Below are positions 1 through 64,000 of a DNA stretch of 64,000 bases, piece by piece. Origin of the DNA: Marinibacterium anthonyi (GTDB lineage Bacteria > Pseudomonadota > Alphaproteobacteria > Rhodobacterales > Rhodobacteraceae); the NCBI GenBank assembly GCA_003217735.2, contig CP031585.1, positions 3,087,501-3,151,500 of the forward strand. The letters run 5' to 3'. The translations under genes and the position numbers were made by a program. The notes beneath the pieces are model-generated. The model ran no database searches. It saw only the letters and a program-made list of their open reading frames with translations, and had not been told where the DNA came from. Position 1 is the first letter of the stretch; every line of letters begins with the position of its first letter.

Positions 1-566
1 GCCAGCGCCAGGATGCCGGGCAGGATCCCGGCCAGGAACATCTCGCCCACCGATTGTTCGGTGATCAGACCGTAAAGCAGCAGCGCGATCGACGGCGGGA
101 TCAGGATGCCCAGCGTGCCGCCCGCCGCGAGCGATCCGGTGGCAAGGCGCGGGTCGTAGCCACGCTTTTCCATCTCGGGATAGGCCACGCGGGTCATGGT
201 GGACGCCGTGGCCAGCGACGATCCGGAGACGGTGGAAAAGACACCCGAAGCGACGACACCCGCCGCCGCCAGCCCGCCGGACCATCCCCTGGTCAGACGG
301 CGCGCGCCTTCGAACAGGTCGCGGGCCACGCCCGAGGCGGACATAAGCGCACCCATCAACAGGAACAGCGGCAGCAGCGTGAAGGAATAATTCGACGCGG
401 TCTCGAACGCGGCGGTTTCCAGAACCGACAGCGCCGGAGAGATCCCGACGATCATGGCGAAGCCACCGAAGCCCGCAAGGATCATGGCCAGCCCGATGGG
501 CGCGCCGAAGATCAGCGAGACGAAGAGAAAACCGATGGAAAGGAAACCGATGATCTGAGGGCTCAT
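1..566 (-). CDS. dctM: TRAP transporter large permease (DctM), partial
   Basis: This is the N-terminal part, about 188 residues, of the 12-helix membrane subunit of a tripartite ATP-independent periplasmic transporter. The gene runs off the left edge, so its C-terminus is missing. The visible protein begins MSPQIIGFLSIGFLFVSLIF and is a run of hydrophobic helices with the family's conserved features, including LLPLFLLMGALM and GGTLGILIPPSIALLLYG. TRAP large permeases carry out sodium-driven import of organic acids delivered by the periplasmic receptor. Its start codon overlaps the stop of the small permease by four bases (ATGA), so the two are translationally coupled. The substrate cannot be told from the sequence. 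Confidence 0.95.
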   Translation of the reverse strand, partial: MSPQIIGFLSIGFLFVSLIFGAPIGLAMILAGFGGFAMIVGISPALSVLETAAFETASNYSFTLLPLFLLMGALMSASGVARDLFEGARRLTRGWSGGLAAAGVVASGVFSTVSGSSLATASTMTRVAYPEMEKRGYDPRLATGSLAAGGTLGILIPPSIALLLYGLITEQSVGEMFLAGILPGILAL

Positions 567-1084
567 GTCATCGCCCCTCCCTCGCCGATTTCGGTCGCGG
601 TCAGACCCTCGGCCAGGCAGATGACGGCCAGCGCCAGGCATTCCACCGTGATCGCGGCGTAGAAGGTCCACAGCGGCAGACCCAGGTCCTGGGTGACGTC
701 GCCGCGCCCGGCCAGCTTGATGGCTTCCTCGCCGAAGGACCAGGCCAGCACGACCGCCAGCACCATGATCAGCAGGAACCACAGCCGGGCGGCGCCGGTG
801 CGGATGACGGCGGGAAAGCGGCCGACGAACAGGTCGACGGCGATCATGTTCTTGCGCGCGGCGGCGCCAAGGGCCGCGAAGACCAGCAGCAGCAGCGCAT
901 AGGACGCCTGTTCGATGGCCGCCGGGATCATCAGGTTCACGGCTGTGCCCGACAGGTCGAACAGCGCGCGCGTGGCCACGTTGAAGGCCGTCACGAACAG
1001 CAGGTAAACGGTGGCCAGCCCGGCAAGGCCCAGGCTGAACATTTCGGCCCAGCGGGCCATGCGGTTGAGAATTGAGAGGATCAT
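563..1084 (-). CDS. dctQ: TRAP transporter small permease (DctQ)
   Basis: This 173-residue protein has four predicted membrane helices (roughly residues 15-37, 50-70, 88-110 and 133-157), the usual size and topology of the DctQ subunit that pairs with DctM. The stretch between helices 2 and 3 (ALGAAARKNMIAVDLF) is typical of the family. It lies between the receptor gene dctP, 50 bases upstream, and dctM, which it overlaps by four bases. A strong stem-loop lies in the gap after dctP, so the receptor may be made in excess over the two membrane subunits. Confidence 0.93.
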   Translation of the reverse strand: MILSILNRMARWAEMFSLGLAGLATVYLLFVTAFNVATRALFDLSGTAVNLMIPAAIEQASYALLLLVFAALGAAARKNMIAVDLFVGRFPAVIRTGAARLWFLLIMVLAVVLAWSFGEEAIKLAGRGDVTQDLGLPLWTFYAAITVECLALAVICLAEGLTATEIGEGGAMT

Positions 1085-1105
1085 GGCTTTCGGCTGTCCT
1101 GGATA

Positions 1106-1127
1106 GGCGCGGGGTCAGCCCCGCGCC
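1106..1127 (-). terminator. Intra-operon stem-loop after dctP
   Basis: A perfect 9-bp stem (GGCGCGGGG pairing with CCCCGCGCC) closes a 4-base loop between the dctP stop and the dctQ start. No T-run follows in the direction of transcription, so it is more likely an mRNA-stabilising or partial-termination element than a full terminator. Similar hairpins follow three other binding-protein genes in this window. Confidence 0.6.
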
Positions 1128-1134
1128 GCAGGGA

Positions 1135-2148
1135 TCAGCCCAGCTCCGCCTCGCAGTCCGAGACATAGCCCTTGACCGCCTCGTAGGTCTCGGTCCCCGG
1201 CAGGCCCATGTCATTGAGCTGCTGGATATAGGCGTCGGTGGTCTCGGACGTCGTCGCTTCCCACTTGGCGCGTTCCTCGGGCGACAATTCGATCACGGTC
1301 GAGGTTTCCTTCAGCCCCTCCAGCACCTTGGCGCCGGCGTCGTCATAGCCCTGCCCCGCGATCACCGCCCATTTCATGCCGGTGTTCTCGTCGATGGCGG
1401 CCTTCACGTCGTCGGGCAGCGCCTCGTACTTGTCCTTGTTCATGGTCGCCACGAAGGCCAGCGCGTAAAAGCCGAAGACGGTGTGATACTTGGTCAGCTC
1501 GTCCAACCGGAAGCTTTCGACGCTTTCCCAGGGCAGCATGTAACCGTCGATCGTGCCGCGCTGCAGCGCCTCGTAGGTCTGCGGGGCGGGCATGCCCACG
1601 GGTTCCGCGCCCAGCCGGTCCAGCATGTCGCCGACCACGGTCGTCGGACGGCGCAGCTTCAGCCCCTTGAGGTCATCGAGCGTGCGCACCGGCTTGTCGG
1701 CGGTGTGCAGGTGCCCCGGATCGTGGGTGTGCACGAACAGCACGTGGGTCTCTTCGTATTCGCTGTCCAGCGCGCCGCTGTCGTAAAGCTTCTGGAAGGC
1801 GCACGACCCCACGGCCCCGGTGTCGAACAACCCCGGCAGTTCCATGATCTGGCTCAGCGGGAAGCGGCCGGCGGTATAACCCTGCACGGTCCAGGCGATA
1901 TCGGTGATGCCGTTGATCGCATTGTCATAGCCCGCCGGCGCCTTGCCCAGCGTCTGGGCCGGGAACACCGTCACCTTTGCCGCGCCGCCCGAGGCTTCGG
2001 CCACGGCGTCCGCCCAGCCTTCGAAGATGACCTCGTTCTGCCAGCTGTTGCCGGACATGAAATGCGCAAGGCGCAGGTTTTCCGTGGCATGGGCGGCTGA
2101 TACGGGAATCGCAAGAGCAGCACAGGCAACGGCTAGACGCTGGAACAT
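1135..2148 (-). CDS. dctP: TRAP transporter periplasmic receptor (DctP family)
   Basis: Periplasmic solute-binding protein of about 337 residues that captures the ligand for the DctQM permease. It has a clear Sec signal peptide (MFQRLAVACAALAIPVSAAHA), then the DctP fold. The LDDLKGLKLRRP segment contains the arginine that in this family binds the ligand carboxylate, followed by ALQRGTIDGYMLPWES. The start at 2148 is chosen because GAGG lies six bases upstream; an in-frame ATG at 2160 would add four residues (MRSP) with a poor ribosome site. The leader between this gene and the divergent iclR gene holds an inverted repeat that probably binds the IclR protein. The ligand is unknown, most likely a carboxylate. 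Confidence 0.93.
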   Translation of the reverse strand: MFQRLAVACAALAIPVSAAHATENLRLAHFMSGNSWQNEVIFEGWADAVAEASGGAAKVTVFPAQTLGKAPAGYDNAINGITDIAWTVQGYTAGRFPLSQIMELPGLFDTGAVGSCAFQKLYDSGALDSEYEETHVLFVHTHDPGHLHTADKPVRTLDDLKGLKLRRPTTVVGDMLDRLGAEPVGMPAPQTYEALQRGTIDGYMLPWESVESFRLDELTKYHTVFGFYALAFVATMNKDKYEALPDDVKAAIDENTGMKWAVIAGQGYDDAGAKVLEGLKETSTVIELSPEERAKWEATTSETTDAYIQQLNDMGLPGTETYEAVKGYVSDCEAELG

Positions 2149-2199
2149 GGGGGACCTCATCGTTGGCTCGCCGGATTGGGCGGTTGGTTCTTGGCTTGC

Positions 2200-2229
2200 G
2201 CGATTATCGCACTTATGTTTGATAATCGC
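2200..2229. promoter_or_regulatory. Inverted repeat between dctP and iclR (candidate IclR operator)
   Basis: Two perfect 9-base arms, GCGATTATC (2200-2208) and GATAATCGC (2221-2229), are separated by 12 bases in an AT-richer patch between the divergent genes. The left arm also forms its own short palindrome (GCGAT-T-ATCGC). IclR proteins usually bind such palindromes next to their own gene. The assignment is inferred from position. Confidence 0.6.
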
Positions 2230-2345
2230 ATCGTTTGGTTGGCATGCGGCCCTGTCAAGCCGCAGAGATCCAGCGCCCGCCGGCCTTTGGGCCAACGAGT
2301 GTCGGACTGCCCTGTATTTGTGCAGTGATCCACGGAAGGAGCGCA

Positions 2346-3101
2346 ATGACTATCGCGGAACGGGATCTTTCCCTCACCTTCCTGAAGGGGCTCAACGTCC
2401 TGCAGGCCTTCAACGAAACGCTGACCGACCCGACGGTGGCGGACCTGGCGCGGATCACCGGATACGACCGGGCGATCGTGCGGCGGCTGATCCTGACGCT
2501 GGTCGAAGCCGGCTATGTCGAACGGCTGGACACGCGGTTCAGGCTGACGCCCCGGGTGCTGGTGCTGGGGGGCGGGTTCCTGCGCGGCAACGGCTTTGGC
2601 AAGCTGGTGCAGCCGCTGTTGAACATCTGTGCGTCGGAACTGGGCTATGGGGTGGCGCTGGCCATGGTCGATGGCGATCACGCGGTCTATGTGGCGCAAT
2701 CCACCCTGCAGAATTCGCGATTCACCTTCGGGTTCACCGTGGGCAGCCGCATTCCCCTGCTGCAGACCGCCATCGGGCGGATGTTGCTGGCCTGGGGGGA
2801 TGCGGACTGGTCCGGCCCTACCATCCGGTCCGCCGACCTGGTGCAAAGCACCATGGCCACCCAGATGGATCGCGACCGGATTTCCGACGCGGTGGCGGCG
2901 ATCGGGGATCGGGGTTTCAGCCTGGTGCGCGACGAATTCGAGGACGGGATCACCGGGCTCGCCGTGCCCATCGGCACGCGCGGAACGGTGCGCGCGGCTC
3001 TGGGATTGTCGGAACCCAACGAGGTTCTGAGCGATGCCGAAATACCAAGGATGGTGTCCACCCTGCGCCGCTGCGCGGGGCAATTGCGCGCCGGGTTCTG
3101 A
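2346..3101 (+). CDS. IclR-family transcriptional regulator
   Basis: A 251-residue regulator with an N-terminal winged helix-turn-helix (about residues 10-75, containing TVADLARITGYDRAIVRRLI) and a C-terminal IclR effector-binding domain (LGYGVALAMVDGDHAVYVAQ, later TGLAVPIGTRGTVRAALGLS). The start at 2346 has a strong GGAAGGAG site seven bases or fewer upstream. Longer in-frame starts exist but would run into the promoter region. It diverges from the TRAP operon and most likely controls uptake and breakdown of the TRAP substrate. IclR proteins act as repressors or activators responding to small aromatic or aliphatic acids; which applies here cannot be seen. Confidence 0.92.
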   Translation: MTIAERDLSLTFLKGLNVLQAFNETLTDPTVADLARITGYDRAIVRRLILTLVEAGYVERLDTRFRLTPRVLVLGGGFLRGNGFGKLVQPLLNICASELGYGVALAMVDGDHAVYVAQSTLQNSRFTFGFTVGSRIPLLQTAIGRMLLAWGDADWSGPTIRSADLVQSTMATQMDRDRISDAVAAIGDRGFSLVRDEFEDGITGLAVPIGTRGTVRAALGLSEPNEVLSDAEIPRMVSTLRRCAGQLRAGF

Positions 3102-3132
3102 CCCCGCCGGACGGGTAGTGCGCATACCGGAT

Positions 3133-3138
3133 GGAACC
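3133..3138 (+). promoter_or_regulatory. Candidate ECF sigma -35 box upstream of S8 protease gene
   Basis: GGAACC lies 59 bases before the start of the protease lipoprotein gene. Similar GAACC boxes lie upstream of the anti-sigma gene (4385-4392) and the RTX gene (8310-8317). GGAAC/GAACC is a common -35 core for ECF sigma factors. No experimental start site is known. Confidence 0.4.
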
Positions 3139-3196
3139 ATGCGCCGTCTCGGGCTAACACTCGGGGTCATTGAACGAATGCATAAGGACACGCGAC

Positions 3197-4357
3197 ATGA
3201 GGATCGGCAGGTTTGAACTGCGCGGGCCGCTTTGCCTGGCCCTGGCGGCCGGCGTGGCCCTGGCGGGATGCGAAACGCAGGAGCTGAACCCGCCGCCCCC
3301 CGACCAGATCCGCGCCGATGCCGGCACCGTCGTCGATGCGCGCGAAATCGTGGCGCTTGTCCCCTCGCGCCCCGCCGCCGACCGGCTGCGCAGCGCCGCC
3401 GCTGGCCAGGGTTTCGTGCTGCGGGAACTGTCGCCGCTGTCGGGCCTGGACATGTGGATGGTCCGGTTCCAGATCCCCGAACCGCTGGACGGCCCCGGCG
3501 CCATCGCCGCGCTGGAAACGATCGAGCCGACGGCGACGGCCGGGGTGAACCATGCCTATACCGTTGCGGCCGCCACCGGGACGGACCGTTTCGACTATGC
3601 CACCGCGCTGATGGACTGGCCTGCGGGCGGCTGCCCTGCACACGGGCCGATCGGCATGCTGGACACCGGGGTCGATGCCAGCCTGGCTGCCCGGTCGGGT
3701 GCCGATATCGTCACCCACAGCTTTGCCCGGGGCACCCCCGGCCCGGACGCGCACGGAACCGAGGTCGCCTCGATCCTGGTGGATCCCCGCCGGCTGCACG
3801 ACGTGACGCTGTACAGCGCCGGTGTGATCGCCAGATCGGCGCGCGGCCGGGAAGAAGCCGGGGTCGACAGTATCCTGAAGGCGTTGGACTGGATGGCCGA
3901 AGAGGGCGTGCGCGTGGTCAACGTGAGCCTTGCCGGGCCCTACAACAAGCTGCTGGACCGGGGCGTGGACCGGGCCGTGGCCAAGGGCATGACAATCGTC
4001 GCCGCCGTGGGCAATGACGGCGCCGATGGGGCGCCGCGCTATCCGGCGGCGCTTGGCAATGTCATCGCGGTCACGGCGGTGGATGCGGATGGCCAGATCT
4101 ACCGCAAGGCGGTGCGCGGGCCTTACGTGGACGTGGCCGCACCGGGTGTCGACATCTATGCCGCCGGGCGGTTCGTCAGCGGCACGTCGATGGCGGTGCC
4201 CTTCGTCACCGCCCGTATCGCCGCGGATCCGGACCTGTATCCGGCCCCCACCGCGTCGATCCGCAAGCAGCTGAGCGCCAGCGCGCGCGACCTTGGCCTG
4301 CCGGGGCGCGACACGGTCTATGGCGCGGGACTGGTACTGGCGAAACCGGGCTGCTGA
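3197..4357 (+). CDS. S8 (subtilisin-like) serine protease lipoprotein
   Basis: A 386-residue predicted outer- or inner-membrane lipoprotein. The signal peptide ends in the lipobox LAGC with Cys25 as the lipidation site. The complete subtilase triad is visible: Asp156 in GMLDTGVD, His186 in PDAHGTEVASIL and Ser331 in SGTSMAVPFV, with an oxyanion-hole asparagine in AAVGNDG. Between the lipobox and the catalytic domain, residues about 45-130 look like a subtilisin-type propeptide. The start at 3197 gives the signal peptide; an upstream ATG at 3170 adds nine charged residues and was rejected. The next gene is a membrane anti-sigma-like protein whose outer domain resembles this propeptide, so the protease may act in signalling across the envelope. 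That role is inferred. Confidence 0.9.
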   Translation: MRIGRFELRGPLCLALAAGVALAGCETQELNPPPPDQIRADAGTVVDAREIVALVPSRPAADRLRSAAAGQGFVLRELSPLSGLDMWMVRFQIPEPLDGPGAIAALETIEPTATAGVNHAYTVAAATGTDRFDYATALMDWPAGGCPAHGPIGMLDTGVDASLAARSGADIVTHSFARGTPGPDAHGTEVASILVDPRRLHDVTLYSAGVIARSARGREEAGVDSILKALDWMAEEGVRVVNVSLAGPYNKLLDRGVDRAVAKGMTIVAAVGNDGADGAPRYPAALGNVIAVTAVDADGQIYRKAVRGPYVDVAAPGVDIYAAGRFVSGTSMAVPFVTARIAADPDLYPAPTASIRKQLSASARDLGLPGRDTVYGAGLVLAKPGC

Positions 4358-4363
4358 GATACA

Positions 4364-4395
4364 TTCAACTTTGACGGGTTGAAATTTGAACCGTC
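4364..4395 (+). promoter_or_regulatory. Leader of anti-sigma gene with GAACC box
   Basis: This AT-rich stretch carries the short inverted repeat TTCAAC/GTTGAA (4364-4369, 4378-4383) and then TTTGAACC (4385-4392), 79 bases before the anti-sigma start. TTTGAACC also occurs at nearly the same distance upstream of the RTX gene, so it is a candidate ECF-dependent promoter element. Confidence 0.4.
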
Positions 4396-4470
4396 TGGCC
4401 CCGACATCCGACCCAATACACAAGGCCGGATGGGACGGGGCCGTACCGGGATCGAAAAGGAGGCCGAACA

Positions 4471-5064
4471 ATGGCCGAGAACGCAGAGCGACCGAGCGAC
4501 GAGGAGCTGTTGGACTTCCTGTCCGGGCGGCTGTCTCCGATCAAGGCAGCAAACATCGAAGCCCGGGCCGTGGACGATCCCGACCTTGCCGCGGAAATCG
4601 CGCTGATGCGCGGGGTCCGGGGCGCCATGGCGGTCTCTGAAAATCAGACACCCCCGGGCGAGCTGGGCTGGAAACGGCTGGAACGGGCGATGGATGCCGA
4701 ACAGGCGCCGCCCCGCCCCGCCGCGCAGCCGACGCCGATCTGGCGCGTGGCCGCCGTGGCGGCGGTTGCCGCCGTGGTGACCTGGCAGGTCGTCGCCGTG
4801 CCGATCCTCGGTGGGCGCGACACTGGCTACGAGACCGCCAGCGAAAGCCCGGCCCCCGGCGTCAACCTGACGGTCGCCTTCTCTCCCTCGGCCACCGAAG
4901 AACAGATCCGCACGTTGCTGTCGCAGACCGGCGGGCGGGTGACCGACGGACCAAGCGCCATCGGGCTCTGGCAGGTTTCCTTCGATGACGAGGCCGCGCG
5001 CACTGCCGCGCTGAAGACCTTCACCCAGGGCGGCGGCATCGTCGACCTCGTGCAGGAGGACTGA
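4471..5064 (+). CDS. Membrane anti-sigma factor-like protein
   Basis: A 197-residue protein with a short cytoplasmic N-terminus (DEELLDFLSGRLSP, the usual start of anti-sigma domains), one membrane helix at about residues 90-112 and a periplasmic C-terminal domain. It has no cysteine or histidine, so it is not a zinc-type anti-sigma factor. The outer domain (VAFSPSATEEQIRTLL through GPSAIGLWQVSF) resembles the propeptide region of the neighbouring S8 protease. AGGAGG lies just before the ATG at 4471. The ECF sigma gene is convergent next door, an uncommon arrangement since sigma and anti-sigma are usually co-transcribed. Binding to that sigma is inferred from adjacency and architecture. Confidence 0.8.
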   Translation: MAENAERPSDEELLDFLSGRLSPIKAANIEARAVDDPDLAAEIALMRGVRGAMAVSENQTPPGELGWKRLERAMDAEQAPPRPAAQPTPIWRVAAVAAVAAVVTWQVVAVPILGGRDTGYETASESPAPGVNLTVAFSPSATEEQIRTLLSQTGGRVTDGPSAIGLWQVSFDDEAARTAALKTFTQGGGIVDLVQED

Positions 5065-5096
5065 GGCGCAGGCCTTGGCCCCGGGCGCCCTGCGCC
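5065..5096. terminator. Stem-loop between convergent anti-sigma and sigma genes
   Basis: Arms GGCGCAGG (5065-5072) and CCTGCGCC (5089-5096) flank a 16-base loop between two convergent genes. There is no T-run on either side, so this is a weak call. Confidence 0.35.
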
Positions 5097-5118
5097 GGCG
5101 CCAATCCCGGAACGTGCC

Positions 5119-5664
5119 TCAGGCGGTCCGGGCCTCGTCCCGTGTCAGGCAGCGCATCAGCAGCTTCTTGGCGTGAAAGATCCGGGTCTTGATCGTGCCC
5201 ACGGGCACGCCTTCGACCTCGGAGGCTTCGGGATAGCTCAGATCCTCGTAAAACGTCAGCCGGATCGCATTCTTCTGCGCATCCGGCAGCTTGTCCATGC
5301 AGGCCTTGACCCGTGCCGCGTCAGTGGCGGCCTCCATGACGGCCTGCGGCGACGGGCTGTCGTCCGCGATCGTGTCGTCCACCGTATCCCGCAGCGATGT
5401 CCGCTGTGCCTTGCGCACCCGGTCCACCGCCTTGTTGCGGGCGATCCCGTACAGCCAGGTCTTGACCGACGACTTGCCCTGGAACCGCGTGGCGCTTCTC
5501 CAGACCTCCAGAAAGGTCTCCTGCATGACGTCGGCGGACTCGAACGCATCGCCAAGGCGCGACTGCACGAACCGGAACATCCCCGCCTGGTGGCGTTCGT
5601 AAAGCTCCTTCATCGCGCGGCGGTCCCCCTGGCCGATCCGCGTCACCAGGTCTGTATCCTGCAC
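5119..5664 (-). CDS. ECF (group 4) RNA polymerase sigma factor
   Basis: A 181-residue extracytoplasmic-function sigma factor. Region 2 spans about residues 20-90 (KELYERHQAGMFRFVQSRLG, then DVMQETFLEVWRSATRF), and region 4 about residues 120-175 (LPDAQKNAIRLTFYEDLSYP with the helix-turn-helix EASEVEGVPVGTIKTRIFHA). The start is a GTG at 5664 with a very good AGGAGG five bases upstream. Its leader contains a 12-bp perfect palindrome. The gene faces the anti-sigma gene across 54 bases. It probably directs transcription of the protease, the anti-sigma and possibly the RTX gene, all of which carry GAACC boxes. Confidence 0.93.
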   Translation of the reverse strand: MQDTDLVTRIGQGDRRAMKELYERHQAGMFRFVQSRLGDAFESADVMQETFLEVWRSATRFQGKSSVKTWLYGIARNKAVDRVRKAQRTSLRDTVDDTIADDSPSPQAVMEAATDAARVKACMDKLPDAQKNAIRLTFYEDLSYPEASEVEGVPVGTIKTRIFHAKKLLMRCLTRDEARTA

Positions 5665-5686
5665 TCGGCCCTCCTGACGGTCATCT

Positions 5687-5698
5687 TGACGTACGTCA
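5687..5698. promoter_or_regulatory. 12-bp perfect palindrome upstream of ECF sigma gene
   Basis: TGACGTACGTCA is a perfect palindrome 23 bases upstream of the GTG start of the sigma gene and could be a regulator binding site. The cognate protein is unknown. Confidence 0.4.
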
Positions 5699-5735
5699 CG
5701 TGCATAGGTGGATCGGCCCCCCGAAACAACAAAGA

Positions 5736-5760
5736 CCCCGCCGGTACGGGACCGGCGGGG
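5736..5760 (-). terminator. Rho-independent terminator of RTX gene
   Basis: Perfect 10-bp stem (CCCCGCCGGT with ACCGGCGGGG) and a 5-base loop. On the minus strand the hairpin is followed by TCTTTGTTGTTT. It lies about 50 bases after the RTX stop codon and just before the sigma gene leader. Confidence 0.85.
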
Positions 5761-5808
5761 AAGGTGACGGAGCGATACGCCTTACCAAGGCGCATCTTCC
5801 GCTGTGCA

Positions 5809-8232
5809 TCAGGCGATGAGGAGCCCGATATCGAAGTCGGCGGCGGTGAAATCCTCCACCGACTGGTTCTGGAAGGTCAGCGTGTCATCGCCCGCCGTCA
5901 GCACCACGTCGTCGCCGACCTGGGCCAGGCTGTCGGCCAGGTCGAAACCTTCGGCCACGGTCAGTTCGACAACGTCGACGCCCTGTTCAAAGTCGGTGAT
6001 GACGTCGTCGCCGGCCCCGATCGAAGTGTCGAAGACAAAGACATCCGCCCCGGTGCCGCCGGTCAGCAGGTCGTCGCCCGTACCGCCGTCGATCCGGTCC
6101 TCGGTGTTGCCGCCGGTGATCGTGTCGTCGCCTTCGCCGCCGTTCAGCCGCAGCTCGGCCGTCAGCGCCAGGTCCTCGGCCGCGGTGATCGTGTCGTTGC
6201 CGCCGCCGCCGTTCAGCTCGATGATCTCGGTGTTCGAGATGTCGATGGTGAACTGACCGAAGTTGGTGCGGGCAAAGTCGAAATCGGCCCCGTCCGCCGT
6301 CAGCTCGAAGACATCGTCGCCGGTGTCCGACCCGTTGACCTGCGCGGTGTCCAGCCCGGCGCCGCCGTTCATGATGTCCGACCCGTCACCGTTGTTCCAG
6401 ATCATCGTGTCATGGCCGCCGCCGCCGTTCATGACGTCGTTGCCCTTGAAGCCGACAAGCACGTCGTTGCCGGCGTTGCCGTTCAGCACGTCGTCACCGT
6501 CGCCGCCGGTGATGGTGTCGTTGCCCGCGCCGCCCGAAAGCTCCAGTTCGATGACGTCCTTCAGCCCTTCGCTGGCGGTGATGATGTCGTCACCGCCGCC
6601 GCCGTCGACTTCCATCCGTTCGGACGTGCCGATGTCCAGCGTGAACAGACCAAGGTTGGTGCGGGCGAAATCCACCCGGCCGTCCTCGCCCACGCCGATC
6701 TCGAAGATGTCGCCGGCGTCTTCCGCGCCCTCGACTTCCACGGTGTCGAACCCGTCGCCGCCTTCCATGATGTCGGACCCGTCGCCGTTGTCCCATTCCA
6801 TCGTGTCGTCGCCGTCACCGCCCAGCATGGTGTCGTCGCCCTTCTCGCCTTCGAGAACGTCGTCGCCGGTGCCGCCTTCAAGAAGGTCGTTGCCGTCGCC
6901 GCCCGAAATCTCGTCATTGCCGGCGCCGCCGTCCAGCCGCAGCTCGATGACGTCCTTCAGCCCTTCGCTACCTTCGATGACGTCGTCGCCGCCGCCGCCG
7001 TTGACTTCCAGGATCTCGGTCGTGCCGATATCCAGCGTGAATTCACCGAAGTTCGTGCGCGCGAAATCCACCCGCCCGTCGTCGCCCACGCCGATCTCGA
7101 AGACATCGCCGTTCGTGTCGGACCCGTTGACCTCGGCCGTATCCAGGCCGCCGCCGCCTTCCATGACGTCCGATCCGTCGCCGTTGTTCCAGATCATCCG
7201 GTCCCGGCCGCCGCCGCCGTTCATGACGTCGTTGCCCTTGCCGCCGATCAGCGTGTCGAGCCCCTTGTTGCCGTTCAACTCGTCGTCGCCATCGCCGCCG
7301 ATGATGGTGTCGTTTCCGTCACCGCCCGACAGGTTCAGTTCGATCAGGTCCTTCAACCCTTCGCTGCCGATGATGGTGTCGTCCCCGCCGCCGCCGTTGA
7401 CTTCCAGGATCTCGGTCGATCCGATGTCCAGCGTGAATTCACCAAAGTTCGTGCGCGCGAAATCCACCCGCCCGTCTTCGCCCACGCCGATCTCGAAGAC
7501 ATCGCCGCCGGTGTCAGACCCGTTGACTTCCGCCGTATCCAGGCCGCCGCCGCCTTCCATGACGTCCGATCCGTCGCCGTTGTTCCAGATCATCCGGTCA
7601 TGGCCGCCGCCGCCGTTCATGACGTCGTTGCCCTTGGCGCCGATCAGGGTGTCGTTGCCCTTGTTGCCGTTCAGCTCGTCATCGCCGTCGCCGCCGGTGA
7701 TGTGGTCGTCGCCGTCACCGCCCGACAGTTTCAGCCGGATGACGTCCTTCAGCCCCTCGCTGCCGATGATGGTGTCGTTGCCACCACCGCCGTTGACTTC
7801 CAGAACCTCGGTCGACCCGATATCCAAAGCGAAATTGCCGAAGTTGGTGCGGGCGAAATTCACCCGGCCGTCTTCGCCCACGCCGATCCGGAACAGGTCG
7901 TCCCCGGTGTCCGAACCGTTCACCTCGGCGGTATCGACGCCTTCGCCGCCTTCCATGAAGTCGGATCCGTCGCCATTGTTCCAGATCATCCGGTCATTGC
8001 CGGCGCCACCGATCATCGCGTCGTTGCCGCGGTTGCCGATCAGCGTGTCGTTGCCGTCCTGCCCGAAAAGAAGGTCGTTGCCGTCGCCGCCGGCGATCTC
8101 GTCATCGCCGCCGCCGCCAAGAACGATGTCATCGCCTTCCAGGGCGTCGATTTCGTCGGGCTGGTTGGATCCGAAAACAAGATCGTTCAATTCCGAAGCG
8201 CCCTCGGGGCCCGCCACGTTCTCAATTGCCAT
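5809..8232 (-). CDS. RTX calcium-binding repeat protein, type I secreted
   Basis: An 807-residue acidic protein made of glycine/aspartate-rich RTX nonapeptides (GGDGDDEL, GGGGNDTI and similar) that fold into calcium-loaded beta-rolls outside the cell. There is no N-terminal signal peptide. The C-terminus (DVFVFDTSIGAGDDVITDFE, then a hydrophobic acidic tail ending DFDIGLLIA) is typical of type I secretion substrates. From about residue 82 to 741 the protein is five copies of a 132-residue unit, each starting near MIWNNGDGSD and including a non-RTX segment FARTNFGxFTLDI. GGAG lies before the ATG at 8232 and a clear terminator follows. No protease, lipase or other enzyme domain is visible, so an adhesin, S-layer-like or matrix role is possible. 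No secretion ABC/MFP genes lie in the window. Confidence 0.9.
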   Translation of the reverse strand: MAIENVAGPEGASELNDLVFGSNQPDEIDALEGDDIVLGGGGDDEIAGGDGNDLLFGQDGNDTLIGNRGNDAMIGGAGNDRMIWNNGDGSDFMEGGEGVDTAEVNGSDTGDDLFRIGVGEDGRVNFARTNFGNFALDIGSTEVLEVNGGGGNDTIIGSEGLKDVIRLKLSGGDGDDHITGGDGDDELNGNKGNDTLIGAKGNDVMNGGGGHDRMIWNNGDGSDVMEGGGGLDTAEVNGSDTGGDVFEIGVGEDGRVDFARTNFGEFTLDIGSTEILEVNGGGGDDTIIGSEGLKDLIELNLSGGDGNDTIIGGDGDDELNGNKGLDTLIGGKGNDVMNGGGGRDRMIWNNGDGSDVMEGGGGLDTAEVNGSDTNGDVFEIGVGDDGRVDFARTNFGEFTLDIGTTEILEVNGGGGDDVIEGSEGLKDVIELRLDGGAGNDEISGGDGNDLLEGGTGDDVLEGEKGDDTMLGGDGDDTMEWDNGDGSDIMEGGDGFDTVEVEGAEDAGDIFEIGVGEDGRVDFARTNLGLFTLDIGTSERMEVDGGGGDDIITASEGLKDVIELELSGGAGNDTITGGDGDDVLNGNAGNDVLVGFKGNDVMNGGGGHDTMIWNNGDGSDIMNGGAGLDTAQVNGSDTGDDVFELTADGADFDFARTNFGQFTIDISNTEIIELNGGGGNDTITAAEDLALTAELRLNGGEGDDTITGGNTEDRIDGGTGDDLLTGGTGADVFVFDTSIGAGDDVITDFEQGVDVVELTVAEGFDLADSLAQVGDDVVLTAGDDTLTFQNQSVEDFTAADFDIGLLIA
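6010..7989 (-). repeat. Five tandem 396-bp coding repeats in the RTX gene
   Basis: The methionine codon of the MIWNNGDGSD-type motif recurs at 7989, 7593, 7197, 6801 and 6405, exactly 396 bp apart each time. Copies 2 and 3 (from 7593 and 7197) are nearly identical in DNA, while the fourth has diverged most (MEWDNGDGSD). The units encode 132 residues each with no length variation. Confidence 0.85.
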
Positions 8233-8309
8233 AAGAAAAAACTCCTAGACTGTAAGCAACAATGCACTCACCCGCATTGCTGTCTTTCAGTCGCCGGAGC
8301 GCGGCGCAG

Positions 8310-8317
8310 GGTTCAAA
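8310..8317 (-). promoter_or_regulatory. Candidate ECF -35 box upstream of RTX gene
   Basis: On the minus strand this reads TTTGAACC, followed by CTGCGCCG. The S8 protease gene has GGAACC followed by ATGCGCCG. It lies 78 bases before the RTX start, comparable to the anti-sigma gene. Confidence 0.4.
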
Positions 8318-8384
8318 GGTTGTCTGCCCCCTGACGCAAGAGGCTGAAATAACGTGTTTCTTTCCGCGCACCCGGACCGGCCTG

Positions 8385-8855
8385 TCAGGCCGTCCGCGTG
8401 TCGATCGGCAGCACGGTCGCCGATTTCACCCGCTTCAGCGCGAAGTTCGGCGTCAGGTCGCGCACCGGCACCGCATCGGTGATCCGCAGCCGCACCCGTT
8501 CGAAATCGACCATGTCGCGCACCACGATGCGCAGCACGAAATCAAAGCTGCCGGCCAGTTGGTAGGCTTCCATCACCTCGGGGATATCAGTGACCACGCC
8601 TTCGAACTGCGCGCGCCATTCCGCCCCCTGGTCGGGGGCCGAGATCCCGGCAAAGACGGTCAGCCCAAGCCCAAGATGTTCGGGGTCCACCACCGCGACC
8701 CGGGCGCGGATCACGCCCGCGTCCTGCAGCTTGCGCACCCGTTTCCAGCACGGCGTCTGCGACAGCCCCACCTGGTCCGCCAGACGGGCCAGCGGCACCG
8801 TGGCGTCCGCCATCAACGCGGCGATGATCTTGCGGTCGATCCGGTCGAGTTTCAT
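8385..8855 (-). CDS. Lrp/AsnC-family transcriptional regulator
   Basis: A 156-residue regulator. The N-terminal winged helix covers about residues 1-60 (MKLDRIDRKIIAALMADATV, then LADQVGLSQTPCWKRVRKLQ). The C-terminal ligand-binding RAM domain follows (VMEAYQLAGSFDFVLRIVVR). Start 8855 is selected because GGAGG precedes it by seven bases; a longer frame to 8903 adds a non-family N-terminus. It diverges from the Rrf2 gene. Members of this family sense amino acids and bend DNA. The target here is unknown, and neither neighbour is an obvious amino-acid gene. Confidence 0.92.
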   Translation of the reverse strand: MKLDRIDRKIIAALMADATVPLARLADQVGLSQTPCWKRVRKLQDAGVIRARVAVVDPEHLGLGLTVFAGISAPDQGAEWRAQFEGVVTDIPEVMEAYQLAGSFDFVLRIVVRDMVDFERVRLRITDAVPVRDLTPNFALKRVKSATVLPIDTRTA

Positions 8856-8916
8856 TCCGCTGCCTCCAAGCGAGTCGGGGTTTCCAAGGACAGCGTACCA
8901 CAAAAAACGTAATCTC

Positions 8917-8935
8917 TATCGTCTTTATCGTGTAT
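8917..8935 (+). promoter_or_regulatory. Candidate Rrf2 operator upstream of rrf2
   Basis: TATCG-N6-TCGTGTAT lies 51 bases before the Rrf2 start. The same spaced motif, in the opposite orientation, lies at 9533-9551 ahead of the sulfate operon. Confidence 0.55.
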
Positions 8936-8985
8936 AAGCGGAAAGACGACTTCTCCTGCCGGGGATTTGGTGATTTACTGGGGTC

Positions 8986-9489
8986 ATGATCACGCAAAAG
9001 ACCAAATACGCGCTCAAGGCGCTCATGGCTCTGGGCACGCTCGACAAGGGTGCGGCCCTGACGATCGAAGAGGTCGCGCAGCGCTCTGGCGCGCCCAAGC
9101 GGTTTCTGGAACATATCCTGCTGGACCTGCGCAAGGCGGGCTATCTGGGGTCCAAACGCGGCCGCGCGGGGGGCTATTACCTGATCCGCGAACCGGGCCA
9201 GGTGTCGCTGGGAGAATTGCTGCAACGCATCGACGGGCCCATCGCGCCCCTGCCCTGCCTGTCGCGCCGATCCTACCAGCGCTGCGACGATTGCAGCGAC
9301 GAAGACACCTGCCAGCTGCGGCGCGTCTTTGGCGAGATCTTCTGGAGCTACCTGCTGCTGATCGAATCGCTGACCCTGGCGGATCTGCTGCAAACCCCTG
9401 GAAAGATGGGACAAACCCTGGGACTGGCAGACAACGACGCCACGGTCGCAGCAAACGGGACCGCGTCGGACAGCCTCGCCGGAGAATAA
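8986..9489 (+). CDS. Rrf2-family (IscR/NsrR/CymR-like) regulator
   Basis: A 167-residue Rrf2 regulator with an N-terminal winged helix (MITQKTKYALKALMALGTLD; EEVAQRSGAPKRFLEHILLD; GRAGGYYLIREPGQVSLGEL). It has a cluster of four cysteines at positions 91, 100, 103 and 109. Rrf2 proteins such as IscR and NsrR bind an iron-sulfur cluster through three cysteines in this region, and others such as CymR sense sulfur supply. The gene lies 105 bases before the sulfate ABC operon on the same strand and shares a motif with that operon's leader, so it probably controls sulfate uptake. Whether it binds a cluster cannot be seen. Confidence 0.92.
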   Translation: MITQKTKYALKALMALGTLDKGAALTIEEVAQRSGAPKRFLEHILLDLRKAGYLGSKRGRAGGYYLIREPGQVSLGELLQRIDGPIAPLPCLSRRSYQRCDDCSDEDTCQLRRVFGEIFWSYLLLIESLTLADLLQTPGKMGQTLGLADNDATVAANGTASDSLAGE

Positions 9490-9532
9490 TCTTCTCCGTC
9501 CCGGCCCCAGAACAGCACAAGCTTTCCCTCGA

Positions 9533-9551
9533 ATACACGACTGATCCGATA
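9533..9551 (-). promoter_or_regulatory. Candidate Rrf2 operator upstream of sulfate operon
   Basis: On the plus strand this is ATACACGA-N6-CGATA, the reverse complement of the motif at 8917-8935; all 13 specified positions are identical and the spacing is the same. It is located 44 bases before the binding-protein start. Confidence 0.55.
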
Positions 9552-9594
9552 GATATTTAGGTCATTGGGCAATCCCGCCCGACTGGAGGCCTGA

Positions 9595-10602
9595 ATGTCG
9601 ACCACACGCACCCTCATCGCGGTTCTCTTCACCGGCACCGCCCTTGTCGCCCCCTCGCTGGGCCTGGCCGATACCCGGCTGCTGAACGTGTCCTACGACC
9701 CGACACGCGAATTCTACCGTGCCTACAACGCGCTGTTCGCCGATTGGTGGGAAGGCCAGGGCCATGACCCGGTGACCGTCGAACAAAGCCACGGCGGATC
9801 CGGCGCGCAGGCACGGTCGGTGATCGACGGGCTGGACGCGCAGGTCGTCACGCTGGCGCTGGCATCGGACATCGACGCCATTGCCGAACGCAGCGGCGTG
9901 CTGCCCGCCGACTGGCAGTCGAAACTGCCGCACAATTCGGCGCCCTATACCTCGACCATCGTGTTCCTGGTGCGCGAGGGCAATCCGAAGGGCATCGCCG
10001 ACTGGGACGACCTGATCGGCGACGGCGTGCAGGTCATCACGCCCAACCCCAAGACTTCGGGCGGCGCCCGCTGGAACTTTCTGGCGGCCTGGGGCTGGGC
10101 ATTGAAGCAATCGGGCGGAGACGAGGATTATGCCATGAGCTACGTGAAGGACCTGTTTGCCCATGTGCCGGTGCTGGACACCGGCGCGCGCGGCGCCACG
10201 ACAACCTTCGTCAAACGCGGCGTCGGCGACGTGCTGCTGGCCTGGGAAAACGAAGCCTTCCTGGCGCTGGCCGAGATGGGCGATGACGCCTTCGATATCG
10301 TGGTTCCGTCGGTGTCGATCCTGGCCGAACCGCCGGTGGCGGTGGTCGAGGCCAACCTTGAAACCGACGAACAGCGCGCCGCGGCGCAGGCCTATGTCGA
10401 CCACCTTTACAGCCCCGAAGCGCAGGCGCTGGCGCTGGCCAATTACTATCGCGCCTGGGACACGTCCAAGGCCGCGCCCGAGGATGTCGCCCGGTTCCCG
10501 AACCTCGACATGGTCACCATCGAAGATTTCGGCCGCTGGGCCGAGGCACAGCCACGGTTCTTCGGCGACGGCGGCATCTTCGACCAGATCTATTCGGAGT
10601 GA
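9595..10602 (+). CDS. cysP: Sulfate/thiosulfate ABC transporter substrate-binding protein
   Basis: A 335-residue periplasmic sulfate- or thiosulfate-binding protein with a Sec signal peptide (roughly residues 1-25, ending LGLADT). Family hallmarks are LLNVSYDPTREFYRAYNALF, VEQSHGGSGAQARSVIDGLD, ADVVTLALASDID-like QVVTLALASDIDAIAERSGV, and the late segment DVLLAWENEAFLAL. It delivers the oxyanion to the CysTW-CysA importer. The ATG at 9595 has GGAGG eight bases upstream. It heads a five-gene operon. Either Sbp or CysP naming would fit; the symbol is by similarity and context. Confidence 0.92.
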   Translation: MSTTRTLIAVLFTGTALVAPSLGLADTRLLNVSYDPTREFYRAYNALFADWWEGQGHDPVTVEQSHGGSGAQARSVIDGLDAQVVTLALASDIDAIAERSGVLPADWQSKLPHNSAPYTSTIVFLVREGNPKGIADWDDLIGDGVQVITPNPKTSGGARWNFLAAWGWALKQSGGDEDYAMSYVKDLFAHVPVLDTGARGATTTFVKRGVGDVLLAWENEAFLALAEMGDDAFDIVVPSVSILAEPPVAVVEANLETDEQRAAAQAYVDHLYSPEAQALALANYYRAWDTSKAAPEDVARFPNLDMVTIEDFGRWAEAQPRFFGDGGIFDQIYSE

Positions 10603-10607
10603 CAGCC

Positions 10608-11435
10608 ATGCGAGCCGCAACCACGCCCCTTCCGGGCTTCGGTCTTGGCATCGGGATCCTGGGCACGGCCCTGAGCCTTGTGGTGCTGCTGCCGATCGGG
10701 GCGTTGATCGGGCGCGGGTTGGCCACGGGACCGGCGGAGATCGCCGGTCACCTGGGCTCCACCCGGGTCATGTCGGCGCTGGCGCTGTCGTTCCGGGCGG
10801 CGCTGGTGGCCTCGGCCTTCAACCTGGTCTTCGGGCTGGCGCTGGCCTGGGTGCTGACCCGCTACCGCTTTGCGGGCCGCCGCCTGATCGACGCGGCGGT
10901 GGACCTGCCCTTCGCCCTGCCCACGGCCGTCGCCGGCATCGCTCTGACGGCGCTTTATGCGCCCACCGGTCCCTTCGGCTCCGTGCTGGGGGCTGCGGGG
11001 ATCAAGGTGATCTATACAGAGGCCGGCATCTGGCTGGCGCTGATCTTCGTGGGCCTGCCCTTCGTGGTGCGCACCGTGCAGCCGGTGATCGACGAGATCG
11101 ACCCGGAATGGGAAGAAGCCTCGGCCACGCTGGGGGCCACGCGCCTGCGCACCCTGCGCCGGGTGGTTCTGCCCACGCTGATGCCGGCGCTGACCACGGG
11201 CTTCGCCCTGTCGCTGGCCCGCGCCGTCGGGGAATACGGATCGGTGATCTTCATCGCCGGCAACCTGCCCAAACTGACCGAGATCGCGCCGCTGCTGATC
11301 GTGATCAAGCTGGAAGAATACGACTACGACGCGGCGAGTGCGATCGGTCTGGCGATGCTGGCGATCTCGTTTGCGCTGCTTCTGTTCATCAACGCGGCCC
11401 AGGTGTGGTCGCGCCGGAGGATCGGACATGTCTGA
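10608..11435 (+). CDS. cysT: Sulfate ABC transporter permease CysT/CysU
   Basis: A 275-residue inner-membrane permease with six predicted helices and the binding-protein-dependent permease loop (EEASATLGATRLRTLRRVVL), which contacts the ATPase. Sequence such as DLPFALPTAVAGIALTALYA and FALSLARAVGEYGSVIFIAG is characteristic of CysT. The ATG at 10608 has GGAG eight bases upstream; a GTG nine bases earlier is less likely. It overlaps the next small gene by eight bases (ATGTCTGA). Confidence 0.93.
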   Translation: MRAATTPLPGFGLGIGILGTALSLVVLLPIGALIGRGLATGPAEIAGHLGSTRVMSALALSFRAALVASAFNLVFGLALAWVLTRYRFAGRRLIDAAVDLPFALPTAVAGIALTALYAPTGPFGSVLGAAGIKVIYTEAGIWLALIFVGLPFVVRTVQPVIDEIDPEWEEASATLGATRLRTLRRVVLPTLMPALTTGFALSLARAVGEYGSVIFIAGNLPKLTEIAPLLIVIKLEEYDYDAASAIGLAMLAISFALLLFINAAQVWSRRRIGHV

Positions 11436-11667
11436 CATCAAAGCCCGTTCACCCCTGCCCCATGGCAGCGGCCTGATCATCGCCGGCCTCTTCGGGTTCA
11501 TCGGCCTCGCCACCGCCATCGTGCTGTGGTGCGCCGGCGCGGGGATCCTGATCAGCCTGCTGGCCTATCTCACCGTCTCGCCGGTGCTGCTGGCCATCCT
11601 GTGTGTGTTGACAGGACCCGCCCGACCGGCCGAAGACCTCGTGTCCCGGACCTTCTGCCATGTCTGA
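11428..11667 (+). CDS. Small two-helix membrane protein between cysT and cysW
   Basis: A 79-residue protein with two predicted membrane helices, at about residues 15-35 (GLIIAGLFGFIGLATAIVLW) and 37-60 (GAGILISLLAYLTVSPVLLA). It sits between the two sulfate permease genes and overlaps both by the same eight bases, ATGTCTGA, so it is tightly coupled in translation. I do not recognise a family. Position and size suggest an accessory subunit or assembly factor of the CysTW permease, but this is inference. Its codon bias matches its neighbours, which supports a real gene. Confidence 0.78.
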   Translation: MSDIKARSPLPHGSGLIIAGLFGFIGLATAIVLWCAGAGILISLLAYLTVSPVLLAILCVLTGPARPAEDLVSRTFCHV

Positions 11668-12520
11668 TCTGACCCAAGTCGCGCCTTCGGTCGTCACAGA
11701 AAGCCGCCCCGCCCGCCTGATCCTGACGGTCACGGTCGTGGCGCTGACCTGCGTCCTGCTGCTGGCCCCCCTCGCCGCCGTCTTCTGGGAAGCGGTCCGC
11801 GAAGGCATCGGCGCCAGCCTGAAGGCGCTGGCCGAGCCCGATGCCCGCGCCGCCATCCGCCTGACGCTGACCGTGGCCGCGATTGCCGTGCCGCTGAATG
11901 CCGCCGTGGGGCTGGCCGCCGCCTGGGCCATCGCCAAGTTCGACTTTCGCGGCAAGGCGGTGCTGATCACGCTGATCGACCTGCCGTTTTCGGTGTCCCC
12001 GGTGGTGGTGGGCCTGGCGCTGGTGCTGCTTTACGGCACCCAGGGGTGGCTGGGCCCCTGGCTGGCCGCGCATGACCTGAAGATCGTTTTCGCCTTCCCC
12101 GGCAACGTTCTGGCAACGCTGTTCATCACCTTCCCCTTTGTCGCCCGCGAACTGATCCCGGTGATGACCGAACAGGGCCGAGCCGAGGAAGAAGCCGCGC
12201 TGAGCCTTGGCGCCTCGGGCTGGCACATGTTCCGCACCGTGACCCTGCCCAATGTCCGCTGGGCGCTGCTGTACGGCGTGCTGCTGTGCAATGCCCGGGC
12301 GATGGGCGAATTCGGGGCCGTCGCGGTGATCTCGGGCAAGATCCGGGGCCAGACCACGACCATGCCGATCATGATCGAAATGCTCTACAACGAATACCTG
12401 ACCACGGCCGCCTTCACCCTGGCCGCCCTGCTGGCCGCGCTCGCCCTGCTGACGCTGGCCCTGAAATCCTTCCTCGAATGGCGCCACGCGGACCTTCTGG
12501 CCGCCACCCGCCGCCACTGA
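11660..12520 (+). CDS. cysW: Sulfate ABC transporter permease CysW
   Basis: A 286-residue second permease subunit with six predicted helices, CysW hallmarks (DLPFSVSPVVVGLALVLLYG; ARAMGEFGAVAVISGKIRGQ) and the ATPase-contact loop EEEAALSLGASGWHMFRTVT. It pairs with CysT to form the sulfate channel. It starts inside the end of the small membrane protein gene (8-base overlap) and is followed after 21 bases by the ATPase gene. Confidence 0.93.
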   Translation: MSDLTQVAPSVVTESRPARLILTVTVVALTCVLLLAPLAAVFWEAVREGIGASLKALAEPDARAAIRLTLTVAAIAVPLNAAVGLAAAWAIAKFDFRGKAVLITLIDLPFSVSPVVVGLALVLLYGTQGWLGPWLAAHDLKIVFAFPGNVLATLFITFPFVARELIPVMTEQGRAEEEAALSLGASGWHMFRTVTLPNVRWALLYGVLLCNARAMGEFGAVAVISGKIRGQTTTMPIMIEMLYNEYLTTAAFTLAALLAALALLTLALKSFLEWRHADLLAATRRH

Positions 12521-12541
12521 CCCCCTTTCGGAGATCCCAGA

Positions 12542-13276
12542 ATGCATATCGAAATCGAAGAGATCGCCAAGGAATTCGGCACCACCACCGCGCTGCACCC
12601 GGTGTCGCTGACCATCGCCTCGGGCGCCATGGTGGCCCTGCTGGGGCCGTCGGGATCGGGCAAGACGACGTTGCTGCGCATCATCGCCGGGCTGGAACAC
12701 CCCACATCCGGCCGCCTGCTGCTGGACGCAGAGGACGCCACCCGCACCCCCGTCCAGCACCGCCGCGCGGGCTTCGTGTTCCAGAGCTACGCCCTGTTCC
12801 GCCACATGACCGTGTTCGAGAACATCGCCTACGGGCTGCGCGCCCGTCCCCGCGGGACAAGGCCGACAGAGGTCGAGATCACCCGCCGCGTCAGGAAACT
12901 GCTGGACCTGATCCAGCTGCCGCAGATCGCGAAACGCTATCCGTCACAATTGTCGGGCGGTCAGCGTCAGCGGGTGGCGCTGGCCCGCGCGCTGGCGACG
13001 GAGCCACGGATGCTGCTGCTGGACGAACCCTTTGGCGCGCTGGACGCGCAGGTGCGCAAGGAGTTGCGCGCAGGTCTGCGCGAGATCCACGATGCGACGG
13101 GGCTGACCACCGTCTTCGTGACCCATGACCAGGACGAGGCATTCACGCTGGCCGACCGCGTCGCGGTCATGTCCATGGGGCGCATCGAACAGGAAGGCGC
13201 GCCCGCCGCGATCAGATCGCGGCCGGCAACGCCCTTTGTCCGGAAATTCATCGAAAACCTGGCCGTCCCGGCCTGA
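12542..13276 (+). CDS. cysA: Sulfate ABC transporter ATP-binding protein CysA (short form)
   Basis: A 244-residue ATPase that energises the CysTW permease. Walker A is GPSGSGKTT, the signature is [15 protein letters not shown] and Walker B is [12 protein letters not shown]; the switch histidine lies in [11 protein letters not shown]. Typical CysA proteins are about 340-360 residues with a C-terminal regulatory domain. This one ends soon after the nucleotide-binding domain, so the TOBE-type regulatory domain is absent. The stop codon is clean and the following bases show no continuing homology, so it looks like a natural short form rather than a frameshift. Confidence 0.92.
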
Positions 13277-13311
13277 AACAGAGCCTGAAACAGAGCCTGA
13301 GACCGGGACGG
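13263..13311. terminator. Large inverted repeat after cysA enclosing tandem repeats
   Basis: Arms CCGTCCCGG (13263-13271) and CCGGGACGG (13303-13311) are perfect inverted copies. The 31-base loop is filled by tandem GCCTGAAACAGA repeats and contains the cysA stop. It lies between convergent genes, so it may act as a bidirectional terminator, but no T-run is present. Confidence 0.4.
13271..13300 (+). repeat. 12-bp tandem repeat, 2.5 copies
   Basis: GCCTGAAACAGA occurs at 13271-13282 and 13283-13294, followed by the partial unit GCCTGA. The first copy includes the cysA stop codon. Confidence 0.85.
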
Positions 13312-13319
13312 ATCAGAAA

Positions 13320-14603
13320 TCAGGCCGCGCGGCGACGGCGCGGACGGCGTCCCTTGGACGGCGCGGCGGCCTGGCCGCCCCCGTTGCTCTGGCGGCGCTG
13401 ACCGCCGCCGTTGCCCCGGCGCGGACCGCCACGACCCCGGCCGCCGCCCGACTTGCCTTCGGGCATGTCGGCCAGCGTGCTGGTGCCGCTGGCGACCGGC
13501 ACTTCGATCTTCATCAGCTTCTGGATCTGGCGCAGCAGGTCGGCTTCCTCGGGCGAGCAGAAGGCGATGGCCTCGCCCTCGCGGCCCGCACGCGCGGTCC
13601 GCCCGATCCGGTGGACATAGCTGTCGGGCACTTCCGGCAGGTCGAAGTTGACCACATAGGCCACACCCGGAATGTCGATCCCGCGCGCCGCCACGTCGGT
13701 GGCCACCAGCGTCGTGATCTCGCCCGAACGGAAAGCCTTGATGGCACGGTCCCGCTGACCCTGGCTCTTGTTGCCGTGGATGGACGCGGCGTTGTAGCCG
13801 TCCGCCACCAGGCCCTTCATCAGCCGCTCGGCCCCGTGCTTGGTGCGCGAGAAGACCAGCGTCAGCGCTTTGGGGTCCTTGTCGAGGATCTCACGCAGCT
13901 TGCGCGGCTTTTCGGCCTTGTCGAGGAAATGCACCGACTGTGTGACCTTGTCGGCGGCCTTGCCCGGGGGCGAAACCTGGACCCGGCGCGGATCGGTCAG
14001 GTAGGCGCCGCTCAGCTCTTCCAGCTGCTTGGGCATCGTGGCCGAGAACAGCATCGTCTGGCGCGGCGTGCCCAGCTGCGGCGCGATCTTGCGCAGCGCA
14101 TGGATGAAGCCCATGTCAAGCATCTGGTCGGCCTCGTCCAGCACCAGCTGGCGGGTCTGGGACAGGTCCACGGCGCGACGGTCCATCAGGTCCATCAGAC
14201 GGCCCGGGGTGGCCACCAGCACATCGGTGCCGCGAGCGAGGAAGTTGATCTGCTTGCCGATGGACTGGCCGCCGACCACGGTCGAGACCTTGATCCGGGT
14301 GCCGTCCGTCAGCACGCGCAGGCTTTCGGCGATCTGGTTCACCAGCTCGCGGGTGGGCGCCAGGATCAGGGCCTTGACGGTCTTGGGATCGGGTTTGCCG
14401 GGCTGGGCCAGCAGGCCGTCGACCAGCGGCAGGCCAAAGGCCAGCGTCTTGCCGGTGCCGGTCTGGGCGAGCCCGAGGATATCGTGGCCTTCAAGGGCCA
14501 GCGGAATGGCCTTGGCCTGGATCGGGGTGGGCTCGGAGAAGCCCGCTTTTTTCAGTGCGTCGTGAAGTGCCGGCGCGAGGCCGAGCATGTCGAAATCGAA
14601 CAA
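13320..14603 (-). CDS. rhlE: DEAD-box RNA helicase, RhlE type
   Basis: A 427-residue ATP-dependent RNA helicase. All superfamily-2 motifs are visible: Q motif FSEPTPIQAKAIP, AQTGTGKT, PTRELVNQIAESL, TPGRLMD, VLDEADQML, SATMP, VATDVAARGIDIPGV and HRIGRTARAG. The C-terminus is a basic glycine/arginine-rich tail (GGGRGRGGPRRGNGGG and RRPRRRR) for RNA binding. It probably serves in ribosome assembly or mRNA turnover, especially in the cold. The start is taken as the TTG at 14603, with AAGGA seven bases upstream; the next in-frame ATG at 14588 would remove only five residues. Upstream in-frame codons to 15065 lie antisense to the dehydrogenase gene and are not family sequence. Confidence 0.92.
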   Translation of the reverse strand: MFDFDMLGLAPALHDALKKAGFSEPTPIQAKAIPLALEGHDILGLAQTGTGKTLAFGLPLVDGLLAQPGKPDPKTVKALILAPTRELVNQIAESLRVLTDGTRIKVSTVVGGQSIGKQINFLARGTDVLVATPGRLMDLMDRRAVDLSQTRQLVLDEADQMLDMGFIHALRKIAPQLGTPRQTMLFSATMPKQLEELSGAYLTDPRRVQVSPPGKAADKVTQSVHFLDKAEKPRKLREILDKDPKALTLVFSRTKHGAERLMKGLVADGYNAASIHGNKSQGQRDRAIKAFRSGEITTLVATDVAARGIDIPGVAYVVNFDLPEVPDSYVHRIGRTARAGREGEAIAFCSPEEADLLRQIQKLMKIEVPVASGTSTLADMPEGKSGGGRGRGGPRRGNGGGQRRQSNGGGQAAAPSKGRRPRRRRAA

Positions 14604-14923
14604 AGTCGCATCCTTATGGATCCGCACGTGCCACCGTGGCATGTACGGACGGATCCGTACCGCCCCAATCGGAGCGGCCGGAGAGGGTTTGCGCGCCGTC
14701 TGTCCGGTCGGGCGTATCCCGCGCCGGCTGGCTGTCGCGTCAGGAACCCTGCGTGATGGGGAACTGAAAATCGGGGTCGCTGTTGGCCCGGCAATCGGGC
14801 ACGGCAGGCTCACGCGGCAGCGCAGCGACACCCGTGTCATTTGGGGCATTCCGACCGCCGCGTCAAGCCCCTGTCGGTGGCCGGGGTGCAGAGCACCCCG
14901 GCAACGGGCGCCCTTGGGGGGCG
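14604..14923. other. 320-bp intergenic region: helicase leader and dehydrogenase 3' end
   Basis: No gene was found here. The helicase-proximal part holds two small perfect hairpins just upstream of its ribosome site: TGCCAC-C-GTGGCA (14629-14641) and GTACGGA/TCCGTAC (14643-14660). The other end holds a terminator-like hairpin for the aldehyde dehydrogenase gene. The middle shows no recognisable signal. Confidence 0.7.
14880..14902 (-). terminator. Stem-loop after aldehyde dehydrogenase gene
   Basis: A perfect 10-bp stem (GCCGGGGTGC with GCACCCCGGC) and a 3-base loop lie 22 bases after the stop codon. No T-run follows, so it may need Rho or act mainly as a 3' end stabiliser. Confidence 0.6.
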
Positions 14924-16348
14924 TCAGTGCTTGATCATCACGTGGCGCGCCACGGTGTAATCTTCCAGCGCATACATCGACATGTCCTTGCCATAGCCCG
15001 AGGCCTTCAGGCCCCCGTGCGGCATTTCGGTCGTCAGCATGAAATGCGTGTTGATCCAGGTGCACCCATAGCGCAGCCGCGCCGCCGTCGACATCGCCCG
15101 GCCGATGTCCTTCGTCCAGACCGACGACGCCAGCCCGTAATCGCTGTCATTGGCCCAACTCACCGCCTCGTCCACGTCCGAAAACGGCGTCACCGAAACC
15201 ACCGGCCCGAAGACCTCGCGCTGGACGATCTCGTCGGCCTGCGTGGCCCCCGCGACCACCGTCGGTGCATAATAGAACCCGGACTGCCCATGGGTGGCCC
15301 CGCCGGTGGTGACCTCGACATGGTTCAGCTCGCGCGCGCGTTCGACAAAGCTTGCCACCCGGTCGCGTTGACGGGCCGAGATCAGCGGGCCGATCTCGTT
15401 CAGCGTATCGTCGGCGTTGTCATAGACGATCTGGCCGACCGCCGAGGTCAGGTCCGCCACCAGGGTTTCATAGGTCTTCTTTGACGCATAGATCCGGCAG
15501 GCGGCGGTGCAGTCCTGGCCGGCATTGTAATACCCGAAGGCGCGGATGCCTTCGACCACCTCGGCGATATCGGCGTCGTCAAAGACGATGACCGGAGCCT
15601 TGCCGCCCAGTTCCAGGTGCGTGCGCTTGACGGTCTTCGACGCCGCCTGCAGCATCTTCTTGCCCGTCGCCACGTCCCCGGTCAGCGAAATCATGTCGAC
15701 GCCCTTGTGGGTGACCAGCGCATTGCCCACCGTCTCGCCCCGCCCGGTGACGATGTTCACAACGCCCTTCGGCAGTTCCTCGGCCAGGATCTTCGCGAAT
15801 TTCAGCGCGGTCAGCGGAGTCTGTTCCGAGGGTTTGAACACCACGGTATTGCCGCCCGCGATGGCCGGGGCCAGCTTCCACGCCATCATCATCAGCGGAT
15901 AGTTCCAGGGCGCGACCGAGGCCACGACGCCCACCGGATCGCGGCGGACCATCGAGGTGAAGCCGTCAAGGTATTCGCCCGCCGCCGGCCCGTGCATGTT
16001 GCGCACCGCGCCCGCGAAAAAGCGGTAGGTGTCGACGATGGCCGGCACCTCGTCGCCGATGGCCGCGTTGATCGGCTTGCCGCAATTCAGCGCCTCCAGG
16101 GCGCCGAACGCATCCCCTTCCGACTCGATCCGGTCGGCGATGCGCAGCAGCGCGGCAGAGCGTTCTGCCGGAGACGTGCGCGACCACCCCCCGAACGCCG
16201 CGTTCGCGGCGGCCACCGCAGCGTCGACCTGGTCCAGCGAAGCTTCGGGCAGATCAATGATCGTGGCGCCGGTGCGCGGGTTCAGGATGGCTTCGGTCGT
16301 CTCGGTCCCTTCGGCGAATTCACCGCCGATCAGCAATCTGGTGTCCAT
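14924..16348 (-). CDS. patD: Gamma-aminobutyraldehyde dehydrogenase
   Basis: A 474-residue NAD-dependent aldehyde dehydrogenase, the same length as E. coli PatD (YdcW) and, from memory, closely similar along its length: [40 protein letters not shown], then [16 protein letters not shown] with the catalytic cysteine in QDCTAAC, the general-base region [17 protein letters not shown], and a C-terminus near [13 protein letters not shown]. It oxidises 4-aminobutanal, from putrescine transamination or oxidation, to GABA. It is the last gene of the putrescine-type ABC operon, in the same order as E. coli ydcSTUV-patD. AGGAGA lies six bases before the ATG. Betaine aldehyde dehydrogenase is the main alternative; context favours PatD. 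Confidence 0.9.
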
Positions 16349-16364
16349 TGGTGTCTCCTGTTGT

Positions 16365-17171
16365 TCATTTGCCCCCGCCGGCGGTCTCGGATCCGCCGCG
16401 GGTCAGGTAATAGGCGCCGAGGATCGGCAGGAAGGTGACCAGCACCACGACCATGGCGACCACGTTGGTCACCGGGCGCTGGCGCGGGCGCACCAGTTCT
16501 TCCAGCATCCAGATCGGCAGGGTCTGTTGCTGGCCGGCCGTGAAGGTCGTCACGATCACCTCGTCGAAGCTGAGCGCGAAGGCGAGCATGCCGCCCGCCA
16601 GAAGCGCCGAGCCGATGTTGGGCAGCACGATATGGCGGAAGGTCTGGAAGCCGTTGGCGCCCAGATCGGCCGAGGCTTCCAGCATGGGCCCCGAGATGCG
16701 GCGGAACCGCGCGACCACGTTGTTGTAGACCACCACGATGCAGAAGGTGGCGTGGCCCAGGATGATGGTCAGCGTGGAAAACGGGATGCCGCCAATGTTG
16801 AAGGCCGAACGCAGCGCGATGCCGGTGATGATGCCGGGCAGCGCGATGGGCAGGATCACCAGCAGCGATATCGTCTCGCGCCCGAAGAACCGCGCGCGAC
16901 TGACCGCCGCCGCGCAAAGCGTGCCGAGGATCAGCGCCATGGCGGTGGATATGGCGGCGACGCGCACCGACAGGCCCATGGCCGCCCACACATCGGGGCG
17001 GTTCCAGGTGACGGCGAACCATTTCAGCGTCAGGCCGGGGGGCGGCCATTGATAGGTGCGGTCTTCGGTCGTGAAGGCGTAGACGAAGATCAGCAGGATC
17101 GGCAGGTGCAGGAACAAAAGCCCCGCGAAGGCGGCGATGCGCAGGCCGAGAGAGGCGCGATCAGAGGGCAT
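16365..17171 (-). CDS. ydcV: Polyamine-type ABC permease (YdcV/PotC-like)
   Basis: A 268-residue membrane permease with six helices, beginning [20 protein letters not shown]. It has the PotC-type segment [20 protein letters not shown] and the ATPase-contact loop [20 protein letters not shown]. It overlaps the preceding permease gene by 11 bases. Together with the YdcU-like subunit it should form the channel for putrescine or a related amine. The start at 17171 gives a normal-length N-terminus; upstream in-frame codons lie inside the previous gene. Confidence 0.9.
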
Positions 17172-18084
17172 CGAAGGCCCCCTTGCGCTTGGCGGCCCAC
17201 AGGTAGACCCCCATGATGACGATGGGCACCACGGCAAAGGCGGCGGCCAGCGGGATGTTCCCGGCGGTGCCCTGGTGGGCATAGACCGCCTGCCCGATGA
17301 AGTTGCGCGACGATCCCACGATCTGGGGGATGATGTAGTCACCCAGCGTCAGCGAGAAGGTAAAGATCGACCCGGCGATCATCCCCGGCATGGCCATCGG
17401 CAGGATGACGTGCCGCAGGGTCTGGCGTTTCGTCGCGCCCAGGTCGTCGGACGCTTCGAGCAGGTTCGACGGCACCCGTTCCAGCGAGGCCTGCAGCGGC
17501 AGGATCATGTAGGGCATCCAGACATACAGGAAGACGAGGAAAGTGCCGATATAGCTGACCGACAGCGAATTGCCCCCGATCACCGGGATCGCCAGGATCG
17601 CGTTCAGCACGGCGCTGGCGCCGATCCCGTCGATGGCCCAGGTCAGGATGCCTTCCTTGGCCAGGATCAGTTTCCAGGCGTAGACCTTGACCAGGTAGCT
17701 GGACCAGAGCGGCAGCATCACGGCGAGGTAGAAGAACGCCTTCATCCGGCCCTTGGCGAAATGGGCGGCGTAATAGGCGATGGGAAAGGAGATGACGGCC
17801 GACGCGATGGTCACCGCCGCAGCCATCAGCGTGGTGCGGATGACGATGTCGTAATTGGCCGGGCGCAGCAGTTCGCCATAGGTCTTCAGCGTGAGGTCGT
17901 AATTGATCAGCCCCGAGAATTCGTCGATCGAAAAGAAGCTTTGCGCCAGAAGGGCCGCGAGCGAGCCGATATAGACCACGCCCAGCCACAGCAGTGGCGG
18001 CGCCAGCAACAGCAGCAGCAGGACCCGGGGCTTGCGCCAGAACAGGTCCGACAGCGGATCGGAAAGGCGGTGCAACGCGGTCAT
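17161..18084 (-). CDS. ydcU: Polyamine-type ABC permease (YdcU/PotB-like)
   Basis: A 307-residue permease with six predicted helices. The N-terminus [20 protein letters not shown] is followed by a long first helix. Hallmarks are [40 protein letters not shown] and the loop [20 protein letters not shown]. Its ATG overlaps the stop of the ATPase gene by four bases (ATGA). It is part of the five-gene amine uptake and oxidation operon. Confidence 0.9.
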
Positions 18085-19076
18085 CCGCCCTCCTCCATCC
18101 GGTGCAGGGCGTCCGCGTCCCAGGTCAGGCTGACCGAGGCGCCGGGGGCCGGCGCGGCGACGCTGGCCGGCAGGTCGACGGCCAGATCCGTGTCGAAGGC
18201 GCGCACTTGGATACGGTTCACCGGGCCAAGGTAGCGGCGCGAGGTCACGACACCGTCGATCCGGCCGGTCCCGTGATCGCACAGCGAAATCGCCTCGGCC
18301 CGCAGGCTGGCCCAGCCCCTGGGCCCACCGACCGAGGCGCAGATCTGCGGCGACAGCACGTTGGCCGAGCCGACGAAATCGGCGACAAAGCGGGTGCGCG
18401 GGCGCTGATAGATCTCTTGCGGGGATCCGATCTGCACGATTTTCCCATCGTTGAAGACAGCCACCTGATCGGCCATCGACAGCGCCTCCCCCTGGTCGTG
18501 GGTGACGAAAACGAACGTGATCCCAAGGCGTTGCTGGAGGATCTTCAATTCGTCCTGCATTGCCTCGCGCAGCTTCAGGTCCAGCGCGCCCAGCGGTTCG
18601 TCCAGCAACAGCACCTTGGGCTTGTTCACCAGCGCGCGGGCCAAGGCCACCCTTTGGCGCTGCCCGCCCGACAGCTGCGCGGGCTTGCGGGCGCCGTATC
18701 CATCCAGCTTGACCAGCGCCAGCATCTCGTCCGCGGCGCCATAGCGCGTGCGCTTGTCGACGCCCTTCACCATCAGCCCATAGGCCACGTTGTCCCGCAC
18801 GCTCAGGTGCGGAAACAGCGCGTAATCCTGGAAGACAGTATTCACCGGCCGCCGGTTGGGCGGGATATCCCCCGACCCCTCGCCAAAGATCCGCACCTGC
18901 CCCGCGCTGGGACGTTCAAAGCCGGAAATCAGGCGCAGGCAGGTCGTCTTGCCGGATCCGGACGGCCCCAGCATGGCAAAGAAGCTCCCTTCGCCAATGG
19001 CCAGGGACACGTCATCCACCGCCCGGACGCTGCCGAAATGGCGCGAGACATGGTCGAATTCCACCGCATGGGTCAT
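18081..19076 (-). CDS. ydcT: Polyamine-type ABC ATPase (YdcT/PotA-like)
   Basis: A 331-residue ATPase: Walker [10 protein letters not shown], signature [15 protein letters not shown], Walker B VLLLDEPLGALD and switch region VFVTHDQGEALSM. A C-terminal TOBE-like domain follows (GWASLRAEAISLCDHGTGRI). The start at 19076 (MTHAVEFDHVSRHFGSVRAV) is the family start. It follows the binding-protein gene after 70 bases that contain a strong stem-loop. Confidence 0.93.
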   Translation of the reverse strand: MTHAVEFDHVSRHFGSVRAVDDVSLAIGEGSFFAMLGPSGSGKTTCLRLISGFERPSAGQVRIFGEGSGDIPPNRRPVNTVFQDYALFPHLSVRDNVAYGLMVKGVDKRTRYGAADEMLALVKLDGYGARKPAQLSGGQRQRVALARALVNKPKVLLLDEPLGALDLKLREAMQDELKILQQRLGITFVFVTHDQGEALSMADQVAVFNDGKIVQIGSPQEIYQRPRTRFVADFVGSANVLSPQICASVGGPRGWASLRAEAISLCDHGTGRIDGVVTSRRYLGPVNRIQVRAFDTDLAVDLPASVAAPAPGASVSLTWDADALHRMEEGG

Positions 19077-19094
19077 GAGCAATTCCCGTCTGTC

Positions 19095-19120
19095 CGGCGG
19101 CGCCGTGCCGGGCGCCGCCG
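19095..19120 (-). terminator. Intra-operon stem-loop after binding-protein gene
   Basis: A perfect 10-bp stem (CGGCGGCGCC with GGCGCCGCCG) and 6-base loop between the ydcS-like and ydcT-like genes. No T-run follows on the minus strand, so it probably limits read-through or protects the upstream mRNA. Confidence 0.6.
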
Positions 19121-19146
19121 TTCTTTCCGTCCTCAATCGATAAGGA

Positions 19147-20301
19147 TCAGCGCCCGCCGATGACGCCGATGTAATCCGAGACCCAGCGGTAATAGGGCAC
19201 GCATTCGCCCTGGCTTTCACACTTGGAAACCGGTGTGGTCCAGAACCGGATCTTGTCGAAATCGGCCAGCCCGTTAAGATCGCAGCCTTCTTCGGTCTGC
19301 ATGCCCGATCCGTCCGTGCAGGCCGCCGGAACCGACGGCACCGCGCCGAACCAGACCGACAGGTCCGATTGCAGGTTGGACGACAGGGTGTGTTCCATCC
19401 ACTTGTAGGCGCAGTTGGGATGCGCGGCATCGACGTGCAGCATCGTCGTGTCGGCCCAGCCCGTCGCACCCTCTTCCGGGATCACGGACGCCACCGGCGC
19501 GCCTTCGCTTTGCAGGATGTTCACCTGGAAGGGCCAGGAACCGGAGGCCACGATGCCTTCGTTCTTGAAATCGTCCATCTGGATGAAGGCGTCATGCCAG
19601 TACCGCCCCACCAGCGTCCGCTGCACGCGCAGCAGGTCCAGCGCGGCGGCATATTGCTCCTCGTTCAGCTCGTAGGGCGAGGTGATGCCAAGTTCGGGCT
19701 GGTGGTACATCAGGTATTGCGCGGCGTCGGCGATGTGGATCGGCCCGTCATACGCCTGCACCCGGCCAGAGTTGGATTCGCCGTCCGGCAGGGTCATTTC
19801 CTCGAAGACCACGTTCCACGAGGTGGGCGGCGTGTCGCCGAACGCCTCGGTGTTGTACATCAGCACGTTGGGGCCCCACATGTAGGGCACCCCGTAATGC
19901 ACGCCGTCGACCGTGTGCCAGGGCGCGTCCTTCAACCGGTCGTCCACCGCCGCCCAGGACGGGATCAGGTCGGTGTTGATCGGCTGCACCCGCTTGCCCG
20001 CGATCAGCCGCAACGAGGCGTCGCCCGACGCCGTCACCAGGTCGAAACCGCCCTCGTTCATCAGCGCCACCATCTCGTCCGAGGTGTTGGCCGTCTTGAC
20101 GTTGACCTTGCAGCTGGTGGCGTCTTCGAACTTGGTCACCCAGTCAAAGGCCGCGTCGGTTTCACCGCGTTCGATGTATCCGGCCCAGGCGACGATATCG
20201 ACCTGGCCCTCGCCCTCGCCGATCTCGGTGATCTGGGCCATGACGGGGTGCGCCGCGACCAGAGCCGAGACGGCGACCGTCATCATAAAGCGTGCAGACA
20301 T
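19147..20301 (-). CDS. ydcS: ABC transporter substrate-binding protein, YdcS-like
   Basis: A 384-residue periplasmic binding protein with a signal peptide (MSARFMMTVAVSALVAAHPV, cleaved near VMA). It matches E. coli YdcS from memory in many blocks: AGYIERGETD, VKTANTSDEMV, GFDLVTASGDASLRLIAGKR, YMWGPNVLMYNTEAF, GRVQAYDGPIHIADAAQYL, RYWHDAFIQMDDFKNEGIVA and the C-terminal YIGVIGGR. The start is taken at the second ATG (20301), because GGGAG then has seven-base spacing; ATG 20307 would leave only one base. Its leader carries a 13-bp tandem repeat and the motif ACCAACAGA. The likely ligand is putrescine or a related amine. Confidence 0.92.
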   Translation of the reverse strand: MSARFMMTVAVSALVAAHPVMAQITEIGEGEGQVDIVAWAGYIERGETDAAFDWVTKFEDATSCKVNVKTANTSDEMVALMNEGGFDLVTASGDASLRLIAGKRVQPINTDLIPSWAAVDDRLKDAPWHTVDGVHYGVPYMWGPNVLMYNTEAFGDTPPTSWNVVFEEMTLPDGESNSGRVQAYDGPIHIADAAQYLMYHQPELGITSPYELNEEQYAAALDLLRVQRTLVGRYWHDAFIQMDDFKNEGIVASGSWPFQVNILQSEGAPVASVIPEEGATGWADTTMLHVDAAHPNCAYKWMEHTLSSNLQSDLSVWFGAVPSVPAACTDGSGMQTEEGCDLNGLADFDKIRFWTTPVSKCESQGECVPYYRWVSDYIGVIGGR

Positions 20302-20314
20302 GTTCATTCTCCCA

Positions 20315-20352
20315 GTCGGTTGTTCTTGTCGGTTGTTCTGTTGGTTGTCCGG
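20315..20352 (-). repeat. 13-bp tandem repeat in ydcS leader
   Basis: Plus-strand units GTCGGTTGTTCTT (20315-20327), GTCGGTTGTTCTG (20328-20340) and a diverged third copy beginning at 20341. In the mRNA this is a C/A-rich, U-poor tract (AAGAACAACCGAC repeated) just upstream of the ribosome site. Confidence 0.75.
20337..20345 (-). promoter_or_regulatory. ACCAACAGA leader motif (ydcS)
   Basis: The mRNA-sense 9-mer ACCAACAGA lies 36 bases before the start. The same 9-mer precedes dppA (30568-30576) and the potD-like gene (55359-55367). Confidence 0.45.
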
Positions 20353-20448
20353 ATATCCGTCCCGCCGATCACGCAAAGGCGCCACGGGTTGACAAAAAGT
20401 CTCCGCGCGGCTGCGCATATTCGCAAACGCAAAATCCTGTGCCGTAAT

Positions 20449-20463
20449 ATCGGAAAAACCGAT
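20449..20463. promoter_or_regulatory. Candidate LysR box (T-N11-A palindrome)
   Basis: ATCGG-AAAAA-CCGAT is a perfect 15-bp inverted repeat with the T-N11-A shape of LysR-family sites. It lies a few bases after the LysR gene stop and about 150 bases upstream of the ydcS-like start. Confidence 0.5.
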
Positions 20464-20466
20464 GGA

Positions 20467-21372
20467 TCAGCCGGACCCCTGAAAGGAACTGCGGGCCAGG
20501 CGCACGAAATCGCGGGCATTGTCGGACAGCGGCGCGCCCTTGCGCCAGGCCATGCCCACCTGCACCGTCGGCAGGTCGCCCGACACATCGCGGATCTCGA
20601 TCCGGTCGCCTTCCAGCGACCAGGGCCGATAGATCAGGTCCGGCAGGATCGCCACGCCCATGCCGGTCGCGACCAGCGACCGCACGGCTTCCACCGAATG
20701 GGTGCGAAACGCCACTTCGGGCCGTGTCCCCAGCGACGACAGCAGGGTCTGGGTGCTGGCCTCGATCTCTTCGACGGACAGCATGATCAGCGGCTCCTGC
20801 GCCACGTCCGCCAGGCTCACCGCCTCTTCGCTGGCCAGCCGATGGCCCAGCGGCAGCCACAGCCGCATGGCCGAGGCCGCGATGCTTTCCACCTGGAATG
20901 CCGCGCGATTGTGCAGATTGGACACGAACAGGAAGGCCACGTCGATCTCGCCGCCGATCAGCAGGTGTTCAAGGTATTCGCCACTGTCCTCGACGGCCGA
21001 GATTCGCACCGCCGGAAAGGTCCGCCGGAACCGCCCCAGCGCATCCGACAGCCCGTAACCCGCCACCAGGGACGTCACGCCCAGCCGGATTTCGCCCGTG
21101 CGCGCCGCGGATTCCACCATGAAGGCGCGGCGCGCGTCCGAGACGTCGTCGCGGATCTTGCGGGCATGGCGCAGGAACTGGTGGCCGGCGACCGTGATCT
21201 CAAGCCCCCGCGCGCGGCGTTCGAACAGGCTGATGCCCAGGTCCGCCTCAAGCGCCTTGATCGCCTCGGTCACCGAGGATTGCGAGATCGACAGCACCTT
21301 GGCGGCGGCCGAGACGGATCCATGTTCCGCCGCCGCCACGAAGAACTGCAATTGCCTGAGTGTAAACGCCAA
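20467..21372 (-). CDS. LysR-family transcriptional regulator
   Basis: A 301-residue LysR regulator with an N-terminal winged helix (residues 1-60: MAFTLRQLQFFVAAAEHGSV, then AKVLSISQSSVTEAIKALEA) and a periplasmic-binding-like effector domain (about residues 90-295). The start codon is TTG at 21372 with a GGCGGGA-like site upstream; no better ATG is available. It lies upstream of the ydcS-like operon on the same strand, with a T-N11-A palindrome in between, so that operon is the likely target. It could also be linked to the hyu genes 70 bases further upstream. Confidence 0.92.
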   Translation of the reverse strand: MAFTLRQLQFFVAAAEHGSVSAAAKVLSISQSSVTEAIKALEADLGISLFERRARGLEITVAGHQFLRHARKIRDDVSDARRAFMVESAARTGEIRLGVTSLVAGYGLSDALGRFRRTFPAVRISAVEDSGEYLEHLLIGGEIDVAFLFVSNLHNRAAFQVESIAASAMRLWLPLGHRLASEEAVSLADVAQEPLIMLSVEEIEASTQTLLSSLGTRPEVAFRTHSVEAVRSLVATGMGVAILPDLIYRPWSLEGDRIEIRDVSGDLPTVQVGMAWRKGAPLSDNARDFVRLARSSFQGSG

Positions 21373-21443
21373 TCCCGCCCCCTGATCCGCGTGTCAGTGA
21401 AGCAGGTTTGCCGCCCCCGCGAAAGCCGCGACCGCCCGTCAGC

Positions 21444-23165
21444 TTACCTGTCGTCGTCCAGCACGACCTGCGGGTGGTGGGTGCGGGCGTAGGTTTCGGT
21501 GATATAGCCGTCGTCCAGATCGGCCTTCACCGCATCGGCACTGCGCCGCGCGGGATCGCCATAGCCGCCGCCGCCCCCGGTGCGCAGCAGCAGCAGGTCG
21601 CCCTTGGGCATCGGGATCCGCGTCGCCTTGGCGCTGGCTTCGACCGTGCCATCGGCGCGTTCGATCCTGACCGCGTTGGCCCGCCCGCCGATGCCGCCTT
21701 GCAGGCCCCATGGCCCGTTCAGCGTGCGTTCGACCGAGGTGGTGACATAGGTGTCCTCCAGCATGCGAAACGCGAAATCGACGCCCATGCCGCCGCGCCA
21801 TTCGCCGGGGCCGCAGCTGTCGGGGACCAGTTCCATCTTTTCCACCAGCCAGGGGTTGCGGCTTTCCCAGACCTCGACGGGCGAAAACCGCGTCGCGCTT
21901 TCCGAGATATGCAGCATGGTCCCCCCGTCGTGCCCCTTCCACGCGCCCTGCCCCACGGGATGGGGCGCGCCGTCGGCCCAGGGTTCGCCCGTGGCCTCGC
22001 GCGTGCCCCAGTGGACCAGCGAACAGATGCAGCCGCCCGACATGGCCGGCACGATGTCCGGCAAGGCCTTGGACAGTGCCTGATAGACCGCCTCGATCGC
22101 CTGCACGGCGGGCCAGCCGTACAGGAAACAGGGCGCGGGCGGCAGCGGATGGAACATGGTTCCCGGCCTGGTGACCACCTCGATGGCGCGGAAATGGCCT
22201 TCGTTCGGCGCCTCGCCCATGCCGGCCAGCATGGAAATGGCGACGCGGCTGGTGGAGATGGTCGACGGCACCGGGCAGTTGATCGGGCCGGCCTGTTGCG
22301 GCGGCGCGGCGGAATAATCCAGCCTGACGCTGTCACCTTCGACGATCACGGTGATGTCGAAGGGCACCTGCGCCGTTTCCACCCCGTTGTCATCCATCAC
22401 GCCGGATCCCACGTAGGTCCCGTCCGGGATCCCCGCGAAGTAGTTGCGCACGACCCGTTCGCCATGGTCGAACATCTGTTCCACCGCGCGCCCGAAATCC
22501 TCGACCCCGTGCCTTGCGACGACCTCCAGAAGCGCTCGCACGCCGGTTCGCACGCCGACGATCTCGGCATTCAGGTCCCCGGCGATCATCTTCGGCACAC
22601 GGGAATTGGCCAGGATGATCCGGTAGATCGGATCGACCATCTTGCCCCTCTCCACGATCTTCACGCCGGGATAGATCGTGCCCTCCTGGTAGACGTCGAT
22701 CGTGTCGGTGCAATAGGGATCCTTGCCCGCGATATCCAGCCAGTGACCCTTGATCGCGGCATAGCCCACCAGTTCGCCCTCGTGGAAAGCGGGCATGACC
22801 ACGGCCAGGTCCTGCGGATGTGACCCGGTGCCATAGGGCCAGTTGTAGATGATGATGTCGCCGTCGTTGAGGTTCTCAACCCCGCCGATGCCCTTCACCG
22901 CCTCGATGACGCAGAAGTTCAGCGTGCCCATGAACATCGGCAAGGATGGCGCCTGCGCCAGCAGCCGCACGTCCTTGTCGTAAAGCGCCACGGCGAAATC
23001 CAGTACCTCGTAGATCACCGGGCTGAAGGCGGTGCGCACAAGCGCGCGCTTCATCTGGTTCGCGGCCGAGTTCAGCGCGTGGCGGACAACCTCGGTGGTG
23101 ATCGGGTCGACCGGATCGGCGGGCGTGGACCGGGACTGGCCGGCCTTGTGGAGGATGGTGTCCAT
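21444..23165 (-). CDS. hyuB: Hydantoinase/oxoprolinase subunit B (HyuB-1)
   Basis: A 573-residue HyuB-family protein, the partner of HyuA in ATP-dependent cleavage of cyclic amides such as hydantoins or 5-oxoproline. Hallmarks: DPITTEVVRHALNSAANQMK, LVRTAFSPVIYEVLDFAVAL, NDGDIIIYNWPYGTGSHPQD, GHWLDIAGKDP and the C-terminal glycine-rich RTGGGGGYGDPARR followed by the usual tail AVKADLDDGYITETYA. It follows hyuA-1 after three bases and is the last gene of the long operon. The family also includes subunits of acetone and acetophenone carboxylases, so a ligase/carboxylase role is not excluded. Confidence 0.9.
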   Translation of the reverse strand: MDTILHKAGQSRSTPADPVDPITTEVVRHALNSAANQMKRALVRTAFSPVIYEVLDFAVALYDKDVRLLAQAPSLPMFMGTLNFCVIEAVKGIGGVENLNDGDIIIYNWPYGTGSHPQDLAVVMPAFHEGELVGYAAIKGHWLDIAGKDPYCTDTIDVYQEGTIYPGVKIVERGKMVDPIYRIILANSRVPKMIAGDLNAEIVGVRTGVRALLEVVARHGVEDFGRAVEQMFDHGERVVRNYFAGIPDGTYVGSGVMDDNGVETAQVPFDITVIVEGDSVRLDYSAAPPQQAGPINCPVPSTISTSRVAISMLAGMGEAPNEGHFRAIEVVTRPGTMFHPLPPAPCFLYGWPAVQAIEAVYQALSKALPDIVPAMSGGCICSLVHWGTREATGEPWADGAPHPVGQGAWKGHDGGTMLHISESATRFSPVEVWESRNPWLVEKMELVPDSCGPGEWRGGMGVDFAFRMLEDTYVTTSVERTLNGPWGLQGGIGGRANAVRIERADGTVEASAKATRIPMPKGDLLLLRTGGGGGYGDPARRSADAVKADLDDGYITETYARTHHPQVVLDDDR

Positions 23166-23168
23166 GGC

Positions 23169-25190
23169 TCAGATCTCCTTCCGCTCGAGGATCAGTTCGC
23201 CGCGCGCGCCCGGACGGATCGTCCAGCCGGCATCGACGTAGAGGGTCGAGGTGGTTTCGGTGACGATGCAGGGACCGTCCGTCGGCCCCGCAAAGGTGTT
23301 GCGCGGGAGGATGGCAAAGGGCGTGCGGTGGCCCATGGCAAAGGAATGGGCGTTGACGGTTCGCGTCTCGGGCGGGGCCGGGTCCGGGTCGGGCACGCGG
23401 ACCTCGCGGGGGGCCAGCGCCTCGGTATAGGTGGCGCGGACGGCGACGGTTTCGACCTGCTCGTCCAGCGTGCCGCCAAAGGTCTTGTCGTATTCCGTGG
23501 CGAAGGTCTCCGCGATCTGGCCCGCATCCGGTGCGATCCGGACGCCGTCCAGGGCCAGATCCACCGACAGCGAATGTTCCTGCCCCTTGTAGCGCAGGTC
23601 CAGCCTTGCCGACGGCGTGGCCTTGGCGGGCCGTGCGCCCCGGGCTTCAAGGTCACTCAACAGCGTGTCCAGCAGCATCTGCGCGCGGATCAGACCGTCG
23701 GTATTCAGATCGGTCACCAGCGTGCGCGCCGCCGATTGCACCCGGTCGGCGCCCAGCAGCCCCCAGGCCGAGAAATTCCCCGCGAACGGCGGCAGCACGA
23801 TGCGGTTCATGCCCAGGTCATCGGCCAGCAGGCAGGCCATCAGCGGCCCGGCGCCGCCGAACGGCAGCAATGTCATGCCGCGCGGGTCCAGCCCCTGTTC
23901 GACGGTCACCTCGCGCATCGCGCCCCCCATGGCGGCGGCGGCAATGCGCAACACGCCGGTGGCGACGGTTTCCACGTCCTGTCCCAGCCCTTCGGCAACC
24001 GCCGTCAGCGCCCGTTCGGACGCCGCGATGTCCAGCGTGATGCCCGAAGCCAGTTCCCCCGGCCCCAGCATCCCCAGGTAGGCCGCCGCGTCGGTCAGCG
24101 CGGGCTGCGTGCCGCCCTTGCCATAACAGGCCGGCCCCGGCACGGCGCCCGCCGATTGCGGCCCGACACGCATCAGCCCGCCGCGGTCCACATGCGCCAG
24201 CGACCCGCCGCCCGCCCCGATCGAACGCACGTCGACCCAGGTGGTCTGTACCGGCATCCCGTCGATGACGCCTTCGTACAGCACCTGCGGTTCACCGCCG
24301 AGGATCAGCGCGGTGTCGAAGCTGGTGCCGCCCACATCCGCCGTGATCAGCGCGTCGATACCAAGGGATCGCGCGAATTCCGAAGCCCCGTGCGCGCCGC
24401 CCACGGGGCCGGACATGATGGTCTCGAACGGGCGGTCCTCGGCCTCGGCAAAGGTCATCGACCCGCTGCCGGACCGGGTGATCAGCGCCATGCCGGTGAA
24501 CCCCAGATCGCGCAGTCGGGTTTCGAGTCGGCGCAGGTAGTTCGACATGCGGCCGCGCACGAAGGCGTCGATGACCGTGGTCGAGGTCCGTTCGTATTCG
24601 CGGTATTCGCCCGAAATCCGGTGCGACAGCGAAATGCCGCCCTCGAAGCCTTCCTCGCGGATCAGCCGTTCCACCAGCAGTTCATGGTCGGGATTGGCCC
24701 AGGCGTTGATCAGCGCCACGGCGATCGCGTCCACGTTGAACCCCATCAGCGCGCGGATCGCCGCCCGCGTGGCCTGTTCATCCACCGGCGCACGGACGGA
24801 CCCGTCCGCCATGATCCGCCCCGGCACCTCAAGCCGGCGGCGACGGGGCACCAGCGCGGGGGGCTGTTCCCAGAACAGGTTGTACATTTCGGCCCGGTCG
24901 CCGCGCCGGATTTCCAGCACGTCGCGGAAGCCTTGCGTCGCCAGCAACCCCACCTCGGCCCCGCGCCGTTCCAGAAGCGCGTTGAGGCCGACGGTGGTGC
25001 CGTGCAGGAAATACGACGCCTCGGCGATGACCTTTTCCGGCACATGGGCCTGAACGGCGTGGATCACGCCTTCCTCGGGCGCGTGGGGGACGGTGGGGAC
25101 CTTGCCTTCGACGGTCTCGCCGGTGGTTTCGTCGTAATAGATCAGGTCGGTGAAGGTGCCACCGATGTCGACGCCGATGCGTGTTGCCAC
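23169..25190 (-). CDS. hyuA: Hydantoinase/oxoprolinase subunit A (HyuA-1)
   Basis: A 673-residue HyuA-family subunit with the actin-like ATPase fold. The phosphate-binding motif at the N-terminus is RIGVDIGGTFTDL. Others are HGTTVGLNALLERRGA, GFRDVLEIRRGDR, the metal-site region SGPVGGAHGASEF, ADVGGTSFDTALI and SIGAGGGSLAHVD. The start is GTG at 25190 with AAGGA eight bases upstream; the frame stays open much further upstream, but that part lies over the ABC ATPase gene in another frame. It is co-transcribed with hyuB-1 and the dipeptide-type importer, which likely supplies the substrate. The precise substrate is unknown. Confidence 0.9.
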   Translation of the reverse strand: MATRIGVDIGGTFTDLIYYDETTGETVEGKVPTVPHAPEEGVIHAVQAHVPEKVIAEASYFLHGTTVGLNALLERRGAEVGLLATQGFRDVLEIRRGDRAEMYNLFWEQPPALVPRRRRLEVPGRIMADGSVRAPVDEQATRAAIRALMGFNVDAIAVALINAWANPDHELLVERLIREEGFEGGISLSHRISGEYREYERTSTTVIDAFVRGRMSNYLRRLETRLRDLGFTGMALITRSGSGSMTFAEAEDRPFETIMSGPVGGAHGASEFARSLGIDALITADVGGTSFDTALILGGEPQVLYEGVIDGMPVQTTWVDVRSIGAGGGSLAHVDRGGLMRVGPQSAGAVPGPACYGKGGTQPALTDAAAYLGMLGPGELASGITLDIAASERALTAVAEGLGQDVETVATGVLRIAAAAMGGAMREVTVEQGLDPRGMTLLPFGGAGPLMACLLADDLGMNRIVLPPFAGNFSAWGLLGADRVQSAARTLVTDLNTDGLIRAQMLLDTLLSDLEARGARPAKATPSARLDLRYKGQEHSLSVDLALDGVRIAPDAGQIAETFATEYDKTFGGTLDEQVETVAVRATYTEALAPREVRVPDPDPAPPETRTVNAHSFAMGHRTPFAILPRNTFAGPTDGPCIVTETTSTLYVDAGWTIRPGARGELILERKEI

Positions 25191-25207
25191 TTGGGTATTC
25201 CTTGTCT

Positions 25208-26026
25208 TCAGGCTGCGGGCGCGCGGCCTGTGAGGCGGATCGCGTCGCGCATGGCTTCTTCCTCGGCGCTGGCCACGGGGACGGCGCCGATCAATTGCCG
25301 GGTGAATTCGGCCTTCGGAGCCGAGAAGATCTGGTCGGCCAGCCCGGTTTCGACCCGGCGGCCTTCGGCAAAGACACTGATCCGGTCCGCCAGCGCGCGC
25401 ACGACGGCCAGGTCGTGGGTGATGAAGACATAGGTCAGCCCCCTGTCCTGGCGCAGCTTGTCCAGCAGCTTCAGCACGCGCGCCTGCACCAGCACGTCCA
25501 GCGCCGAGGTCGGTTCGTCCAGCACGATCAGGTCCGGTTCCGCCGCCAGCGCCCGCGCGATGGCCACCCGCTGGCGCTGGCCGCCGGACAGCGACGCGGG
25601 CGTGCGGCGGGCCATTTCGGGTTCCAGCCCCACCTCGACCAGCAGGTCTTCGACCTTGCGGGCCCGATGACGCGCCTCGCCCAGCCCGTGCACATCCATC
25701 GGCAGGCGGACCGACTTGCCGATCCGCCGCCGCCCGTTCAGCGACGACAGTGGGTTCTGCTGCACCAACTGGATCCGCCGTTTCATCGCACGCGGCCGGT
25801 CCTGGCGCAGGGGCTTGCCGTCGAAATGCATCTCGCCAAAGGTCGAGGAATGGATGCCCAGGATGATATTGGCCAGCGTCGACTTGCCGGATCCGCTTTC
25901 GCCGACGACCGCGTGGCATTCGCCCCGGCGCACGTCGAAATCGACGTCGTCCAGCGCCTTCACCTCGTGGTCGCCGGCCTTGAAGACCTTGGACAGCCGC
26001 GTCGTGCGCAGGAGGACATCGCTCAT
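25208..26026 (-). CDS. dppF: Dipeptide-type ABC ATPase (DppF/OppF)
   Basis: A 272-residue ATPase: Walker A GESGSGKST, signature [16 protein letters not shown], Walker B LIVLDEPTSALD and switch YVFITHDLAVV. The Q-loop region LVQQNPLSSLNGRRRIG is typical of peptide/nickel importers. It overlaps the DppD-like gene by four bases and is followed after 17 bases by hyuA-1. Confidence 0.9.
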   Translation of the reverse strand: MSDVLLRTTRLSKVFKAGDHEVKALDDVDFDVRRGECHAVVGESGSGKSTLANIILGIHSSTFGEMHFDGKPLRQDRPRAMKRRIQLVQQNPLSSLNGRRRIGKSVRLPMDVHGLGEARHRARKVEDLLVEVGLEPEMARRTPASLSGGQRQRVAIARALAAEPDLIVLDEPTSALDVLVQARVLKLLDKLRQDRGLTYVFITHDLAVVRALADRISVFAEGRRVETGLADQIFSAPKAEFTRQLIGAVPVASAEEEAMRDAIRLTGRAPAA

Positions 26027-26907
26027 GCGTTCACCTCGTCGGGTTCGCCGCAGCCGTCGTGCACGATCAGCGGATCGCGGAAGGCGTCGGAATGTTCGGG
26101 AAGGTCCGGCAGGCCGCCGCCGATCAGTTTCGGCGCGGCCGACAGCAGCGCGCGCGTATAGGGGTGGCGCGGGTCGGCAAAGAGCTGGTCCGTGCGCCCG
26201 TGTTCCACGATCTTGCCCCGGTAGATCACGTAGACCCGGTCGGCGAATTCGCGCACGACCGACAGGTTGTGCGAGATAAACAGCACCGCGGTCCCCTTCT
26301 GCGTCACCAGGTCGTCCATCAGCCGCAGGGTCTGGGCCTGCACGGTCACGTCCAGCGCGGTGCCGGGTTCGTCCGCCAGCAGCAGTTCGGGTTCGTTGGC
26401 CAGCGCCATGGCGATCATGACGCGCTGGTTCATGCCGCCCGACAGCTGGAACGGATAGCTGTCCAGCGCGCGCGCCGGGTCGGGAATATGCACTTCGGCC
26501 AGCGCCTGCATCGCCCGGTCGCGGGCCTGCGTCTCTGTCACCCTTTGGCCGCCGGCGCGCAGGACCTCGGCGAAGATCTCACCGATGCGGAAGACCGGGT
26601 TCAGGGCGGATGTCGGATCCTGGAAGATCATCGTCACCCGGTGGCCGCGTTCGGGCGCCATGGCCTGGGGCGCGCGGATCAGGTCATGGCCGACCACCTC
26701 GATCAACCCCGACGTCAGCGTGCCGCGTTCCTGTTGCAGCCGCCCCAGCGCCAGTTGCGCGGTCACCGATTTGCCGGACCCGCTTTCGCCGACCAGCGCG
26801 ACCTTTTCCCCGGCGTTCACATGCAGCGAGATGCCATGCAGCACCTGCGCCGTCTGGCGGCCCTTGCGGAAGCCCAGCTTCAGGTCGCGTATCTTGAGAA
26901 CGGCCAT
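26023..26907 (-). CDS. dppD: Dipeptide-type ABC ATPase (DppD/OppD)
   Basis: A 294-residue ATPase: Walker A GESGSGKSV, Q-loop MIFQDPTSALNPVFRIGE, signature QLSGGMNQRVMIAMALANEP and Walker B LLLADEPGTALD. It is slightly shorter than usual at the C-terminus and lacks the cysteine-rich end often found in OppD. The start at 26907 (MAVLKIRDLKLGFRKGRQTA) is the family start, one base after the preceding permease stop. Confidence 0.9.
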   Translation of the reverse strand: MAVLKIRDLKLGFRKGRQTAQVLHGISLHVNAGEKVALVGESGSGKSVTAQLALGRLQQERGTLTSGLIEVVGHDLIRAPQAMAPERGHRVTMIFQDPTSALNPVFRIGEIFAEVLRAGGQRVTETQARDRAMQALAEVHIPDPARALDSYPFQLSGGMNQRVMIAMALANEPELLLADEPGTALDVTVQAQTLRLMDDLVTQKGTAVLFISHNLSVVREFADRVYVIYRGKIVEHGRTDQLFADPRHPYTRALLSAAPKLIGGGLPDLPEHSDAFRDPLIVHDGCGEPDEVNA

Positions 26908-26908
26908 C

Positions 26909-27769
26909 TTACACCTCTGCGTCGAAGGCTTCGCGCAGGCCGTCGCCCAGCAGGTTGAAGCCAAGCACCAGGATCATGATCGCAAGCGCGGGGAAGATCG
27001 ACAGCCACCAGGCGTCGGGCATGTATTTCGCCCCGTCCGCCACCATCGACCCAAGGTCCGGTGTCGGCGGCTGCACCCCAAGGCCCAGGAAGGACAGCGA
27101 CGACACCATCAGCACGACGAACCCGATATCCAGCGTCAGCTTGGTCAGCACTGAAGGCGCGCAATTGGGCAGGATCTCGCGGAACATGATGTGCAGCGGC
27201 GAGGCCCCGATCACCTCGGCCGCCAGCACGTAGCCTTCGCGCGCCTCGGCGCGCACCACGTTGTAGACCAGCCGCGTGTACCAGGGCCACCACATGACGG
27301 TCACGGCCAGCATGGCGTTGGTCAGGGTCGCGGGCAGGAAGCCCATGATCGCCATGGCCAGCACCAGCGGCGGGATCGCCAGGAAGATATCGGTCAGGCG
27401 CATCAGGACGAATTCCACCCAACCGCCCATGTAACCGGCGAACAGGCCAAGGATCACGCCGACGGGCATCGAGATCGACAGCACCAGGACGGCCATCATC
27501 AGCGACAGGCGGAAGCCATAGATGATCCGCGTGAGCAGGTCGCGCCCGATGGTGTCGGTGCCGAACCAGTGCGCGGCGGAGGGCGCCTGGTTGATGGCGG
27601 TGAAATCGCCGATCGGGCCGACATGGGCGGGGTACGGTGTGATCACATCGGCGCACAGCGCGAGGCCGACGCAGAAGACGACCAGCACCAGGCCCAGGAT
27701 CGAGATCGGGTTCGAGCGGAATTCGGTCCAGGCGACGGACGGGGATACGGACGGGGATTTCGTGCTCAT
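26909..27769 (-). CDS. dppC: Dipeptide-type ABC permease (DppC)
   Basis: A 286-residue permease with five to six helices, an N-terminal WTEFRSNPISILGLVLVVF segment, the DppC motif HWFGTDTIGRDLLTRIIYGF and the coupling loop EVIGASPLHIMFREILPN. It overlaps DppB by four bases. Part of the peptide/amide importer within the hyu operon. Confidence 0.92.
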   Translation of the reverse strand: MSTKSPSVSPSVAWTEFRSNPISILGLVLVVFCVGLALCADVITPYPAHVGPIGDFTAINQAPSAAHWFGTDTIGRDLLTRIIYGFRLSLMMAVLVLSISMPVGVILGLFAGYMGGWVEFVLMRLTDIFLAIPPLVLAMAIMGFLPATLTNAMLAVTVMWWPWYTRLVYNVVRAEAREGYVLAAEVIGASPLHIMFREILPNCAPSVLTKLTLDIGFVVLMVSSLSFLGLGVQPPTPDLGSMVADGAKYMPDAWWLSIFPALAIMILVLGFNLLGDGLREAFDAEV

Positions 27770-28800
27770 GCCTTCGCCTTTCGTTCGGCCAGCCGGATGC
27801 GGGGATTGATGATCGACACGATCAGGTCGACGATCAGGTTGGTCACCAGGAACATCGCCGCGATCACCAGGACGACGCCGACGATGGCGTCCAGATCCTT
27901 GCGCAGGATCACCTCGACCCCGTAACGCGACAGGCCGGGCCAGACAAACACCCGTTCCACCAGGAATGCGTTGGCCAGCATGGCGGCAAAATCCAGGCCC
28001 ACGATGGTCAGCGTCGGGATCAGCGACGGCCAGAAGGCAAAGCGGCGCGCGATGCGGCTTTCGCGGAACCCATAGGCACGGGACATGTCGATGAAGGGCT
28101 TGCGGTAGGTTTCGATCATCGACGACCGGGTCAGGCGCGCGGTCTGCCCGATCCCGGACATGGCCAGCGCCGTGGCGGGCAGGACCAGGTGATACAGCGC
28201 GTCGAGAAAGGTGGACAATTGCCCCGTCATCAGCGCGTCGAGCGTGTAGAACCCGGTGATGTGCGTCGGCGCGTCGATGCCGTTGGACAGGCGTCCTTCA
28301 AGCGGGAAGATCGGCCAGATATAGGCGAATGTCAGCTGCAGCACGACGCCCCAGACAAAGGCGGGCGTACAGACCGCGATGACCGAGATCAGACGGGCCA
28401 GATGGTCGGGCCAGCGGCGCTGCAGCCGCGCGGCAAGGCGACCCAAGGGCAGGCCCAGCAGGATCATCATGGCGCCGGCATACAGCACCAGTTCCAGCGT
28501 CGCGGGGAAATAGGTGGCGATGTCGCGGGTCACGGGGCGCTTGGTGTAAAGCGATGTGCCCAGGTCCCCGTGCAGCAGGTCCCGCAGGAACCAGCCGTAT
28601 TGCACGACGATAGGGTCGTTCAGGTGCCGCGCCTCGCGCAGCGCATCGACCTGCGCCTGGCTGGCATTGGGCCCCAGCGCGATGCGCGCGGGATCGCCCG
28701 GCACGATGCGGGCAATGACGAAGATCAGGACCGACACGCCGATCAGCACGAGGACCGAAATGGCGAGGCGTTGCAGCAAAAGGCGAAAAACGGGGGACAT
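27766..28800 (-). CDS. dppB: Dipeptide-type ABC permease (DppB)
   Basis: A 344-residue permease with six helices. The N-terminus MSPVFRLLLQRLAISVLVLI is typical. Hallmarks are RIVPGDPARIALGPNASQAQ, LLHGDLGTSLYTKRPV and the coupling loop DMSRAYGFRESRIARRFAFW. GGAGG lies eight bases upstream, inside the end of a 37-codon ORF. It forms the channel with DppC. Confidence 0.92.
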   Translation of the reverse strand: MSPVFRLLLQRLAISVLVLIGVSVLIFVIARIVPGDPARIALGPNASQAQVDALREARHLNDPIVVQYGWFLRDLLHGDLGTSLYTKRPVTRDIATYFPATLELVLYAGAMMILLGLPLGRLAARLQRRWPDHLARLISVIAVCTPAFVWGVVLQLTFAYIWPIFPLEGRLSNGIDAPTHITGFYTLDALMTGQLSTFLDALYHLVLPATALAMSGIGQTARLTRSSMIETYRKPFIDMSRAYGFRESRIARRFAFWPSLIPTLTIVGLDFAAMLANAFLVERVFVWPGLSRYGVEVILRKDLDAIVGVVLVIAAMFLVTNLIVDLIVSIINPRIRLAERKAKA

Positions 28801-28803
28801 GGA

Positions 28804-28917
28804 TCAGACCTCCGCCATCGTGGCGGCCCCTGCGAGCCCGCCGGTCACGGCGAGAGAGCCTGCCCCCGCCACCGCGCATGCACCTGCCGCAACCGGGGTA
28901 ATCCGCTGATCTTGCAT
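28804..28917 (-). CDS. Very small hydrophobic ORF (37 codons) between dppA and dppB
   Basis: The ORF encodes a 37-residue peptide beginning MQDQRITPVAAGACAVAGAG with a small-residue-rich hydrophobic core. It has a very good ribosome site, GGAG six bases before the ATG, and ends three bases before dppB, whose own ribosome site lies inside its last codons. A strong hairpin separates it from dppA. I know no family. It could be a small transporter subunit or a leader peptide that couples translation of dppB. Because it is so short, it may also be chance. Confidence 0.5.
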   Translation of the reverse strand: MQDQRITPVAAGACAVAGAGSLAVTGGLAGAATMAEV

Positions 28918-28940
28918 CTTGTTCTCCAGATAGTCCGGGT

Positions 28941-28964
28941 GGCCCCGGGGGATCCCCCGGGGCC
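28941..28964 (-). terminator. Intra-operon stem-loop after dppA
   Basis: A perfect palindrome with arms GGCCCCGGGG and CCCCGGGGCC around GATC, eight bases after the dppA stop. There is no T-run. It likely stabilises the dppA mRNA or partly terminates transcription before the permease genes. Confidence 0.65.
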
Positions 28965-28971
28965 GGAAGGG

Positions 28972-30555
28972 TCAGTCGGTGACCCGCATGTCCTTGAACA
29001 GCATCGAGAACGCCGAGATCGGATAGCGCTTGCTTGCGTCTTCCAGGTTCGGAACCTCGATCCCGTTGCGGATGCCGTAGACGCCGGTGAACTCGTAGGC
29101 GTAGATCGCCGGCGCCAGGTCGCGCAGGCGGCCGTTCAGGTCCCGGTAGATCGCGGCCCGCTTCTCGGGGTCGGTTTCGGTCCGGCCGGCTTCAAGGTAA
29201 CCGTCGACCTCGTCATCGGCCAGGTAGGACGCCGACATCCAGGTGTGCGGCACGGTCGAGCTGTACATGTTGTACATCAGCGAATCCGTGTCCGGGGTGC
29301 GCGTCGACACGGCGATCTCGATCGCGTGCGGCGCGGTTTCCGGTTCCGTCACCTGCTGGGTGATCAGCGCCCAGGGGGTGCGCGTGACCTTCACGTCCAT
29401 GCCCAGCTGGGTGAACGTCGCCTGCATGAGCAGCGCAAGCCGTTCGCGCGCCGGCACTTCGGCGATCCAGGCGATGTCCAGCGGGTATTCCCTGGGATCG
29501 TACTTGCAGGCGGCCAGTTCTTCCTTGGCCTTGTCCATGTCCTGCGTCGGCATCGGCCGGTCCAGGTCGGCCCCGAACAGCCCCGACGGCATCGCCCCGT
29601 TCATCGCGATGCCCTGCGCCATGTCGTCGGTCACCGCCAGCAGCTGCAGCGTGGTGGCGTAATCGTAGGCATAGGTCAGCGCCATGCGGCAATGCACATC
29701 ATCCAGCGGCGGGCGCTGGGTGTTCAGCATGATGTATTCGCCCGTCCCGCCCGGTTCGGCGGCCAGGTGCACGGTGCCGTCGGCCTCCATCGCCTTCAGC
29801 ACTTCGGGCGGCAGCCACAGGGACGAGATATCGTGTTCGCCCCGCGACATCAGCGCGCGCACGGTCGAGGCTTCCAGCGAATAGCGATAGGTCACCTCGT
29901 CGGGCGCCAGCGGGTCCATCGCCTGGCCGGTGTAATTGGGGTTCGGCACCATCACGGTTTCGATCTGCGGATCGTGTTCCTTGATCACGTAGGCGCCCGA
30001 TCCGGCCGAGGTTTCCGACAGCCAGGCCGAGGCGTAATCGTCACCCGTGGCATGGTCCTTGACCAGCGCGCTGTCGACCACCGAAAGCTGCACCAGCGAG
30101 GCGAGGAAGGGCGCGAAGGGTTCGGTGAGCGTGAAGGCGACGGTGCTGTCATCCACCGCCTCGACGGATGCGACGCGGCCTTCGAACAACGACGACGGCC
30201 CCTGCCCCAGCGCCATCAGCCGGTCGAAGGAATAGACAACATCGGCGGCGGTCACCGGGTTGCCCGACGCAAAGGTGGCGCCGTCGCGGATGGTGAAGGT
30301 GTAGGTCAGGTCGTCGATCGTCCAGTCGCTGGCCAGCCAGGGCTGCACGCCGGCGCCACCCTGTTTGGGATACACCAGCGCCTCGTACAGGTTCACGCCC
30401 AGCACGGTATCGGCATAGTCGGTGCCTTTCGCGGGGTCGATTTCGCCGATGGCGGATTCGTCCAGGCGCAGGGGCCGTTCCTGGGCCACGAGCGGTGCCG
30501 CGAGGAGCATCGCGGTGGAGCAGGCAAGGAGGCCGAGCCTCGTCATGATCTTCAT
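28972..30555 (-). CDS. dppA: Dipeptide-type ABC substrate-binding protein (DppA family)
   Basis: A 527-residue periplasmic binding protein of the SBP_bac_5 family. Signal peptide MKIMTRLGLLACSTAMLLAA, cleaved near VAQ. Hallmarks: GVNLYEALVYPKQGGAGVQP, LASDWTIDDLTYTFTIRDGA, FASGNPVTAADVVYSFDRLM. It delivers the operon's substrate to DppBCDF. The start at 30555 overlaps the end of hyuB-2 by four bases, with AGAGGA nine bases upstream. The leader is C/A-rich and contains ACCAACAGA. Family members bind peptides, nickel, opines or other solutes; in this context an amide or cyclic dipeptide is plausible. Confidence 0.92.
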   Translation of the reverse strand: MKIMTRLGLLACSTAMLLAAPLVAQERPLRLDESAIGEIDPAKGTDYADTVLGVNLYEALVYPKQGGAGVQPWLASDWTIDDLTYTFTIRDGATFASGNPVTAADVVYSFDRLMALGQGPSSLFEGRVASVEAVDDSTVAFTLTEPFAPFLASLVQLSVVDSALVKDHATGDDYASAWLSETSAGSGAYVIKEHDPQIETVMVPNPNYTGQAMDPLAPDEVTYRYSLEASTVRALMSRGEHDISSLWLPPEVLKAMEADGTVHLAAEPGGTGEYIMLNTQRPPLDDVHCRMALTYAYDYATTLQLLAVTDDMAQGIAMNGAMPSGLFGADLDRPMPTQDMDKAKEELAACKYDPREYPLDIAWIAEVPARERLALLMQATFTQLGMDVKVTRTPWALITQQVTEPETAPHAIEIAVSTRTPDTDSLMYNMYSSTVPHTWMSASYLADDEVDGYLEAGRTETDPEKRAAIYRDLNGRLRDLAPAIYAYEFTGVYGIRNGIEVPNLEDASKRYPISAFSMLFKDMRVTD

Positions 30556-32165
30556 CTGTTTACGTCCTCTGTTGGTCCGTGAGTTTCTTGGTCTTGTTGG
30601 TGTTGATTGGGGGCCCGAAGGCCCCAGCCTCCGCCGTTCGCGGTTTCGATCACCAGCGCGTCGCCCGCATCCAGGGCGATGCCCGACGCGAAGGAAAAAT
30701 CCTGTATCCCCCTGTCCGGGCAGTGCACGGCGATGCGGTTCAGCCCGCCGTCCTCGCCGCCGTTGGCGCCCCAGACGGGCACCCGCACATGGCTGTAGCC
30801 GGCGGCCAGCGTCGCGGGGCCGCGCGGCAGGTAGCAGGTCGACATCCCCATCCCGCCCTTGTGCAGCCCCTGCCCCGCGCCGCTGTCCGACAGCCGGCGC
30901 CAACCGACGTCGATGCCGTAGCGGGCCTCGCAGATCTCGACCGGGCAGTTGAACGTGTCGCCGTGATTGGTGGAATACATCGCGTGCAGCCCGTCCCGGT
31001 CCGCCGTCGCGCCCCAGCCGCCCATCTGCGGTTCGACCATCGTGTACCGCCGCCCGGTGTCAGGATGCACCCCGGCAATGACCGTCCCGCAGATCGACCC
31101 GAAATGGCCCGCCGGCAACCGGTCGGGCATCCGAGCGGCCATGGTCTTCCACAGCATGTCAGCCAGGCGGATCCGGGTTTCCGAATAAAATCCGTGCGGT
31201 GCCGGCGCCTTGGCGTCGAAGATCGATCCGGGCCGCGTGATGACCTGCAGCGGCCGGAAGGAACCGGCGTTGGCGTAAAGTTCAGAATCTGTCAGGACCT
31301 TGAAGATCAACTGACATGCGATCAGAGACCCATCGCGCGAGGTGTTGAAGGGCCCGGGCTTCTGGTCGGGCGCCTCGGTCAGATCGACGGTGAAGGCCTC
31401 GTCGGTGATCTCGATCACCGCGTGCCAGGTCTCGCCCTCGTCCTGTTCCTGCGCCACCGGAAAGCGGCCCTTGGGCAGATCCGCCAGCCCTGCGCGCGCC
31501 CGTGCCTCGCCCTCGGTGAAGGCCGCGTCGATGGCGGCCCTGAAGGTCGCAACCCCATGGGTCGCCGCCATCTCGGCAATGGGTTTCGCCGCCCGCCGCC
31601 CGGCCGAGATCTGGGCCCAAAGGTCCCCCATCACGAAATCCGGCAGCCGCGAATTGGTCGAGATGATATCGAACACCGCGTCGATCTTGCGCCCCGCGTC
31701 GAACAGCCGGATGCAGGGCAGCCGCAGCCCTTCCTGGAATATCTCGACCGCGTCCGCCGGCATCGACCCGGGCGTCATGCCGCCCACGTCGTTCCAATGG
31801 GCGATCGACGCCGTCCAGGCCAGCAGGTCGCCATCCACAAAGACCGGCTGCGCCACCACCACGTCATTCAGATGCGTCACGCCGCCCCAATAGGGATCGT
31901 TGGTCACGAAGACATCGCCGTCCCGCACCGTGTCCCCATGCAGCGCCACGATCCGCTTCACCGCCTTGTCCAGCACGCCGACGAACCCGGGGATCCCCGC
32001 GCCCGATGACACGATCTCTCCGGTCGCATCGGTGATGCCGGTGCCCACGTCCAGCACCTCGTAGATGATCGGGCTCATCGCGGTCTTCTTCAGCACGGCG
32101 AACATCTCGTCCGCCGCGGCCCGAAGACCGGCCTGGATGACCGCACGGGTGAAGGGATCGTCCAT
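30552..32165 (-). CDS. hyuB: Hydantoinase/oxoprolinase subunit B (HyuB-2), altered C-terminus
   Basis: A 537-residue HyuB protein closely related to HyuB-3 at 34268-35926: both share the pattern AADEMFxxxKKTAMSxIIYE, SSGAGIPxFVGVLDKAVK, TNDPxxGGVTHLND and FQEGLRLP. It has no HyuA of its own directly adjacent. Its last residues differ from the family: after ETANGGGWGL the usual acidic tail with D(V/L)RDGxIS is replaced by a polar APNQHQQDQETHGPTEDVNR. These C/A-rich codons overlap the dppA leader. It may share the HyuA encoded at 35926, or have another specificity. Confidence 0.88.
   Translation of the reverse strand: MDDPFTRAVIQAGLRAAADEMFAVLKKTAMSPIIYEVLDVGTGITDATGEIVSSGAGIPGFVGVLDKAVKRIVALHGDTVRDGDVFVTNDPYWGGVTHLNDVVVAQPVFVDGDLLAWTASIAHWNDVGGMTPGSMPADAVEIFQEGLRLPCIRLFDAGRKIDAVFDIISTNSRLPDFVMGDLWAQISAGRRAAKPIAEMAATHGVATFRAAIDAAFTEGEARARAGLADLPKGRFPVAQEQDEGETWHAVIEITDEAFTVDLTEAPDQKPGPFNTSRDGSLIACQLIFKVLTDSELYANAGSFRPLQVITRPGSIFDAKAPAPHGFYSETRIRLADMLWKTMAARMPDRLPAGHFGSICGTVIAGVHPDTGRRYTMVEPQMGGWGATADRDGLHAMYSTNHGDTFNCPVEICEARYGIDVGWRRLSDSGAGQGLHKGGMGMSTCYLPRGPATLAAGYSHVRVPVWGANGGEDGGLNRIAVHCPDRGIQDFSFASGIALDAGDALVIETANGGGWGLRAPNQHQQDQETHGPTEDVNR
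30568..30576 (-). promoter_or_regulatory. ACCAACAGA leader motif (dppA)
   Basis: The 9-mer lies 13 bases before the dppA start, running into its ribosome site (ACCAACAGAGGACG), and is also codon sequence for the HyuB-2 tail. Confidence 0.45.
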
Positions 32166-33163
32166 CAGATCCCCGTCTCGATCACGACCTTGCCGTGACT
32201 GGTGCGCGGCCGGCTCAGGTAATCCCAGGCCTCGATATAGCGTTCCATCGGGTAGACCCGGTCGACATTGGGCCGGATATCCCCATTGGCCAGCGCCTCG
32301 TAGATGAAGGCCTTGCCCCGGGGCAGCAGCACCGGGTCCTGCACGTAGTTGAAGACCGAATAGGCCTGGAACAGCGCATTCGCCTGGAACAGATCGGTGA
32401 ACGGCAATTCGGGGCGCTCGCCATCCAACGAGCCGTAGTAATAGATGCGCGCATCCCTTGCGAGGCCGGGCGCATATTGCCCGATCAGTCCTGCGCCCAC
32501 GGGATCGAAGACCAGGTTCACGCCCTTGCCCCTGGTGATTTCGTCGATCCGGGCGGCGACATCCTCCTGCCCGGTGACGATCACGTGGTCCGCCCCCTTG
32601 TCGCGCATGTACGCCGCGTTTTCGGGCGACCGCGTCGTGGCGATCATCGTCACGCCCCTGGCCTTGCCGATTTCCAGCATCGCACCGCCGGCCGTCGACG
32701 TCCCCGCCGTCACCAGCGCGACATCGCCGTCGCCCAATGGCGTGATTTCCGAGATCGGGAAATAGGCGGTCAGGTATTGCATCCAGATCGACGCCGCCTC
32801 GACCGGGCTCGGCCCGTCGGGCGCCCGGGTCACATAGGCCGGGTCCATCACCAGGCTCTCGGTGCTGGCGCCCTTGTCATAGTAGAAATAGGGCAGCGTA
32901 CAGACCCGGTCGCCGACCTCGAAGCCCACCACATCCGCGCCCACCGCGTCGATCACGCCACAGGCTTCGATGCCGACGCGCGCCGGAAACCCGGGGAACG
33001 AGAACGAATACTTGTCCTCCATCAGGTTCATGTCACCCCAGTTCAGCGCAAAGGCTTCGATGGCGATGCGGATCTGGGCCGGGCCCGGTTCCGTCGCCGC
33101 AACCGTATCAAGCGACAGGCTGCGGTAGCCGGAATAATCGTGGATCTGCCAGGCACGCGGCAT
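32165..33163 (-). CDS. Medium-chain dehydrogenase/reductase (quinone oxidoreductase-like)
   Basis: A 332-residue MDR protein. The N-terminal GroES-like domain has LNWGDMNLMEDKYSFSFPGF and GIEACGVIDAVGADVVGFEV. The Rossmann domain has VTAGTSTAGGAMLEIGKARG, a nucleotide-binding variant. The structural zinc cysteines of classic alcohol dehydrogenases are absent, which points to the NADPH-dependent quinone oxidoreductase/zeta-crystallin branch. It ends one base into hyuB-2 (TGATG). It may reduce an unsaturated intermediate of the pathway, but no substrate is evident. Confidence 0.88.
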   Translation of the reverse strand: MPRAWQIHDYSGYRSLSLDTVAATEPGPAQIRIAIEAFALNWGDMNLMEDKYSFSFPGFPARVGIEACGVIDAVGADVVGFEVGDRVCTLPYFYYDKGASTESLVMDPAYVTRAPDGPSPVEAASIWMQYLTAYFPISEITPLGDGDVALVTAGTSTAGGAMLEIGKARGVTMIATTRSPENAAYMRDKGADHVIVTGQEDVAARIDEITRGKGVNLVFDPVGAGLIGQYAPGLARDARIYYYGSLDGERPELPFTDLFQANALFQAYSVFNYVQDPVLLPRGKAFIYEALANGDIRPNVDRVYPMERYIEAWDYLSRPRTSHGKVVIETGI

Positions 33164-33164
33164 G

Positions 33165-34271
33165 TCAGTCCCCCACCACGACGACGTCGCGCGGCAGTTC
33201 CGAGAATTTCACGGCGCCGTCCTTGGTCAGATAGACGATCTCCTCAAGCCGCAGCCCGAACCTGCCGGTCAGGTAGATGCCCGGTTCGATGGAAAAGACC
33301 ATGCCTTCTTCCAGCACCGTGTCCGACGATCCGGTCATGTAGGGCGGTTCGTGCACCTCGATCCCCAGACCGTGGCCGGTGCGGTGCAGGAAGTTCTCGC
33401 CATAGCCCGCCTGCGCGATGTGATTGCGCGCGGCCTCGTCGATCTGGCGCGCACTCACACCGGGTTTCGCGGCGCGCATGGCGGCCTGAACGGCGCCTTC
33501 GACGATGGCGTGGATTTCGTCATAGCCTTCGGGTTTTTCGCCCACCACGCACATGCGGGTGATGTCGGACGGCATGCCGTTCAGCCGCGCGCCGATGTCG
33601 ATGACGATGGCGTCCCCCTTCCGGATGACCGTCTCGCCGGTCTGGTGATGCGGGAAGGCGCCGTTGCCCCCCGTGCCGATGATGCCGAATTCCAGTTTGG
33701 CGCCGCCTTCGGCGAACCGGTCGATGACGATCTGCTTGACCTGGGTCTCGGTCATGCCCGGCCTGATCGCGGCGAAGGCGGTTTTCATCGCCTCATCCGC
33801 CAGCAGGGCGGAGGTTTTCAGCCGCGCCAGTTCATCGGCGTCCTTCATCATGCGCAGCCGGCCCAGCGTGCTTTCCGTGAAGACATGTTTCGCCCCCGGC
33901 AGCCGGTCCAGCAGCGCCAGCGCGAAATCGGCGCGCATGCCCTCGTCCAGCGCCACGACCATGGCGCCTTCGCCCTTGACGGCGGCCAGCGTCTTGTCCA
34001 GCGCCTCGCCCGGCCCCTGGGCATCGGCCCACAGGTGCATCGGCAGGTCCGTGTGCTGCCCGGCGCTGTCGGCCTCAAGCTGGGGCATGGCGAATTCGGC
34101 ACCCGATTGCGTCACCAGCAGCAGCAGCAACCGTTCGTCGCCATGGGGTTCGAACCCCAGCAGCCATTGCATGTGCGGCCCGGGTCCCAGCGCCAGCAGC
34201 TCGACGCCCTGGTCCTTCATCGACGCCCGCAGACGCGCCATGCGGTTTGTGATCACATCGCTGCTCATCAT
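33165..34271 (-). CDS. M24-family metallopeptidase (Xaa-Pro peptidase-like)
   Basis: A 368-residue M24 (pita-bread) protein with a creatinase-like N-terminal domain. All five metal ligands are visible: two Asp in VIDIGARLNGMPSDITRM, His in HRTGHGLGIEVHE, Glu in FSIEPGIYL and Glu in RLEEIVYL. This supports a true metallohydrolase such as an Xaa-Pro dipeptidase; true creatinases lack some of these ligands and are longer (about 400 residues). In this operon it may release amino acids from the ring-opened product or from imported dipeptides. The start at 34271 overlaps the hyuB-3 stop. Confidence 0.9.
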   Translation of the reverse strand: MMSSDVITNRMARLRASMKDQGVELLALGPGPHMQWLLGFEPHGDERLLLLLVTQSGAEFAMPQLEADSAGQHTDLPMHLWADAQGPGEALDKTLAAVKGEGAMVVALDEGMRADFALALLDRLPGAKHVFTESTLGRLRMMKDADELARLKTSALLADEAMKTAFAAIRPGMTETQVKQIVIDRFAEGGAKLEFGIIGTGGNGAFPHHQTGETVIRKGDAIVIDIGARLNGMPSDITRMCVVGEKPEGYDEIHAIVEGAVQAAMRAAKPGVSARQIDEAARNHIAQAGYGENFLHRTGHGLGIEVHEPPYMTGSSDTVLEEGMVFSIEPGIYLTGRFGLRLEEIVYLTKDGAVKFSELPRDVVVVGD

Positions 34272-35926
34272 GCGCTTCCTTCATATCCGTAGATGTCGCG
34301 CGCCTGTTCGGCGCTGATCAGCCCGTCACGCAGGTCTGCCGCGACCTTGTCGCGCGGGCGGTCCCTGGGGTCGCCCAGGCCGCCGCCATTGCCTGTGATC
34401 ACACGGATCACGTCGCCCGGCCTCGTCTTCTTGTTCGACACGAAGGCGAATTCGCTGGCCTCGCCTTCGACCGGCATGAAGCGCACGTAATTCGCGCTGC
34501 CGTCGCGGCCCCCGTCCAAGCCCCAGGCAGGGAATTTCGACCGGGTGTAGCCGATGGTGACATAGCCGTCTTCGGACCGGGTGCGATAGTCGATCACCAC
34601 GCCCCGCCCGCCGGTTTCGCGCCCCTCGCCGCCGGGGGCGGTGTTCAGCTCCATCCGGTCGATGATCACGCCATTGCGGGCCTCGTTGATCTCGGCCGGG
34701 CAATTGTAGGTCTCGCCATGGAAGGACGAGAAGATGGCCGAGTTGCCATCGCGCCCGGCGGCCGCGCCCCAGCCCCCCACCTGCGGTTCGATGATGGTGT
34801 AATGGCGGCCCGTATCGGGGTGAACGCCGCCGATGAAGGTGCCGCAAACACTGGCAAAATGGCCCGCACCCAGCCGGTCGGCCATGTGCGGCGCCAGGCA
34901 GCGCCACATGATGTCATAGGCGCGCAGTTCCAGTTCATAGTAGAACCCCATCGCCGCCGGTTCCTGCGCGTCGAAGACGGATCCCTTGCGGGTCAGCAAT
35001 TCGATGGGCCGGAAGCTGCCCGCGTTGGCCAGCCCGCGCGGATCGGTCAGCGATTTGAACAGCATCTGGGCGGCGACCATCACGCCATCCCGGCAGGAAT
35101 TGGTCGGGCCCGTCGACTGGTCCGGGTTGTCGCGCAGATCGACGATGAACCTGTCATCCGTGATCTCGATTTTCACGTTGAAGATCGATCCGTCGTCCTG
35201 TTCCTCGTCCAGCTCGAACCGCCCCTTGGGCAGATCGGCCAGCGCCGTGCGCGAGACCTTTTCGCCGTGGTCCATGAAGTCGGTCAGCGCCTGTTCGAAG
35301 GCCGCGACCCCGTATTTCCCGGCCAGCTGGCCCAGCCGCCGCGCGCCGACCCGCACCGAGGAGATCGCGGCCCAGACGTCGCCTTCCAGCACGTCGGGCA
35401 TCCGGCTGTTGACCTTGAGGACCTCGAACACCGACGCGATCGGCTTGCCCGCCTCGACCAGCTGGATCGCGGGCAGGCGCAGGCCTTCCTGGAAGATCTC
35501 GGTCGCCTCGCCGGTCAGGGATCCGGGCGCCATGCCGCCCACGTCCGAGTTATGCGCGATATTGGCCGTCCAGGCGATCAGCTTGCCATCCGCGAACACC
35601 GGCATGGCGACGATGATGTCGTTCAGGTGCGTCACGCCGCCGTAGAACGGATCGTTCGTGGCATAGACGTCGCCGTCCTTCAGCACCTCGGGCGGGAACT
35701 TGGCCGCGATGACCTTCACCGCCTTGTCCAGCACGCCGACAAAGGCCGGGATACCCGCGCCGGACGACGCGATCTCGCCCTGCGCGTCCATGATGCCGGT
35801 GCCCATGTCCAGCACCTCGTAGATGATCGACGACATGGCCGTCTTCTTCATCGCCACGAACATCTCGTCCGCGGCGGCCTGCAGCGAATTCTGGATGATC
35901 TCGGAGGTGATCGGATCAAGCGCCAT
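34268..35926 (-). CDS. hyuB: Hydantoinase/oxoprolinase subunit B (HyuB-3)
   Basis: A 552-residue HyuB with the full family pattern: DPITSEIIQNSLQAAADEMF, MKKTAMSSIIYEVLDMGTGI, ATNDPFYGGVTHLNDIIVAM, FQEGLRLPAIQLVEAG, VCGTFIGGVHPDTGRHYTII and the normal C-terminal end TGNGGGLGDPRDRPRD followed by DLRDGLISAEQARDIYGYE. It starts on the last base of hyuA-2, so HyuA-2 and HyuB-3 are the obvious subunit pair. The paralogue HyuB-2 lies two genes downstream. Confidence 0.92.
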   Translation of the reverse strand: MALDPITSEIIQNSLQAAADEMFVAMKKTAMSSIIYEVLDMGTGIMDAQGEIASSGAGIPAFVGVLDKAVKVIAAKFPPEVLKDGDVYATNDPFYGGVTHLNDIIVAMPVFADGKLIAWTANIAHNSDVGGMAPGSLTGEATEIFQEGLRLPAIQLVEAGKPIASVFEVLKVNSRMPDVLEGDVWAAISSVRVGARRLGQLAGKYGVAAFEQALTDFMDHGEKVSRTALADLPKGRFELDEEQDDGSIFNVKIEITDDRFIVDLRDNPDQSTGPTNSCRDGVMVAAQMLFKSLTDPRGLANAGSFRPIELLTRKGSVFDAQEPAAMGFYYELELRAYDIMWRCLAPHMADRLGAGHFASVCGTFIGGVHPDTGRHYTIIEPQVGGWGAAAGRDGNSAIFSSFHGETYNCPAEINEARNGVIIDRMELNTAPGGEGRETGGRGVVIDYRTRSEDGYVTIGYTRSKFPAWGLDGGRDGSANYVRFMPVEGEASEFAFVSNKKTRPGDVIRVITGNGGGLGDPRDRPRDKVAADLRDGLISAEQARDIYGYEGSA

Positions 35927-38031
35927 CAGACGGTCTCCATCGCGGGCGTGTCGGCGGGGACCGACAGCAGGATGTGCAGGTTGCCCCAGCGGTCGACCTC
36001 GACCCGGTTGCCGGGGTGGACGACGATGGTGGTGCCCGGGTCCTCGACGATGGCGGGGCCGTCGAAGGACATGCCCGGGGTCAGTTTTTCACCGTCATAG
36101 ATCGCCGCGTCGTGGATGCCTTCCATGGCAAAATCGACCGCGCGGGTGGCTTTCAGGGCGCCGCTGGCGGGGGCGTCCGTCAGGGTATGTTCGACCGGCT
36201 TCAGCTTGCCGACCTCGGCCGAGGCGATGACATGCAGGCCGACCATTTCGACCGGGGCCTTCAGGCGATAGGTATATTCCTTCTCGTAGGCCTCGTGGAA
36301 ATCGGCGGCGATCCGCGCCAGCTTGTCTTCGGTCACGGCGCCTTCGATGGGGACCTCGACGGTGTGTTCCTGGTTCTGGTAGCGGAACTTGCCGAAGCGT
36401 TTCAGCATGACCTTGTCCGCCGCCGCGCCTTCGGCCGCGAATTGCGCGCGCGCCTGGGCTTCGGTCTCGGCGAACCGGGCCTCCATCCCCTGGGCCGCGC
36501 CCTTGCCCATGTCGGCCAGCGCGGTCAGGAAATAGTCGCGCCGCAGGTCCGACATCATCATCCCCCAGGCCGAGAAAACCGATGCACCGGTGGGGATGAC
36601 CACCTTCTTCACGCCCAGCTCCTGCGCCAGGGCCACGGCGTGCATCGCGCCGCCGCCGCCAAAGGCCACCAGCACGAAGTCGCGCGGGTCGTGGCCCCGG
36701 TTCAGCGACACCAGCTTCAGCGCGTTGACCATGTTGTTGTTGGCAATCCGCACGATCCCCTGCGCGGCCTGATCGCAGTCGACGCCCAGATCGTCGGCCA
36801 CCTGTTGCAGCGCCTTGCCGGCGGCGTCCATATCCGCATCGACAGAACCGCCGCAGAAATAGTCGCGGTTGATCCGCCCCAGCCAGAGGTTCGCGTCCGT
36901 CGTCGTCGCCTGCGTGCCGCCCTTGCCATAGGCTGCCGGCCCGGGCATGGCGCCGGCCGATTGCGGCCCGACATGCAGCTTGCCGAAATCGTCGACCCAG
37001 GCGATCGACCCGCCGCCATTGCCGATCTCGACCAGGTCCACCACCGGGACCATGATCGGATACCCGGCGCTGGTCCGGTCGCGTTCGATCCAGTAGTCGG
37101 TCATGATCTTGACCTCGCCGTCCTCGATCAGCGAACACTTGGCCGTGGTTCCGCCGATATCCAGCGCCAGCACGTTGGGTTCGCCGATCAGCTTGCCCAG
37201 TTCCGCCGCGCCCCAGAAGCCCGAGGCCGGGCCGCTTTCGACCATGGTGATCGGGATGCGCGCCGTGGCCTCCAGGCTGTCCACGCCGCAATTGGATTGC
37301 ATCACGTAAAGCTGGCCCTTGAACCCGCCATCGGTCATGCCCGCCTCAAGCCGGCGCAGGTAGCGTTCGGCGACCGGTTGGACATAGGCCGACAGCACGG
37401 CGGAATTGCCGCGTTCGTATTCGCGCCATTCACGGCTGATCTGGTGGGACCCCACGGCCGAAACCTCGGGCCAGAGCGTGCGGATCGCGGCCAGAACCGC
37501 CTCTTCATGGGACGGATTGGCGTAGGAATGCAGCAGCGACACGGCGATGGCCTGCACCCCGTCGGCCTTGAAACCGTCAAGGATCGCGGACAGCCCGGAC
37601 AGGTCCAGCGGCTGCGTCTCCTCGCCCTGGTAATTCATCCGCCCCGGCACTTCGCACCGCAGGTAGCGCGGCACGAAAGGTTCGGGTTTCTCATAGTGCA
37701 GGTTGAAGAAATCGGGCCGGTTGCCGCGCGCGATCTCAAGCGTGTCGCGGAAGCCTTCGGTGGTGATCAGCCCGACCTTGACGCCCTTGCGTTCGGTCAG
37801 CGCGTTGATCACGACGGTGGTGCCATGGGCCATGAAATCGACCGTGGCCGGATCCACCCCGCCCTTGGCCAGCACGTTCAGAACGCCCCTTTCGAAATCG
37901 GGCGGCGTGGTGTCGGACTTGGCGGTGGTGATGCGGCTTTCGCCCGTCTCAAGATCCGTTTCGAAACAGACCATGTCGGTGAAGGTGCCGCCCACGTCGG
38001 TGGCCACGCGCTTGGTGCTTTTGCTGGTCAT
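35926..38031 (-). CDS. hyuA: Hydantoinase/oxoprolinase subunit A (HyuA-2)
   Basis: A 701-residue HyuA protein: N-terminal phosphate motif VATDVGGTFTDMVCFE, HGTTVVINALTERKGVKVGL, GFRDTLEIARGNRPDFFNLH, VESGPASGFWGAAELGKLIG, ALDIGGTTAKCSLIEDGEVK and EIGNGGGSIAWVD. The start at 38031 has a very good AGGAGG eight bases upstream; an in-frame extension to 38076 overlaps the GAF gene and was rejected. It overlaps the GAF gene by four bases and hyuB-3 by one. It is the predicted ATPase half of an ATP-dependent amidohydrolase or carboxylase. Confidence 0.92.
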   Translation of the reverse strand: MTSKSTKRVATDVGGTFTDMVCFETDLETGESRITTAKSDTTPPDFERGVLNVLAKGGVDPATVDFMAHGTTVVINALTERKGVKVGLITTEGFRDTLEIARGNRPDFFNLHYEKPEPFVPRYLRCEVPGRMNYQGEETQPLDLSGLSAILDGFKADGVQAIAVSLLHSYANPSHEEAVLAAIRTLWPEVSAVGSHQISREWREYERGNSAVLSAYVQPVAERYLRRLEAGMTDGGFKGQLYVMQSNCGVDSLEATARIPITMVESGPASGFWGAAELGKLIGEPNVLALDIGGTTAKCSLIEDGEVKIMTDYWIERDRTSAGYPIMVPVVDLVEIGNGGGSIAWVDDFGKLHVGPQSAGAMPGPAAYGKGGTQATTTDANLWLGRINRDYFCGGSVDADMDAAGKALQQVADDLGVDCDQAAQGIVRIANNNMVNALKLVSLNRGHDPRDFVLVAFGGGGAMHAVALAQELGVKKVVIPTGASVFSAWGMMMSDLRRDYFLTALADMGKGAAQGMEARFAETEAQARAQFAAEGAAADKVMLKRFGKFRYQNQEHTVEVPIEGAVTEDKLARIAADFHEAYEKEYTYRLKAPVEMVGLHVIASAEVGKLKPVEHTLTDAPASGALKATRAVDFAMEGIHDAAIYDGEKLTPGMSFDGPAIVEDPGTTIVVHPGNRVEVDRWGNLHILLSVPADTPAMETV

Positions 38032-38525
38032 GCGGAAACCTCCTGCGGATTGGCCTTGCGTTCGAGCAGCAGGCAAAGAGCGCCCGGCCCGATGAGCCGC
38101 GCCGCACGCTCGACCCGTTCGGGCGTGTAGTGATGGGCGACATCCAGGCAGTTGAGCGTGCCAAGGACCTCGCCCTGCACGACGACCGGCAGGTTCAGGC
38201 AGCTTTCGAACCCAAGGCTGACGATCAGTTCGTGATCGGGAAAATGCGGCGCGAAATCGGCCGGGACATGGGCGACGAAGGGTTTGTGGTTGTCGAGCAC
38301 CTGCGTCCCCCAGTCGGTCGGCGGCATCGGCTTGGTGCCCCCGGGCGGATATTCGACAGGCATGTTCGACCAGCGGCGGCTGGCCAGCCGGGTCACCGGA
38401 TCAAAGGTCATTACCGTGAACAACGGCGCGCCGATCTCTTCCTGCACCAGCGCGCAGAGGGCCGCGAACATGGTTTCCAGGTCATCGCCGGCAGCGGCTT
38501 GGGCAAAGGTGGTCCAGGCGGTCAT
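38028..38525 (-). CDS. GAF domain protein
   Basis: A 165-residue protein that is a single GAF-type sensor domain (EIGAPLFTVMTFDPVTRLAS, then HELIVSLGFESCLNLPVVVQ and GEVLGTLNCLDVAHHYTPER). There is no kinase, cyclase or DNA-binding part. Its gene overlaps both the XRE-cupin regulator and hyuA-2 by four bases. GAF domains bind small molecules, and stand-alone ones can be enzymes such as free methionine sulfoxide reductase, whose conserved cysteines are not evident here. It may sense the pathway compound. The role is unknown. Confidence 0.85.
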   Translation of the reverse strand: MTAWTTFAQAAAGDDLETMFAALCALVQEEIGAPLFTVMTFDPVTRLASRRWSNMPVEYPPGGTKPMPPTDWGTQVLDNHKPFVAHVPADFAPHFPDHELIVSLGFESCLNLPVVVQGEVLGTLNCLDVAHHYTPERVERAARLIGPGALCLLLERKANPQEVSA

Positions 38526-39187
38526 TCGTTTTCTCCAGCGGCTTCCATCAGGGCGGCTTCGTGTCCGGCATGAGCTCCGGGAATGTCTTCGGCGCGTGCG
38601 ATCCGATCGCCGAAGACATCCATCGTGCAGACATGGAGGATCGCCGTTTCGCTGTCGGTGTGGTTCCAGGTGGAATGCAGCCGCTGGGACGAGAAATGCA
38701 GGCTGTCCCCGGCTTCAAGTTCGATCCGCTGTCCTTCCAGTTCGACGGTCAGCGCGCCTTCGAGCACAAAGAAGATCTCCTCGCCCTCGTGGCTCTGCGG
38801 TTCACTCCGGTACCCCGGCGCCTCGCGGATGATGACGCCGTTCAGGACAGACCCAGCGAAGGTGGTCGAAATCCGTTCATAGGCCGTGGCCTCGGGGCTT
38901 TCCTGCTTCAGCGACAGTTTGCGGCGGGCGTCGTGGCGCGTTGCTTCGGGCGCGGGACCGGATCCGGGCAGCACGTCCTGCACCGCGATGCCAAGCACCG
39001 TGCAGATCCGGTTGAGCGAGGTCAGCGAGGGCACCGCGATATCGCGTTCCGCCTGGCTCATGAAACCGGTGGACAGGCCCGCGCGTTCGGCCACTTCCTG
39101 CAACGTCAGCTTCAGCGCGCGGCGGCGGGCGCGCAGCTTGGCGCCGATCTCCGGCTTGCCGATCTCGTGTTTGTTGTCATCCGCCAA
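38522..39187 (-). CDS. XRE-family regulator with C-terminal cupin domain
   Basis: A 221-residue regulator: an N-terminal helix-turn-helix (about residues 12-70: LRARRRALKLTLQEVAERAG, LSTGFMSQAERDIAVPSLTS) and a C-terminal cupin (about 125-200: SHEGEEIFFVLEGALTVELE, GDSLHFSSQRLHSTWNHTDS). This PuuR-like architecture is common for regulators of amine and amino-acid catabolism, with the cupin as ligand sensor. It is the first gene of the long hyu-dpp operon. The decamer AGTAATACTA lies 17 bases upstream of its start, and a palindromic version lies before the hyuAB fusion gene, so it probably controls both. Confidence 0.92.
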   Translation of the reverse strand: MADDNKHEIGKPEIGAKLRARRRALKLTLQEVAERAGLSTGFMSQAERDIAVPSLTSLNRICTVLGIAVQDVLPGSGPAPEATRHDARRKLSLKQESPEATAYERISTTFAGSVLNGVIIREAPGYRSEPQSHEGEEIFFVLEGALTVELEGQRIELEAGDSLHFSSQRLHSTWNHTDSETAILHVCTMDVFGDRIARAEDIPGAHAGHEAALMEAAGENE

Positions 39188-39203
39188 GAGGCACCCATTT
39201 TTA

Positions 39204-39213
39204 AGTAATACTA
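39204..39213. promoter_or_regulatory. AGTAATACTA half-site upstream of XRE-cupin gene
   Basis: This AT-rich decamer sits in the 85-base gap before the XRE-cupin start, flanked by T/A tracts. It equals one arm of the palindrome at 43108-43132. Confidence 0.6.
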
Positions 39214-39253
39214 AAATTTTGGGGCGGATCGCCCGATTCCGTCAAGGGGGACC

Positions 39254-39279
39254 GCCCAATCAGGCGGCCCAATCAGGCG
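39254..39279. repeat. 13-bp tandem duplication at the end of hyuAB
   Basis: GCCCAATCAGGCG is repeated exactly at 39254-39266 and 39267-39279. The second copy carries the stop codon of the fusion gene. Confidence 0.8.
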
Positions 39280-42200
39280 GCCCTGTCCCTTCTGGCGCTC
39301 AGTTTATAGGCATCCTCGGCCATCCGGGGCGACACGAGCCCCAGCCGCACATCCCGGTCCACCAGGGGCACGGGCCGTTCCTCGGCCGGGCCGAAGCCGC
39401 TGCCGGCGGACAGGATCAGTTCGACCTCGTCGCTCACGTCGCCCAGCGGAAAGATCCCGCCGGTGCCGCAATCCTCGACACCGTTCGCCCGGGCGATCCC
39501 CGCGCGCGCGGTCATGCCCGCCGTGCCGCCCTGCAGCCCGGCAACCGGCAGATCGACACCTTCGGGCGCCACCTGGCAGGTCATCTGCCCGCCCGCATCA
39601 CGCCGACGCACGCGCACCCGCGTCGCCGGGCCGCCGCGCGCGGCACCGGGGCCGCCGCTGTCGGTGACAAAGCCCTTTTCGGCCACGATCACCGGCAGGC
39701 GCTGTTCCAGCAGTTCGATCGACGACGACGCGGCCGAGGTCGGCCACAGCAGCGCGCCGCGCCCGTCCAGCCCCTGCCCGGCCCCCTGCCCGCCGCCCAG
39801 CAGCAGCATCTCCGAGAACGCCGTGCCGTCGGCATCCGTGCCCCAGAAGGTCAGCACGCTGGGCAGGCCGGAATAGGCCCGCACGGCGCCCGGCACGGTT
39901 TCCGCCATGGCGCGGAAGATATTGGGCGAGGAATACCACCCGGTCCTTGTGCGCAATGACACCGGCGCGGGGTGGGCGCAGTTGAGAATGGATTTTTCGG
40001 GCGCTGTCACCGTGAAGGCCCGGTAACAGCCGGCGTTGCCGCGCACGCCGGGCGTCAGCATGCATTTCAGCGGATAGGTCGCGTGCGCTTCGGTATAGCT
40101 CATGGTGCAGTTGATGCCGCCCAGGGGGACCTGCGGCGGGCAGCCTGCGAAATCGACCTCGATCCGGTCGCCATCGACGGTCAGTGACATCGGGAGCGTC
40201 ATCCGCGTGCCCATCGGGTTGAAATCGACGGTCGAGCGGTACGTGCCATCCGGCAACGCCGCGATGGCGGCGCGCATGGCGGCCTCGGATCGGTCCTGCA
40301 GCACGGCGGCCAGCCCGCGCAGGTCGCGCAGACCGTATTCCCCGAGGAAACGCAGCACTTGCGCCGCGCCCCGTGCGTTCGCCGTGACCAGCGAGCGCAG
40401 ATCGCCCAGCACCTGGTTGGGCTCGCGCACATTGTGGAACATCAGGCGGAAGATGTCCTCGTTCTCCTCGCCCCTGCGGACCAGCCGCATCGGCGGGATC
40501 TGCAGGCCTTCCTCGTAGATCTCGTGCGCGGCCAGCCCGTTGCGGGTGCCGCCGATGTCGCCCACGTGACCGACCGTGGCGGTCAGCGCGACAACGCGGC
40601 CGTCCGAGAAGACCGGCGTGACCACGGCGATATCAAAGAGATGGCCGGCGCATTCCCAGGGATCGTTGGTGATATAGACATCACCCTCTGCCATGCTGTC
40701 CGCCGGATAGTGTTTCAGGATATGGCGTACGGCACGCGGCAGGGTGATGTTGAAGACGGGCATGACGCGCGCCGAATGGGCGATGGTTTCGCCGGTCGGA
40801 TCCAGCAGCGCGCAACCGAAATCCTGGCTTTCCGAGATGATCAGCGAAAAGGCCGTGCGGCAGACGGTCTGCCACATGTCCTCGGTCACGGTCACCAGCC
40901 GCGCCCACATGATTTCCAGCGCGATGGGATCGGCTTCCAGCCGGGCCTTCGCCTCGGCCAGGGGCAAGTCTCCGGTCACCTTCACCTCGGCTTCGGCGCC
41001 CAGACCCACGGTGATGCGGATATTGCCGGCGGCGTCCAGCGTGGCGCGGTCGCCCTTGGGGACCAGCGTGGTGGATTCCGGTTCCTCGATGATCGCGGGG
41101 CCGGCGATCTCGTGGCCGACGATCAGGTCGGCGCGCAGGTGGACCGAGGCCGGCTCCCATCCCGCGCCGGTCCAGACATTGCGGGTGTGGGCCTTCGGCG
41201 TGGCCTCGGGCGCGGTTGCGCCGCCGACCGACAGCGCGGGTGCCGGACCCCGGGCGCGCAGGCGCAGCGACAGGATCTCAAGCGGTTCGTCCGCCGGACG
41301 GCGGGAATAGCGATCCATGTAGACGGTTTCGAACACCGCGCGCAGGGCGGGTTCGGCGGCGGCATCCAGCGGGTCGTCGGGCAGCGGAACGGCGACCACG
41401 TGCAATTGCCCCTTCAGGCGCATGTCGAGCGTGACATCGAAGGCGGCGTCTTGCGCTGCGATCCCGGCGGCGGTCAGATCGGCCAGGGCTTCGTCGCGCA
41501 TCTGGGCCTGAAGGGATGCGATGCCACCTGACAGCGCCTCGTCGATCGACATCGGGCGCGAGCGGACAAGATCGACGGCCTGCGGGGCCGACAGGAACCC
41601 GAAGGCCGAGGCGGCGCCGGACGCGGGGGGGATGATGACGTCGGAAACGCCCAGGATCCGGGCGACACGGGCGGCAAAGGCGGGGCCAGCGCCGCCAAAG
41701 CCGATCATGGCGTAGCGGCGGGGGTCGCGGCCCTTTTCGACCATGTGGATCTGTGCGGCGGAGGCCATGGATTCCGCGACCGTCTGGTGGATGCCCCAGG
41801 CGGCTTCCTCAGTGCTCAGGCCCAGCGGCCCGGCGATGGCCTGCATGGCGGTTTCGGCGGCGGCGCGGTCCAGCGCCATCTTGCCGCCCAGGAACCGATC
41901 GGGATCATAGTAGCCCAGCAGGACCGAGGCGTCGGTGACCGTGGGGTCGATGCCGCCGCGCCCATAGCAGGCAGGTCCCGGCGCCGCGCCAGCGGACCTG
42001 GGCCCGACCTTCAAAAGGCCGACCCCGTCGATCGAGGCGATGGACCCGCCCCCTGCCCCGATCTCGATCATGTCGACCGTGGGCGCGCGGACCGGCAGGC
42101 CCGAACCGTTCTTGAACCGGTGTTCCCGGCCCGCTTCCAGCACCGGCGCGATATGGGGCGCGCCGGTCTCGATCAGGCAGGCCTTGGCGGTGGTGCCGCC

Positions 42201-43067
42201 CATGTCAAAGCTCAGCGCGTCCGACATCCCCGCCGCGCGGGCGAACCACGCCGTGGCCAGCGCACCGCCGGCAGGCCCGCTTTCCAGCAGGCGGATCGGC
42301 AGGGCGCGGGCGATATCCAGCGACACCAGGCCACCGGCCGAGGTCATCAGCCGCAGCGCGCCGGCAAAGCCGCGTCCGGTCAGTTCGGTTTCCAGTCGGG
42401 CCAGGTAATCGGCCATCAGCGGCTGGACAAAGGCATTGGCGCAGGTGGTCACGAAGCGCGGATATTCCGAGATTTCACCGACCACGGCCGACGACACCGA
42501 CACGGCAAGATCGGGATAGGCGGCGCGGACGATCTCGGCCGCGCGCAATTCGTGCGCCGGGTTGCGGTAGGAATGCATGAAACAGATCGCGATGGCGGTG
42601 CAGCCCTCGGCCACCAGCACGTCGAGTTCCGCCTTCACCCCGGCTTCATCCAAGGGCGTCACTTCGCGCCCCAGGGCGTCGATGCGGCCCTGCACCTCGC
42701 GGCGCAGATCGCGGGTGACCAGCGGCTCGGGGAACGCCAGGTCCAGGTCGTAGATGTCGTAGCGCTGTTCGTTGCCGATCTCGAGCGTGTCGCGAAAACC
42801 CGTGGTGGTCAGCAGGCCGACCTTTGCGCCGTTGCGTTCGATCACCGCATTGGTCACCAGCGTGGTGCCGTGCACGATCTCGGCCACGTCCGCCATGCTC
42901 AGGCCTTCGCGGGCCAGCAGGTCCACCAGCCCGGTCAGGGCCCCGCGCGACGGATCGTCCGGGGTGGTCAGCGTCTTGTGCAGCGCGGTGCGGCCCGCGT
43001 CGGGGGCGCTGAGGAAGAGGTCCGTGAAGGTTCCGCCGATATCGATCCCGACCCTGAACTGCGACAT
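39273..43067 (-). CDS. Fused HyuA-HyuB hydantoinase/5-oxoprolinase
   Basis: A 1264-residue protein. The first part (about residues 1-690) is a complete HyuA ATPase domain: RVGIDIGGTFTDLFLSAPDA, HGTTLVTNAVIERNGAKVGL, GFRDTLEIGNEQRYDIYDLD, SFDMGGTTAKACLIETGAPH and EIGAGGGSIASID. The second part (about 700-1264) is a complete HyuB domain: LEIMWARLVTVTEDMWQTVC, TNDPWECAGHLFDIAVVTPV, LAAHEIYEEGLQIPPMRLV and SGPGAARGGPATRVRVRRRD-like sequence in the C-terminal part. This is the organisation and length of ATP-dependent 5-oxoprolinases. The start at 43067 has AAGGAGAG upstream. The gene has its own promoter with a palindromic operator and lies just upstream of the XRE-led operon. 5-oxoproline is the likeliest substrate, but related hydantoins are possible. 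Confidence 0.9.
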   Translation of the reverse strand: MSQFRVGIDIGGTFTDLFLSAPDAGRTALHKTLTTPDDPSRGALTGLVDLLAREGLSMADVAEIVHGTTLVTNAVIERNGAKVGLLTTTGFRDTLEIGNEQRYDIYDLDLAFPEPLVTRDLRREVQGRIDALGREVTPLDEAGVKAELDVLVAEGCTAIAICFMHSYRNPAHELRAAEIVRAAYPDLAVSVSSAVVGEISEYPRFVTTCANAFVQPLMADYLARLETELTGRGFAGALRLMTSAGGLVSLDIARALPIRLLESGPAGGALATAWFARAAGMSDALSFDMGGTTAKACLIETGAPHIAPVLEAGREHRFKNGSGLPVRAPTVDMIEIGAGGGSIASIDGVGLLKVGPRSAGAAPGPACYGRGGIDPTVTDASVLLGYYDPDRFLGGKMALDRAAAETAMQAIAGPLGLSTEEAAWGIHQTVAESMASAAQIHMVEKGRDPRRYAMIGFGGAGPAFAARVARILGVSDVIIPPASGAASAFGFLSAPQAVDLVRSRPMSIDEALSGGIASLQAQMRDEALADLTAAGIAAQDAAFDVTLDMRLKGQLHVVAVPLPDDPLDAAAEPALRAVFETVYMDRYSRRPADEPLEILSLRLRARGPAPALSVGGATAPEATPKAHTRNVWTGAGWEPASVHLRADLIVGHEIAGPAIIEEPESTTLVPKGDRATLDAAGNIRITVGLGAEAEVKVTGDLPLAEAKARLEADPIALEIMWARLVTVTEDMWQTVCRTAFSLIISESQDFGCALLDPTGETIAHSARVMPVFNITLPRAVRHILKHYPADSMAEGDVYITNDPWECAGHLFDIAVVTPVFSDGRVVALTATVGHVGDIGGTRNGLAAHEIYEEGLQIPPMRLVRRGEENEDIFRLMFHNVREPNQVLGDLRSLVTANARGAAQVLRFLGEYGLRDLRGLAAVLQDRSEAAMRAAIAALPDGTYRSTVDFNPMGTRMTLPMSLTVDGDRIEVDFAGCPPQVPLGGINCTMSYTEAHATYPLKCMLTPGVRGNAGCYRAFTVTAPEKSILNCAHPAPVSLRTRTGWYSSPNIFRAMAETVPGAVRAYSGLPSVLTFWGTDADGTAFSEMLLLGGGQGAGQGLDGRGALLWPTSAASSSIELLEQRLPVIVAEKGFVTDSGGPGAARGGPATRVRVRRRDAGGQMTCQVAPEGVDLPVAGLQGGTAGMTARAGIARANGVEDCGTGGIFPLGDVSDEVELILSAGSGFGPAEERPVPLVDRDVRLGLVSPRMAEDAYKLSARRDRAA

Positions 43068-43107
43068 CTCCGCCTCTCCTTCTGCGCTCCGGGCAGCCCG
43101 GAGTTTT

Positions 43108-43132
43108 AGCAATACTATAATTTAGTATTACT
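43108..43132. promoter_or_regulatory. Palindromic operator upstream of hyuAB fusion
   Basis: AGCAATACTA (43108-43117) and TAGTATTACT (43123-43132) form a 10-base inverted repeat with one mismatch around a 5-base spacer, in an AT-rich patch 41 bases before the start. The right arm is the exact reverse complement of AGTAATACTA found at the XRE-cupin promoter. Confidence 0.65.
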
Positions 43133-43226
43133 TCAATTTTGAACCATGGACGTGCAAGGACAGACCGCCCGCGCGCCCTTCGATGCCCGGGAAAACCAGT
43201 CGCATGATGAAATGAGAGGCAGATGA

Positions 43227-43263
43227 CCGCCCGCGCGCCCCATGGACCGGGGCGCGCGGGCGG
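43227..43263 (-). terminator. Terminator of RND pump operon
   Basis: A perfect 15-bp stem (CCGCCCGCGCGCCCC with its complement) and a 7-base loop lie just after the pump gene stop. On the minus strand a moderately T-rich TCATCTGCCTCTCATTTC follows. Confidence 0.75.
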
Positions 43264-43269
43264 ATCCGG

Positions 43270-46200
43270 TCAGGCCCGATCCTGCGGCTGTTCCAATGTG
43301 TCCGCCACGGATTCGGCCGGCTCGTCGCGCTGCCCCTTGATCCGTTCGCGCAGACCCTGGAAGGCGACGTACAGCGGCGGGATGGCGAAGATGCCCAGCA
43401 TGGCGGCAAAGATCATGCCGCCCAGGACCGGTGTGCCGACCGCGCGGCGGGCCAGCTGGGCGGCGCCGGTCGCAGTGGCTAGCGGTACAAGGCCCAGGAT
43501 GAAGGCCAGCGAGGTCATGATCACCGGGCGGAACCGCAGGCGCGCACCTTCGGTGGCGGCCTCGAGCAGCGGCACACCGGCCTCGCGTTTCTCCTTGGCG
43601 AATTCGACGATGAGGATGCCGTTCTTCACCGCCAGCCCGATCAGCACGACCATGCCGATCTGGGCGTACAGATCCAGCGGCAGCCCCGTCACCAGCAGCG
43701 CGGCGACCGATCCCGACACCCCGATCGACACCGACAGCAGCACCGGCACCGGGATCGTCCAGCTTTCATACAGCGCCACGAGGCAGAGGAAGGCGAACAG
43801 AACCGCCAGCCCCAGAACCACCGGCAACGTGCCTTCGGACTTCTTCTCTTGATACGCGGTATCGGTCCAGGCGCCCGAGAAGCCCGCCGGCAGGGTCTTG
43901 GCCGACACGTCCTCCATCGCGGCAAGCGCGGTGCCCGACGACACGCCGGGCGCCGGCCCGCCCATCAGCGAGACCGCCTCGACGTTGTTGTACCGGATGA
44001 TGGCGGACGGCCCGGTCACCAGCTTGACGTTCACCAGGGAACGCAGCGGGATCATGTCGCCCGCCGCGCTGCGCACGTGGATGCGATAGATGTCGTCGAT
44101 CTTGGCGCGGTCCTGCGCTTCGGCTTCCAGCTGCACCTGCCAGGTGCGGCCATAGAGGTTCAGGTCGTTGACGTAATAGCCGCCCAGCGAGGCCTGCAGC
44201 GATTGAAAGATGTCGCTGACGGAAACGCCCAGGATCTGCGCCTTGTCGCGGTCGATATCCAGGTAGACCGACGGCGTGTTGGGCGAATAGGTGGAAAACA
44301 CCTGGCCCAGCTGCGGATCCTGGTTGGCGGCGACGGCCAGACCCCGGATCGCCTGGGCGAAGGCCTGCGGGTCCACGGCGCGGTTGTTCTGCACCATGTA
44401 GGTGAATCCGCCCCCGGTCCCCAGGCCGATGATCGGCGGCGGCGCCATCGGCACGGCGGCCCCGCCCTGCACGCCCATCAGCGCCTTGCCCAGACGCTGG
44501 ATGATCGCATCGGCGCTTTGGCTGGGATCGGTGCGCTCCTCGAACGGCTTCAGGGTGACGACCGAAAACCCGGCGTTCGCCTCGGAATAGCTGTCGATGA
44601 AGTTCAGGCCCACGACCGATGTCACATCGGCCACGGCGTCTTCCTTCATGATGATCGCCTCGGCCTGTTTCACCACCTCTTCGGTGCGCGACAGCGACGC
44701 GTCGGACGGCAGTTTCATGATGACAAAGAACGCGCCCTGGTCGTCGTTGGGCAAAAAGCCCGTCGGCGTGACACGCATCATGCCCCAGATGCCGGCCATG
44801 GCGCAGGCGGCCATCACCAGCCCGATCACCGACATCCGCACCAGCCGCGCGACCACCGAGCCATAGGCGTTGCGCACCCGGTCGATCCCGTTCGAGACCT
44901 TGGCCATGATGCCCTTCTTCGGGCCCTTGTGCGGCTTCAGCAACAGCGCGCACAATGCCGGCGACAGGGTCAGCGCGTTGATCGCCGAAATGCCCATGGA
45001 GAACGAGATCATCACCGCGAACTGGCGGAACAATTCGCCCGTGATGCCGGGGATGAAGGCGATTGGCACGAAGACCGACATCAGCACCAGGGTGATCGCG
45101 ACGATGGGCCCGGTGATCTCGCGCATGGCCAGCTTGGTGGCGTCGGCCGGCGACAGATCGGGCCGTTCCTCCATCACCCGTTCGACGTTTTCCACCACGA
45201 CGATGGCGTCGTCGACCACGATGCCGATGGCCAGCACCAGCGCCAGCAGCGACACGGTGTTGGCCGAATACCCCAGGGCGTTCAGCGCCACGAAGGCGCC
45301 GATCAGGCTGACCGGCACGGCGATCGTGGGGATCAGCGTGGCGCGGAAACTGCCCAGGAAAATGAAGACCACGGCGACCACCAGCACGAAAGCCTCGATC
45401 AGGGTCTTCTTGACCTCGTCGATGGTCGAGGTGACGAACTTGGTCGGGTCGTAGGTGACCTTCCATTCCAGGTCGTCGGGGAAGGACTTGGCGATCTCGC
45501 CCACGGTTGCGCGCACCTGGTCCAGCGTGGTCAGCGCGTTGGCGCCCGGCGTCTGGTAGATGGCGATGGCGGCGGCGGACTTGCCGTTCAGCGTGGTGTC
45601 GCGATCAAGGTTGCGCGCGCCCAGTTCGATCCGCGCCACGTCGCCCAGCCGCAGGATCGACCCGTCGGAACCGGTGCGCACGATGATGTTCTTGAATTCG
45701 TCGACCGAGGTCAGCCGCCCCTTGGTCTGGATGTTCAGCTGGACCCGCTGGTCGTTGCTGATGGGCCGCGCGCCGATGCGGCCGACGGCGGCCTGGACGT
45801 TCTGGCTTTGGATGACGTCGATCAGGTCGTTGGTGGTCAGGCCAAGGTTGGTCAGCCGGTCGGTATCGACCCAGACCCGCATCGAATAATCCTGCGCCGC
45901 CCACAGCGCGGCATCGCCCACGCCCGGAGTCGACCGGATCTGGTCGAGCATGTTGATGGTGACGTAGTTGGAAATATACAGCGGATCATGCGTTCCATTT
46001 GGTGAAGAAACGGCGATAACCCCCAGCAATGCCGAGGATTTCTTCTTTACCGTCAGGCCGGACCGCTGCACTTCGTCGGGCAGGTTCGACAGGGCCTGTT
46101 GCACCCGGTTGTTGACGTTGACCGTGTTGATATCCGGGTCGGTGCCCAGGTCGAAGGACACCGTCAGCGTGTAACTGCCGTCGTCACCGCTGACGCTCTT

Positions 46201-46437
46201 CATGTAGATCGCCTTGTCGACGCCCACCACCTGCGCCTCGATCGGCTGGGCCACGGTATTGGCGACCACGTCGGCCGAGGCCCCGGGATAGGATGTCGTG
46301 ACCTGCACCTGCGGCGGCACGATATCGGGGTATTGGGCCACCGGGATCGCCATCAGCGACAGAAGGCCCGCGATGGTGGTCAGAAGGGCGATGACGATGG
46401 CAAAGCGCGGGCGGTCGACGAAAAGCGCGGAGAGCAT
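43270..46437 (-). CDS. RND multidrug efflux transporter (AcrB/HAE1 family)
   Basis: A 1055-residue inner-membrane drug/proton antiporter of the HAE1 family with 12 helices and two large periplasmic loops. The N-terminus ([40 protein letters not shown]) is typical. The proton-relay aspartates are in helix 4, [17 protein letters not shown]. Helix 10-12 features include [20 protein letters not shown]. It follows the adaptor gene after three bases. It needs a TolC-type outer-membrane channel, which is not in this window. The drug range cannot be predicted. Confidence 0.95.
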
Positions 46438-46440
46438 GGA

Positions 46441-47745
46441 TCAGCCTTTGTCGCTTGATGTGTCGCCGGACGTATCGGTCGAGGGGCTGCTGCCGTCCCC
46501 GCCCGATGCGGGCGCACCCGATGCAGGCGCACCCGATGCAGGCGTGCCCGATGCAGGCGTGCCCGATGCCGGTGCCTTGTCATCGCCGGTCCCCGCGCTG
46601 GCCTTCGACACGTCCGCCGGCTGCGCTACCACCGGAACCCCGGAGCGGACCCGTTCCAGCCCGTCGACGATCACCTGGTCGCCTTCCTTCAGCCCGTCCA
46701 GCACGACCACGTTCGACCCCACCGGATCACCCAGCTTGACGCTTTGCTGCGCCGCCTTGCCGTCCCTGACCACGAAGACGTACAGCCCGCCCTGGTCGGC
46801 GATGATCGCGCCCTGGTCGACGACCAGCCGGTTCTGCGGCTCGCCGCTTTCCAGTTTCACCCGGATCAGCTGGCCGTCGCGCAGCACGCCGTCGGGGTTG
46901 GCAAAGCTGGCCCGCGCCTGGATCGTGTCGGTGTTCTGGTTCACGATGGAATCGATGAAATCGATCTTGCCGACCTTGTCGTATTGCGTACCGTCGGAAA
47001 AACCGATGTAGACCTTCACGGTGTTCGGGTCGGCTTCGGACTGGGTCCTGAGCTTGCGAAAGGCCACCTCGGAGATCTGGAACAGCGCATAGATCGGGTC
47101 TTCGCTGACGATGGTGGTCAGCACGCCGGTGGTCGGGCCGATCAGGTTGCCCTTGGTGATGGCGCTGCGCCCGATGACCCCGTCCACCGGCGCGGTGATC
47201 GTGGTATAGCCCAGCTTGATCTGTGCATCCTGCAACTGGCCCTGGCTGGTCAGCACGTCGGCGGTGGCACTGTCGTAGGCGGCCTTGTTCTGGTCGCGCC
47301 GGGCGACGCTGTCGACCTGTTCGTTCAGCAATTGCTGCGACCGGTCCAGGTTGGTCTTGGCCAGGGTCTGCTGGGCCGTGGCCCGGTCCAGCGCGCCCTG
47401 CGCCTGGGTGACGGCCGCCTGAAAGAGGTCGGGTTCGATCTGGTACAGCTTGTCGCCCGCCTTGACCATGCCGCCTTCGGTAAAGAGCACATCGTGCAGG
47501 TAACCGTCGACCCGCGCCCGCACGTCGACCCGGTTCACCGCCGAAATCTGGCCCACGAGGCTGATCGACCCGGCAACGGCTTCGGACGTGACCGGAGAAA
47601 CAAGGACGTTGACCGCCTGCTGCTGCCCCTGGGCGGCCTGCTGGGCCAGCACGGGCGGCACCGGCAACAGGGCGGTCGAAGCCGCGCCAAGCGTCAGGAC
47701 CAGAGCCGTAGAGAAGGCGAGCTGACGCCTGTGTTGCGAAGCCAT
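46441..47745 (-). CDS. RND efflux periplasmic adaptor (AcrA family)
   Basis: A 434-residue membrane fusion protein linking the pump to an outer-membrane channel. Order: signal peptide (MASQHRRQLAFSTALVLTLG, cleaved near LAQ), beta-barrel/lipoyl start (ISAVNRVDVRARVDGYLHDV), coiled-coil hairpin (about residues 110-175, rich in Gln/Ala), second lipoyl half (LGYTTITAPVDGVIGRSAIT) and a beta-barrel. The C-terminus is an unusual tail of PASG(A/T)A repeats ending in Ser/Asp-rich sequence, encoded by a 15-bp DNA repeat. GGAGG lies five bases before the ATG at 47745. Confidence 0.93.
   Translation of the reverse strand: MASQHRRQLAFSTALVLTLGAASTALLPVPPVLAQQAAQGQQQAVNVLVSPVTSEAVAGSISLVGQISAVNRVDVRARVDGYLHDVLFTEGGMVKAGDKLYQIEPDLFQAAVTQAQGALDRATAQQTLAKTNLDRSQQLLNEQVDSVARRDQNKAAYDSATADVLTSQGQLQDAQIKLGYTTITAPVDGVIGRSAITKGNLIGPTTGVLTTIVSEDPIYALFQISEVAFRKLRTQSEADPNTVKVYIGFSDGTQYDKVGKIDFIDSIVNQNTDTIQARASFANPDGVLRDGQLIRVKLESGEPQNRLVVDQGAIIADQGGLYVFVVRDGKAAQQSVKLGDPVGSNVVVLDGLKEGDQVIVDGLERVRSGVPVVAQPADVSKASAGTGDDKAPASGTPASGTPASGAPASGAPASGGDGSSPSTDTSGDTSSDKG
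46502..46573 (-). repeat. 15-bp tandem repeat in the adaptor C-terminal tail
   Basis: Five units with period 15 (CCCGATG recurs at 46502, 46517, 46532, 46547 and 46562), encoding a PASG-type pentapeptide repeat. The frame is kept, so copy number could vary without loss of function. Confidence 0.85.
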
Positions 47746-47865
47746 GCTTGCCTCCAATTATCGTTCTGAAACAGGGCTTCCGCCTATGTACGTCGTGTAC
47801 CGCAGCGTCACCCTATCAGCAAACCAAGATTGGGCCAGATCACAACTTTGAACGCAATTCTCCCG

Positions 47866-47891
47866 ACCGGACCGGGAATGCCCGTTCCGGT
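47866..47891 (-). terminator. Stem-loop after GMC oxidoreductase gene
   Basis: ACCGGA pairs with TCCGGT and, after one mismatch, CGGG with CCCG around AATG, 26 bases after the stop. No T-run follows. The rest of this gap (47746-47865) should hold the pump operon promoter; no clear operator is seen. Confidence 0.45.
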
Positions 47892-47917
47892 TGTCCATCT
47901 GCCGTCGCTGGCGCGTG

Positions 47918-49534
47918 TCAGCCGGCATCCGCCAGGATCAGGTCGGCGGCCTTCTCGCCCACCATGATCGCCGGCGCGTTCGTGTTGCCCGACGTCAGCG
48001 TCGGGAAGATCGACGCATCGGCCACCCGCAAGCCCTGCAGCCCGTGCACCCGCAGCCGCGCATCCACCACGTCGACCCGGGCATCCGGCCCCATCCGGCA
48101 GGTGCTGACCGGGTGGAACACCGTCGAAGCGCGCGCCCGGCAATCGGCGATGATCTGGTCATCGGTCTGCACCTGCGGGCCGGGCATGATCTCGGCCTCG
48201 ACCACGCCGGCCAGCGCCGGGGCCTGCGCAAAGGCCCGCGACAGGCGCGAGGCGTCGATGATCTCCTGCACGTCCTTTTCCGTCGACAGGTAGTTGGGGT
48301 GAATCGCCACCGGTTCGAACGGATCGCGCGACCGGATTTCCAGGTGACCCCGGCTGGTGGGCCGCGTCGGCTGCGCGCCGACCAGGAAGCCCGGGAACGG
48401 ATCGGGGTTCATCAGCGGCCGCTTGCCCGGCGGCGCCTTGGTATAGCTGACGGGCGAAAAGAACATCTGGATGTTGGGTCGGTCCAGGTCGGCCCGGCTG
48501 CGCACGAAGCCCCCCGCCTGGTTCACCCCCAGCGACAGCGGCCCGCGCCGGGTCAGCACGTAGCGGATCCCGTGCCACAGCTTGCCCCACCACGGATGCA
48601 GCTGATCGTTCAGCGTCGGCACCCTGGACCGGTACAGGTAGTCGATGCCCAAATGGTCCTGCAGGTTGCGCCCCACCCCGGGCAGATCGCGGACGACGTC
48701 GATCCCCTTGGTCTGCAGCAAGGCCCCCGGCCCCACGCCCGACACCTGCAGCAGCTGCGGCGAATTCACGGCACCGGCGGCCAGGATCACCTCGCGCCGG
48801 GCGCGGGCGGTCCGGGGTGTGCCGCGCTGCGTATAGGCGATGCCGGTCGCGCGGCAGCCGTCGAAGGTGATGGCGGTGGCATGGGCGTGGGTTTCAACGC
48901 ACAGGTTCGAACGGTGGCGTGCGGGCCGCACATAGGCCCGCGCCGTCGACATGCGCATCCCGCCGTGGGCGGTGTTCTGGTAGGTGCCGACGCCTTCCTG
49001 CGTGGCGCCGTTGAAATCGGGGTTGTGGGGGAACTGCAATTCCTCGCCCGCGCGGATGAAGGTGTCGCACAGCGGATGCAGGTCGCGGTCCAGCGTGGCC
49101 ACGTTCACCGGCCCGTCCCCGCCGCGCCACTGGTCCCCGCCCCGGTCGTTGGTTTCGGACTTCTTGAAATAGGGCAGCACGTCATCCCAGCCCCAGCCGG
49201 GGTTTCCCATCGCCTTCCAGTCCTCGAAATCCTGGGCCTGGCCGCGGATGTAGACCATCGCGTTGATCGAACTCGACCCGCCCATGACCTTGCCGCGCGG
49301 CCAGTAGGACACGCGCCCGTTCAGCCCCGGATCGGGCTCTGTCAGGTACATCCAGTTGACGCTTTTGCGATAGAAGGTCTTGCCGTAGCCGATCGGCATC
49401 CAGATCCAGAAGTTCAGATCGCTGCCGCCCGCCTCAAGCAGAAGGACGGAATATTTCCCCGATGCGGTCAGCCGGTTCGCCAGCACGCAGCCGGCCGATC
49501 CCGCGCCGACGACGATGTAGTCGTATTCGGACAT
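47918..49534 (-). CDS. GMC-family FAD oxidoreductase (choline dehydrogenase-like)
   Basis: A 538-residue flavoenzyme: N-terminal FAD-binding YDYIVVGAGSAGCVLANRLT, the GMC signature region WPRGKVMGGSSSINAMVYIR, second signature ILAAGAVNSPQLLQVSGVGP, and the C-terminal active site TVFHPVSTCRMG with the catalytic histidine, followed by SGNTNAPAIMVGEKAADLIL. It oxidises an alcohol. Choline dehydrogenase and other alcohol dehydrogenases share this pattern, and no betaine genes are adjacent, so the substrate is open. It diverges from a DadA-like oxidase across 259 bases. Confidence 0.9.
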   Translation of the reverse strand: MSEYDYIVVGAGSAGCVLANRLTASGKYSVLLLEAGGSDLNFWIWMPIGYGKTFYRKSVNWMYLTEPDPGLNGRVSYWPRGKVMGGSSSINAMVYIRGQAQDFEDWKAMGNPGWGWDDVLPYFKKSETNDRGGDQWRGGDGPVNVATLDRDLHPLCDTFIRAGEELQFPHNPDFNGATQEGVGTYQNTAHGGMRMSTARAYVRPARHRSNLCVETHAHATAITFDGCRATGIAYTQRGTPRTARARREVILAAGAVNSPQLLQVSGVGPGALLQTKGIDVVRDLPGVGRNLQDHLGIDYLYRSRVPTLNDQLHPWWGKLWHGIRYVLTRRGPLSLGVNQAGGFVRSRADLDRPNIQMFFSPVSYTKAPPGKRPLMNPDPFPGFLVGAQPTRPTSRGHLEIRSRDPFEPVAIHPNYLSTEKDVQEIIDASRLSRAFAQAPALAGVVEAEIMPGPQVQTDDQIIADCRARASTVFHPVSTCRMGPDARVDVVDARLRVHGLQGLRVADASIFPTLTSGNTNAPAIMVGEKAADLILADAG

Positions 49535-49598
49535 CTTGCCTCTTGTTTTCCGCCGGATCCCCGCCCGGCTTTGTCAGTGCAAAGGCCAGATTACGCGC

Positions 49599-49648
49599 GA
49601 ATTGGTTTGCTCCGCAGATCCATTTCGAAATCCAGGGCACACCAATTC
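49599..49648. promoter_or_regulatory. Inverted repeat in GMC/DadA-like divergent promoter region
   Basis: GAATTGGT (49599-49606) and ACCAATTC (49641-49648) are perfect inverted copies 42 bp apart, about four helical turns. A small palindrome ATTTCGAAAT (49622-49631) lies between them. It is a candidate operator pair for the divergent genes in an otherwise unannotated 259-base gap. Confidence 0.4.
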
Positions 49649-49793
49649 CCCGCATCCCGCAAGGTCTGCCCGAACGTAAGGCAGTCGCGGGTCATTGCCC
49701 CGGTGGCCCGGGGGCGCGACCGGGAATGGACCTGCCATCGCGCTGAAAACGCACGTATCAAGGACCTGGGCAACGCAGGAAAGAGACGTCATC

Positions 49794-51038
49794 ATGAATG
49801 CGAAGACGGTCGTGGTCGTGGGCGGAGGCATCACCGGCGTGTCGTGCGCGGAATGGTTGCGGCGCGACGGCTGGGTGGTGACCCTGGTCGATCCAATCCG
49901 GCCCGGCGATGCGGGCCAGACCTCGTTCGGCAATGCGGGCCTGATCGCACGCACATCGGTCATCCCGGTGGCGACGCCGTCGCTGGTGCGCAAGGCGCCG
50001 TTCATGGTGCTGGACCCCGACGCGCCGCTGTATCTGCGCTGGCGCTACCTGCCGCGCCTGATGCCCTGGCTGGTGCCCTTCCTGCGCAATGCCACCCCTG
50101 ACCGGATCCGCGCCATCGCCGGATCGCTGTCGCAGATGACCTTCGATGCCACCGACCAGCACCTGACGCTGGCGAAAGGCACCCCCGCCCAGGCCTTCAT
50201 CAGCATGGGCGACTATATCAGCCTCTACCGCACCCGGTCGGATTACGAGGGCGACGCGCTGTCCGCCGAGATCCGCCAACGGTTCGACATGGATCCCGCG
50301 CCGCTGAGCCGCGCCGAACTCGTCGAACGCGATCCGAACCTGGGCCCCGACTATACCTTCGGCACGCTCTATCGCGACTTCGGCTGGATCACGTCGCCGG
50401 GCGGCTACGTCGGCGCGCTGTTCGACCATTACCAGCGCCAGGGCGGCGGGTTCCGGCAGGCCAAGGCGGTGGATCTGACGCCGGGCGATTACCCCTCGGT
50501 CACGCTGGAGGGCGGCGAGATCCTGAGGGCCGACAAGCTGGTGCTGTCGGCCGGCGCCTGGTCGCGGCCGCTGGCGAAGACCCTGGGTCTGAAGATGCTG
50601 GTCGAGGCCGAGCGCGGCTATCACGTCAGCATGGAGGCGCCCGGTTTCACCGCGCCCCATCCCTACATGGTGACGGATGCGAAATTCGTGCTGACCCCGA
50701 TGCAGGGCGCGTTGCGAGCGGCGGGCGTGGTGGAATTCGCGGGCCTCGACGGGCCGGAACGGTGCGAACCCGGCGACATGATCGCCAAGGCCGTGCGCCG
50801 GGTCTATCCCGCCCTGACCTTCGAACGCGAAACCCGCTGGATGGGTCGTCGCCCGACCACGCCCGACAGCCTGCCGGTGGTGGGGGCGGTCGCCTCGGCG
50901 CCGAACGTGCTGCACGCCTATGGCGGACAGCACGTGGGTCTGACCATAGGCCCGAAACTGGGCCGGCTGATCGCCGACCTGGCGGCGGATCGAAAGGTCA
51001 ACATGGACCTTGCGCCCTACCGGCCCGACCGGTTCTGA
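49794..51038 (+). CDS. FAD-dependent amine/D-amino-acid dehydrogenase (DadA-like)
   Basis: A 414-residue DAO-superfamily flavoprotein. N-terminal FAD motif KTVVVVGGGITGVSCAEWLR, then PGDAGQTSFGNAGLIARTSV, typical of DadA small subunits. The C-terminal FAD part has RWMGRRPTTPDSLPVVGAV and HAYGGQHVGLTIGPKLGRLI. It deaminates a D-amino acid or secondary amine at the membrane. The start at 49794 gives the FAD motif at residue 5; upstream in-frame codons are not family-like. It is convergent with the cupin gene at three bases. Confidence 0.9.
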   Translation: MNAKTVVVVGGGITGVSCAEWLRRDGWVVTLVDPIRPGDAGQTSFGNAGLIARTSVIPVATPSLVRKAPFMVLDPDAPLYLRWRYLPRLMPWLVPFLRNATPDRIRAIAGSLSQMTFDATDQHLTLAKGTPAQAFISMGDYISLYRTRSDYEGDALSAEIRQRFDMDPAPLSRAELVERDPNLGPDYTFGTLYRDFGWITSPGGYVGALFDHYQRQGGGFRQAKAVDLTPGDYPSVTLEGGEILRADKLVLSAGAWSRPLAKTLGLKMLVEAERGYHVSMEAPGFTAPHPYMVTDAKFVLTPMQGALRAAGVVEFAGLDGPERCEPGDMIAKAVRRVYPALTFERETRWMGRRPTTPDSLPVVGAVASAPNVLHAYGGQHVGLTIGPKLGRLIADLAADRKVNMDLAPYRPDRF

Positions 51039-51041
51039 CCC

Positions 51042-51407
51042 TTACGCGGCCGGCGCCGCGTCGATGATGTACAGCTTGCGGACATGTTCGTGGATGACCC
51101 ACGACCCGGTCCAGCCCTGCGGCAGCACCAGCAGGTCGCCCGGCCCCACCTCTTGCGTTCCGCTGCCATCGGCATTGGTGACCGAGGCGCGGCCCGTGAT
51201 GATGTGGCAATATTCCCCCGCCGCCGTCCGGTCGGCGGTGAATTCGCCCGGCGTGCATTCCCAGACGCCGATGCTGGTGTGGCCATCGGCGCTTTGCCAC
51301 AGCTGTTTGGCCGCTTCTTCCTGCCCCTTGGTCAGGGTGGTGGGCTTGGGGGCGAAATCGCCCAAGGGCGTGTCGGCGAGGGATGCGAAGGTCTTGAGGT
51401 CGATCAT
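51042..51407 (-). CDS. Small cupin protein (DUF861-type)
   Basis: A 121-residue single cupin: WECTPGEFTADRTAAGEYCH, IITGRASVTNADGSGTQEVG and GDLLVLPQGWTGSWVIHEHV. This matches the cupin_3 group that includes ureidoglycine aminohydrolase-like proteins. It is the last gene of the polyamine-type ABC operon, 32 bases after the second permease. Such cupins are often found beside amine catabolism genes; the reaction is unknown. Confidence 0.85.
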   Translation of the reverse strand: MIDLKTFASLADTPLGDFAPKPTTLTKGQEEAAKQLWQSADGHTSIGVWECTPGEFTADRTAAGEYCHIITGRASVTNADGSGTQEVGPGDLLVLPQGWTGSWVIHEHVRKLYIIDAAPAA

Positions 51408-51439
51408 TGGGGGTCTTTCGAAGGGGGTGTTCAGGCAGG

Positions 51440-52261
51440 TTACTTGGGCTTGCGGTCGCGCCCGATCGTCTGGGCAAGGACCATCATGAAGGTGGTGACC
51501 AAAATCATGATCGTCGAGATCGACGCAATGGTCGGATCGATCTGGTCGCGCAGCGCATTGAACATGTTGCGCGTCAGCGTCGGATTGTCCCCGCCCGAGA
51601 TGAACATGGCCACGACCACCTCGTCGAAGGACGTCAGGAACGACAGCAGCGCCGCCGTGATCACCCCGAACTTGATCTGCGGCAGGGTCACCGTGACAAA
51701 GGCCTTCCAGCGCGGCGCGCCCAGCGACCGGGCGGCGTTTTCCTGGCTCATGTCATAGCTTTGCAGGGCCGATCCGGTGACGATCACCACCAGCGGCAGC
51801 GCCAGCACCGTGTGGGCCATCACCAGGCCGGTCACCGTGTAAAGCAGCTTCAGCTTCACATAGGCATAAAACGCCCCGATGGCGACCAGCACGATCGGCA
51901 CCATCATCGGCGTCAGCAGCATCACGAAGGCCGCCCGCACGAAGCCCACGTTCGAGGCATGCAGCCCATAGGCCGCCAGCACCCCGACCGGGGTGGCGAC
52001 CAGCATGGTCAGGCAGGCCACCTTGATCGAGGTCTTGGTGGCCTGCATCCATTCGGGGCTGGAGAAGTAATGCTGATACCAGCGCGTCGACCAGGTTTCG
52101 GGCGGGAATTCCAGGTACTGGCTGTCCGAAAAGGACATCGGGATCACGATCAGCGTCGGCAGCACCAGCAGGATCATGATGATCACCGACAGGATGTAAA
52201 GCCAAAGACGCTGGCCATGGGTGATCTGGGTTTCGGTCGCGGGACGGGTGAACCAGGACAT
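51440..52261 (-). CDS. potC: Polyamine-type ABC permease (PotC-like)
   Basis: A 273-residue permease with six helices: VLPTLIVIPMSFSDSQYLEF, ALPLVVIVTGSALQSYDMSQ and the coupling loop ENAARSLGAPRWKAFVTVTL. Its ATG overlaps the last base of the PotB-like gene (TGATG). Part of the spermidine/putrescine-type importer with the PotB, PotA and PotD homologues. Confidence 0.9.
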   Translation of the reverse strand: MSWFTRPATETQITHGQRLWLYILSVIIMILLVLPTLIVIPMSFSDSQYLEFPPETWSTRWYQHYFSSPEWMQATKTSIKVACLTMLVATPVGVLAAYGLHASNVGFVRAAFVMLLTPMMVPIVLVAIGAFYAYVKLKLLYTVTGLVMAHTVLALPLVVIVTGSALQSYDMSQENAARSLGAPRWKAFVTVTLPQIKFGVITAALLSFLTSFDEVVVAMFISGGDNPTLTRNMFNALRDQIDPTIASISTIMILVTTFMMVLAQTIGRDRKPK

Positions 52262-53142
52262 CAGTGCCCTCCTCCGGCCAGGTTTTCCAGCTTCAGGAAG
52301 CGCGACGCGATCCACAGGATGATCACCGTCATCACCAGAAGCACCACGCCCAGGGCGGATGCCGCGCCCCAGTTCACGAACAGCTCGATGTTGGACACGA
52401 TCTTCATCGACACCATGATCACCTTGCCGCCGCCCAGCACCGCCGGGGTCACGAAGAACCCGAGGCACAGGATGAACACCATCAGCGCGCCGGCGCTGAG
52501 CCCCGGCATGGTCAGCGGAAAGAACACGTCCCAGAAGGCCCGGCGCGGATGCGCGCCCAGGTTGGATGCGGCCTTCATCAGGTCGCGGTCGATGGCCTTC
52601 ATCGATCCGTAGACCGGCAGGATCAGGAACGGCAGCATGATATGCACCATGCCGATCAGCGTGCCGGTCATGTTGTGCACCATCTTGATCGGCTCGTCCC
52701 ACAGCCCCAGCGAAATCGCCCAGCTGTTGATCAGCCCCTGCTTCTGCAGCAGCACCAGCCACGCATAGGTCCGCACCAGAAGCGATGTCCAGAACGGCAG
52801 CAGAACGGTGATCAGACCCAGATTGGCCAGCCGCGCGGGCAGCTGCGACAGGAAATAGGCCAGCGGATAGCCGATCAGGATGCACAGACCCGTGGTCATG
52901 AAACTGACCTGAAAGGTGGTTTCAAAGATCCGCCGATAGGATTTGCGGTCGATCATCCGCTGGTAGTTCTCCAGCGAAAAAGACCCGTCCGCCCCGATGA
53001 AGGAGACGTAGAACAGCCAGCCCACCGGGATGACGAGGATCACAAGGACCAGCAGCAGCGCCGGAGAGCTGAGACCGAAAAGCGCCAGCCGCTCCATCCT
53101 TGCGTCGCGGCGCAGGCCGGCTTCGTTGATGCGCGCCTCCAT
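52261..53142 (-). CDS. potB: Polyamine-type ABC permease (PotB-like)
   Basis: A 293-residue permease with six helices: LALFGLSSPALLLVLVILVI, LLPFWTSLLVRTYAWLVLLQ and the coupling loop KAASNLGAHPRRAFWDVFFP. The start at 53142 is one base after the ATPase stop. It pairs with the PotC-like protein. Confidence 0.9.
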   Translation of the reverse strand: MEARINEAGLRRDARMERLALFGLSSPALLLVLVILVIPVGWLFYVSFIGADGSFSLENYQRMIDRKSYRRIFETTFQVSFMTTGLCILIGYPLAYFLSQLPARLANLGLITVLLPFWTSLLVRTYAWLVLLQKQGLINSWAISLGLWDEPIKMVHNMTGTLIGMVHIMLPFLILPVYGSMKAIDRDLMKAASNLGAHPRRAFWDVFFPLTMPGLSAGALMVFILCLGFFVTPAVLGGGKVIMVSMKIVSNIELFVNWGAASALGVVLLVMTVIILWIASRFLKLENLAGGGH

Positions 53143-53143
53143 C

Positions 53144-54217
53144 TCAGGCCTCGCTTGCGTCGATCAGCACGGCGCCTTCGCGGGGAAGCCCCAGCGTGAC
53201 GGGCTGGCCGACCTTTGGCATGGCCGCCGTGTCGCCGCGCACCGCGATCCGGGTGCCGTCGGCCAGCCGGGCATGCAGCAGGTAACTGTCACCCTGATAG
53301 ACGACCTCGGTCGCGGTGGCCTGGAAGACGTTGACACCCTCGGGCGGCGTGCCGTCGACCGGAAAGATCCGTTCGGGCCGGATCATCAGCTGCAGCAGCG
53401 GTGCCGAAGGAACCGGAGCGCCCAGTTTCAGCGCGGTGCCGTTGTAGGCCACGGTGTCGCCGCTGCGCGTGACGTCCAGAAACGTCGAATCCCCGATGAA
53501 ATCCGCCACGAACCGGTTGGCGGGCCGTTCATACAGGTCCTTGGGCGTCGCCAGCTGCATGATGCGGCCATGGTTCACCACGGCGATCCGGTCCGACATG
53601 GTCAGCGCCTCGCGCTGGTCATGGGTCACGTAGACCGTCGTCATGCCCAGCTTGTCGTGCAGGTGGCGCAGTTCGATCTGCATCTGGTCGCGCAGCTTCT
53701 TGTCCAGCGCCGACAGCGGTTCGTCCATCAGCAGGATGCGCGGTTCGAACACGATGGCGCGGGCCACGGCGACCCGCTGGCGCTGCCCCCCCGACAGCTG
53801 GTCGATCCTCCGGTCGCCGAACCCGCCCAGCTGCACCGTGTCCAGCGCCCTGGCGACACGGTCGGCGATCTCGGCCCTGGGCCGTTTGCGCAGCTTCAGC
53901 GGATAGCCCACGTTGCCGGCCACGCTCATGTGCGGAAACAGCGCATAGCTTTGAAACGTCATGCCCAGGTCGCGCAGGTGCGGCGGCGTGCGGATGACCT
54001 CTTGTTCGCCGAACTGAAGGCTGCCGCAATCGGGCCGGGTAAAGCCCGCCAGCACCATCAGCAGCGTCGTCTTGCCGGACCCCGACGGGCCGAGAAGCGT
54101 CAGGAACTCTCCGCTTTTGACATCAAGTGACACGTCGTTCAGCGCATGCACGGGGCCATAGGTCTTGGTGACGTTGCGCACGGTAATCGGCAGTGCGTCT
54201 TTGCTCGGATCGCTCAA
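53144..54217 (-). CDS. potA: Polyamine-type ABC ATPase (PotA-like)
   Basis: A 357-residue ATPase: Walker [10 protein letters not shown], signature [15 protein letters not shown], Walker B ILLMDEPLSALD, switch VYVTHDQREAL, and a C-terminal TOBE domain (LLQLMIRPERIFPVDGTPPE). The TTG at 54217 is preferred as start, since it gives MSDPSKDALPITVRNVTKTY and has AAGGGGG five bases upstream. An ATG at 54271 would add 18 residues and would place an intergenic stem-loop inside the gene. The four components form a spermidine/putrescine-type importer. Confidence 0.88.
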   Translation of the reverse strand: MSDPSKDALPITVRNVTKTYGPVHALNDVSLDVKSGEFLTLLGPSGSGKTTLLMVLAGFTRPDCGSLQFGEQEVIRTPPHLRDLGMTFQSYALFPHMSVAGNVGYPLKLRKRPRAEIADRVARALDTVQLGGFGDRRIDQLSGGQRQRVAVARAIVFEPRILLMDEPLSALDKKLRDQMQIELRHLHDKLGMTTVYVTHDQREALTMSDRIAVVNHGRIMQLATPKDLYERPANRFVADFIGDSTFLDVTRSGDTVAYNGTALKLGAPVPSAPLLQLMIRPERIFPVDGTPPEGVNVFQATATEVVYQGDSYLLHARLADGTRIAVRGDTAAMPKVGQPVTLGLPREGAVLIDASEA

Positions 54218-54241
54218 TTCGGCCCCCTTGTCGTCCAGCGC

Positions 54242-54265
54242 CCGGCGGACAGCCCTGCCCGCCGG
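54242..54265 (-). terminator. Intra-operon stem-loop after potD-like gene
   Basis: Arms CCGGCGG and CCGCCGG pair perfectly around a 10-base loop, between the binding-protein stop and the preferred ATPase start. Weaker than the other post-binding-protein hairpins but in the same position. Confidence 0.45.
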
Positions 54266-54305
54266 ATCCATTTTCCCATTCTGCGCAACGCGCTGGTTCG
54301 AACGC

Positions 54306-55343
54306 TTATTCGGTCAGCATTTCCTGGTACATCTCGGCTGCGATGGTCTCCCACTCGGCGTACCATTCCAGCGAAACGGGCAGCTGCAGCGCCGCGTTCT
54401 CGGGCGAGGACGGCAGCGTGGCAGCGACCTCCGCCGAAATCTCGCCGGTGTCGTAGGCGGCCTTGTTGGTCGGGCCGTAGGTGATGTATTTGGGCAGGTC
54501 GTCCTGGTATTCCGGCTTGGAAATCTCGGCCAGGAACTTCATCGCCGTGTCCTTGTTCGGCGCCCCCTTCGGGATCGCGAAGCAATCGTAGTCCAGCAGC
54601 GCCTGGTTGAAGCTGTACGTCACCTTGGCGCCATCCTTGGCGGCATTGTCGAAGCGCCCGTTCCAGCCGGTCGACATGTCGACCTCGCCGTCCTTCATCA
54701 GCTGGGCATGCTGGGCGCCGGACGTCCAGAAGACATCGATATTGGGACGCAGTTCGCGGATCTTGTCCAGCGCGCGTTCGATCCCCTCTTCCGACCCCAG
54801 CACCTCATAGACATCCTCCGGCGCCACGCCGTCAGCCATCAGCGCCGGTTCCAGCGCGCCCGCAACCGATCCGCGATAGGCACGCTTGCCGGGGAACTTT
54901 TCGACATCCCAGAAATCCGCCCAGCTTTTCGGGCCGTCTTCGCCATAGGTATCGGTGTTCCAGGCATAAACGGTCGAAAACACGTCGCCGCCCACGCAAT
55001 AGGTGGATTTCAGCGTCGGGTAAAAGGTCGACACGTCGATGACATCGTAATCCAGCGGTTCCAGCAACCCTTCGGCCCCGGCCCGCGCGGCCGATCCCGA
55101 CCCCGATGCCACGATGTCCAGCGTCACCGCCCCGGTCTGGACCTGCAGGCGCACATCGGACATGCCGCCATAGGTTTCTTCCTTGACCGCGATGCCGGTC
55201 GCGGCGGCGGCCGGTTCGAAAAGCGCCTTGCTCTGGGCGTCCTGGTAGGACCCGCCCCACGAGGCGATCGTCACCTCGCCCTCGGCAAGCGCGGTGCTGG
55301 CAAGAAGGCTGGCCGCCAGTGTCAGTGTCACTGTCCGTTTCAT
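54306..55343 (-). CDS. potD: Polyamine-type ABC substrate-binding protein (PotD-like)
   Basis: A 345-residue periplasmic protein with signal peptide MKRTVTLTLAASLLASTALA. Family features: VTIASWGGSYQDAQSKALFE, VKEETYGGMSDVRLQVQTGA, YAWNTDTYGEDGPKSWADFW and MSTGWNGRFDNAAKDGAKVT. It belongs to the SBP_bac_8/PotD group that binds polyamines, opines or related cations. The leader contains ACCAACAGA followed by CGGAG. It is the first transport gene after the oxidase. Confidence 0.9.
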   Translation of the reverse strand: MKRTVTLTLAASLLASTALAEGEVTIASWGGSYQDAQSKALFEPAAAATGIAVKEETYGGMSDVRLQVQTGAVTLDIVASGSGSAARAGAEGLLEPLDYDVIDVSTFYPTLKSTYCVGGDVFSTVYAWNTDTYGEDGPKSWADFWDVEKFPGKRAYRGSVAGALEPALMADGVAPEDVYEVLGSEEGIERALDKIRELRPNIDVFWTSGAQHAQLMKDGEVDMSTGWNGRFDNAAKDGAKVTYSFNQALLDYDCFAIPKGAPNKDTAMKFLAEISKPEYQDDLPKYITYGPTNKAAYDTGEISAEVAATLPSSPENAALQLPVSLEWYAEWETIAAEMYQEMLTE

Positions 55344-55358
55344 GTGTCATGTCTCCGT

Positions 55359-55367
55359 TCTGTTGGT
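55359..55367 (-). promoter_or_regulatory. ACCAACAGA leader motif (potD-like)
   Basis: The 9-mer lies 16 bases before the start, followed directly by ACGGAG. Same sequence as in the ydcS-like and dppA leaders. Confidence 0.45.
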
Positions 55368-55443
55368 ATCCGCGCGGGGCGCGGATCGTGCCGATTTGTT
55401 GTGCCCCCGCCGGCTCGGCTGTCCCGGAGAGGATCCGTTCGGG

Positions 55444-56760
55444 TCAGGCCGCAGCAGCGGCCGCCCGGCATTGTCGTGCATCCAGCCAGCGGTAATAGCT
55501 GACCGCCGCTGGCAGGAACCATGGCCGCCCCGTGTAAAAGGGACGTGTCGGCGCCGGAACATCTTCAAAGGCGGTCCTGCCCTCGGCCAGGCCCAGCACC
55601 TTCTGTCCCACCCGCATGCCCAGGTAGCCGGCCATCGACACGCCGGACCCGCAATAGCCCAGGGCGTAATGGATGCCGTCATGGACGCCGGTATGGGCCA
55701 TCTCGTCGAAGGTGTATCCGACGGTGCCGCTCCAGCTGTGGCTGATCGCGCAGCCGCGCAACTCGGGGAAGATGCGGCACATGTTCTCGTAGAGCAGCGG
55801 CGCGCTGGCATCGGTGTCGGTTTCGCGCGACGACACGCGCCCGCCGAACAGGATCCGGCGGCGGTCAGGTGTGGCGCGGTAGTAATAGACCACCTTGCAG
55901 GTATCGCTGGCGATCCGGTCGGTGGGGAACAGGCGGTCGATGGTCTCTTGCGGCAGGTCTTCGGTCACGATGATGTAGCTGCCGATCGGGATCACCCGGC
56001 GCTGGACCCAGGGGACGATCCCCCCGGTATAGCCGTTGGTGGCCACGATCACGTCGCGCGCCTGCACCTTGCCCTTCTGGGTGGTGACTTCGAACCCCTG
56101 CCCTGATCGGCCGATGCCGGTCACGGCGTTGTGCCCCATCACCTGCGCGCCCGCCCCCATCGCCAGGTCCAGGAACCCGCGGTGCAGTTTCGCCGGCTGG
56201 ACCGAGCAGTGGCGCGGATAGACGATGCCGCCGAAATAGGTGTTTGTTCCCATCTCGGCATGCTGTTCGGCGCGGGGAATGACAATGCTTTCAATGCCTT
56301 CCTCGCGGTGCATCTTTTCGGCGTCGCGGGTCAGCATGTCGTAATGGCCCGGCGTATGGGCGGCATGGAACCGGCCGCAGCGGCGGAAATCGCAGTCGAT
56401 CCGGTGGCTGTCGACGAAATCGCCCAGCCAGGCCAGGGCATCGACGCCGGTCTGGCGGATCGCGCGCGCCTTCTTCTCGCCGAACTTGGCCGACAGCTTG
56501 CCCAGCGACGGCTTTATGCTGGTGCTGACCTGCCCGCCGTTGCGGGTGCTGCAGCCGAAGCCGGGCGCGCCGGCGTCCAGCACCAGCGTCGTGCGGCCCG
56601 CGCCGGCCGTCTGGATCGCGGCCGACAGCCCGGTGTAGCCCGCGCCGATCACCAGCACATCCACCTTCTGCGGCAGGGCGCCGCCGGTTTCGGGCGCCTG
56701 CCCCAGGTCGTCCAGCCAATACGATTGGTGACGGATATCTTGCGTCACGGTTTGCCCCAT
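55444..56760 (-). CDS. FAD-dependent amine oxidoreductase (OrdL/PuuB-like)
   Basis: A 438-residue DAO-superfamily flavoenzyme like gamma-glutamylputrescine oxidase. N-terminal HQSYWLDDLGQAPETGGALP, FAD motif VDVLVIGAGYTGLSAAIQTA, then GFGCSTRNGGQVSTSIKPSL and C-terminal YALGYCGSGVSMAGYLGMRV. It likely oxidises an amine brought in by the adjacent PotABCD-type importer. The ATG at 56760 is used; an in-frame ATG at 56787 adds nine residues and neither has a strong ribosome site. The gap to the binding-protein gene is 100 bases. A possible MocR site lies upstream. Confidence 0.88.
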   Translation of the reverse strand: MGQTVTQDIRHQSYWLDDLGQAPETGGALPQKVDVLVIGAGYTGLSAAIQTAGAGRTTLVLDAGAPGFGCSTRNGGQVSTSIKPSLGKLSAKFGEKKARAIRQTGVDALAWLGDFVDSHRIDCDFRRCGRFHAAHTPGHYDMLTRDAEKMHREEGIESIVIPRAEQHAEMGTNTYFGGIVYPRHCSVQPAKLHRGFLDLAMGAGAQVMGHNAVTGIGRSGQGFEVTTQKGKVQARDVIVATNGYTGGIVPWVQRRVIPIGSYIIVTEDLPQETIDRLFPTDRIASDTCKVVYYYRATPDRRRILFGGRVSSRETDTDASAPLLYENMCRIFPELRGCAISHSWSGTVGYTFDEMAHTGVHDGIHYALGYCGSGVSMAGYLGMRVGQKVLGLAEGRTAFEDVPAPTRPFYTGRPWFLPAAVSYYRWLDARQCRAAAAAA

Positions 56761-56833
56761 TCCTGAATTGCCGCTGCGCTGCGGCATGACCCTGCCGACC
56801 GCTGACGGCCCCAGTTTCGAAGGCTAGGGCAGG

Positions 56834-56846
56834 ATTGGTCCAGTTC
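56834..56846. promoter_or_regulatory. Candidate MocR site upstream of oxidase operon
   Basis: ATTGGTCCAGTTC resembles ATTGGACCAGAAC at 58369-58381, next to the MocR gene start; 10 of 13 positions agree. A CCAAT lies further on at 56853-56857. Confidence 0.3.
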
Positions 56847-56869
56847 TGATATCCAATATGACAAAACCA

Positions 56870-58357
56870 TCAGGCCAATTTCCTTGCTATCACGGGCAGG
56901 CCGCGCAGCACGGCCATGCCCTTGCGGATATCTTCCGGCAGGGCGCTGCCGAAACCAATCACAAGTCCGCTTTGCGGCAGCGCAGACAGGCAATATCGCG
57001 ACAATGGCACCAGTTTGACGCCGCGTTCGCCCGCCTGGGCCACCACACTCGCCTCGTCGATGCCCGGCGCAAGGTAGGCGGTTGTGTGAAACCCGCCCGA
57101 CGTCTCCTGCACGTCGATGACGCCGCGCAGGTCGCGCGACGCCTCCATCAAAGCCTCGTACCGGGCCTTGTACAGCCGGCGCATCAGGCGGATGTGGGTG
57201 GCGAAATGGCCTTCGTCCATGAAATCGGCGGTGATCGCCTGCGTCATCGTCGGCGGGCCGCTGACCCAGGATGAAAACAGCCGGTCAAACGCGTCGACCA
57301 TGCGCGGCGGCACCACCAGGAAGCCCAGGCGCAGGGACGGAAACAGCGACTTTGAGAAGGTGCCGACATAGATCACCCGTTCGTTCGCATCGATGCTGCA
57401 CAGCGCCGGCTGCGGCGCGCTGCCGAAGTAGAATTCGCTGTCGTAATCGTCCTCGACCACCACCGCCTGCGCATCCTCGGCGGCCTGCAACAGTTCCAGC
57501 CGCCGGCCCAGCGACATGACGTGGCCCAGCGGCTGCTGGTGCGAGGGCGTGACGAAGGCCAGCCGGAAATGCGGCGCCTTTTCCAGCCCGTCAGCCACCA
57601 CAAGCCCTTCGCCGTCAACGCAAACCGGGACCAGGTCGGCGCCTTCCGACAGGAAGGCGTTGCGCGCCCCCGAAGCACCGGGATTTTCCATCCAGACGCG
57701 GTCACCGGGGTTCAGAAGCAATTGACCGATAAGGGAAAAGGCCTGCTGCGCGCCAGTGGTGACAAAGATCTGCGCCGGGTCGCAGGTGATCCCCTTGAGC
57801 GCGCTCAGATGCATGGCGATGGCCCGGCGCAGGGGCGCATAGCCCTTGGGTTCGCCATAGCCCATCAACATGGCGCGATCGCCCCGCATCAGCCGCGCCG
57901 AGATGCGCGCCCAATGGGCCATCGGAAAGGCCTCCAGCGCGGGCAGCGCGGTGACGAAGGCGCCGCCTTCGTGCGGCAGCCAGGAGCGGGGCGCGAATTC
58001 GTCGCGGGCATGGCTGATCTTGTAGGACAGCCGCGGCTTGGCGCCCGTCGACGCCGACAGGTCCGACAGTTTCGCGGGCCGCTGGCTGTCCAGCGCATCC
58101 GACACGAAGGTGCCCGAGCCCACGCGCGACACCAGCATGCCCTCGGCCACCAGCCGGTCGACCGCGTCGATGACGGTGGTGCGCGACACGCCGGTTTCCT
58201 TGGCCAGCGTCCGCGTCGCCGGCAACCTGTCACCGGCGCGCAACCCACCCGTCAGGATCACGTCGCGCAGGGCAAGGTAAAGCTGGACGGATATGCTTTG
58301 GCGCGAGCTGCGGTCAAGCTGGATCGAGGACAGCAAAGCGCCGGCGGTCTGTTTCAT
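56870..58357 (-). CDS. MocR/PdxR-type GntR regulator with aminotransferase domain
   Basis: A 495-residue regulator: N-terminal GntR winged helix (residues 20-85: VQLYLALRDVILTGGLRAGD, LPATRTLAKETGVSRTTVID) and a C-terminal class-I aminotransferase-like domain. The PLP lysine is in GTFSKSLFPSLRLGFLVV and the conserved Asp/Tyr region is VVVEDDYDSEFYFG. Such proteins sense an amine, amino acid or PLP through the cofactor. GGAGG lies five bases before the ATG at 58357. It lies upstream of the oxidase-ABC operon on the same strand and diverges from the enolase-superfamily gene; it probably controls one or both. Confidence 0.92.
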   Translation of the reverse strand: MKQTAGALLSSIQLDRSSRQSISVQLYLALRDVILTGGLRAGDRLPATRTLAKETGVSRTTVIDAVDRLVAEGMLVSRVGSGTFVSDALDSQRPAKLSDLSASTGAKPRLSYKISHARDEFAPRSWLPHEGGAFVTALPALEAFPMAHWARISARLMRGDRAMLMGYGEPKGYAPLRRAIAMHLSALKGITCDPAQIFVTTGAQQAFSLIGQLLLNPGDRVWMENPGASGARNAFLSEGADLVPVCVDGEGLVVADGLEKAPHFRLAFVTPSHQQPLGHVMSLGRRLELLQAAEDAQAVVVEDDYDSEFYFGSAPQPALCSIDANERVIYVGTFSKSLFPSLRLGFLVVPPRMVDAFDRLFSSWVSGPPTMTQAITADFMDEGHFATHIRLMRRLYKARYEALMEASRDLRGVIDVQETSGGFHTTAYLAPGIDEASVVAQAGERGVKLVPLSRYCLSALPQSGLVIGFGSALPEDIRKGMAVLRGLPVIARKLA

Positions 58358-58368
58358 GGGCCCTCCGG

Positions 58369-58381
58369 ATTGGACCAGAAC
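58369..58381. promoter_or_regulatory. Candidate MocR site between mocR and enolase-superfamily gene
   Basis: ATTGGACCAGAAC lies 12 bases before the MocR start in the 109-base divergent region. See the matching site at 56834. Weak call. Confidence 0.3.
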
Positions 58382-58466
58382 CATTCGCGAAATGGATATG
58401 TTCTGCAGACCACTTTTGATACAGCCTGCATCAACCGATATCAATTCACCTATTCGGCCGGGGATC

Positions 58467-59570
58467 ATGAAACTTAAGACGATCGAAACTTTTTCAGATG
58501 AATTTGTCTGTTTTGTACGCATCGAAACGGAGAATGGTACAAAAGGCTGGGGCCAGGTTGCCCCCTATTGTGCCGACATCACGGCCCAGGTGCTGCACCG
58601 GCAGGTCGCGCCGCACGTGCTGGGGCGCGAGTGTGACGATGTCGACGCGCTGCTGGACCATGTGCGCGACCGCGAACACAAGTTCCCCGGCGCCTACCTG
58701 CGCCGGGCGATGGGCGGGGTCGACACGGCGATCTGGGACATGCGCGGCAAGGTCGCAGGCAAGCCGGTCTGCGAATTGATCGGCGGCACGCCGGGGCGGA
58801 TCCGCGCCTATGGCTCGTCGATGAAACGCGACATCACGCCGAAGGCCGAGGCCGACCGCCTGCTGCGGTTGCGCGCGGAAAAGGGGTTCGACGCCTTCAA
58901 GTTCCGCATCGGCGCCGAGGTCGGGCGCGACCAGGACGAATGGCCCGGCCGGACCGAGGAGATCGTGCCGCTGATGCGCAAGACGATGGGCGACGACGTG
59001 GCGCTGCTGGTCGATGCCAATTCCTGCTATTCGCCGGCCAAGGCGATCGAGGTCGGGCGGATGCTGATCGACAACGGCATTTCGCATTACGAGGAACCCT
59101 GCCCCTACTGGGAATTCGACCAGACCAAACAGGTCACCGATGCGCTTGAGATCGACGTGACGGGCGGCGAACAGGACTGCATGATGGCCAACTGGAAGGG
59201 CATGATCGACGGGCGCATCGTCGACGTGCTGCAGCCGGATATCTGCTACCTTGGTGGGATATCCCGCACCCTGCGGGTGGCGCGGATGGCCGAGGCCGCC
59301 GGCATGGCGATCACGCCGCACGCGGCGAACCTGTCGCTGGTGACGCTGTTCACCATGCACCTGCTGCGCGCCATTCCGAACGCGGGCAAATACCTGGAAT
59401 TCTCGGTCGAGGGGCAGGATTATTACCCCTGGCAGGAGGGGCTGTTCACCACCGATCCCTACGCGGTGGTCGATGGCAAGGTCACCGTGACCGACGCGCC
59501 CGGTTGGGGGATCGAGGTGTCGCCGGACTGGCTGGCCAGATCCACCTACCAGGTGTCGCGGCTGGACTGA
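58467..59570 (+). CDS. Enolase-superfamily enzyme (mandelate racemase/MLE type)
   Basis: A 367-residue enzyme with an N-terminal capping domain and a C-terminal barrel. Metal ligands are visible as Asp in LLVDANSC, Glu in HYEEPCPYW and Glu in TGGEQDC. The catalytic Asp-His dyad of the mandelate racemase subgroup appears as LQPDICYLGG and ITPHAAN. The other catalytic strand reads FKFRIG, a K-x-R rather than K-x-K. It likely dehydrates or epimerises a sugar acid or similar carboxylate. It has its own divergent promoter opposite mocR and runs convergently into the second dipeptide-type operon. Confidence 0.9.
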   Translation: MKLKTIETFSDEFVCFVRIETENGTKGWGQVAPYCADITAQVLHRQVAPHVLGRECDDVDALLDHVRDREHKFPGAYLRRAMGGVDTAIWDMRGKVAGKPVCELIGGTPGRIRAYGSSMKRDITPKAEADRLLRLRAEKGFDAFKFRIGAEVGRDQDEWPGRTEEIVPLMRKTMGDDVALLVDANSCYSPAKAIEVGRMLIDNGISHYEEPCPYWEFDQTKQVTDALEIDVTGGEQDCMMANWKGMIDGRIVDVLQPDICYLGGISRTLRVARMAEAAGMAITPHAANLSLVTLFTMHLLRAIPNAGKYLEFSVEGQDYYPWQEGLFTTDPYAVVDGKVTVTDAPGWGIEVSPDWLARSTYQVSRLD

Positions 59571-59571
59571 T

Positions 59572-60561
59572 CTACAGCTCGATCCTTGGGTCGGCCACGG
59601 CCTGCAGCATTTCGATCATCAGGTTGAAGAGGATGTAGAACGCCCCGAAGACAAGCGCCACGCCCAGCACCGCCGGCAGGTCGGAGCTGGCGAAGCTTTG
59701 GACCATGTAAAGGCCAAGGCCGGGCCAGGCGAAGATGCGTTCGACCACCAGCAGGTTGCCGAAGATCAGGCCCAGCAGCAGCCCCAGCATCGACAGCGGC
59801 GCGGAGGCGGCGTTGCGCAGCCCGTGGCGGACGATGGTGCGGAAATCCGACAGGCCCTTGCCCCGGGCGGTTTCGATATAGGGCTGGTCCAGCACGTCGT
59901 GCAGCGCGCTGGCCAGGCTGCGCCCCAAGGCCACGGCCAGGGGCAGCGCCATGGCGATGGACGGCAGGACCAGGTGGCGCAGGGCCGAGACGACGACTTC
60001 GGGCCGGCCCAGCAGGATGCCGTCAAGCACCATGAACCCGGTGGGCCCGGCAAAGCGGCGGATGCCGATGCGCCCTGCCCCGGGCAACCAGTCCAGCTGG
60101 AACCAGAAGACATAGACCAGCAGCATCGCCGACAGGAAGATCGGCAGCGATCCGGCGGTCAGCATGACCAGGCGGATGGGCGCGGTGCGGCGGGCCAGCG
60201 TCATGGCAATGGCGAAGGCCAGCGCCATGAGGATGCCGAGGATCAGCGAGGTCACCACCAGTTCCAGCGACGCCGGGAGGTAGCGCAGCAGGTCATCGGT
60301 TACCGGCTGTCGCGTGCGGATCGAGGTGCCGAGATCGCCGTGCAGGACCCCCTTGAGAAAGCGCGCGTATTGGGCCGGCAGCGGATCGTTGAGGCCAAGC
60401 TGGTCTCGGACGGCCTCGACAGTGGCGGCGGGGGCCGCCGGGCCGGTCAGCGCGCGGGCCGGATCGGCGGGGATGACCGCCTGCAGCAGGAAGACGATGA
60501 TCGTGGTGACCCAGAGCACGACGATCAGGCCGGCGATGCGGCGCAGAAGATAGACCGCCAT
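59572..60561 (-). CDS. Dipeptide-type ABC permease (DppB-like, second system)
   Basis: A 329-residue permease with six helices. N-terminus MAVYLLRRIAGLIVVLWVTT, then VIPADPARALTGPAAPAATV, LHGDLGTSIRTRQPV and the coupling loop IETARGKGLSDFRTIVRHGL. Its stop is one base from the convergent enolase-superfamily gene. Last gene of the second peptide-type operon. Confidence 0.92.
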   Translation of the reverse strand: MAVYLLRRIAGLIVVLWVTTIIVFLLQAVIPADPARALTGPAAPAATVEAVRDQLGLNDPLPAQYARFLKGVLHGDLGTSIRTRQPVTDDLLRYLPASLELVVTSLILGILMALAFAIAMTLARRTAPIRLVMLTAGSLPIFLSAMLLVYVFWFQLDWLPGAGRIGIRRFAGPTGFMVLDGILLGRPEVVVSALRHLVLPSIAMALPLAVALGRSLASALHDVLDQPYIETARGKGLSDFRTIVRHGLRNAASAPLSMLGLLLGLIFGNLLVVERIFAWPGLGLYMVQSFASSDLPAVLGVALVFGAFYILFNLMIEMLQAVADPRIEL

Positions 60562-60564
60562 GGC

Positions 60565-61413
60565 TCAGGCCCCCCGGATCATGCGGCGCAGCCCGTCGCC
60601 GGCCAGGTTCGCCAGAAGGCACATGACAAGGATCGCGCAGGCCGGCAGGATCGGCTGCCACCAGAAGGCGGTCAGCGCGTCGACGGACCCGGCGGTCATG
60701 GCGCCCAGTTCGGGGGCCGGTGCGGGCTGGCCGAGGCCCAGGAACGACATGAGCGAGATCGTCATGACCACGTTGGCGACATCCAGCGTTGCGGTGACCA
60801 GAAGCGCCGGGATCACGCCGGGGGCGATGTGGCGCAGGATCAGCGCCGCGCCTTTCGCCCCGCCGGTGCGGGCGGCTTCGACAAAGGGGCGCGCCTTGAT
60901 GCGGCGGACCTCGTCGCGCACGATCCGGGTGTACCAGGGCCACCAGAAGATGGTGATCGCGATCATCGTGTTGATCAGCCCCGGCCCAAGCGAGGCGACG
61001 ACGGCCAGGGCGATCAGCGTGGCGGGCAGCACCAGGCACAGTTCCACCAGGCGCATGATGGCAAGGTCGGTGACGCCGCCGACGGTGCCCGCGATGAGGC
61101 CGAGCGTGCTGCCGAAGATCAGCGCCACGAGGATGATGCCCAGGCCGGGAAGCCAGGTGTAGGTGACGCCCAGCAGGATGCGGCTGAAAAGGTCGCGGCC
61201 GACCTGGTCGATGCCGAAGACATGCGGCCAGGCGGGGGCAAGGTTGGCGTCGGCGACGCGCAGGTAGGGGTCGAACGGCGTGATGAACGGGGCGATCAGC
61301 GCCAGCAGTGTGACAAGGGCGACGCCGACCAGGGCGGCGGTTTCCAGGCCACCCATGCGGCGGGCAAGCCGGGCCAGCGGGCCGGTCGGTTGGCAGGGGG
61401 CGGTGCGTATCAT
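60565..61413 (-). CDS. Dipeptide-type ABC permease (DppC-like, second system)
   Basis: A 282-residue permease: VFGIDQVGRDLFSRILLGVT, WWPWYTRIVRDEVRRIKARP and the coupling loop EAARTGGAKGAALILRHIAP. It overlaps the fused ATPase gene by four bases and is three bases from the DppB-like gene. Confidence 0.92.
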   Translation of the reverse strand: MIRTAPCQPTGPLARLARRMGGLETAALVGVALVTLLALIAPFITPFDPYLRVADANLAPAWPHVFGIDQVGRDLFSRILLGVTYTWLPGLGIILVALIFGSTLGLIAGTVGGVTDLAIMRLVELCLVLPATLIALAVVASLGPGLINTMIAITIFWWPWYTRIVRDEVRRIKARPFVEAARTGGAKGAALILRHIAPGVIPALLVTATLDVANVVMTISLMSFLGLGQPAPAPELGAMTAGSVDALTAFWWQPILPACAILVMCLLANLAGDGLRRMIRGA

Positions 61414-63158
61414 GACAGGCGTGGGACGGCAGAGACGAGCGTTTTTGTATAAGGCGCCTGGGGTGCGGCGATGACCGTTTCGGCGGGCCCCTGTTCGACC
61501 AGGCGACCGGCTTCCAGCACGGCGATGCGGTCGGCGATCAGGCGGGCGGCGGCAAGGTCGTGGGTGACGAACAGCATGCCAAGGCCCCTGTCGCGGCGGA
61601 TGGAGTTGAGCAGGTTCAGCGTCTGCGCGGCAAGCGAGACATCCATGGCGCTGATCGGCTCATCGCACAGCAGCACGCGCGGCGGGTCGATCAGCGCGCG
61701 CGCGACGGTGGCGCGCTGGCACTGGCCGCCGGACAATTCCGAGGGCAGCGCCGTGGCCAGCGCCGGATCCAGGCCGACGCTTTGCAGGGCGTCGGTGACG
61801 CGGGCGGTGATCTCCGCTTTGGACATCGCGCGGTGGGCCAGGCGTTCGCCGATCTGGCGGCCGATGCCGAGCCAGGGGGTCAGCGCGCCGGGCGCGTCCT
61901 GAAAGATGACCTGCGGGGGGACGTTGCCGGCGCGGGCGACCTGGCCGTCGTCGGCGGTCTCAAGCCCGGCGGCGATGCGCAACAGGGTGGATTTGCCCGA
62001 CCCGCTTTCACCGACCAGCGCCACGCATTCGCCTTCGTCGATGACCAGGTCGATGCCGTCGAGGATGCGTTTCATGCCGCGCCGCCCCCAGCGGTCGCGT
62101 TTGCCGACGGGGAAGGATTTCGCGATGCGGAAGAGTTCCAGCGCGCGTTTGCGGCCCGGCGACCGGGCGGGCCATTGCGGTGCGGGATCGCGTTCGGTCG
62201 CGGCGGCGGTCACCGGGTGCAGGCAGGCGGCGCGGCGGCCGCCCTGCCCGGTCAGCGGGGGCCGGGCGTCGGCGCAATCGGGCCGGGCCCGGGTGCAGCG
62301 GGGACGGTAGGGGCAGCCGGTGGTCGCGGGTTTCTGGCCGGTGGACGAGGCCGGCACCGGCAACGGGCGGCTGCGGTCCGAGCCCAGGTCGAAGCGGGCG
62401 CGCAGCAAGGCGCCGGTATAGGGATGGCGGGGCGCGGAGATGACCGGGGCGGCGGGGCCGTCTTCGACCAGCGTGCCCGCGTAGCAGACAAGGATGCGGT
62501 CGGCGAGATGGGCGGCGACGGACAGGTCGTGGGTGACGAACAGAACCGCTGTCCCTTCGTCCCGCAATCCGGCGATCAGGTCCAGGATCTGGGCCTGCAC
62601 GGTGACATCCAGCGCCGTGGTGGGTTCGTCGGCGATCAGCAGTTTGGGCCGCGCGACCATGGCCATGGCGATCAGCGCGCGCTGGCGCTGGCCGCCCGAC
62701 AGCCGCGAGGGGTAGCTGGCCATGATGCGCGGCGGATCCGGCAGGCCCATGCGGGCAAGCCAATCCAGCGCCTGCGCCTGCGTCGCGCCGCTTTCGCGCA
62801 TCTGGCGGCCGACCTTCATGGTGGGGTTCAGCGCGCCCATCGGGTTCTGGGGCACCGCGCGCACATCCCCTGCCCTTGCCTTGCGCAACTGCGCATCGGT
62901 CGCGCCGACGATCTCCTGCCCCGCCAGGCGGATGGAACCGGATATGCCCTGCAACGCGCCCTTGGGCAGAAGGCCCTGGATCGCCTTGCCGATGGTCGAC
63001 TTGCCCGACCCGGATTCCCCCACCAGCGCGACGATCTCGCCCGGGTTGACCGCAAAGCCGACCCCGTCGAGCACGCGCGCCGTGACGCCATCGCGGGCCA
63101 GGTCGACGGTCAGCCCGGTGACCTGCACCACCGGGCCTGTCGGTTTGGCGTCAGTCAT
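61410..63158 (-). CDS. Fused DppD-DppF ABC ATPase
   Basis: A 582-residue protein containing two complete ABC ATPase domains. The first (about residues 1-265) has [29 protein letters not shown] and LLIADEPTTALD, then the OppD/F linker with CPYRPRCTRARPDC. The second (about 335-582) has GESGSGKSTLLRIAAGLETA, SELSGGQCQRATVARALIDP and VLLCDEPISAMD. It energises the second peptide-type permease. It starts inside the lactonase-like gene (8-base overlap, ATGACTGA). Confidence 0.93.
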   Translation of the reverse strand: MTDAKPTGPVVQVTGLTVDLARDGVTARVLDGVGFAVNPGEIVALVGESGSGKSTIGKAIQGLLPKGALQGISGSIRLAGQEIVGATDAQLRKARAGDVRAVPQNPMGALNPTMKVGRQMRESGATQAQALDWLARMGLPDPPRIMASYPSRLSGGQRQRALIAMAMVARPKLLIADEPTTALDVTVQAQILDLIAGLRDEGTAVLFVTHDLSVAAHLADRILVCYAGTLVEDGPAAPVISAPRHPYTGALLRARFDLGSDRSRPLPVPASSTGQKPATTGCPYRPRCTRARPDCADARPPLTGQGGRRAACLHPVTAAATERDPAPQWPARSPGRKRALELFRIAKSFPVGKRDRWGRRGMKRILDGIDLVIDEGECVALVGESGSGKSTLLRIAAGLETADDGQVARAGNVPPQVIFQDAPGALTPWLGIGRQIGERLAHRAMSKAEITARVTDALQSVGLDPALATALPSELSGGQCQRATVARALIDPPRVLLCDEPISAMDVSLAAQTLNLLNSIRRDRGLGMLFVTHDLAAARLIADRIAVLEAGRLVEQGPAETVIAAPQAPYTKTLVSAVPRLS

Positions 63159-63936
63159 AGTAGTCGGGCGCCAGTTTGAGACCCAGAAGCAGGTTGTGAT
63201 CGTGGGTCAGGAACAGCGTGGCGTCATGCGCCGTCACCAGGTCGTTGATCCGGTGGATCGACGCCATGGCGTCTTCGTCGTTGGTGGACCCGCCGGGCAG
63301 CACAAGGTCGGTGAAGTTCTCCATCAGGTCGCCCACGTCGGCGGCCAGCACCGCCGTGCCCAGGTGCGGCAGGTCAACCACCATCGACTGGTGGCCGGGC
63401 GTATGGCCGGGCGTGAATTTAAGCGACACGCCCGCCATCAGATCGTGATCGCCGTCGATGATGTCCCAGTTCAGACCTTCGATGTCGTAATCCTCGCGGA
63501 AGAAGGCGGGCGGCGTGGGGTCGCCCATGGCGTAATCCCATTCGCGTTTCTGCACGACGAACCGCGCCTTGGGCATGTGGCGGATATGGCCCGAATGATC
63601 CCCGTGCAGATGCGACAGCACCACCGTGCCGATATCGCCCCAGCCCAGCCCCAGCCGCGCCAGCTGGGGCCCCAGTTCGTGCATCTCCTTCACCACCGGC
63701 GGCGGGTTCCAGTTGGTGGACAGGAAGTGCTTGTGCAGCTGGTCCGGGTCGCGCAGGTGCCATTCGTCGATGCCGGCGTCGAACATGACCCAGCCGTCAT
63801 CCGTATCCAGAAGGTAGACCGTGATCGGCACCGACAGGATGACGTGCGGGTGGCGGTCGCGGGTCGATACCGTCTTTGGAATGATCTCGAACCCGCAGAG
63901 CAGGACGTAAAGCCGTTTGACCTTGGTCATGGTCAT
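63151..63936 (-). CDS. MBL-fold hydrolase, N-acyl homoserine lactonase-like
   Basis: A 261-residue metallo-beta-lactamase-fold hydrolase of the AttM/AiiA lactonase group. The metal motif is SHLHGDHSGH; further ligands are in FTPGHTPGHQS, VLAADVGDLM and LFLTHDHNLL. These enzymes open lactone rings (N-acyl homoserine lactones, gamma-butyrolactone). There is no signal peptide. It lies inside a dipeptide-type ABC operon, overlapping the binding-protein gene by four bases (which supports the ATG at 63936) and the ATPase gene by eight. This points to lactone catabolism of an imported compound rather than general quorum quenching. Confidence 0.88.
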   Translation of the reverse strand: MTMTKVKRLYVLLCGFEIIPKTVSTRDRHPHVILSVPITVYLLDTDDGWVMFDAGIDEWHLRDPDQLHKHFLSTNWNPPPVVKEMHELGPQLARLGLGWGDIGTVVLSHLHGDHSGHIRHMPKARFVVQKREWDYAMGDPTPPAFFREDYDIEGLNWDIIDGDHDLMAGVSLKFTPGHTPGHQSMVVDLPHLGTAVLAADVGDLMENFTDLVLPGGSTNDEDAMASIHRINDLVTAHDATLFLTHDHNLLLGLKLAPDYYD

Positions 63937-64000
63937 TCGGCCCAGCGAACGGTGCCGAAGTCGATGTTGCCCGGCGGGAAGACGGGGCGCGTGCCGATGT
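63933..64000 (-). CDS. Probable peptide-type ABC substrate-binding protein, C-terminal fragment
   Basis: Only the last 21 or so codons are in the window, ending VFPPGNIDFGTVRWAE. The stop overlaps the lactonase-like start (ATGA). Position at the head of a DppDF-C-B operon and the terminal RWAE suggest the binding protein of this importer, but 21 residues cannot prove it. Confidence 0.55.
   Translation of the reverse strand, partial: IGTRPVFPPGNIDFGTVRWAE

Follow-up and report, generated by a model that had tools for sequence, protein, structure and literature searches.

The window, by which we mean the whole 64,000 nt stretch of Marinibacterium anthonyi DNA analysed here, carries a run of 15 minus-strand ORFs from 39187 down to 21444, in which, by the ORF list and the sequence, neighbours either overlap or lie no more than 54 bases apart. 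A fused hyuAB gene (43067-39273) precedes the run and ends 85 bases before the start of the XRE-cupin gene. The features are, in order along the minus strand:

43104..43136, no strand assigned: paired operator-like sites before the fused hyuAB, accounting for two of the window's three motif matches
39273..43067, minus: fused HyuA-HyuB protein of 1264 aa (PF05378, PF01968, PF19278, PF02538)
39200..39245, minus: promoter-like site (39245-39216) and operator-like site (39200-39214) before the XRE-cupin gene
38522..39187, minus: XRE-cupin regulator (HTH_31/HTH_3 and Cupin_2), the TTG start codon giving the longest reading
38028..38525, minus: single-domain GAF protein (PF01590), candidate ligand sensor
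35926..38031, minus: HyuA1, ATP-using subunit (PF05378, PF01968, PF19278)
34268..35926, minus: HyuB1, metal subunit (PF02538)
33165..34271, minus: M24 dipeptidase/prolidase-like enzyme (PF00557; 201 bits to PepE, 4EGE)
32165..33163, minus: MDR-family reductase, accessory (PF08240 and PF00107)
30552..32165, minus: HyuB2, second metal subunit, 52% identical to HyuB1
28972..30555, minus: family-5 solute-binding protein (SBP), DppA-like (PF00496; 99 bits to 1DPP)
28938..28964, minus: strong hairpin without a T tract, just past the SBP stop
28804..28917, minus: tiny ORF, probably what is left of a PF01177 racemase gene after deletion
27766..28800, minus: DppB permease (PF00528, PF19300)
26909..27769, minus: DppC permease (PF00528, PF12911)
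26023..26907, minus: DppD ATPase (PF00005, PF08352)
25208..26026, minus: DppF ATPase, from an open frame with Walker-type sequence; strong homologues in relatives adjoin DppD
23169..25190, minus: HyuA2, accessory (PF05378, PF01968), 36% identical to HyuA1
21444..23165, minus: HyuB3, accessory (PF02538), 30-32% identical to HyuB2 and HyuB1

Named domains were found in 14 of the 15 ORFs, the tiny ORF being the exception and DppF being read from the sequence and its open frame. Adjacent genes overlap by 4 bases at XRE/GAF, GAF/HyuA1, HyuB1/M24, HyuB2/SBP, DppB/C and DppD/F, and by 1 base at HyuA1/HyuB1 and MDR/HyuB2. The remaining junctions are gaps of 1 base (M24/MDR, and DppC/D if DppD starts at 26907), 3 bases (tiny/DppB and HyuA2/HyuB3), 17 bases (DppF/HyuA2) and 54 bases (SBP/tiny). 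The 15 linked genes with a fused hyuAB directly upstream, as described in an earlier note on this DNA, are thus all present and their tight junctions were confirmed, while one of the 15, the tiny ORF, is probably left over from a former gene. A consensus scan of 21300-39300, looking for internal promoters or terminators that might split the run, found two promoter-like sites (shuffle mean 2.1) and three terminator-like sites (shuffle mean 8.6). The promoter-like sites lie immediately ahead of XRE and within HyuB3; a single terminator-like site is on the operon strand, in the SBP gene. No promoter or terminator obviously breaks the run, though a strong hairpin follows the SBP stop; this hairpin was strong in all eight sequences folded, with z from -1.9 to -7.9.

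An operator-like motif, TTTAGTATTRCTWAAA, lies in front of both the XRE-cupin gene and the fused hyuAB. It has three matches in the window against 0.22 expected in all, and genome-wide at two mismatches or fewer it occurs only before these two genes. Motifs of this type are found at XRE in seven loci of relatives (L073, L074, L075, L080, L088, L119 and L124), with none at two mismatches or fewer in three of the ten testable XRE loci. Similar sites precede the fusion in L073 and L074, and a degenerate one in L075. As the motif is common to the two promoters, the fused hyuAB probably belongs to the same regulon as the operon. The XRE-cupin protein is a candidate repressor of both promoters, which it would bind at TTTAGTATTRCTWAAA, with the GAF protein possibly acting as co-sensor. 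The model of the GAF protein has a pLDDT of 91, and its nearest folds, among the matches listed (50 of 1079), are sensory GAF domains. A PDB sequence search at E 0.01 gave no match for it, and with these two results we set aside the idea that it is an enzyme; the roles given here to the GAF protein and the MDR reductase are putative.

The Hyu proteins carry the motifs of the ATP-dependent lactamase (hydantoinase/oxoprolinase) family, and their catalysis is predicted on that basis. The phosphate motifs DxGGTxTD and DxGGT are present in all three HyuA sequences of the window; among the aligned HyuA1 rows the first is kept in 46 of 48 (two gaps) and the second in 48 of 48. The Asp-His-Asp-His metal site is intact in all four HyuB sequences of the window and conserved throughout the HyuB1 (51/51) and HyuB2 (41/41) rows. 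The fused HyuAB keeps both ATP motifs and the metal site, and matches the N-methylhydantoinase 7HK5 over its whole length with 587 bits; HyuA1 scores 426 bits to 7HK5 and 387 to CapA. In a tree built from HyuB, where win_B3, L102_B3 and L150_FB form long branches of unsure placement, HyuB2 makes up a clade separate from HyuB1. Measurements of the HyuB C-terminus cover those rows in which the glycine motif could be recognised, 27 for HyuB1 and 30 for HyuB2; the others were dropped. HyuB1 and HyuB2 stem from an old duplication, both keep an intact metal site, and a single HyuA lies beside them; they may use HyuA1 in common.

The importer genes follow the DppABCDF layout: a family-5 SBP comes first, then the two permeases and the two ATPases (DppF by sequence and synteny). 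In DppA, Arg355 and Asp408, the two sites at which 8Z1Z differs from 8Z1Y, presumably hold the dipeptide termini. The Arg355 position falls in an alignment gap in the window SBP, and the Asp408 position is never Asp in 39 SBP rows (Val 27, Arg 6, Leu 3, other 3). Many family-5 binding proteins are without Asp408, hence its loss is no proof of a cyclic ligand. The closest solved relatives of the M24 enzyme are dipeptidase/prolidase-like, and D225, D236, H300, E329 and E343, which we take to be its metal ligands, are all found in the window protein, and across 97 rows every one of them is kept in 90% or more.

An intact Asp/Glu-family racemase gene occupies the place of the tiny ORF in three relatives. 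The tiny ORF can be aligned, in its leader and start codon, with the L072 gene, whose racemase is intact, and L074 retains the first residues of the racemase; a PF01177 gene of this kind has probably been lost here, leaving the tiny ORF as its scar. A functional small protein is not preferred, given the L072 alignment and the early divergence, after a few residues, of the window and L073 peptides; a role in translational coupling may exist. Inspection of the open frames of seven selected loci brought the racemase to light; a clustering of unmatched neighbour ORFs was set aside, as its output was mostly antisense noise. The racemase is present in 32 of the 44 hyu-bearing loci and missing in 12, including the nearest kin of the window (L073 and L074), and is therefore not essential.

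In the PDB, OpaE is the closest match to the relatives' racemase, with 119 bits against 65 for allantoin racemase. With residues mapped by us from this PDB comparison, the catalytic Cys85 and Cys191 are present in all 35 racemases of related loci. Position 12, which is 100% Asn/Asp in hydantoin/allantoin racemases (PMC12661438), is Asn/Asp in none of these 35; in 32 of them a hydrophobic residue (Val, Leu or Ile) stands there. NozR-like enzymes mostly have Thr/Ser at the Thr118 position, where the relatives' racemase has Val. A diketopiperazine is isomerised by NozR, which belongs to the same family (PMC10156859). In its two Cys and its hydrophobic position 12 the relatives' racemase is like OpaE and NozR, and epimerisation of diketopiperazines is its predicted activity.

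Turning to conservation, the core of HyuA1, HyuB1, GAF and DppBCDF of the window type is complete in 36 of the 80 named M24 loci, and 31 of these 36 also have HyuB2. Another figure of 36 of the 80 refers to loci with no HyuA1-HyuB1 pair, 14 of which are under 15 kb. Blocks occurring apart in related genomes had been named as grounds for rejecting a linked system; with the core complete in 36 of 80 loci, the blocks recur together elsewhere. The host is a marine bacterium, and the cassette core is found in many related bacteria. The exact 15-gene set, in contrast, is unsupported as a unit: among the 44 hyu-bearing loci, HyuB2 is missing from eight, MDR is present in nine, HyuA2 in at least four (after DppF in L072, L074, L075 and L076), HyuB3 in the same slot in at least two (a third match, in L102, lies elsewhere) and the fused hyuAB in at least three, the last three counts being lower bounds as many loci end early. 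In the window operon a conserved cassette has been elaborated locally; MDR, HyuA2-HyuB3, the fusion and the racemase are its variable parts. A search of open-licence PubMed Central papers found no cassette of such composition.

We favour, with slightly less than even confidence, a regulon that serves the breakdown of cyclic dipeptides (2,5-diketopiperazines) or of cyclic amides much like them. The ring would be taken up by SBP-DppBCDF, HyuA1 would activate a ring amide with ATP, HyuB1 and/or HyuB2 would hydrolyse it at the metal site to a linear dipeptide, and the M24 enzyme would split this into amino acids. The OpaE/NozR-like racemase found in many relatives would interconvert ring isomers there as an epimerase; its gene has probably been deleted in the window lineage, where two extra lactamase units, HyuA2-HyuB3 and the fused HyuAB, are present. 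The substrate and the order of reactions are our suggestions. Import and ring-opening of a cyclic amide, as earlier proposed for this DNA, stands as the best-supported reading, though not for an exact 15-gene unit, and of the substrates then listed cyclic dipeptides have gained over hydantoins. What tilts the evidence is the OpaE-like racemase, an SBP without the DppA terminus residues, the M24 ligands and the lack of a carbamoylase domain among the operon's proteins, to which the scan was confined. The recurring core, the intact phosphate motifs and metal sites and the motif common to both promoters also speak for this reading; against it stand the 12 hyu-bearing loci without the racemase, the 36 M24 loci without a HyuA1-HyuB1 pair, the eight without HyuB2, Val at the Thr118 position and the three XRE loci without the motif. 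A wider proposal, of a diketopiperazine regulon across alphaproteobacteria with a novel type of ATP-dependent amide hydrolase whose HyuA1 serves the diverged HyuB1 and HyuB2, and with import, epimerisation, ring-opening and dipeptide cleavage all under a single XRE-cupin repressor, is possible but on balance unlikely to hold in full.

Catabolism of hydantoin, N-methylhydantoin or ureides seems doubtful to us. Here HyuAB would yield an N-carbamoyl amino acid, the relatives' racemase would equilibrate isomers, and M24 would be an unusual carbamoylase or a side peptidase. It is consistent with 7HK5 being the closest solved relative of both HyuA1 and the fusion, and with PF01177 taking in hydantoin racemases, but a carbamoylase domain is missing from the scanned operon proteins, the relatives' racemase is without the hydantoin-binding Asn and Thr, and M24 resembles a dipeptidase/prolidase. 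Pyroglutamyl compounds or lactams, with HyuAB as 5-oxoprolinase or lactamase and M24 trimming a peptide, are quite improbable substrates. The best NCBIfam matches are indeed the subunits of caprolactamase, an ATP-dependent lactam hydrolase (PMC8453981), but HyuA1 (533 bits) and HyuB1 (226 bits) fall far under the 1000-bit cut-off of the equivalogs NF050156/NF050157, which no HyuA (maximum 533) or HyuB (maximum 238) reached, and achiral lactams need no OpaE-type epimerase. A peptide-type importer feeding an ATP-dependent carboxylase like those acting on acetone or acetophenone is very improbable. The superfamily is the same and there are weaker matches to Apc and Acx subunits, but for HyuA1 these reach 263 bits at most, against 426 and 387 to hydantoinase and lactamase, and the dipeptidase and peptide importer would be left unexplained.

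Diketopiperazines are abundant, peptidase-resistant natural compounds, and to our knowledge few enzymes are known for the ATP-dependent ring-opening of small cyclic peptides. PMC3852281 ascribes the opening of these rings, which gives linear dipeptides, to 'unknown enzymes'. If the diketopiperazine reading is true, one operon would provide candidate genes for diketopiperazine uptake, epimerisation, ATP-driven ring-opening and dipeptide cleavage, the predicted operator would make an inducer screen simple, and an unusual set of one A and two B subunits would be added to the lactamase/carboxylase superfamily.

Compared with known systems, the importer has the component types and gene order of DppABCDF, but the SBP (99 bits to DppA) does not keep Arg355 and Asp408. 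The classical hydantoin cluster, whose layout we take to be hyuABCE including an N-carbamoyl amino acid amidohydrolase, has hyuA and hyuB in common with the window, and the window's relatives have a PF01177 racemase. The window operon, however, has a dipeptide-type importer and an M24 enzyme and, among its scanned proteins, no carbamoylase; the relatives' racemase is OpaE-like and the window operon is without an intact one. The fused 7HK5, matching the window fusion throughout, aligns Gln at the last metal position, where the window HyuB proteins have His. CapAB caprolactamase of Pseudomonas jessenii (6YRA; PMC8453981, PMC6061476) has the same HyuA/HyuB subunit types, phosphate motifs and D-H-D-H site, whereas the window scores far below the CapA/CapB cut-offs and has one HyuA beside two HyuB paralogues together with an importer, dipeptidase, GAF and XRE. 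OpaE and NozR (PMC12661438, PMC10156859) share PF01177 and two catalytic Cys with the relatives' racemase. They are biosynthetic, while the racemase gene of the relatives lies in a cassette of import and hydrolysis genes; of this racemase gene the window keeps only a remnant. Acetophenone carboxylase 5L9W, of the same superfamily, also has extra paralogous subunits, but there two HyuA-like chains (B and b) are found, whereas the window duplicates HyuB instead.

The open-frame and domain reading of the window bore out the gene content that the earlier note had described, fifteen minus-strand frames preceded by a fused hyuAB gene. The features of the region are:

39187-21444, minus strand: XRE-cupin, GAF, HyuA1, HyuB1, M24 (dipeptidase/prolidase-like), MDR reductase, HyuB2, family-5 DppA-like solute-binding protein (SBP), tiny ORF, DppB, DppC, DppD, DppF, HyuA2, HyuB3
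43067-39273, minus strand: fused hyuAB gene, directly upstream of the XRE-cupin gene
28804-28917, minus strand: tiny ORF between SBP and DppB
20467-21372, same strand: LysR regulator, about 70 bases downstream of HyuB3
19147-20418, within 18081-19469 and within 17161-18282, same strand as HyuB3: SBP_bac_8, ATPase and permease of an ABC importer beyond LysR
43270-47757: RND pump and HlyD-type adaptor, upstream of the fusion
47918-49534: GMC oxidoreductase, upstream of the fusion
13320-15065 and 14924-16348, minus strand: DEAD-box helicase and aldehyde dehydrogenase; their open frames overlap, hence one start is probably too early

The host genome (G000, 6.8 Mb) has 13 HyuA-family and 13 HyuB-family matches, of which three and four lie in the operon region. 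Among named genomes, M24 identity at the locus is highest in a Rhodobacteraceae MAG (91%), followed by Marinibacterium profundimaris (90%) and Salipiger abyssi (85%).

Named genomes were scanned once with the M24 protein, and the best 80 of the 81 loci served for the comparison. HyuA1 and HyuB1 lie on the same strand as M24 in 44 of them, along with GAF (40), DppB, C, D and F (39 each), SBP (37), HyuB2 (36), a PF01177 racemase (32), XRE (13), MDR (9), HyuA2 (4), HyuB3 (3, one of them, in L102, outside the operon slot) and the fusion (3); the XRE, fusion and HyuB3 counts are lower bounds, since many loci stop short of these genes. None of the 36 loci lacking the same-strand pair, 14 of which are under 15 kb, has a window-type DppB, C or F; they hold XRE (9), GAF (8), DppD (4), HyuB2 (3) and racemase (2). 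The exact fifteen-gene set of the earlier note is not supported as a unit and is a local elaboration; what stands is a shared cassette, with the complete core (GAF, DppBCDF, HyuA1, HyuB1 and M24) in 36 of the 80 loci. HyuB2 accompanies this core in 31 of the 36, and the importer comes before the hyu genes in 30 and after them in six (L072-L077, the window's kin). Going by their titles, the records with this core come from, among others, genera of the Rhodobacterales and Hyphomicrobiales and a single Granulosicoccaceae MAG (L103). The gene set is uncommon in the window's own family: an M24 orthologue (43-59% identity) was found in 19 of 149 genomes searched, and HyuA1 and HyuB1 adjoin it in four of these (L053, L055, L060 and L061). 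Nine loci (L059, L063, L065, L136, L139, L142, L144, L145 and L146) carry a different cassette with a divergent Dpp importer, XRE, SBP and M24 and no hyu genes; most also have a GAF protein.

We suggest that a small ring without free termini would be imported, optionally epimerised at the alpha carbon and opened in an ATP-driven step, and that the resulting dipeptide would then be cleaved; diketopiperazines fit this combination best. M24 matches dipeptidase and prolidase structures and retains all five residues which we take to be the ligands of its family. In the window SBP, the Asp408 position of DppA is Arg and that of Arg355 is a gap; across 39 rows the former position is Val in 27, Arg in 6, Leu in 3, another residue in 3 and never Asp. 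One excerpt suggests that many oxoprolinase-annotated genes may encode lactamases or cyclic dipeptide hydrolases (PMC6061476), and a passage of another paper calls the ring-opening enzymes for diketopiperazines unknown (PMC3852281).

Hydantoin use is a possible alternative function of the cassette, but a carbamoylase and a racemase of the hydantoin type would then be expected. The top PDB match of the relatives' racemase is the epimerase OpaE (9QBX, 119 bits, versus 65 for allantoin racemase 3QVJ), and it passed no cut-off in the NCBIfam model search. Both catalytic Cys are retained in 35 of 35 rows. At the sites placed by our own alignment to allantoin racemase, the Asn12 position is Val, Leu or Ile in 32 of the 35 rows and Asn or Asp in none, Thr118 is replaced by Val in 31 and Thr119 by Gly in 33. 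According to the part of PMC12661438 consulted, residue 12 is Asn/Asp in 100% of allantoin-hydantoin racemases, and of the NozR-like enzymes 44% carry Ile/Val at the matching site and 79% Thr/Ser at the next site of the pocket; because of the latter the racemase fits OpaE more than NozR, which isomerises a diketopiperazine according to an extract of PMC10156859. Elsewhere in G000 there are seven PF01177 matches, three of which (L152, L153 and L155) carry NPNS, a hydantoin-type motif.

The racemase gene lies between HyuB1 and M24 in 28 of its 32 loci, between SBP and DppB in three (L072, L075 and L076, where it is a more distant family member scoring 143-152 bits) and elsewhere in L135; it was not found in the other 12 of the 44 hyu-bearing loci. 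The SBP-DppB gap of the window, L073 and L074 holds just a short ORF, which in L074 opens with the first residues of the racemase and in the window and L073 retains leader and start codon, the remainder having diverged. The tiny ORF is thus probably a racemase deletion scar, judged in the window from position, leader and a few residues.

With at most one mismatch, TAGTATTRCT has three matches in the window versus 0.22 expected, one before XRE and two before the fusion. In G000, WTAGTATTRCTWAAA with at most two mismatches gave four matches, all before XRE or the fusion; the same search with WTAGTATTRCTWAAA read backwards gave 12, hence its weight lies in place and exactness and not in number. 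At the same threshold TTTAGTATTRCTWAAA has 19 matches in 99 related loci (1.82 Mb) versus about one expected; 17 of these fall at XRE or the fusion, and they come from seven loci (L073, L074, L075, L080, L088, L119 and L124). In L080 the motif lies inside the opening 82 bases of the XRE reading frame, the start of which is not fixed. The fusion has such a site in L073 and L074 and none within two mismatches in L075. Where XRE adjoins GAF and upstream DNA was available, seven of ten loci have a match, while L060, L076 and L077 have none at XRE within two mismatches. A consensus scan placed a promoter-like site before XRE that stops just ahead of the operator-like motif, which would fit repression. 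In two Mesorhizobium soli loci (L119:4763-7277 and L124:8543-11071) a perfect motif, XRE and GAF adjoin M24 and HyuA1 was not found, so this regulator and its operator may also govern other enzymes. All eight folded sequences, the window included, have a hairpin after the stop of the SBP gene; hairpins after a binding-protein gene can allow an excess of binding protein.

Against NCBIfam, the HyuA and HyuB proteins match caprolactamase models best, at scores far below cut-off. Both phosphate motifs are retained in all three window HyuA, and the Asp-His-Asp-His site in all four HyuB; the section of PMC8453981 on the caprolactamase CapAB of Pseudomonas jessenii reports all or nearly all activity lost in mutants at phosphate-motif and metal sites. 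HyuA2, HyuB3 and the fusion are 27-38% identical to HyuA1 or HyuB1/HyuB2, and HyuA2-HyuB3 and the fusion may widen the substrate range. HyuB1 and HyuB2 share 52% identity; a quick 98-row tree splits them into two groups (50 rows, support 81, and 41 rows, support 99), hence their duplication is old. The metal ligands are kept in 51 of 51 HyuB1 and 41 of 41 HyuB2 rows, window included. HyuB2 usually has the shorter C-terminus: 25 of 30 measured rows end at most 10 residues past the glycine motif, versus 26-34 in 26 of 27 for HyuB1; the window HyuB2 has 22, unlike the end of HyuB1. Eight of the 44 hyu-bearing loci do without HyuB2, which is therefore not needed at every one. Acetophenone carboxylase has two HyuA-like chains, and the set of one HyuA with two HyuB is its mirror.
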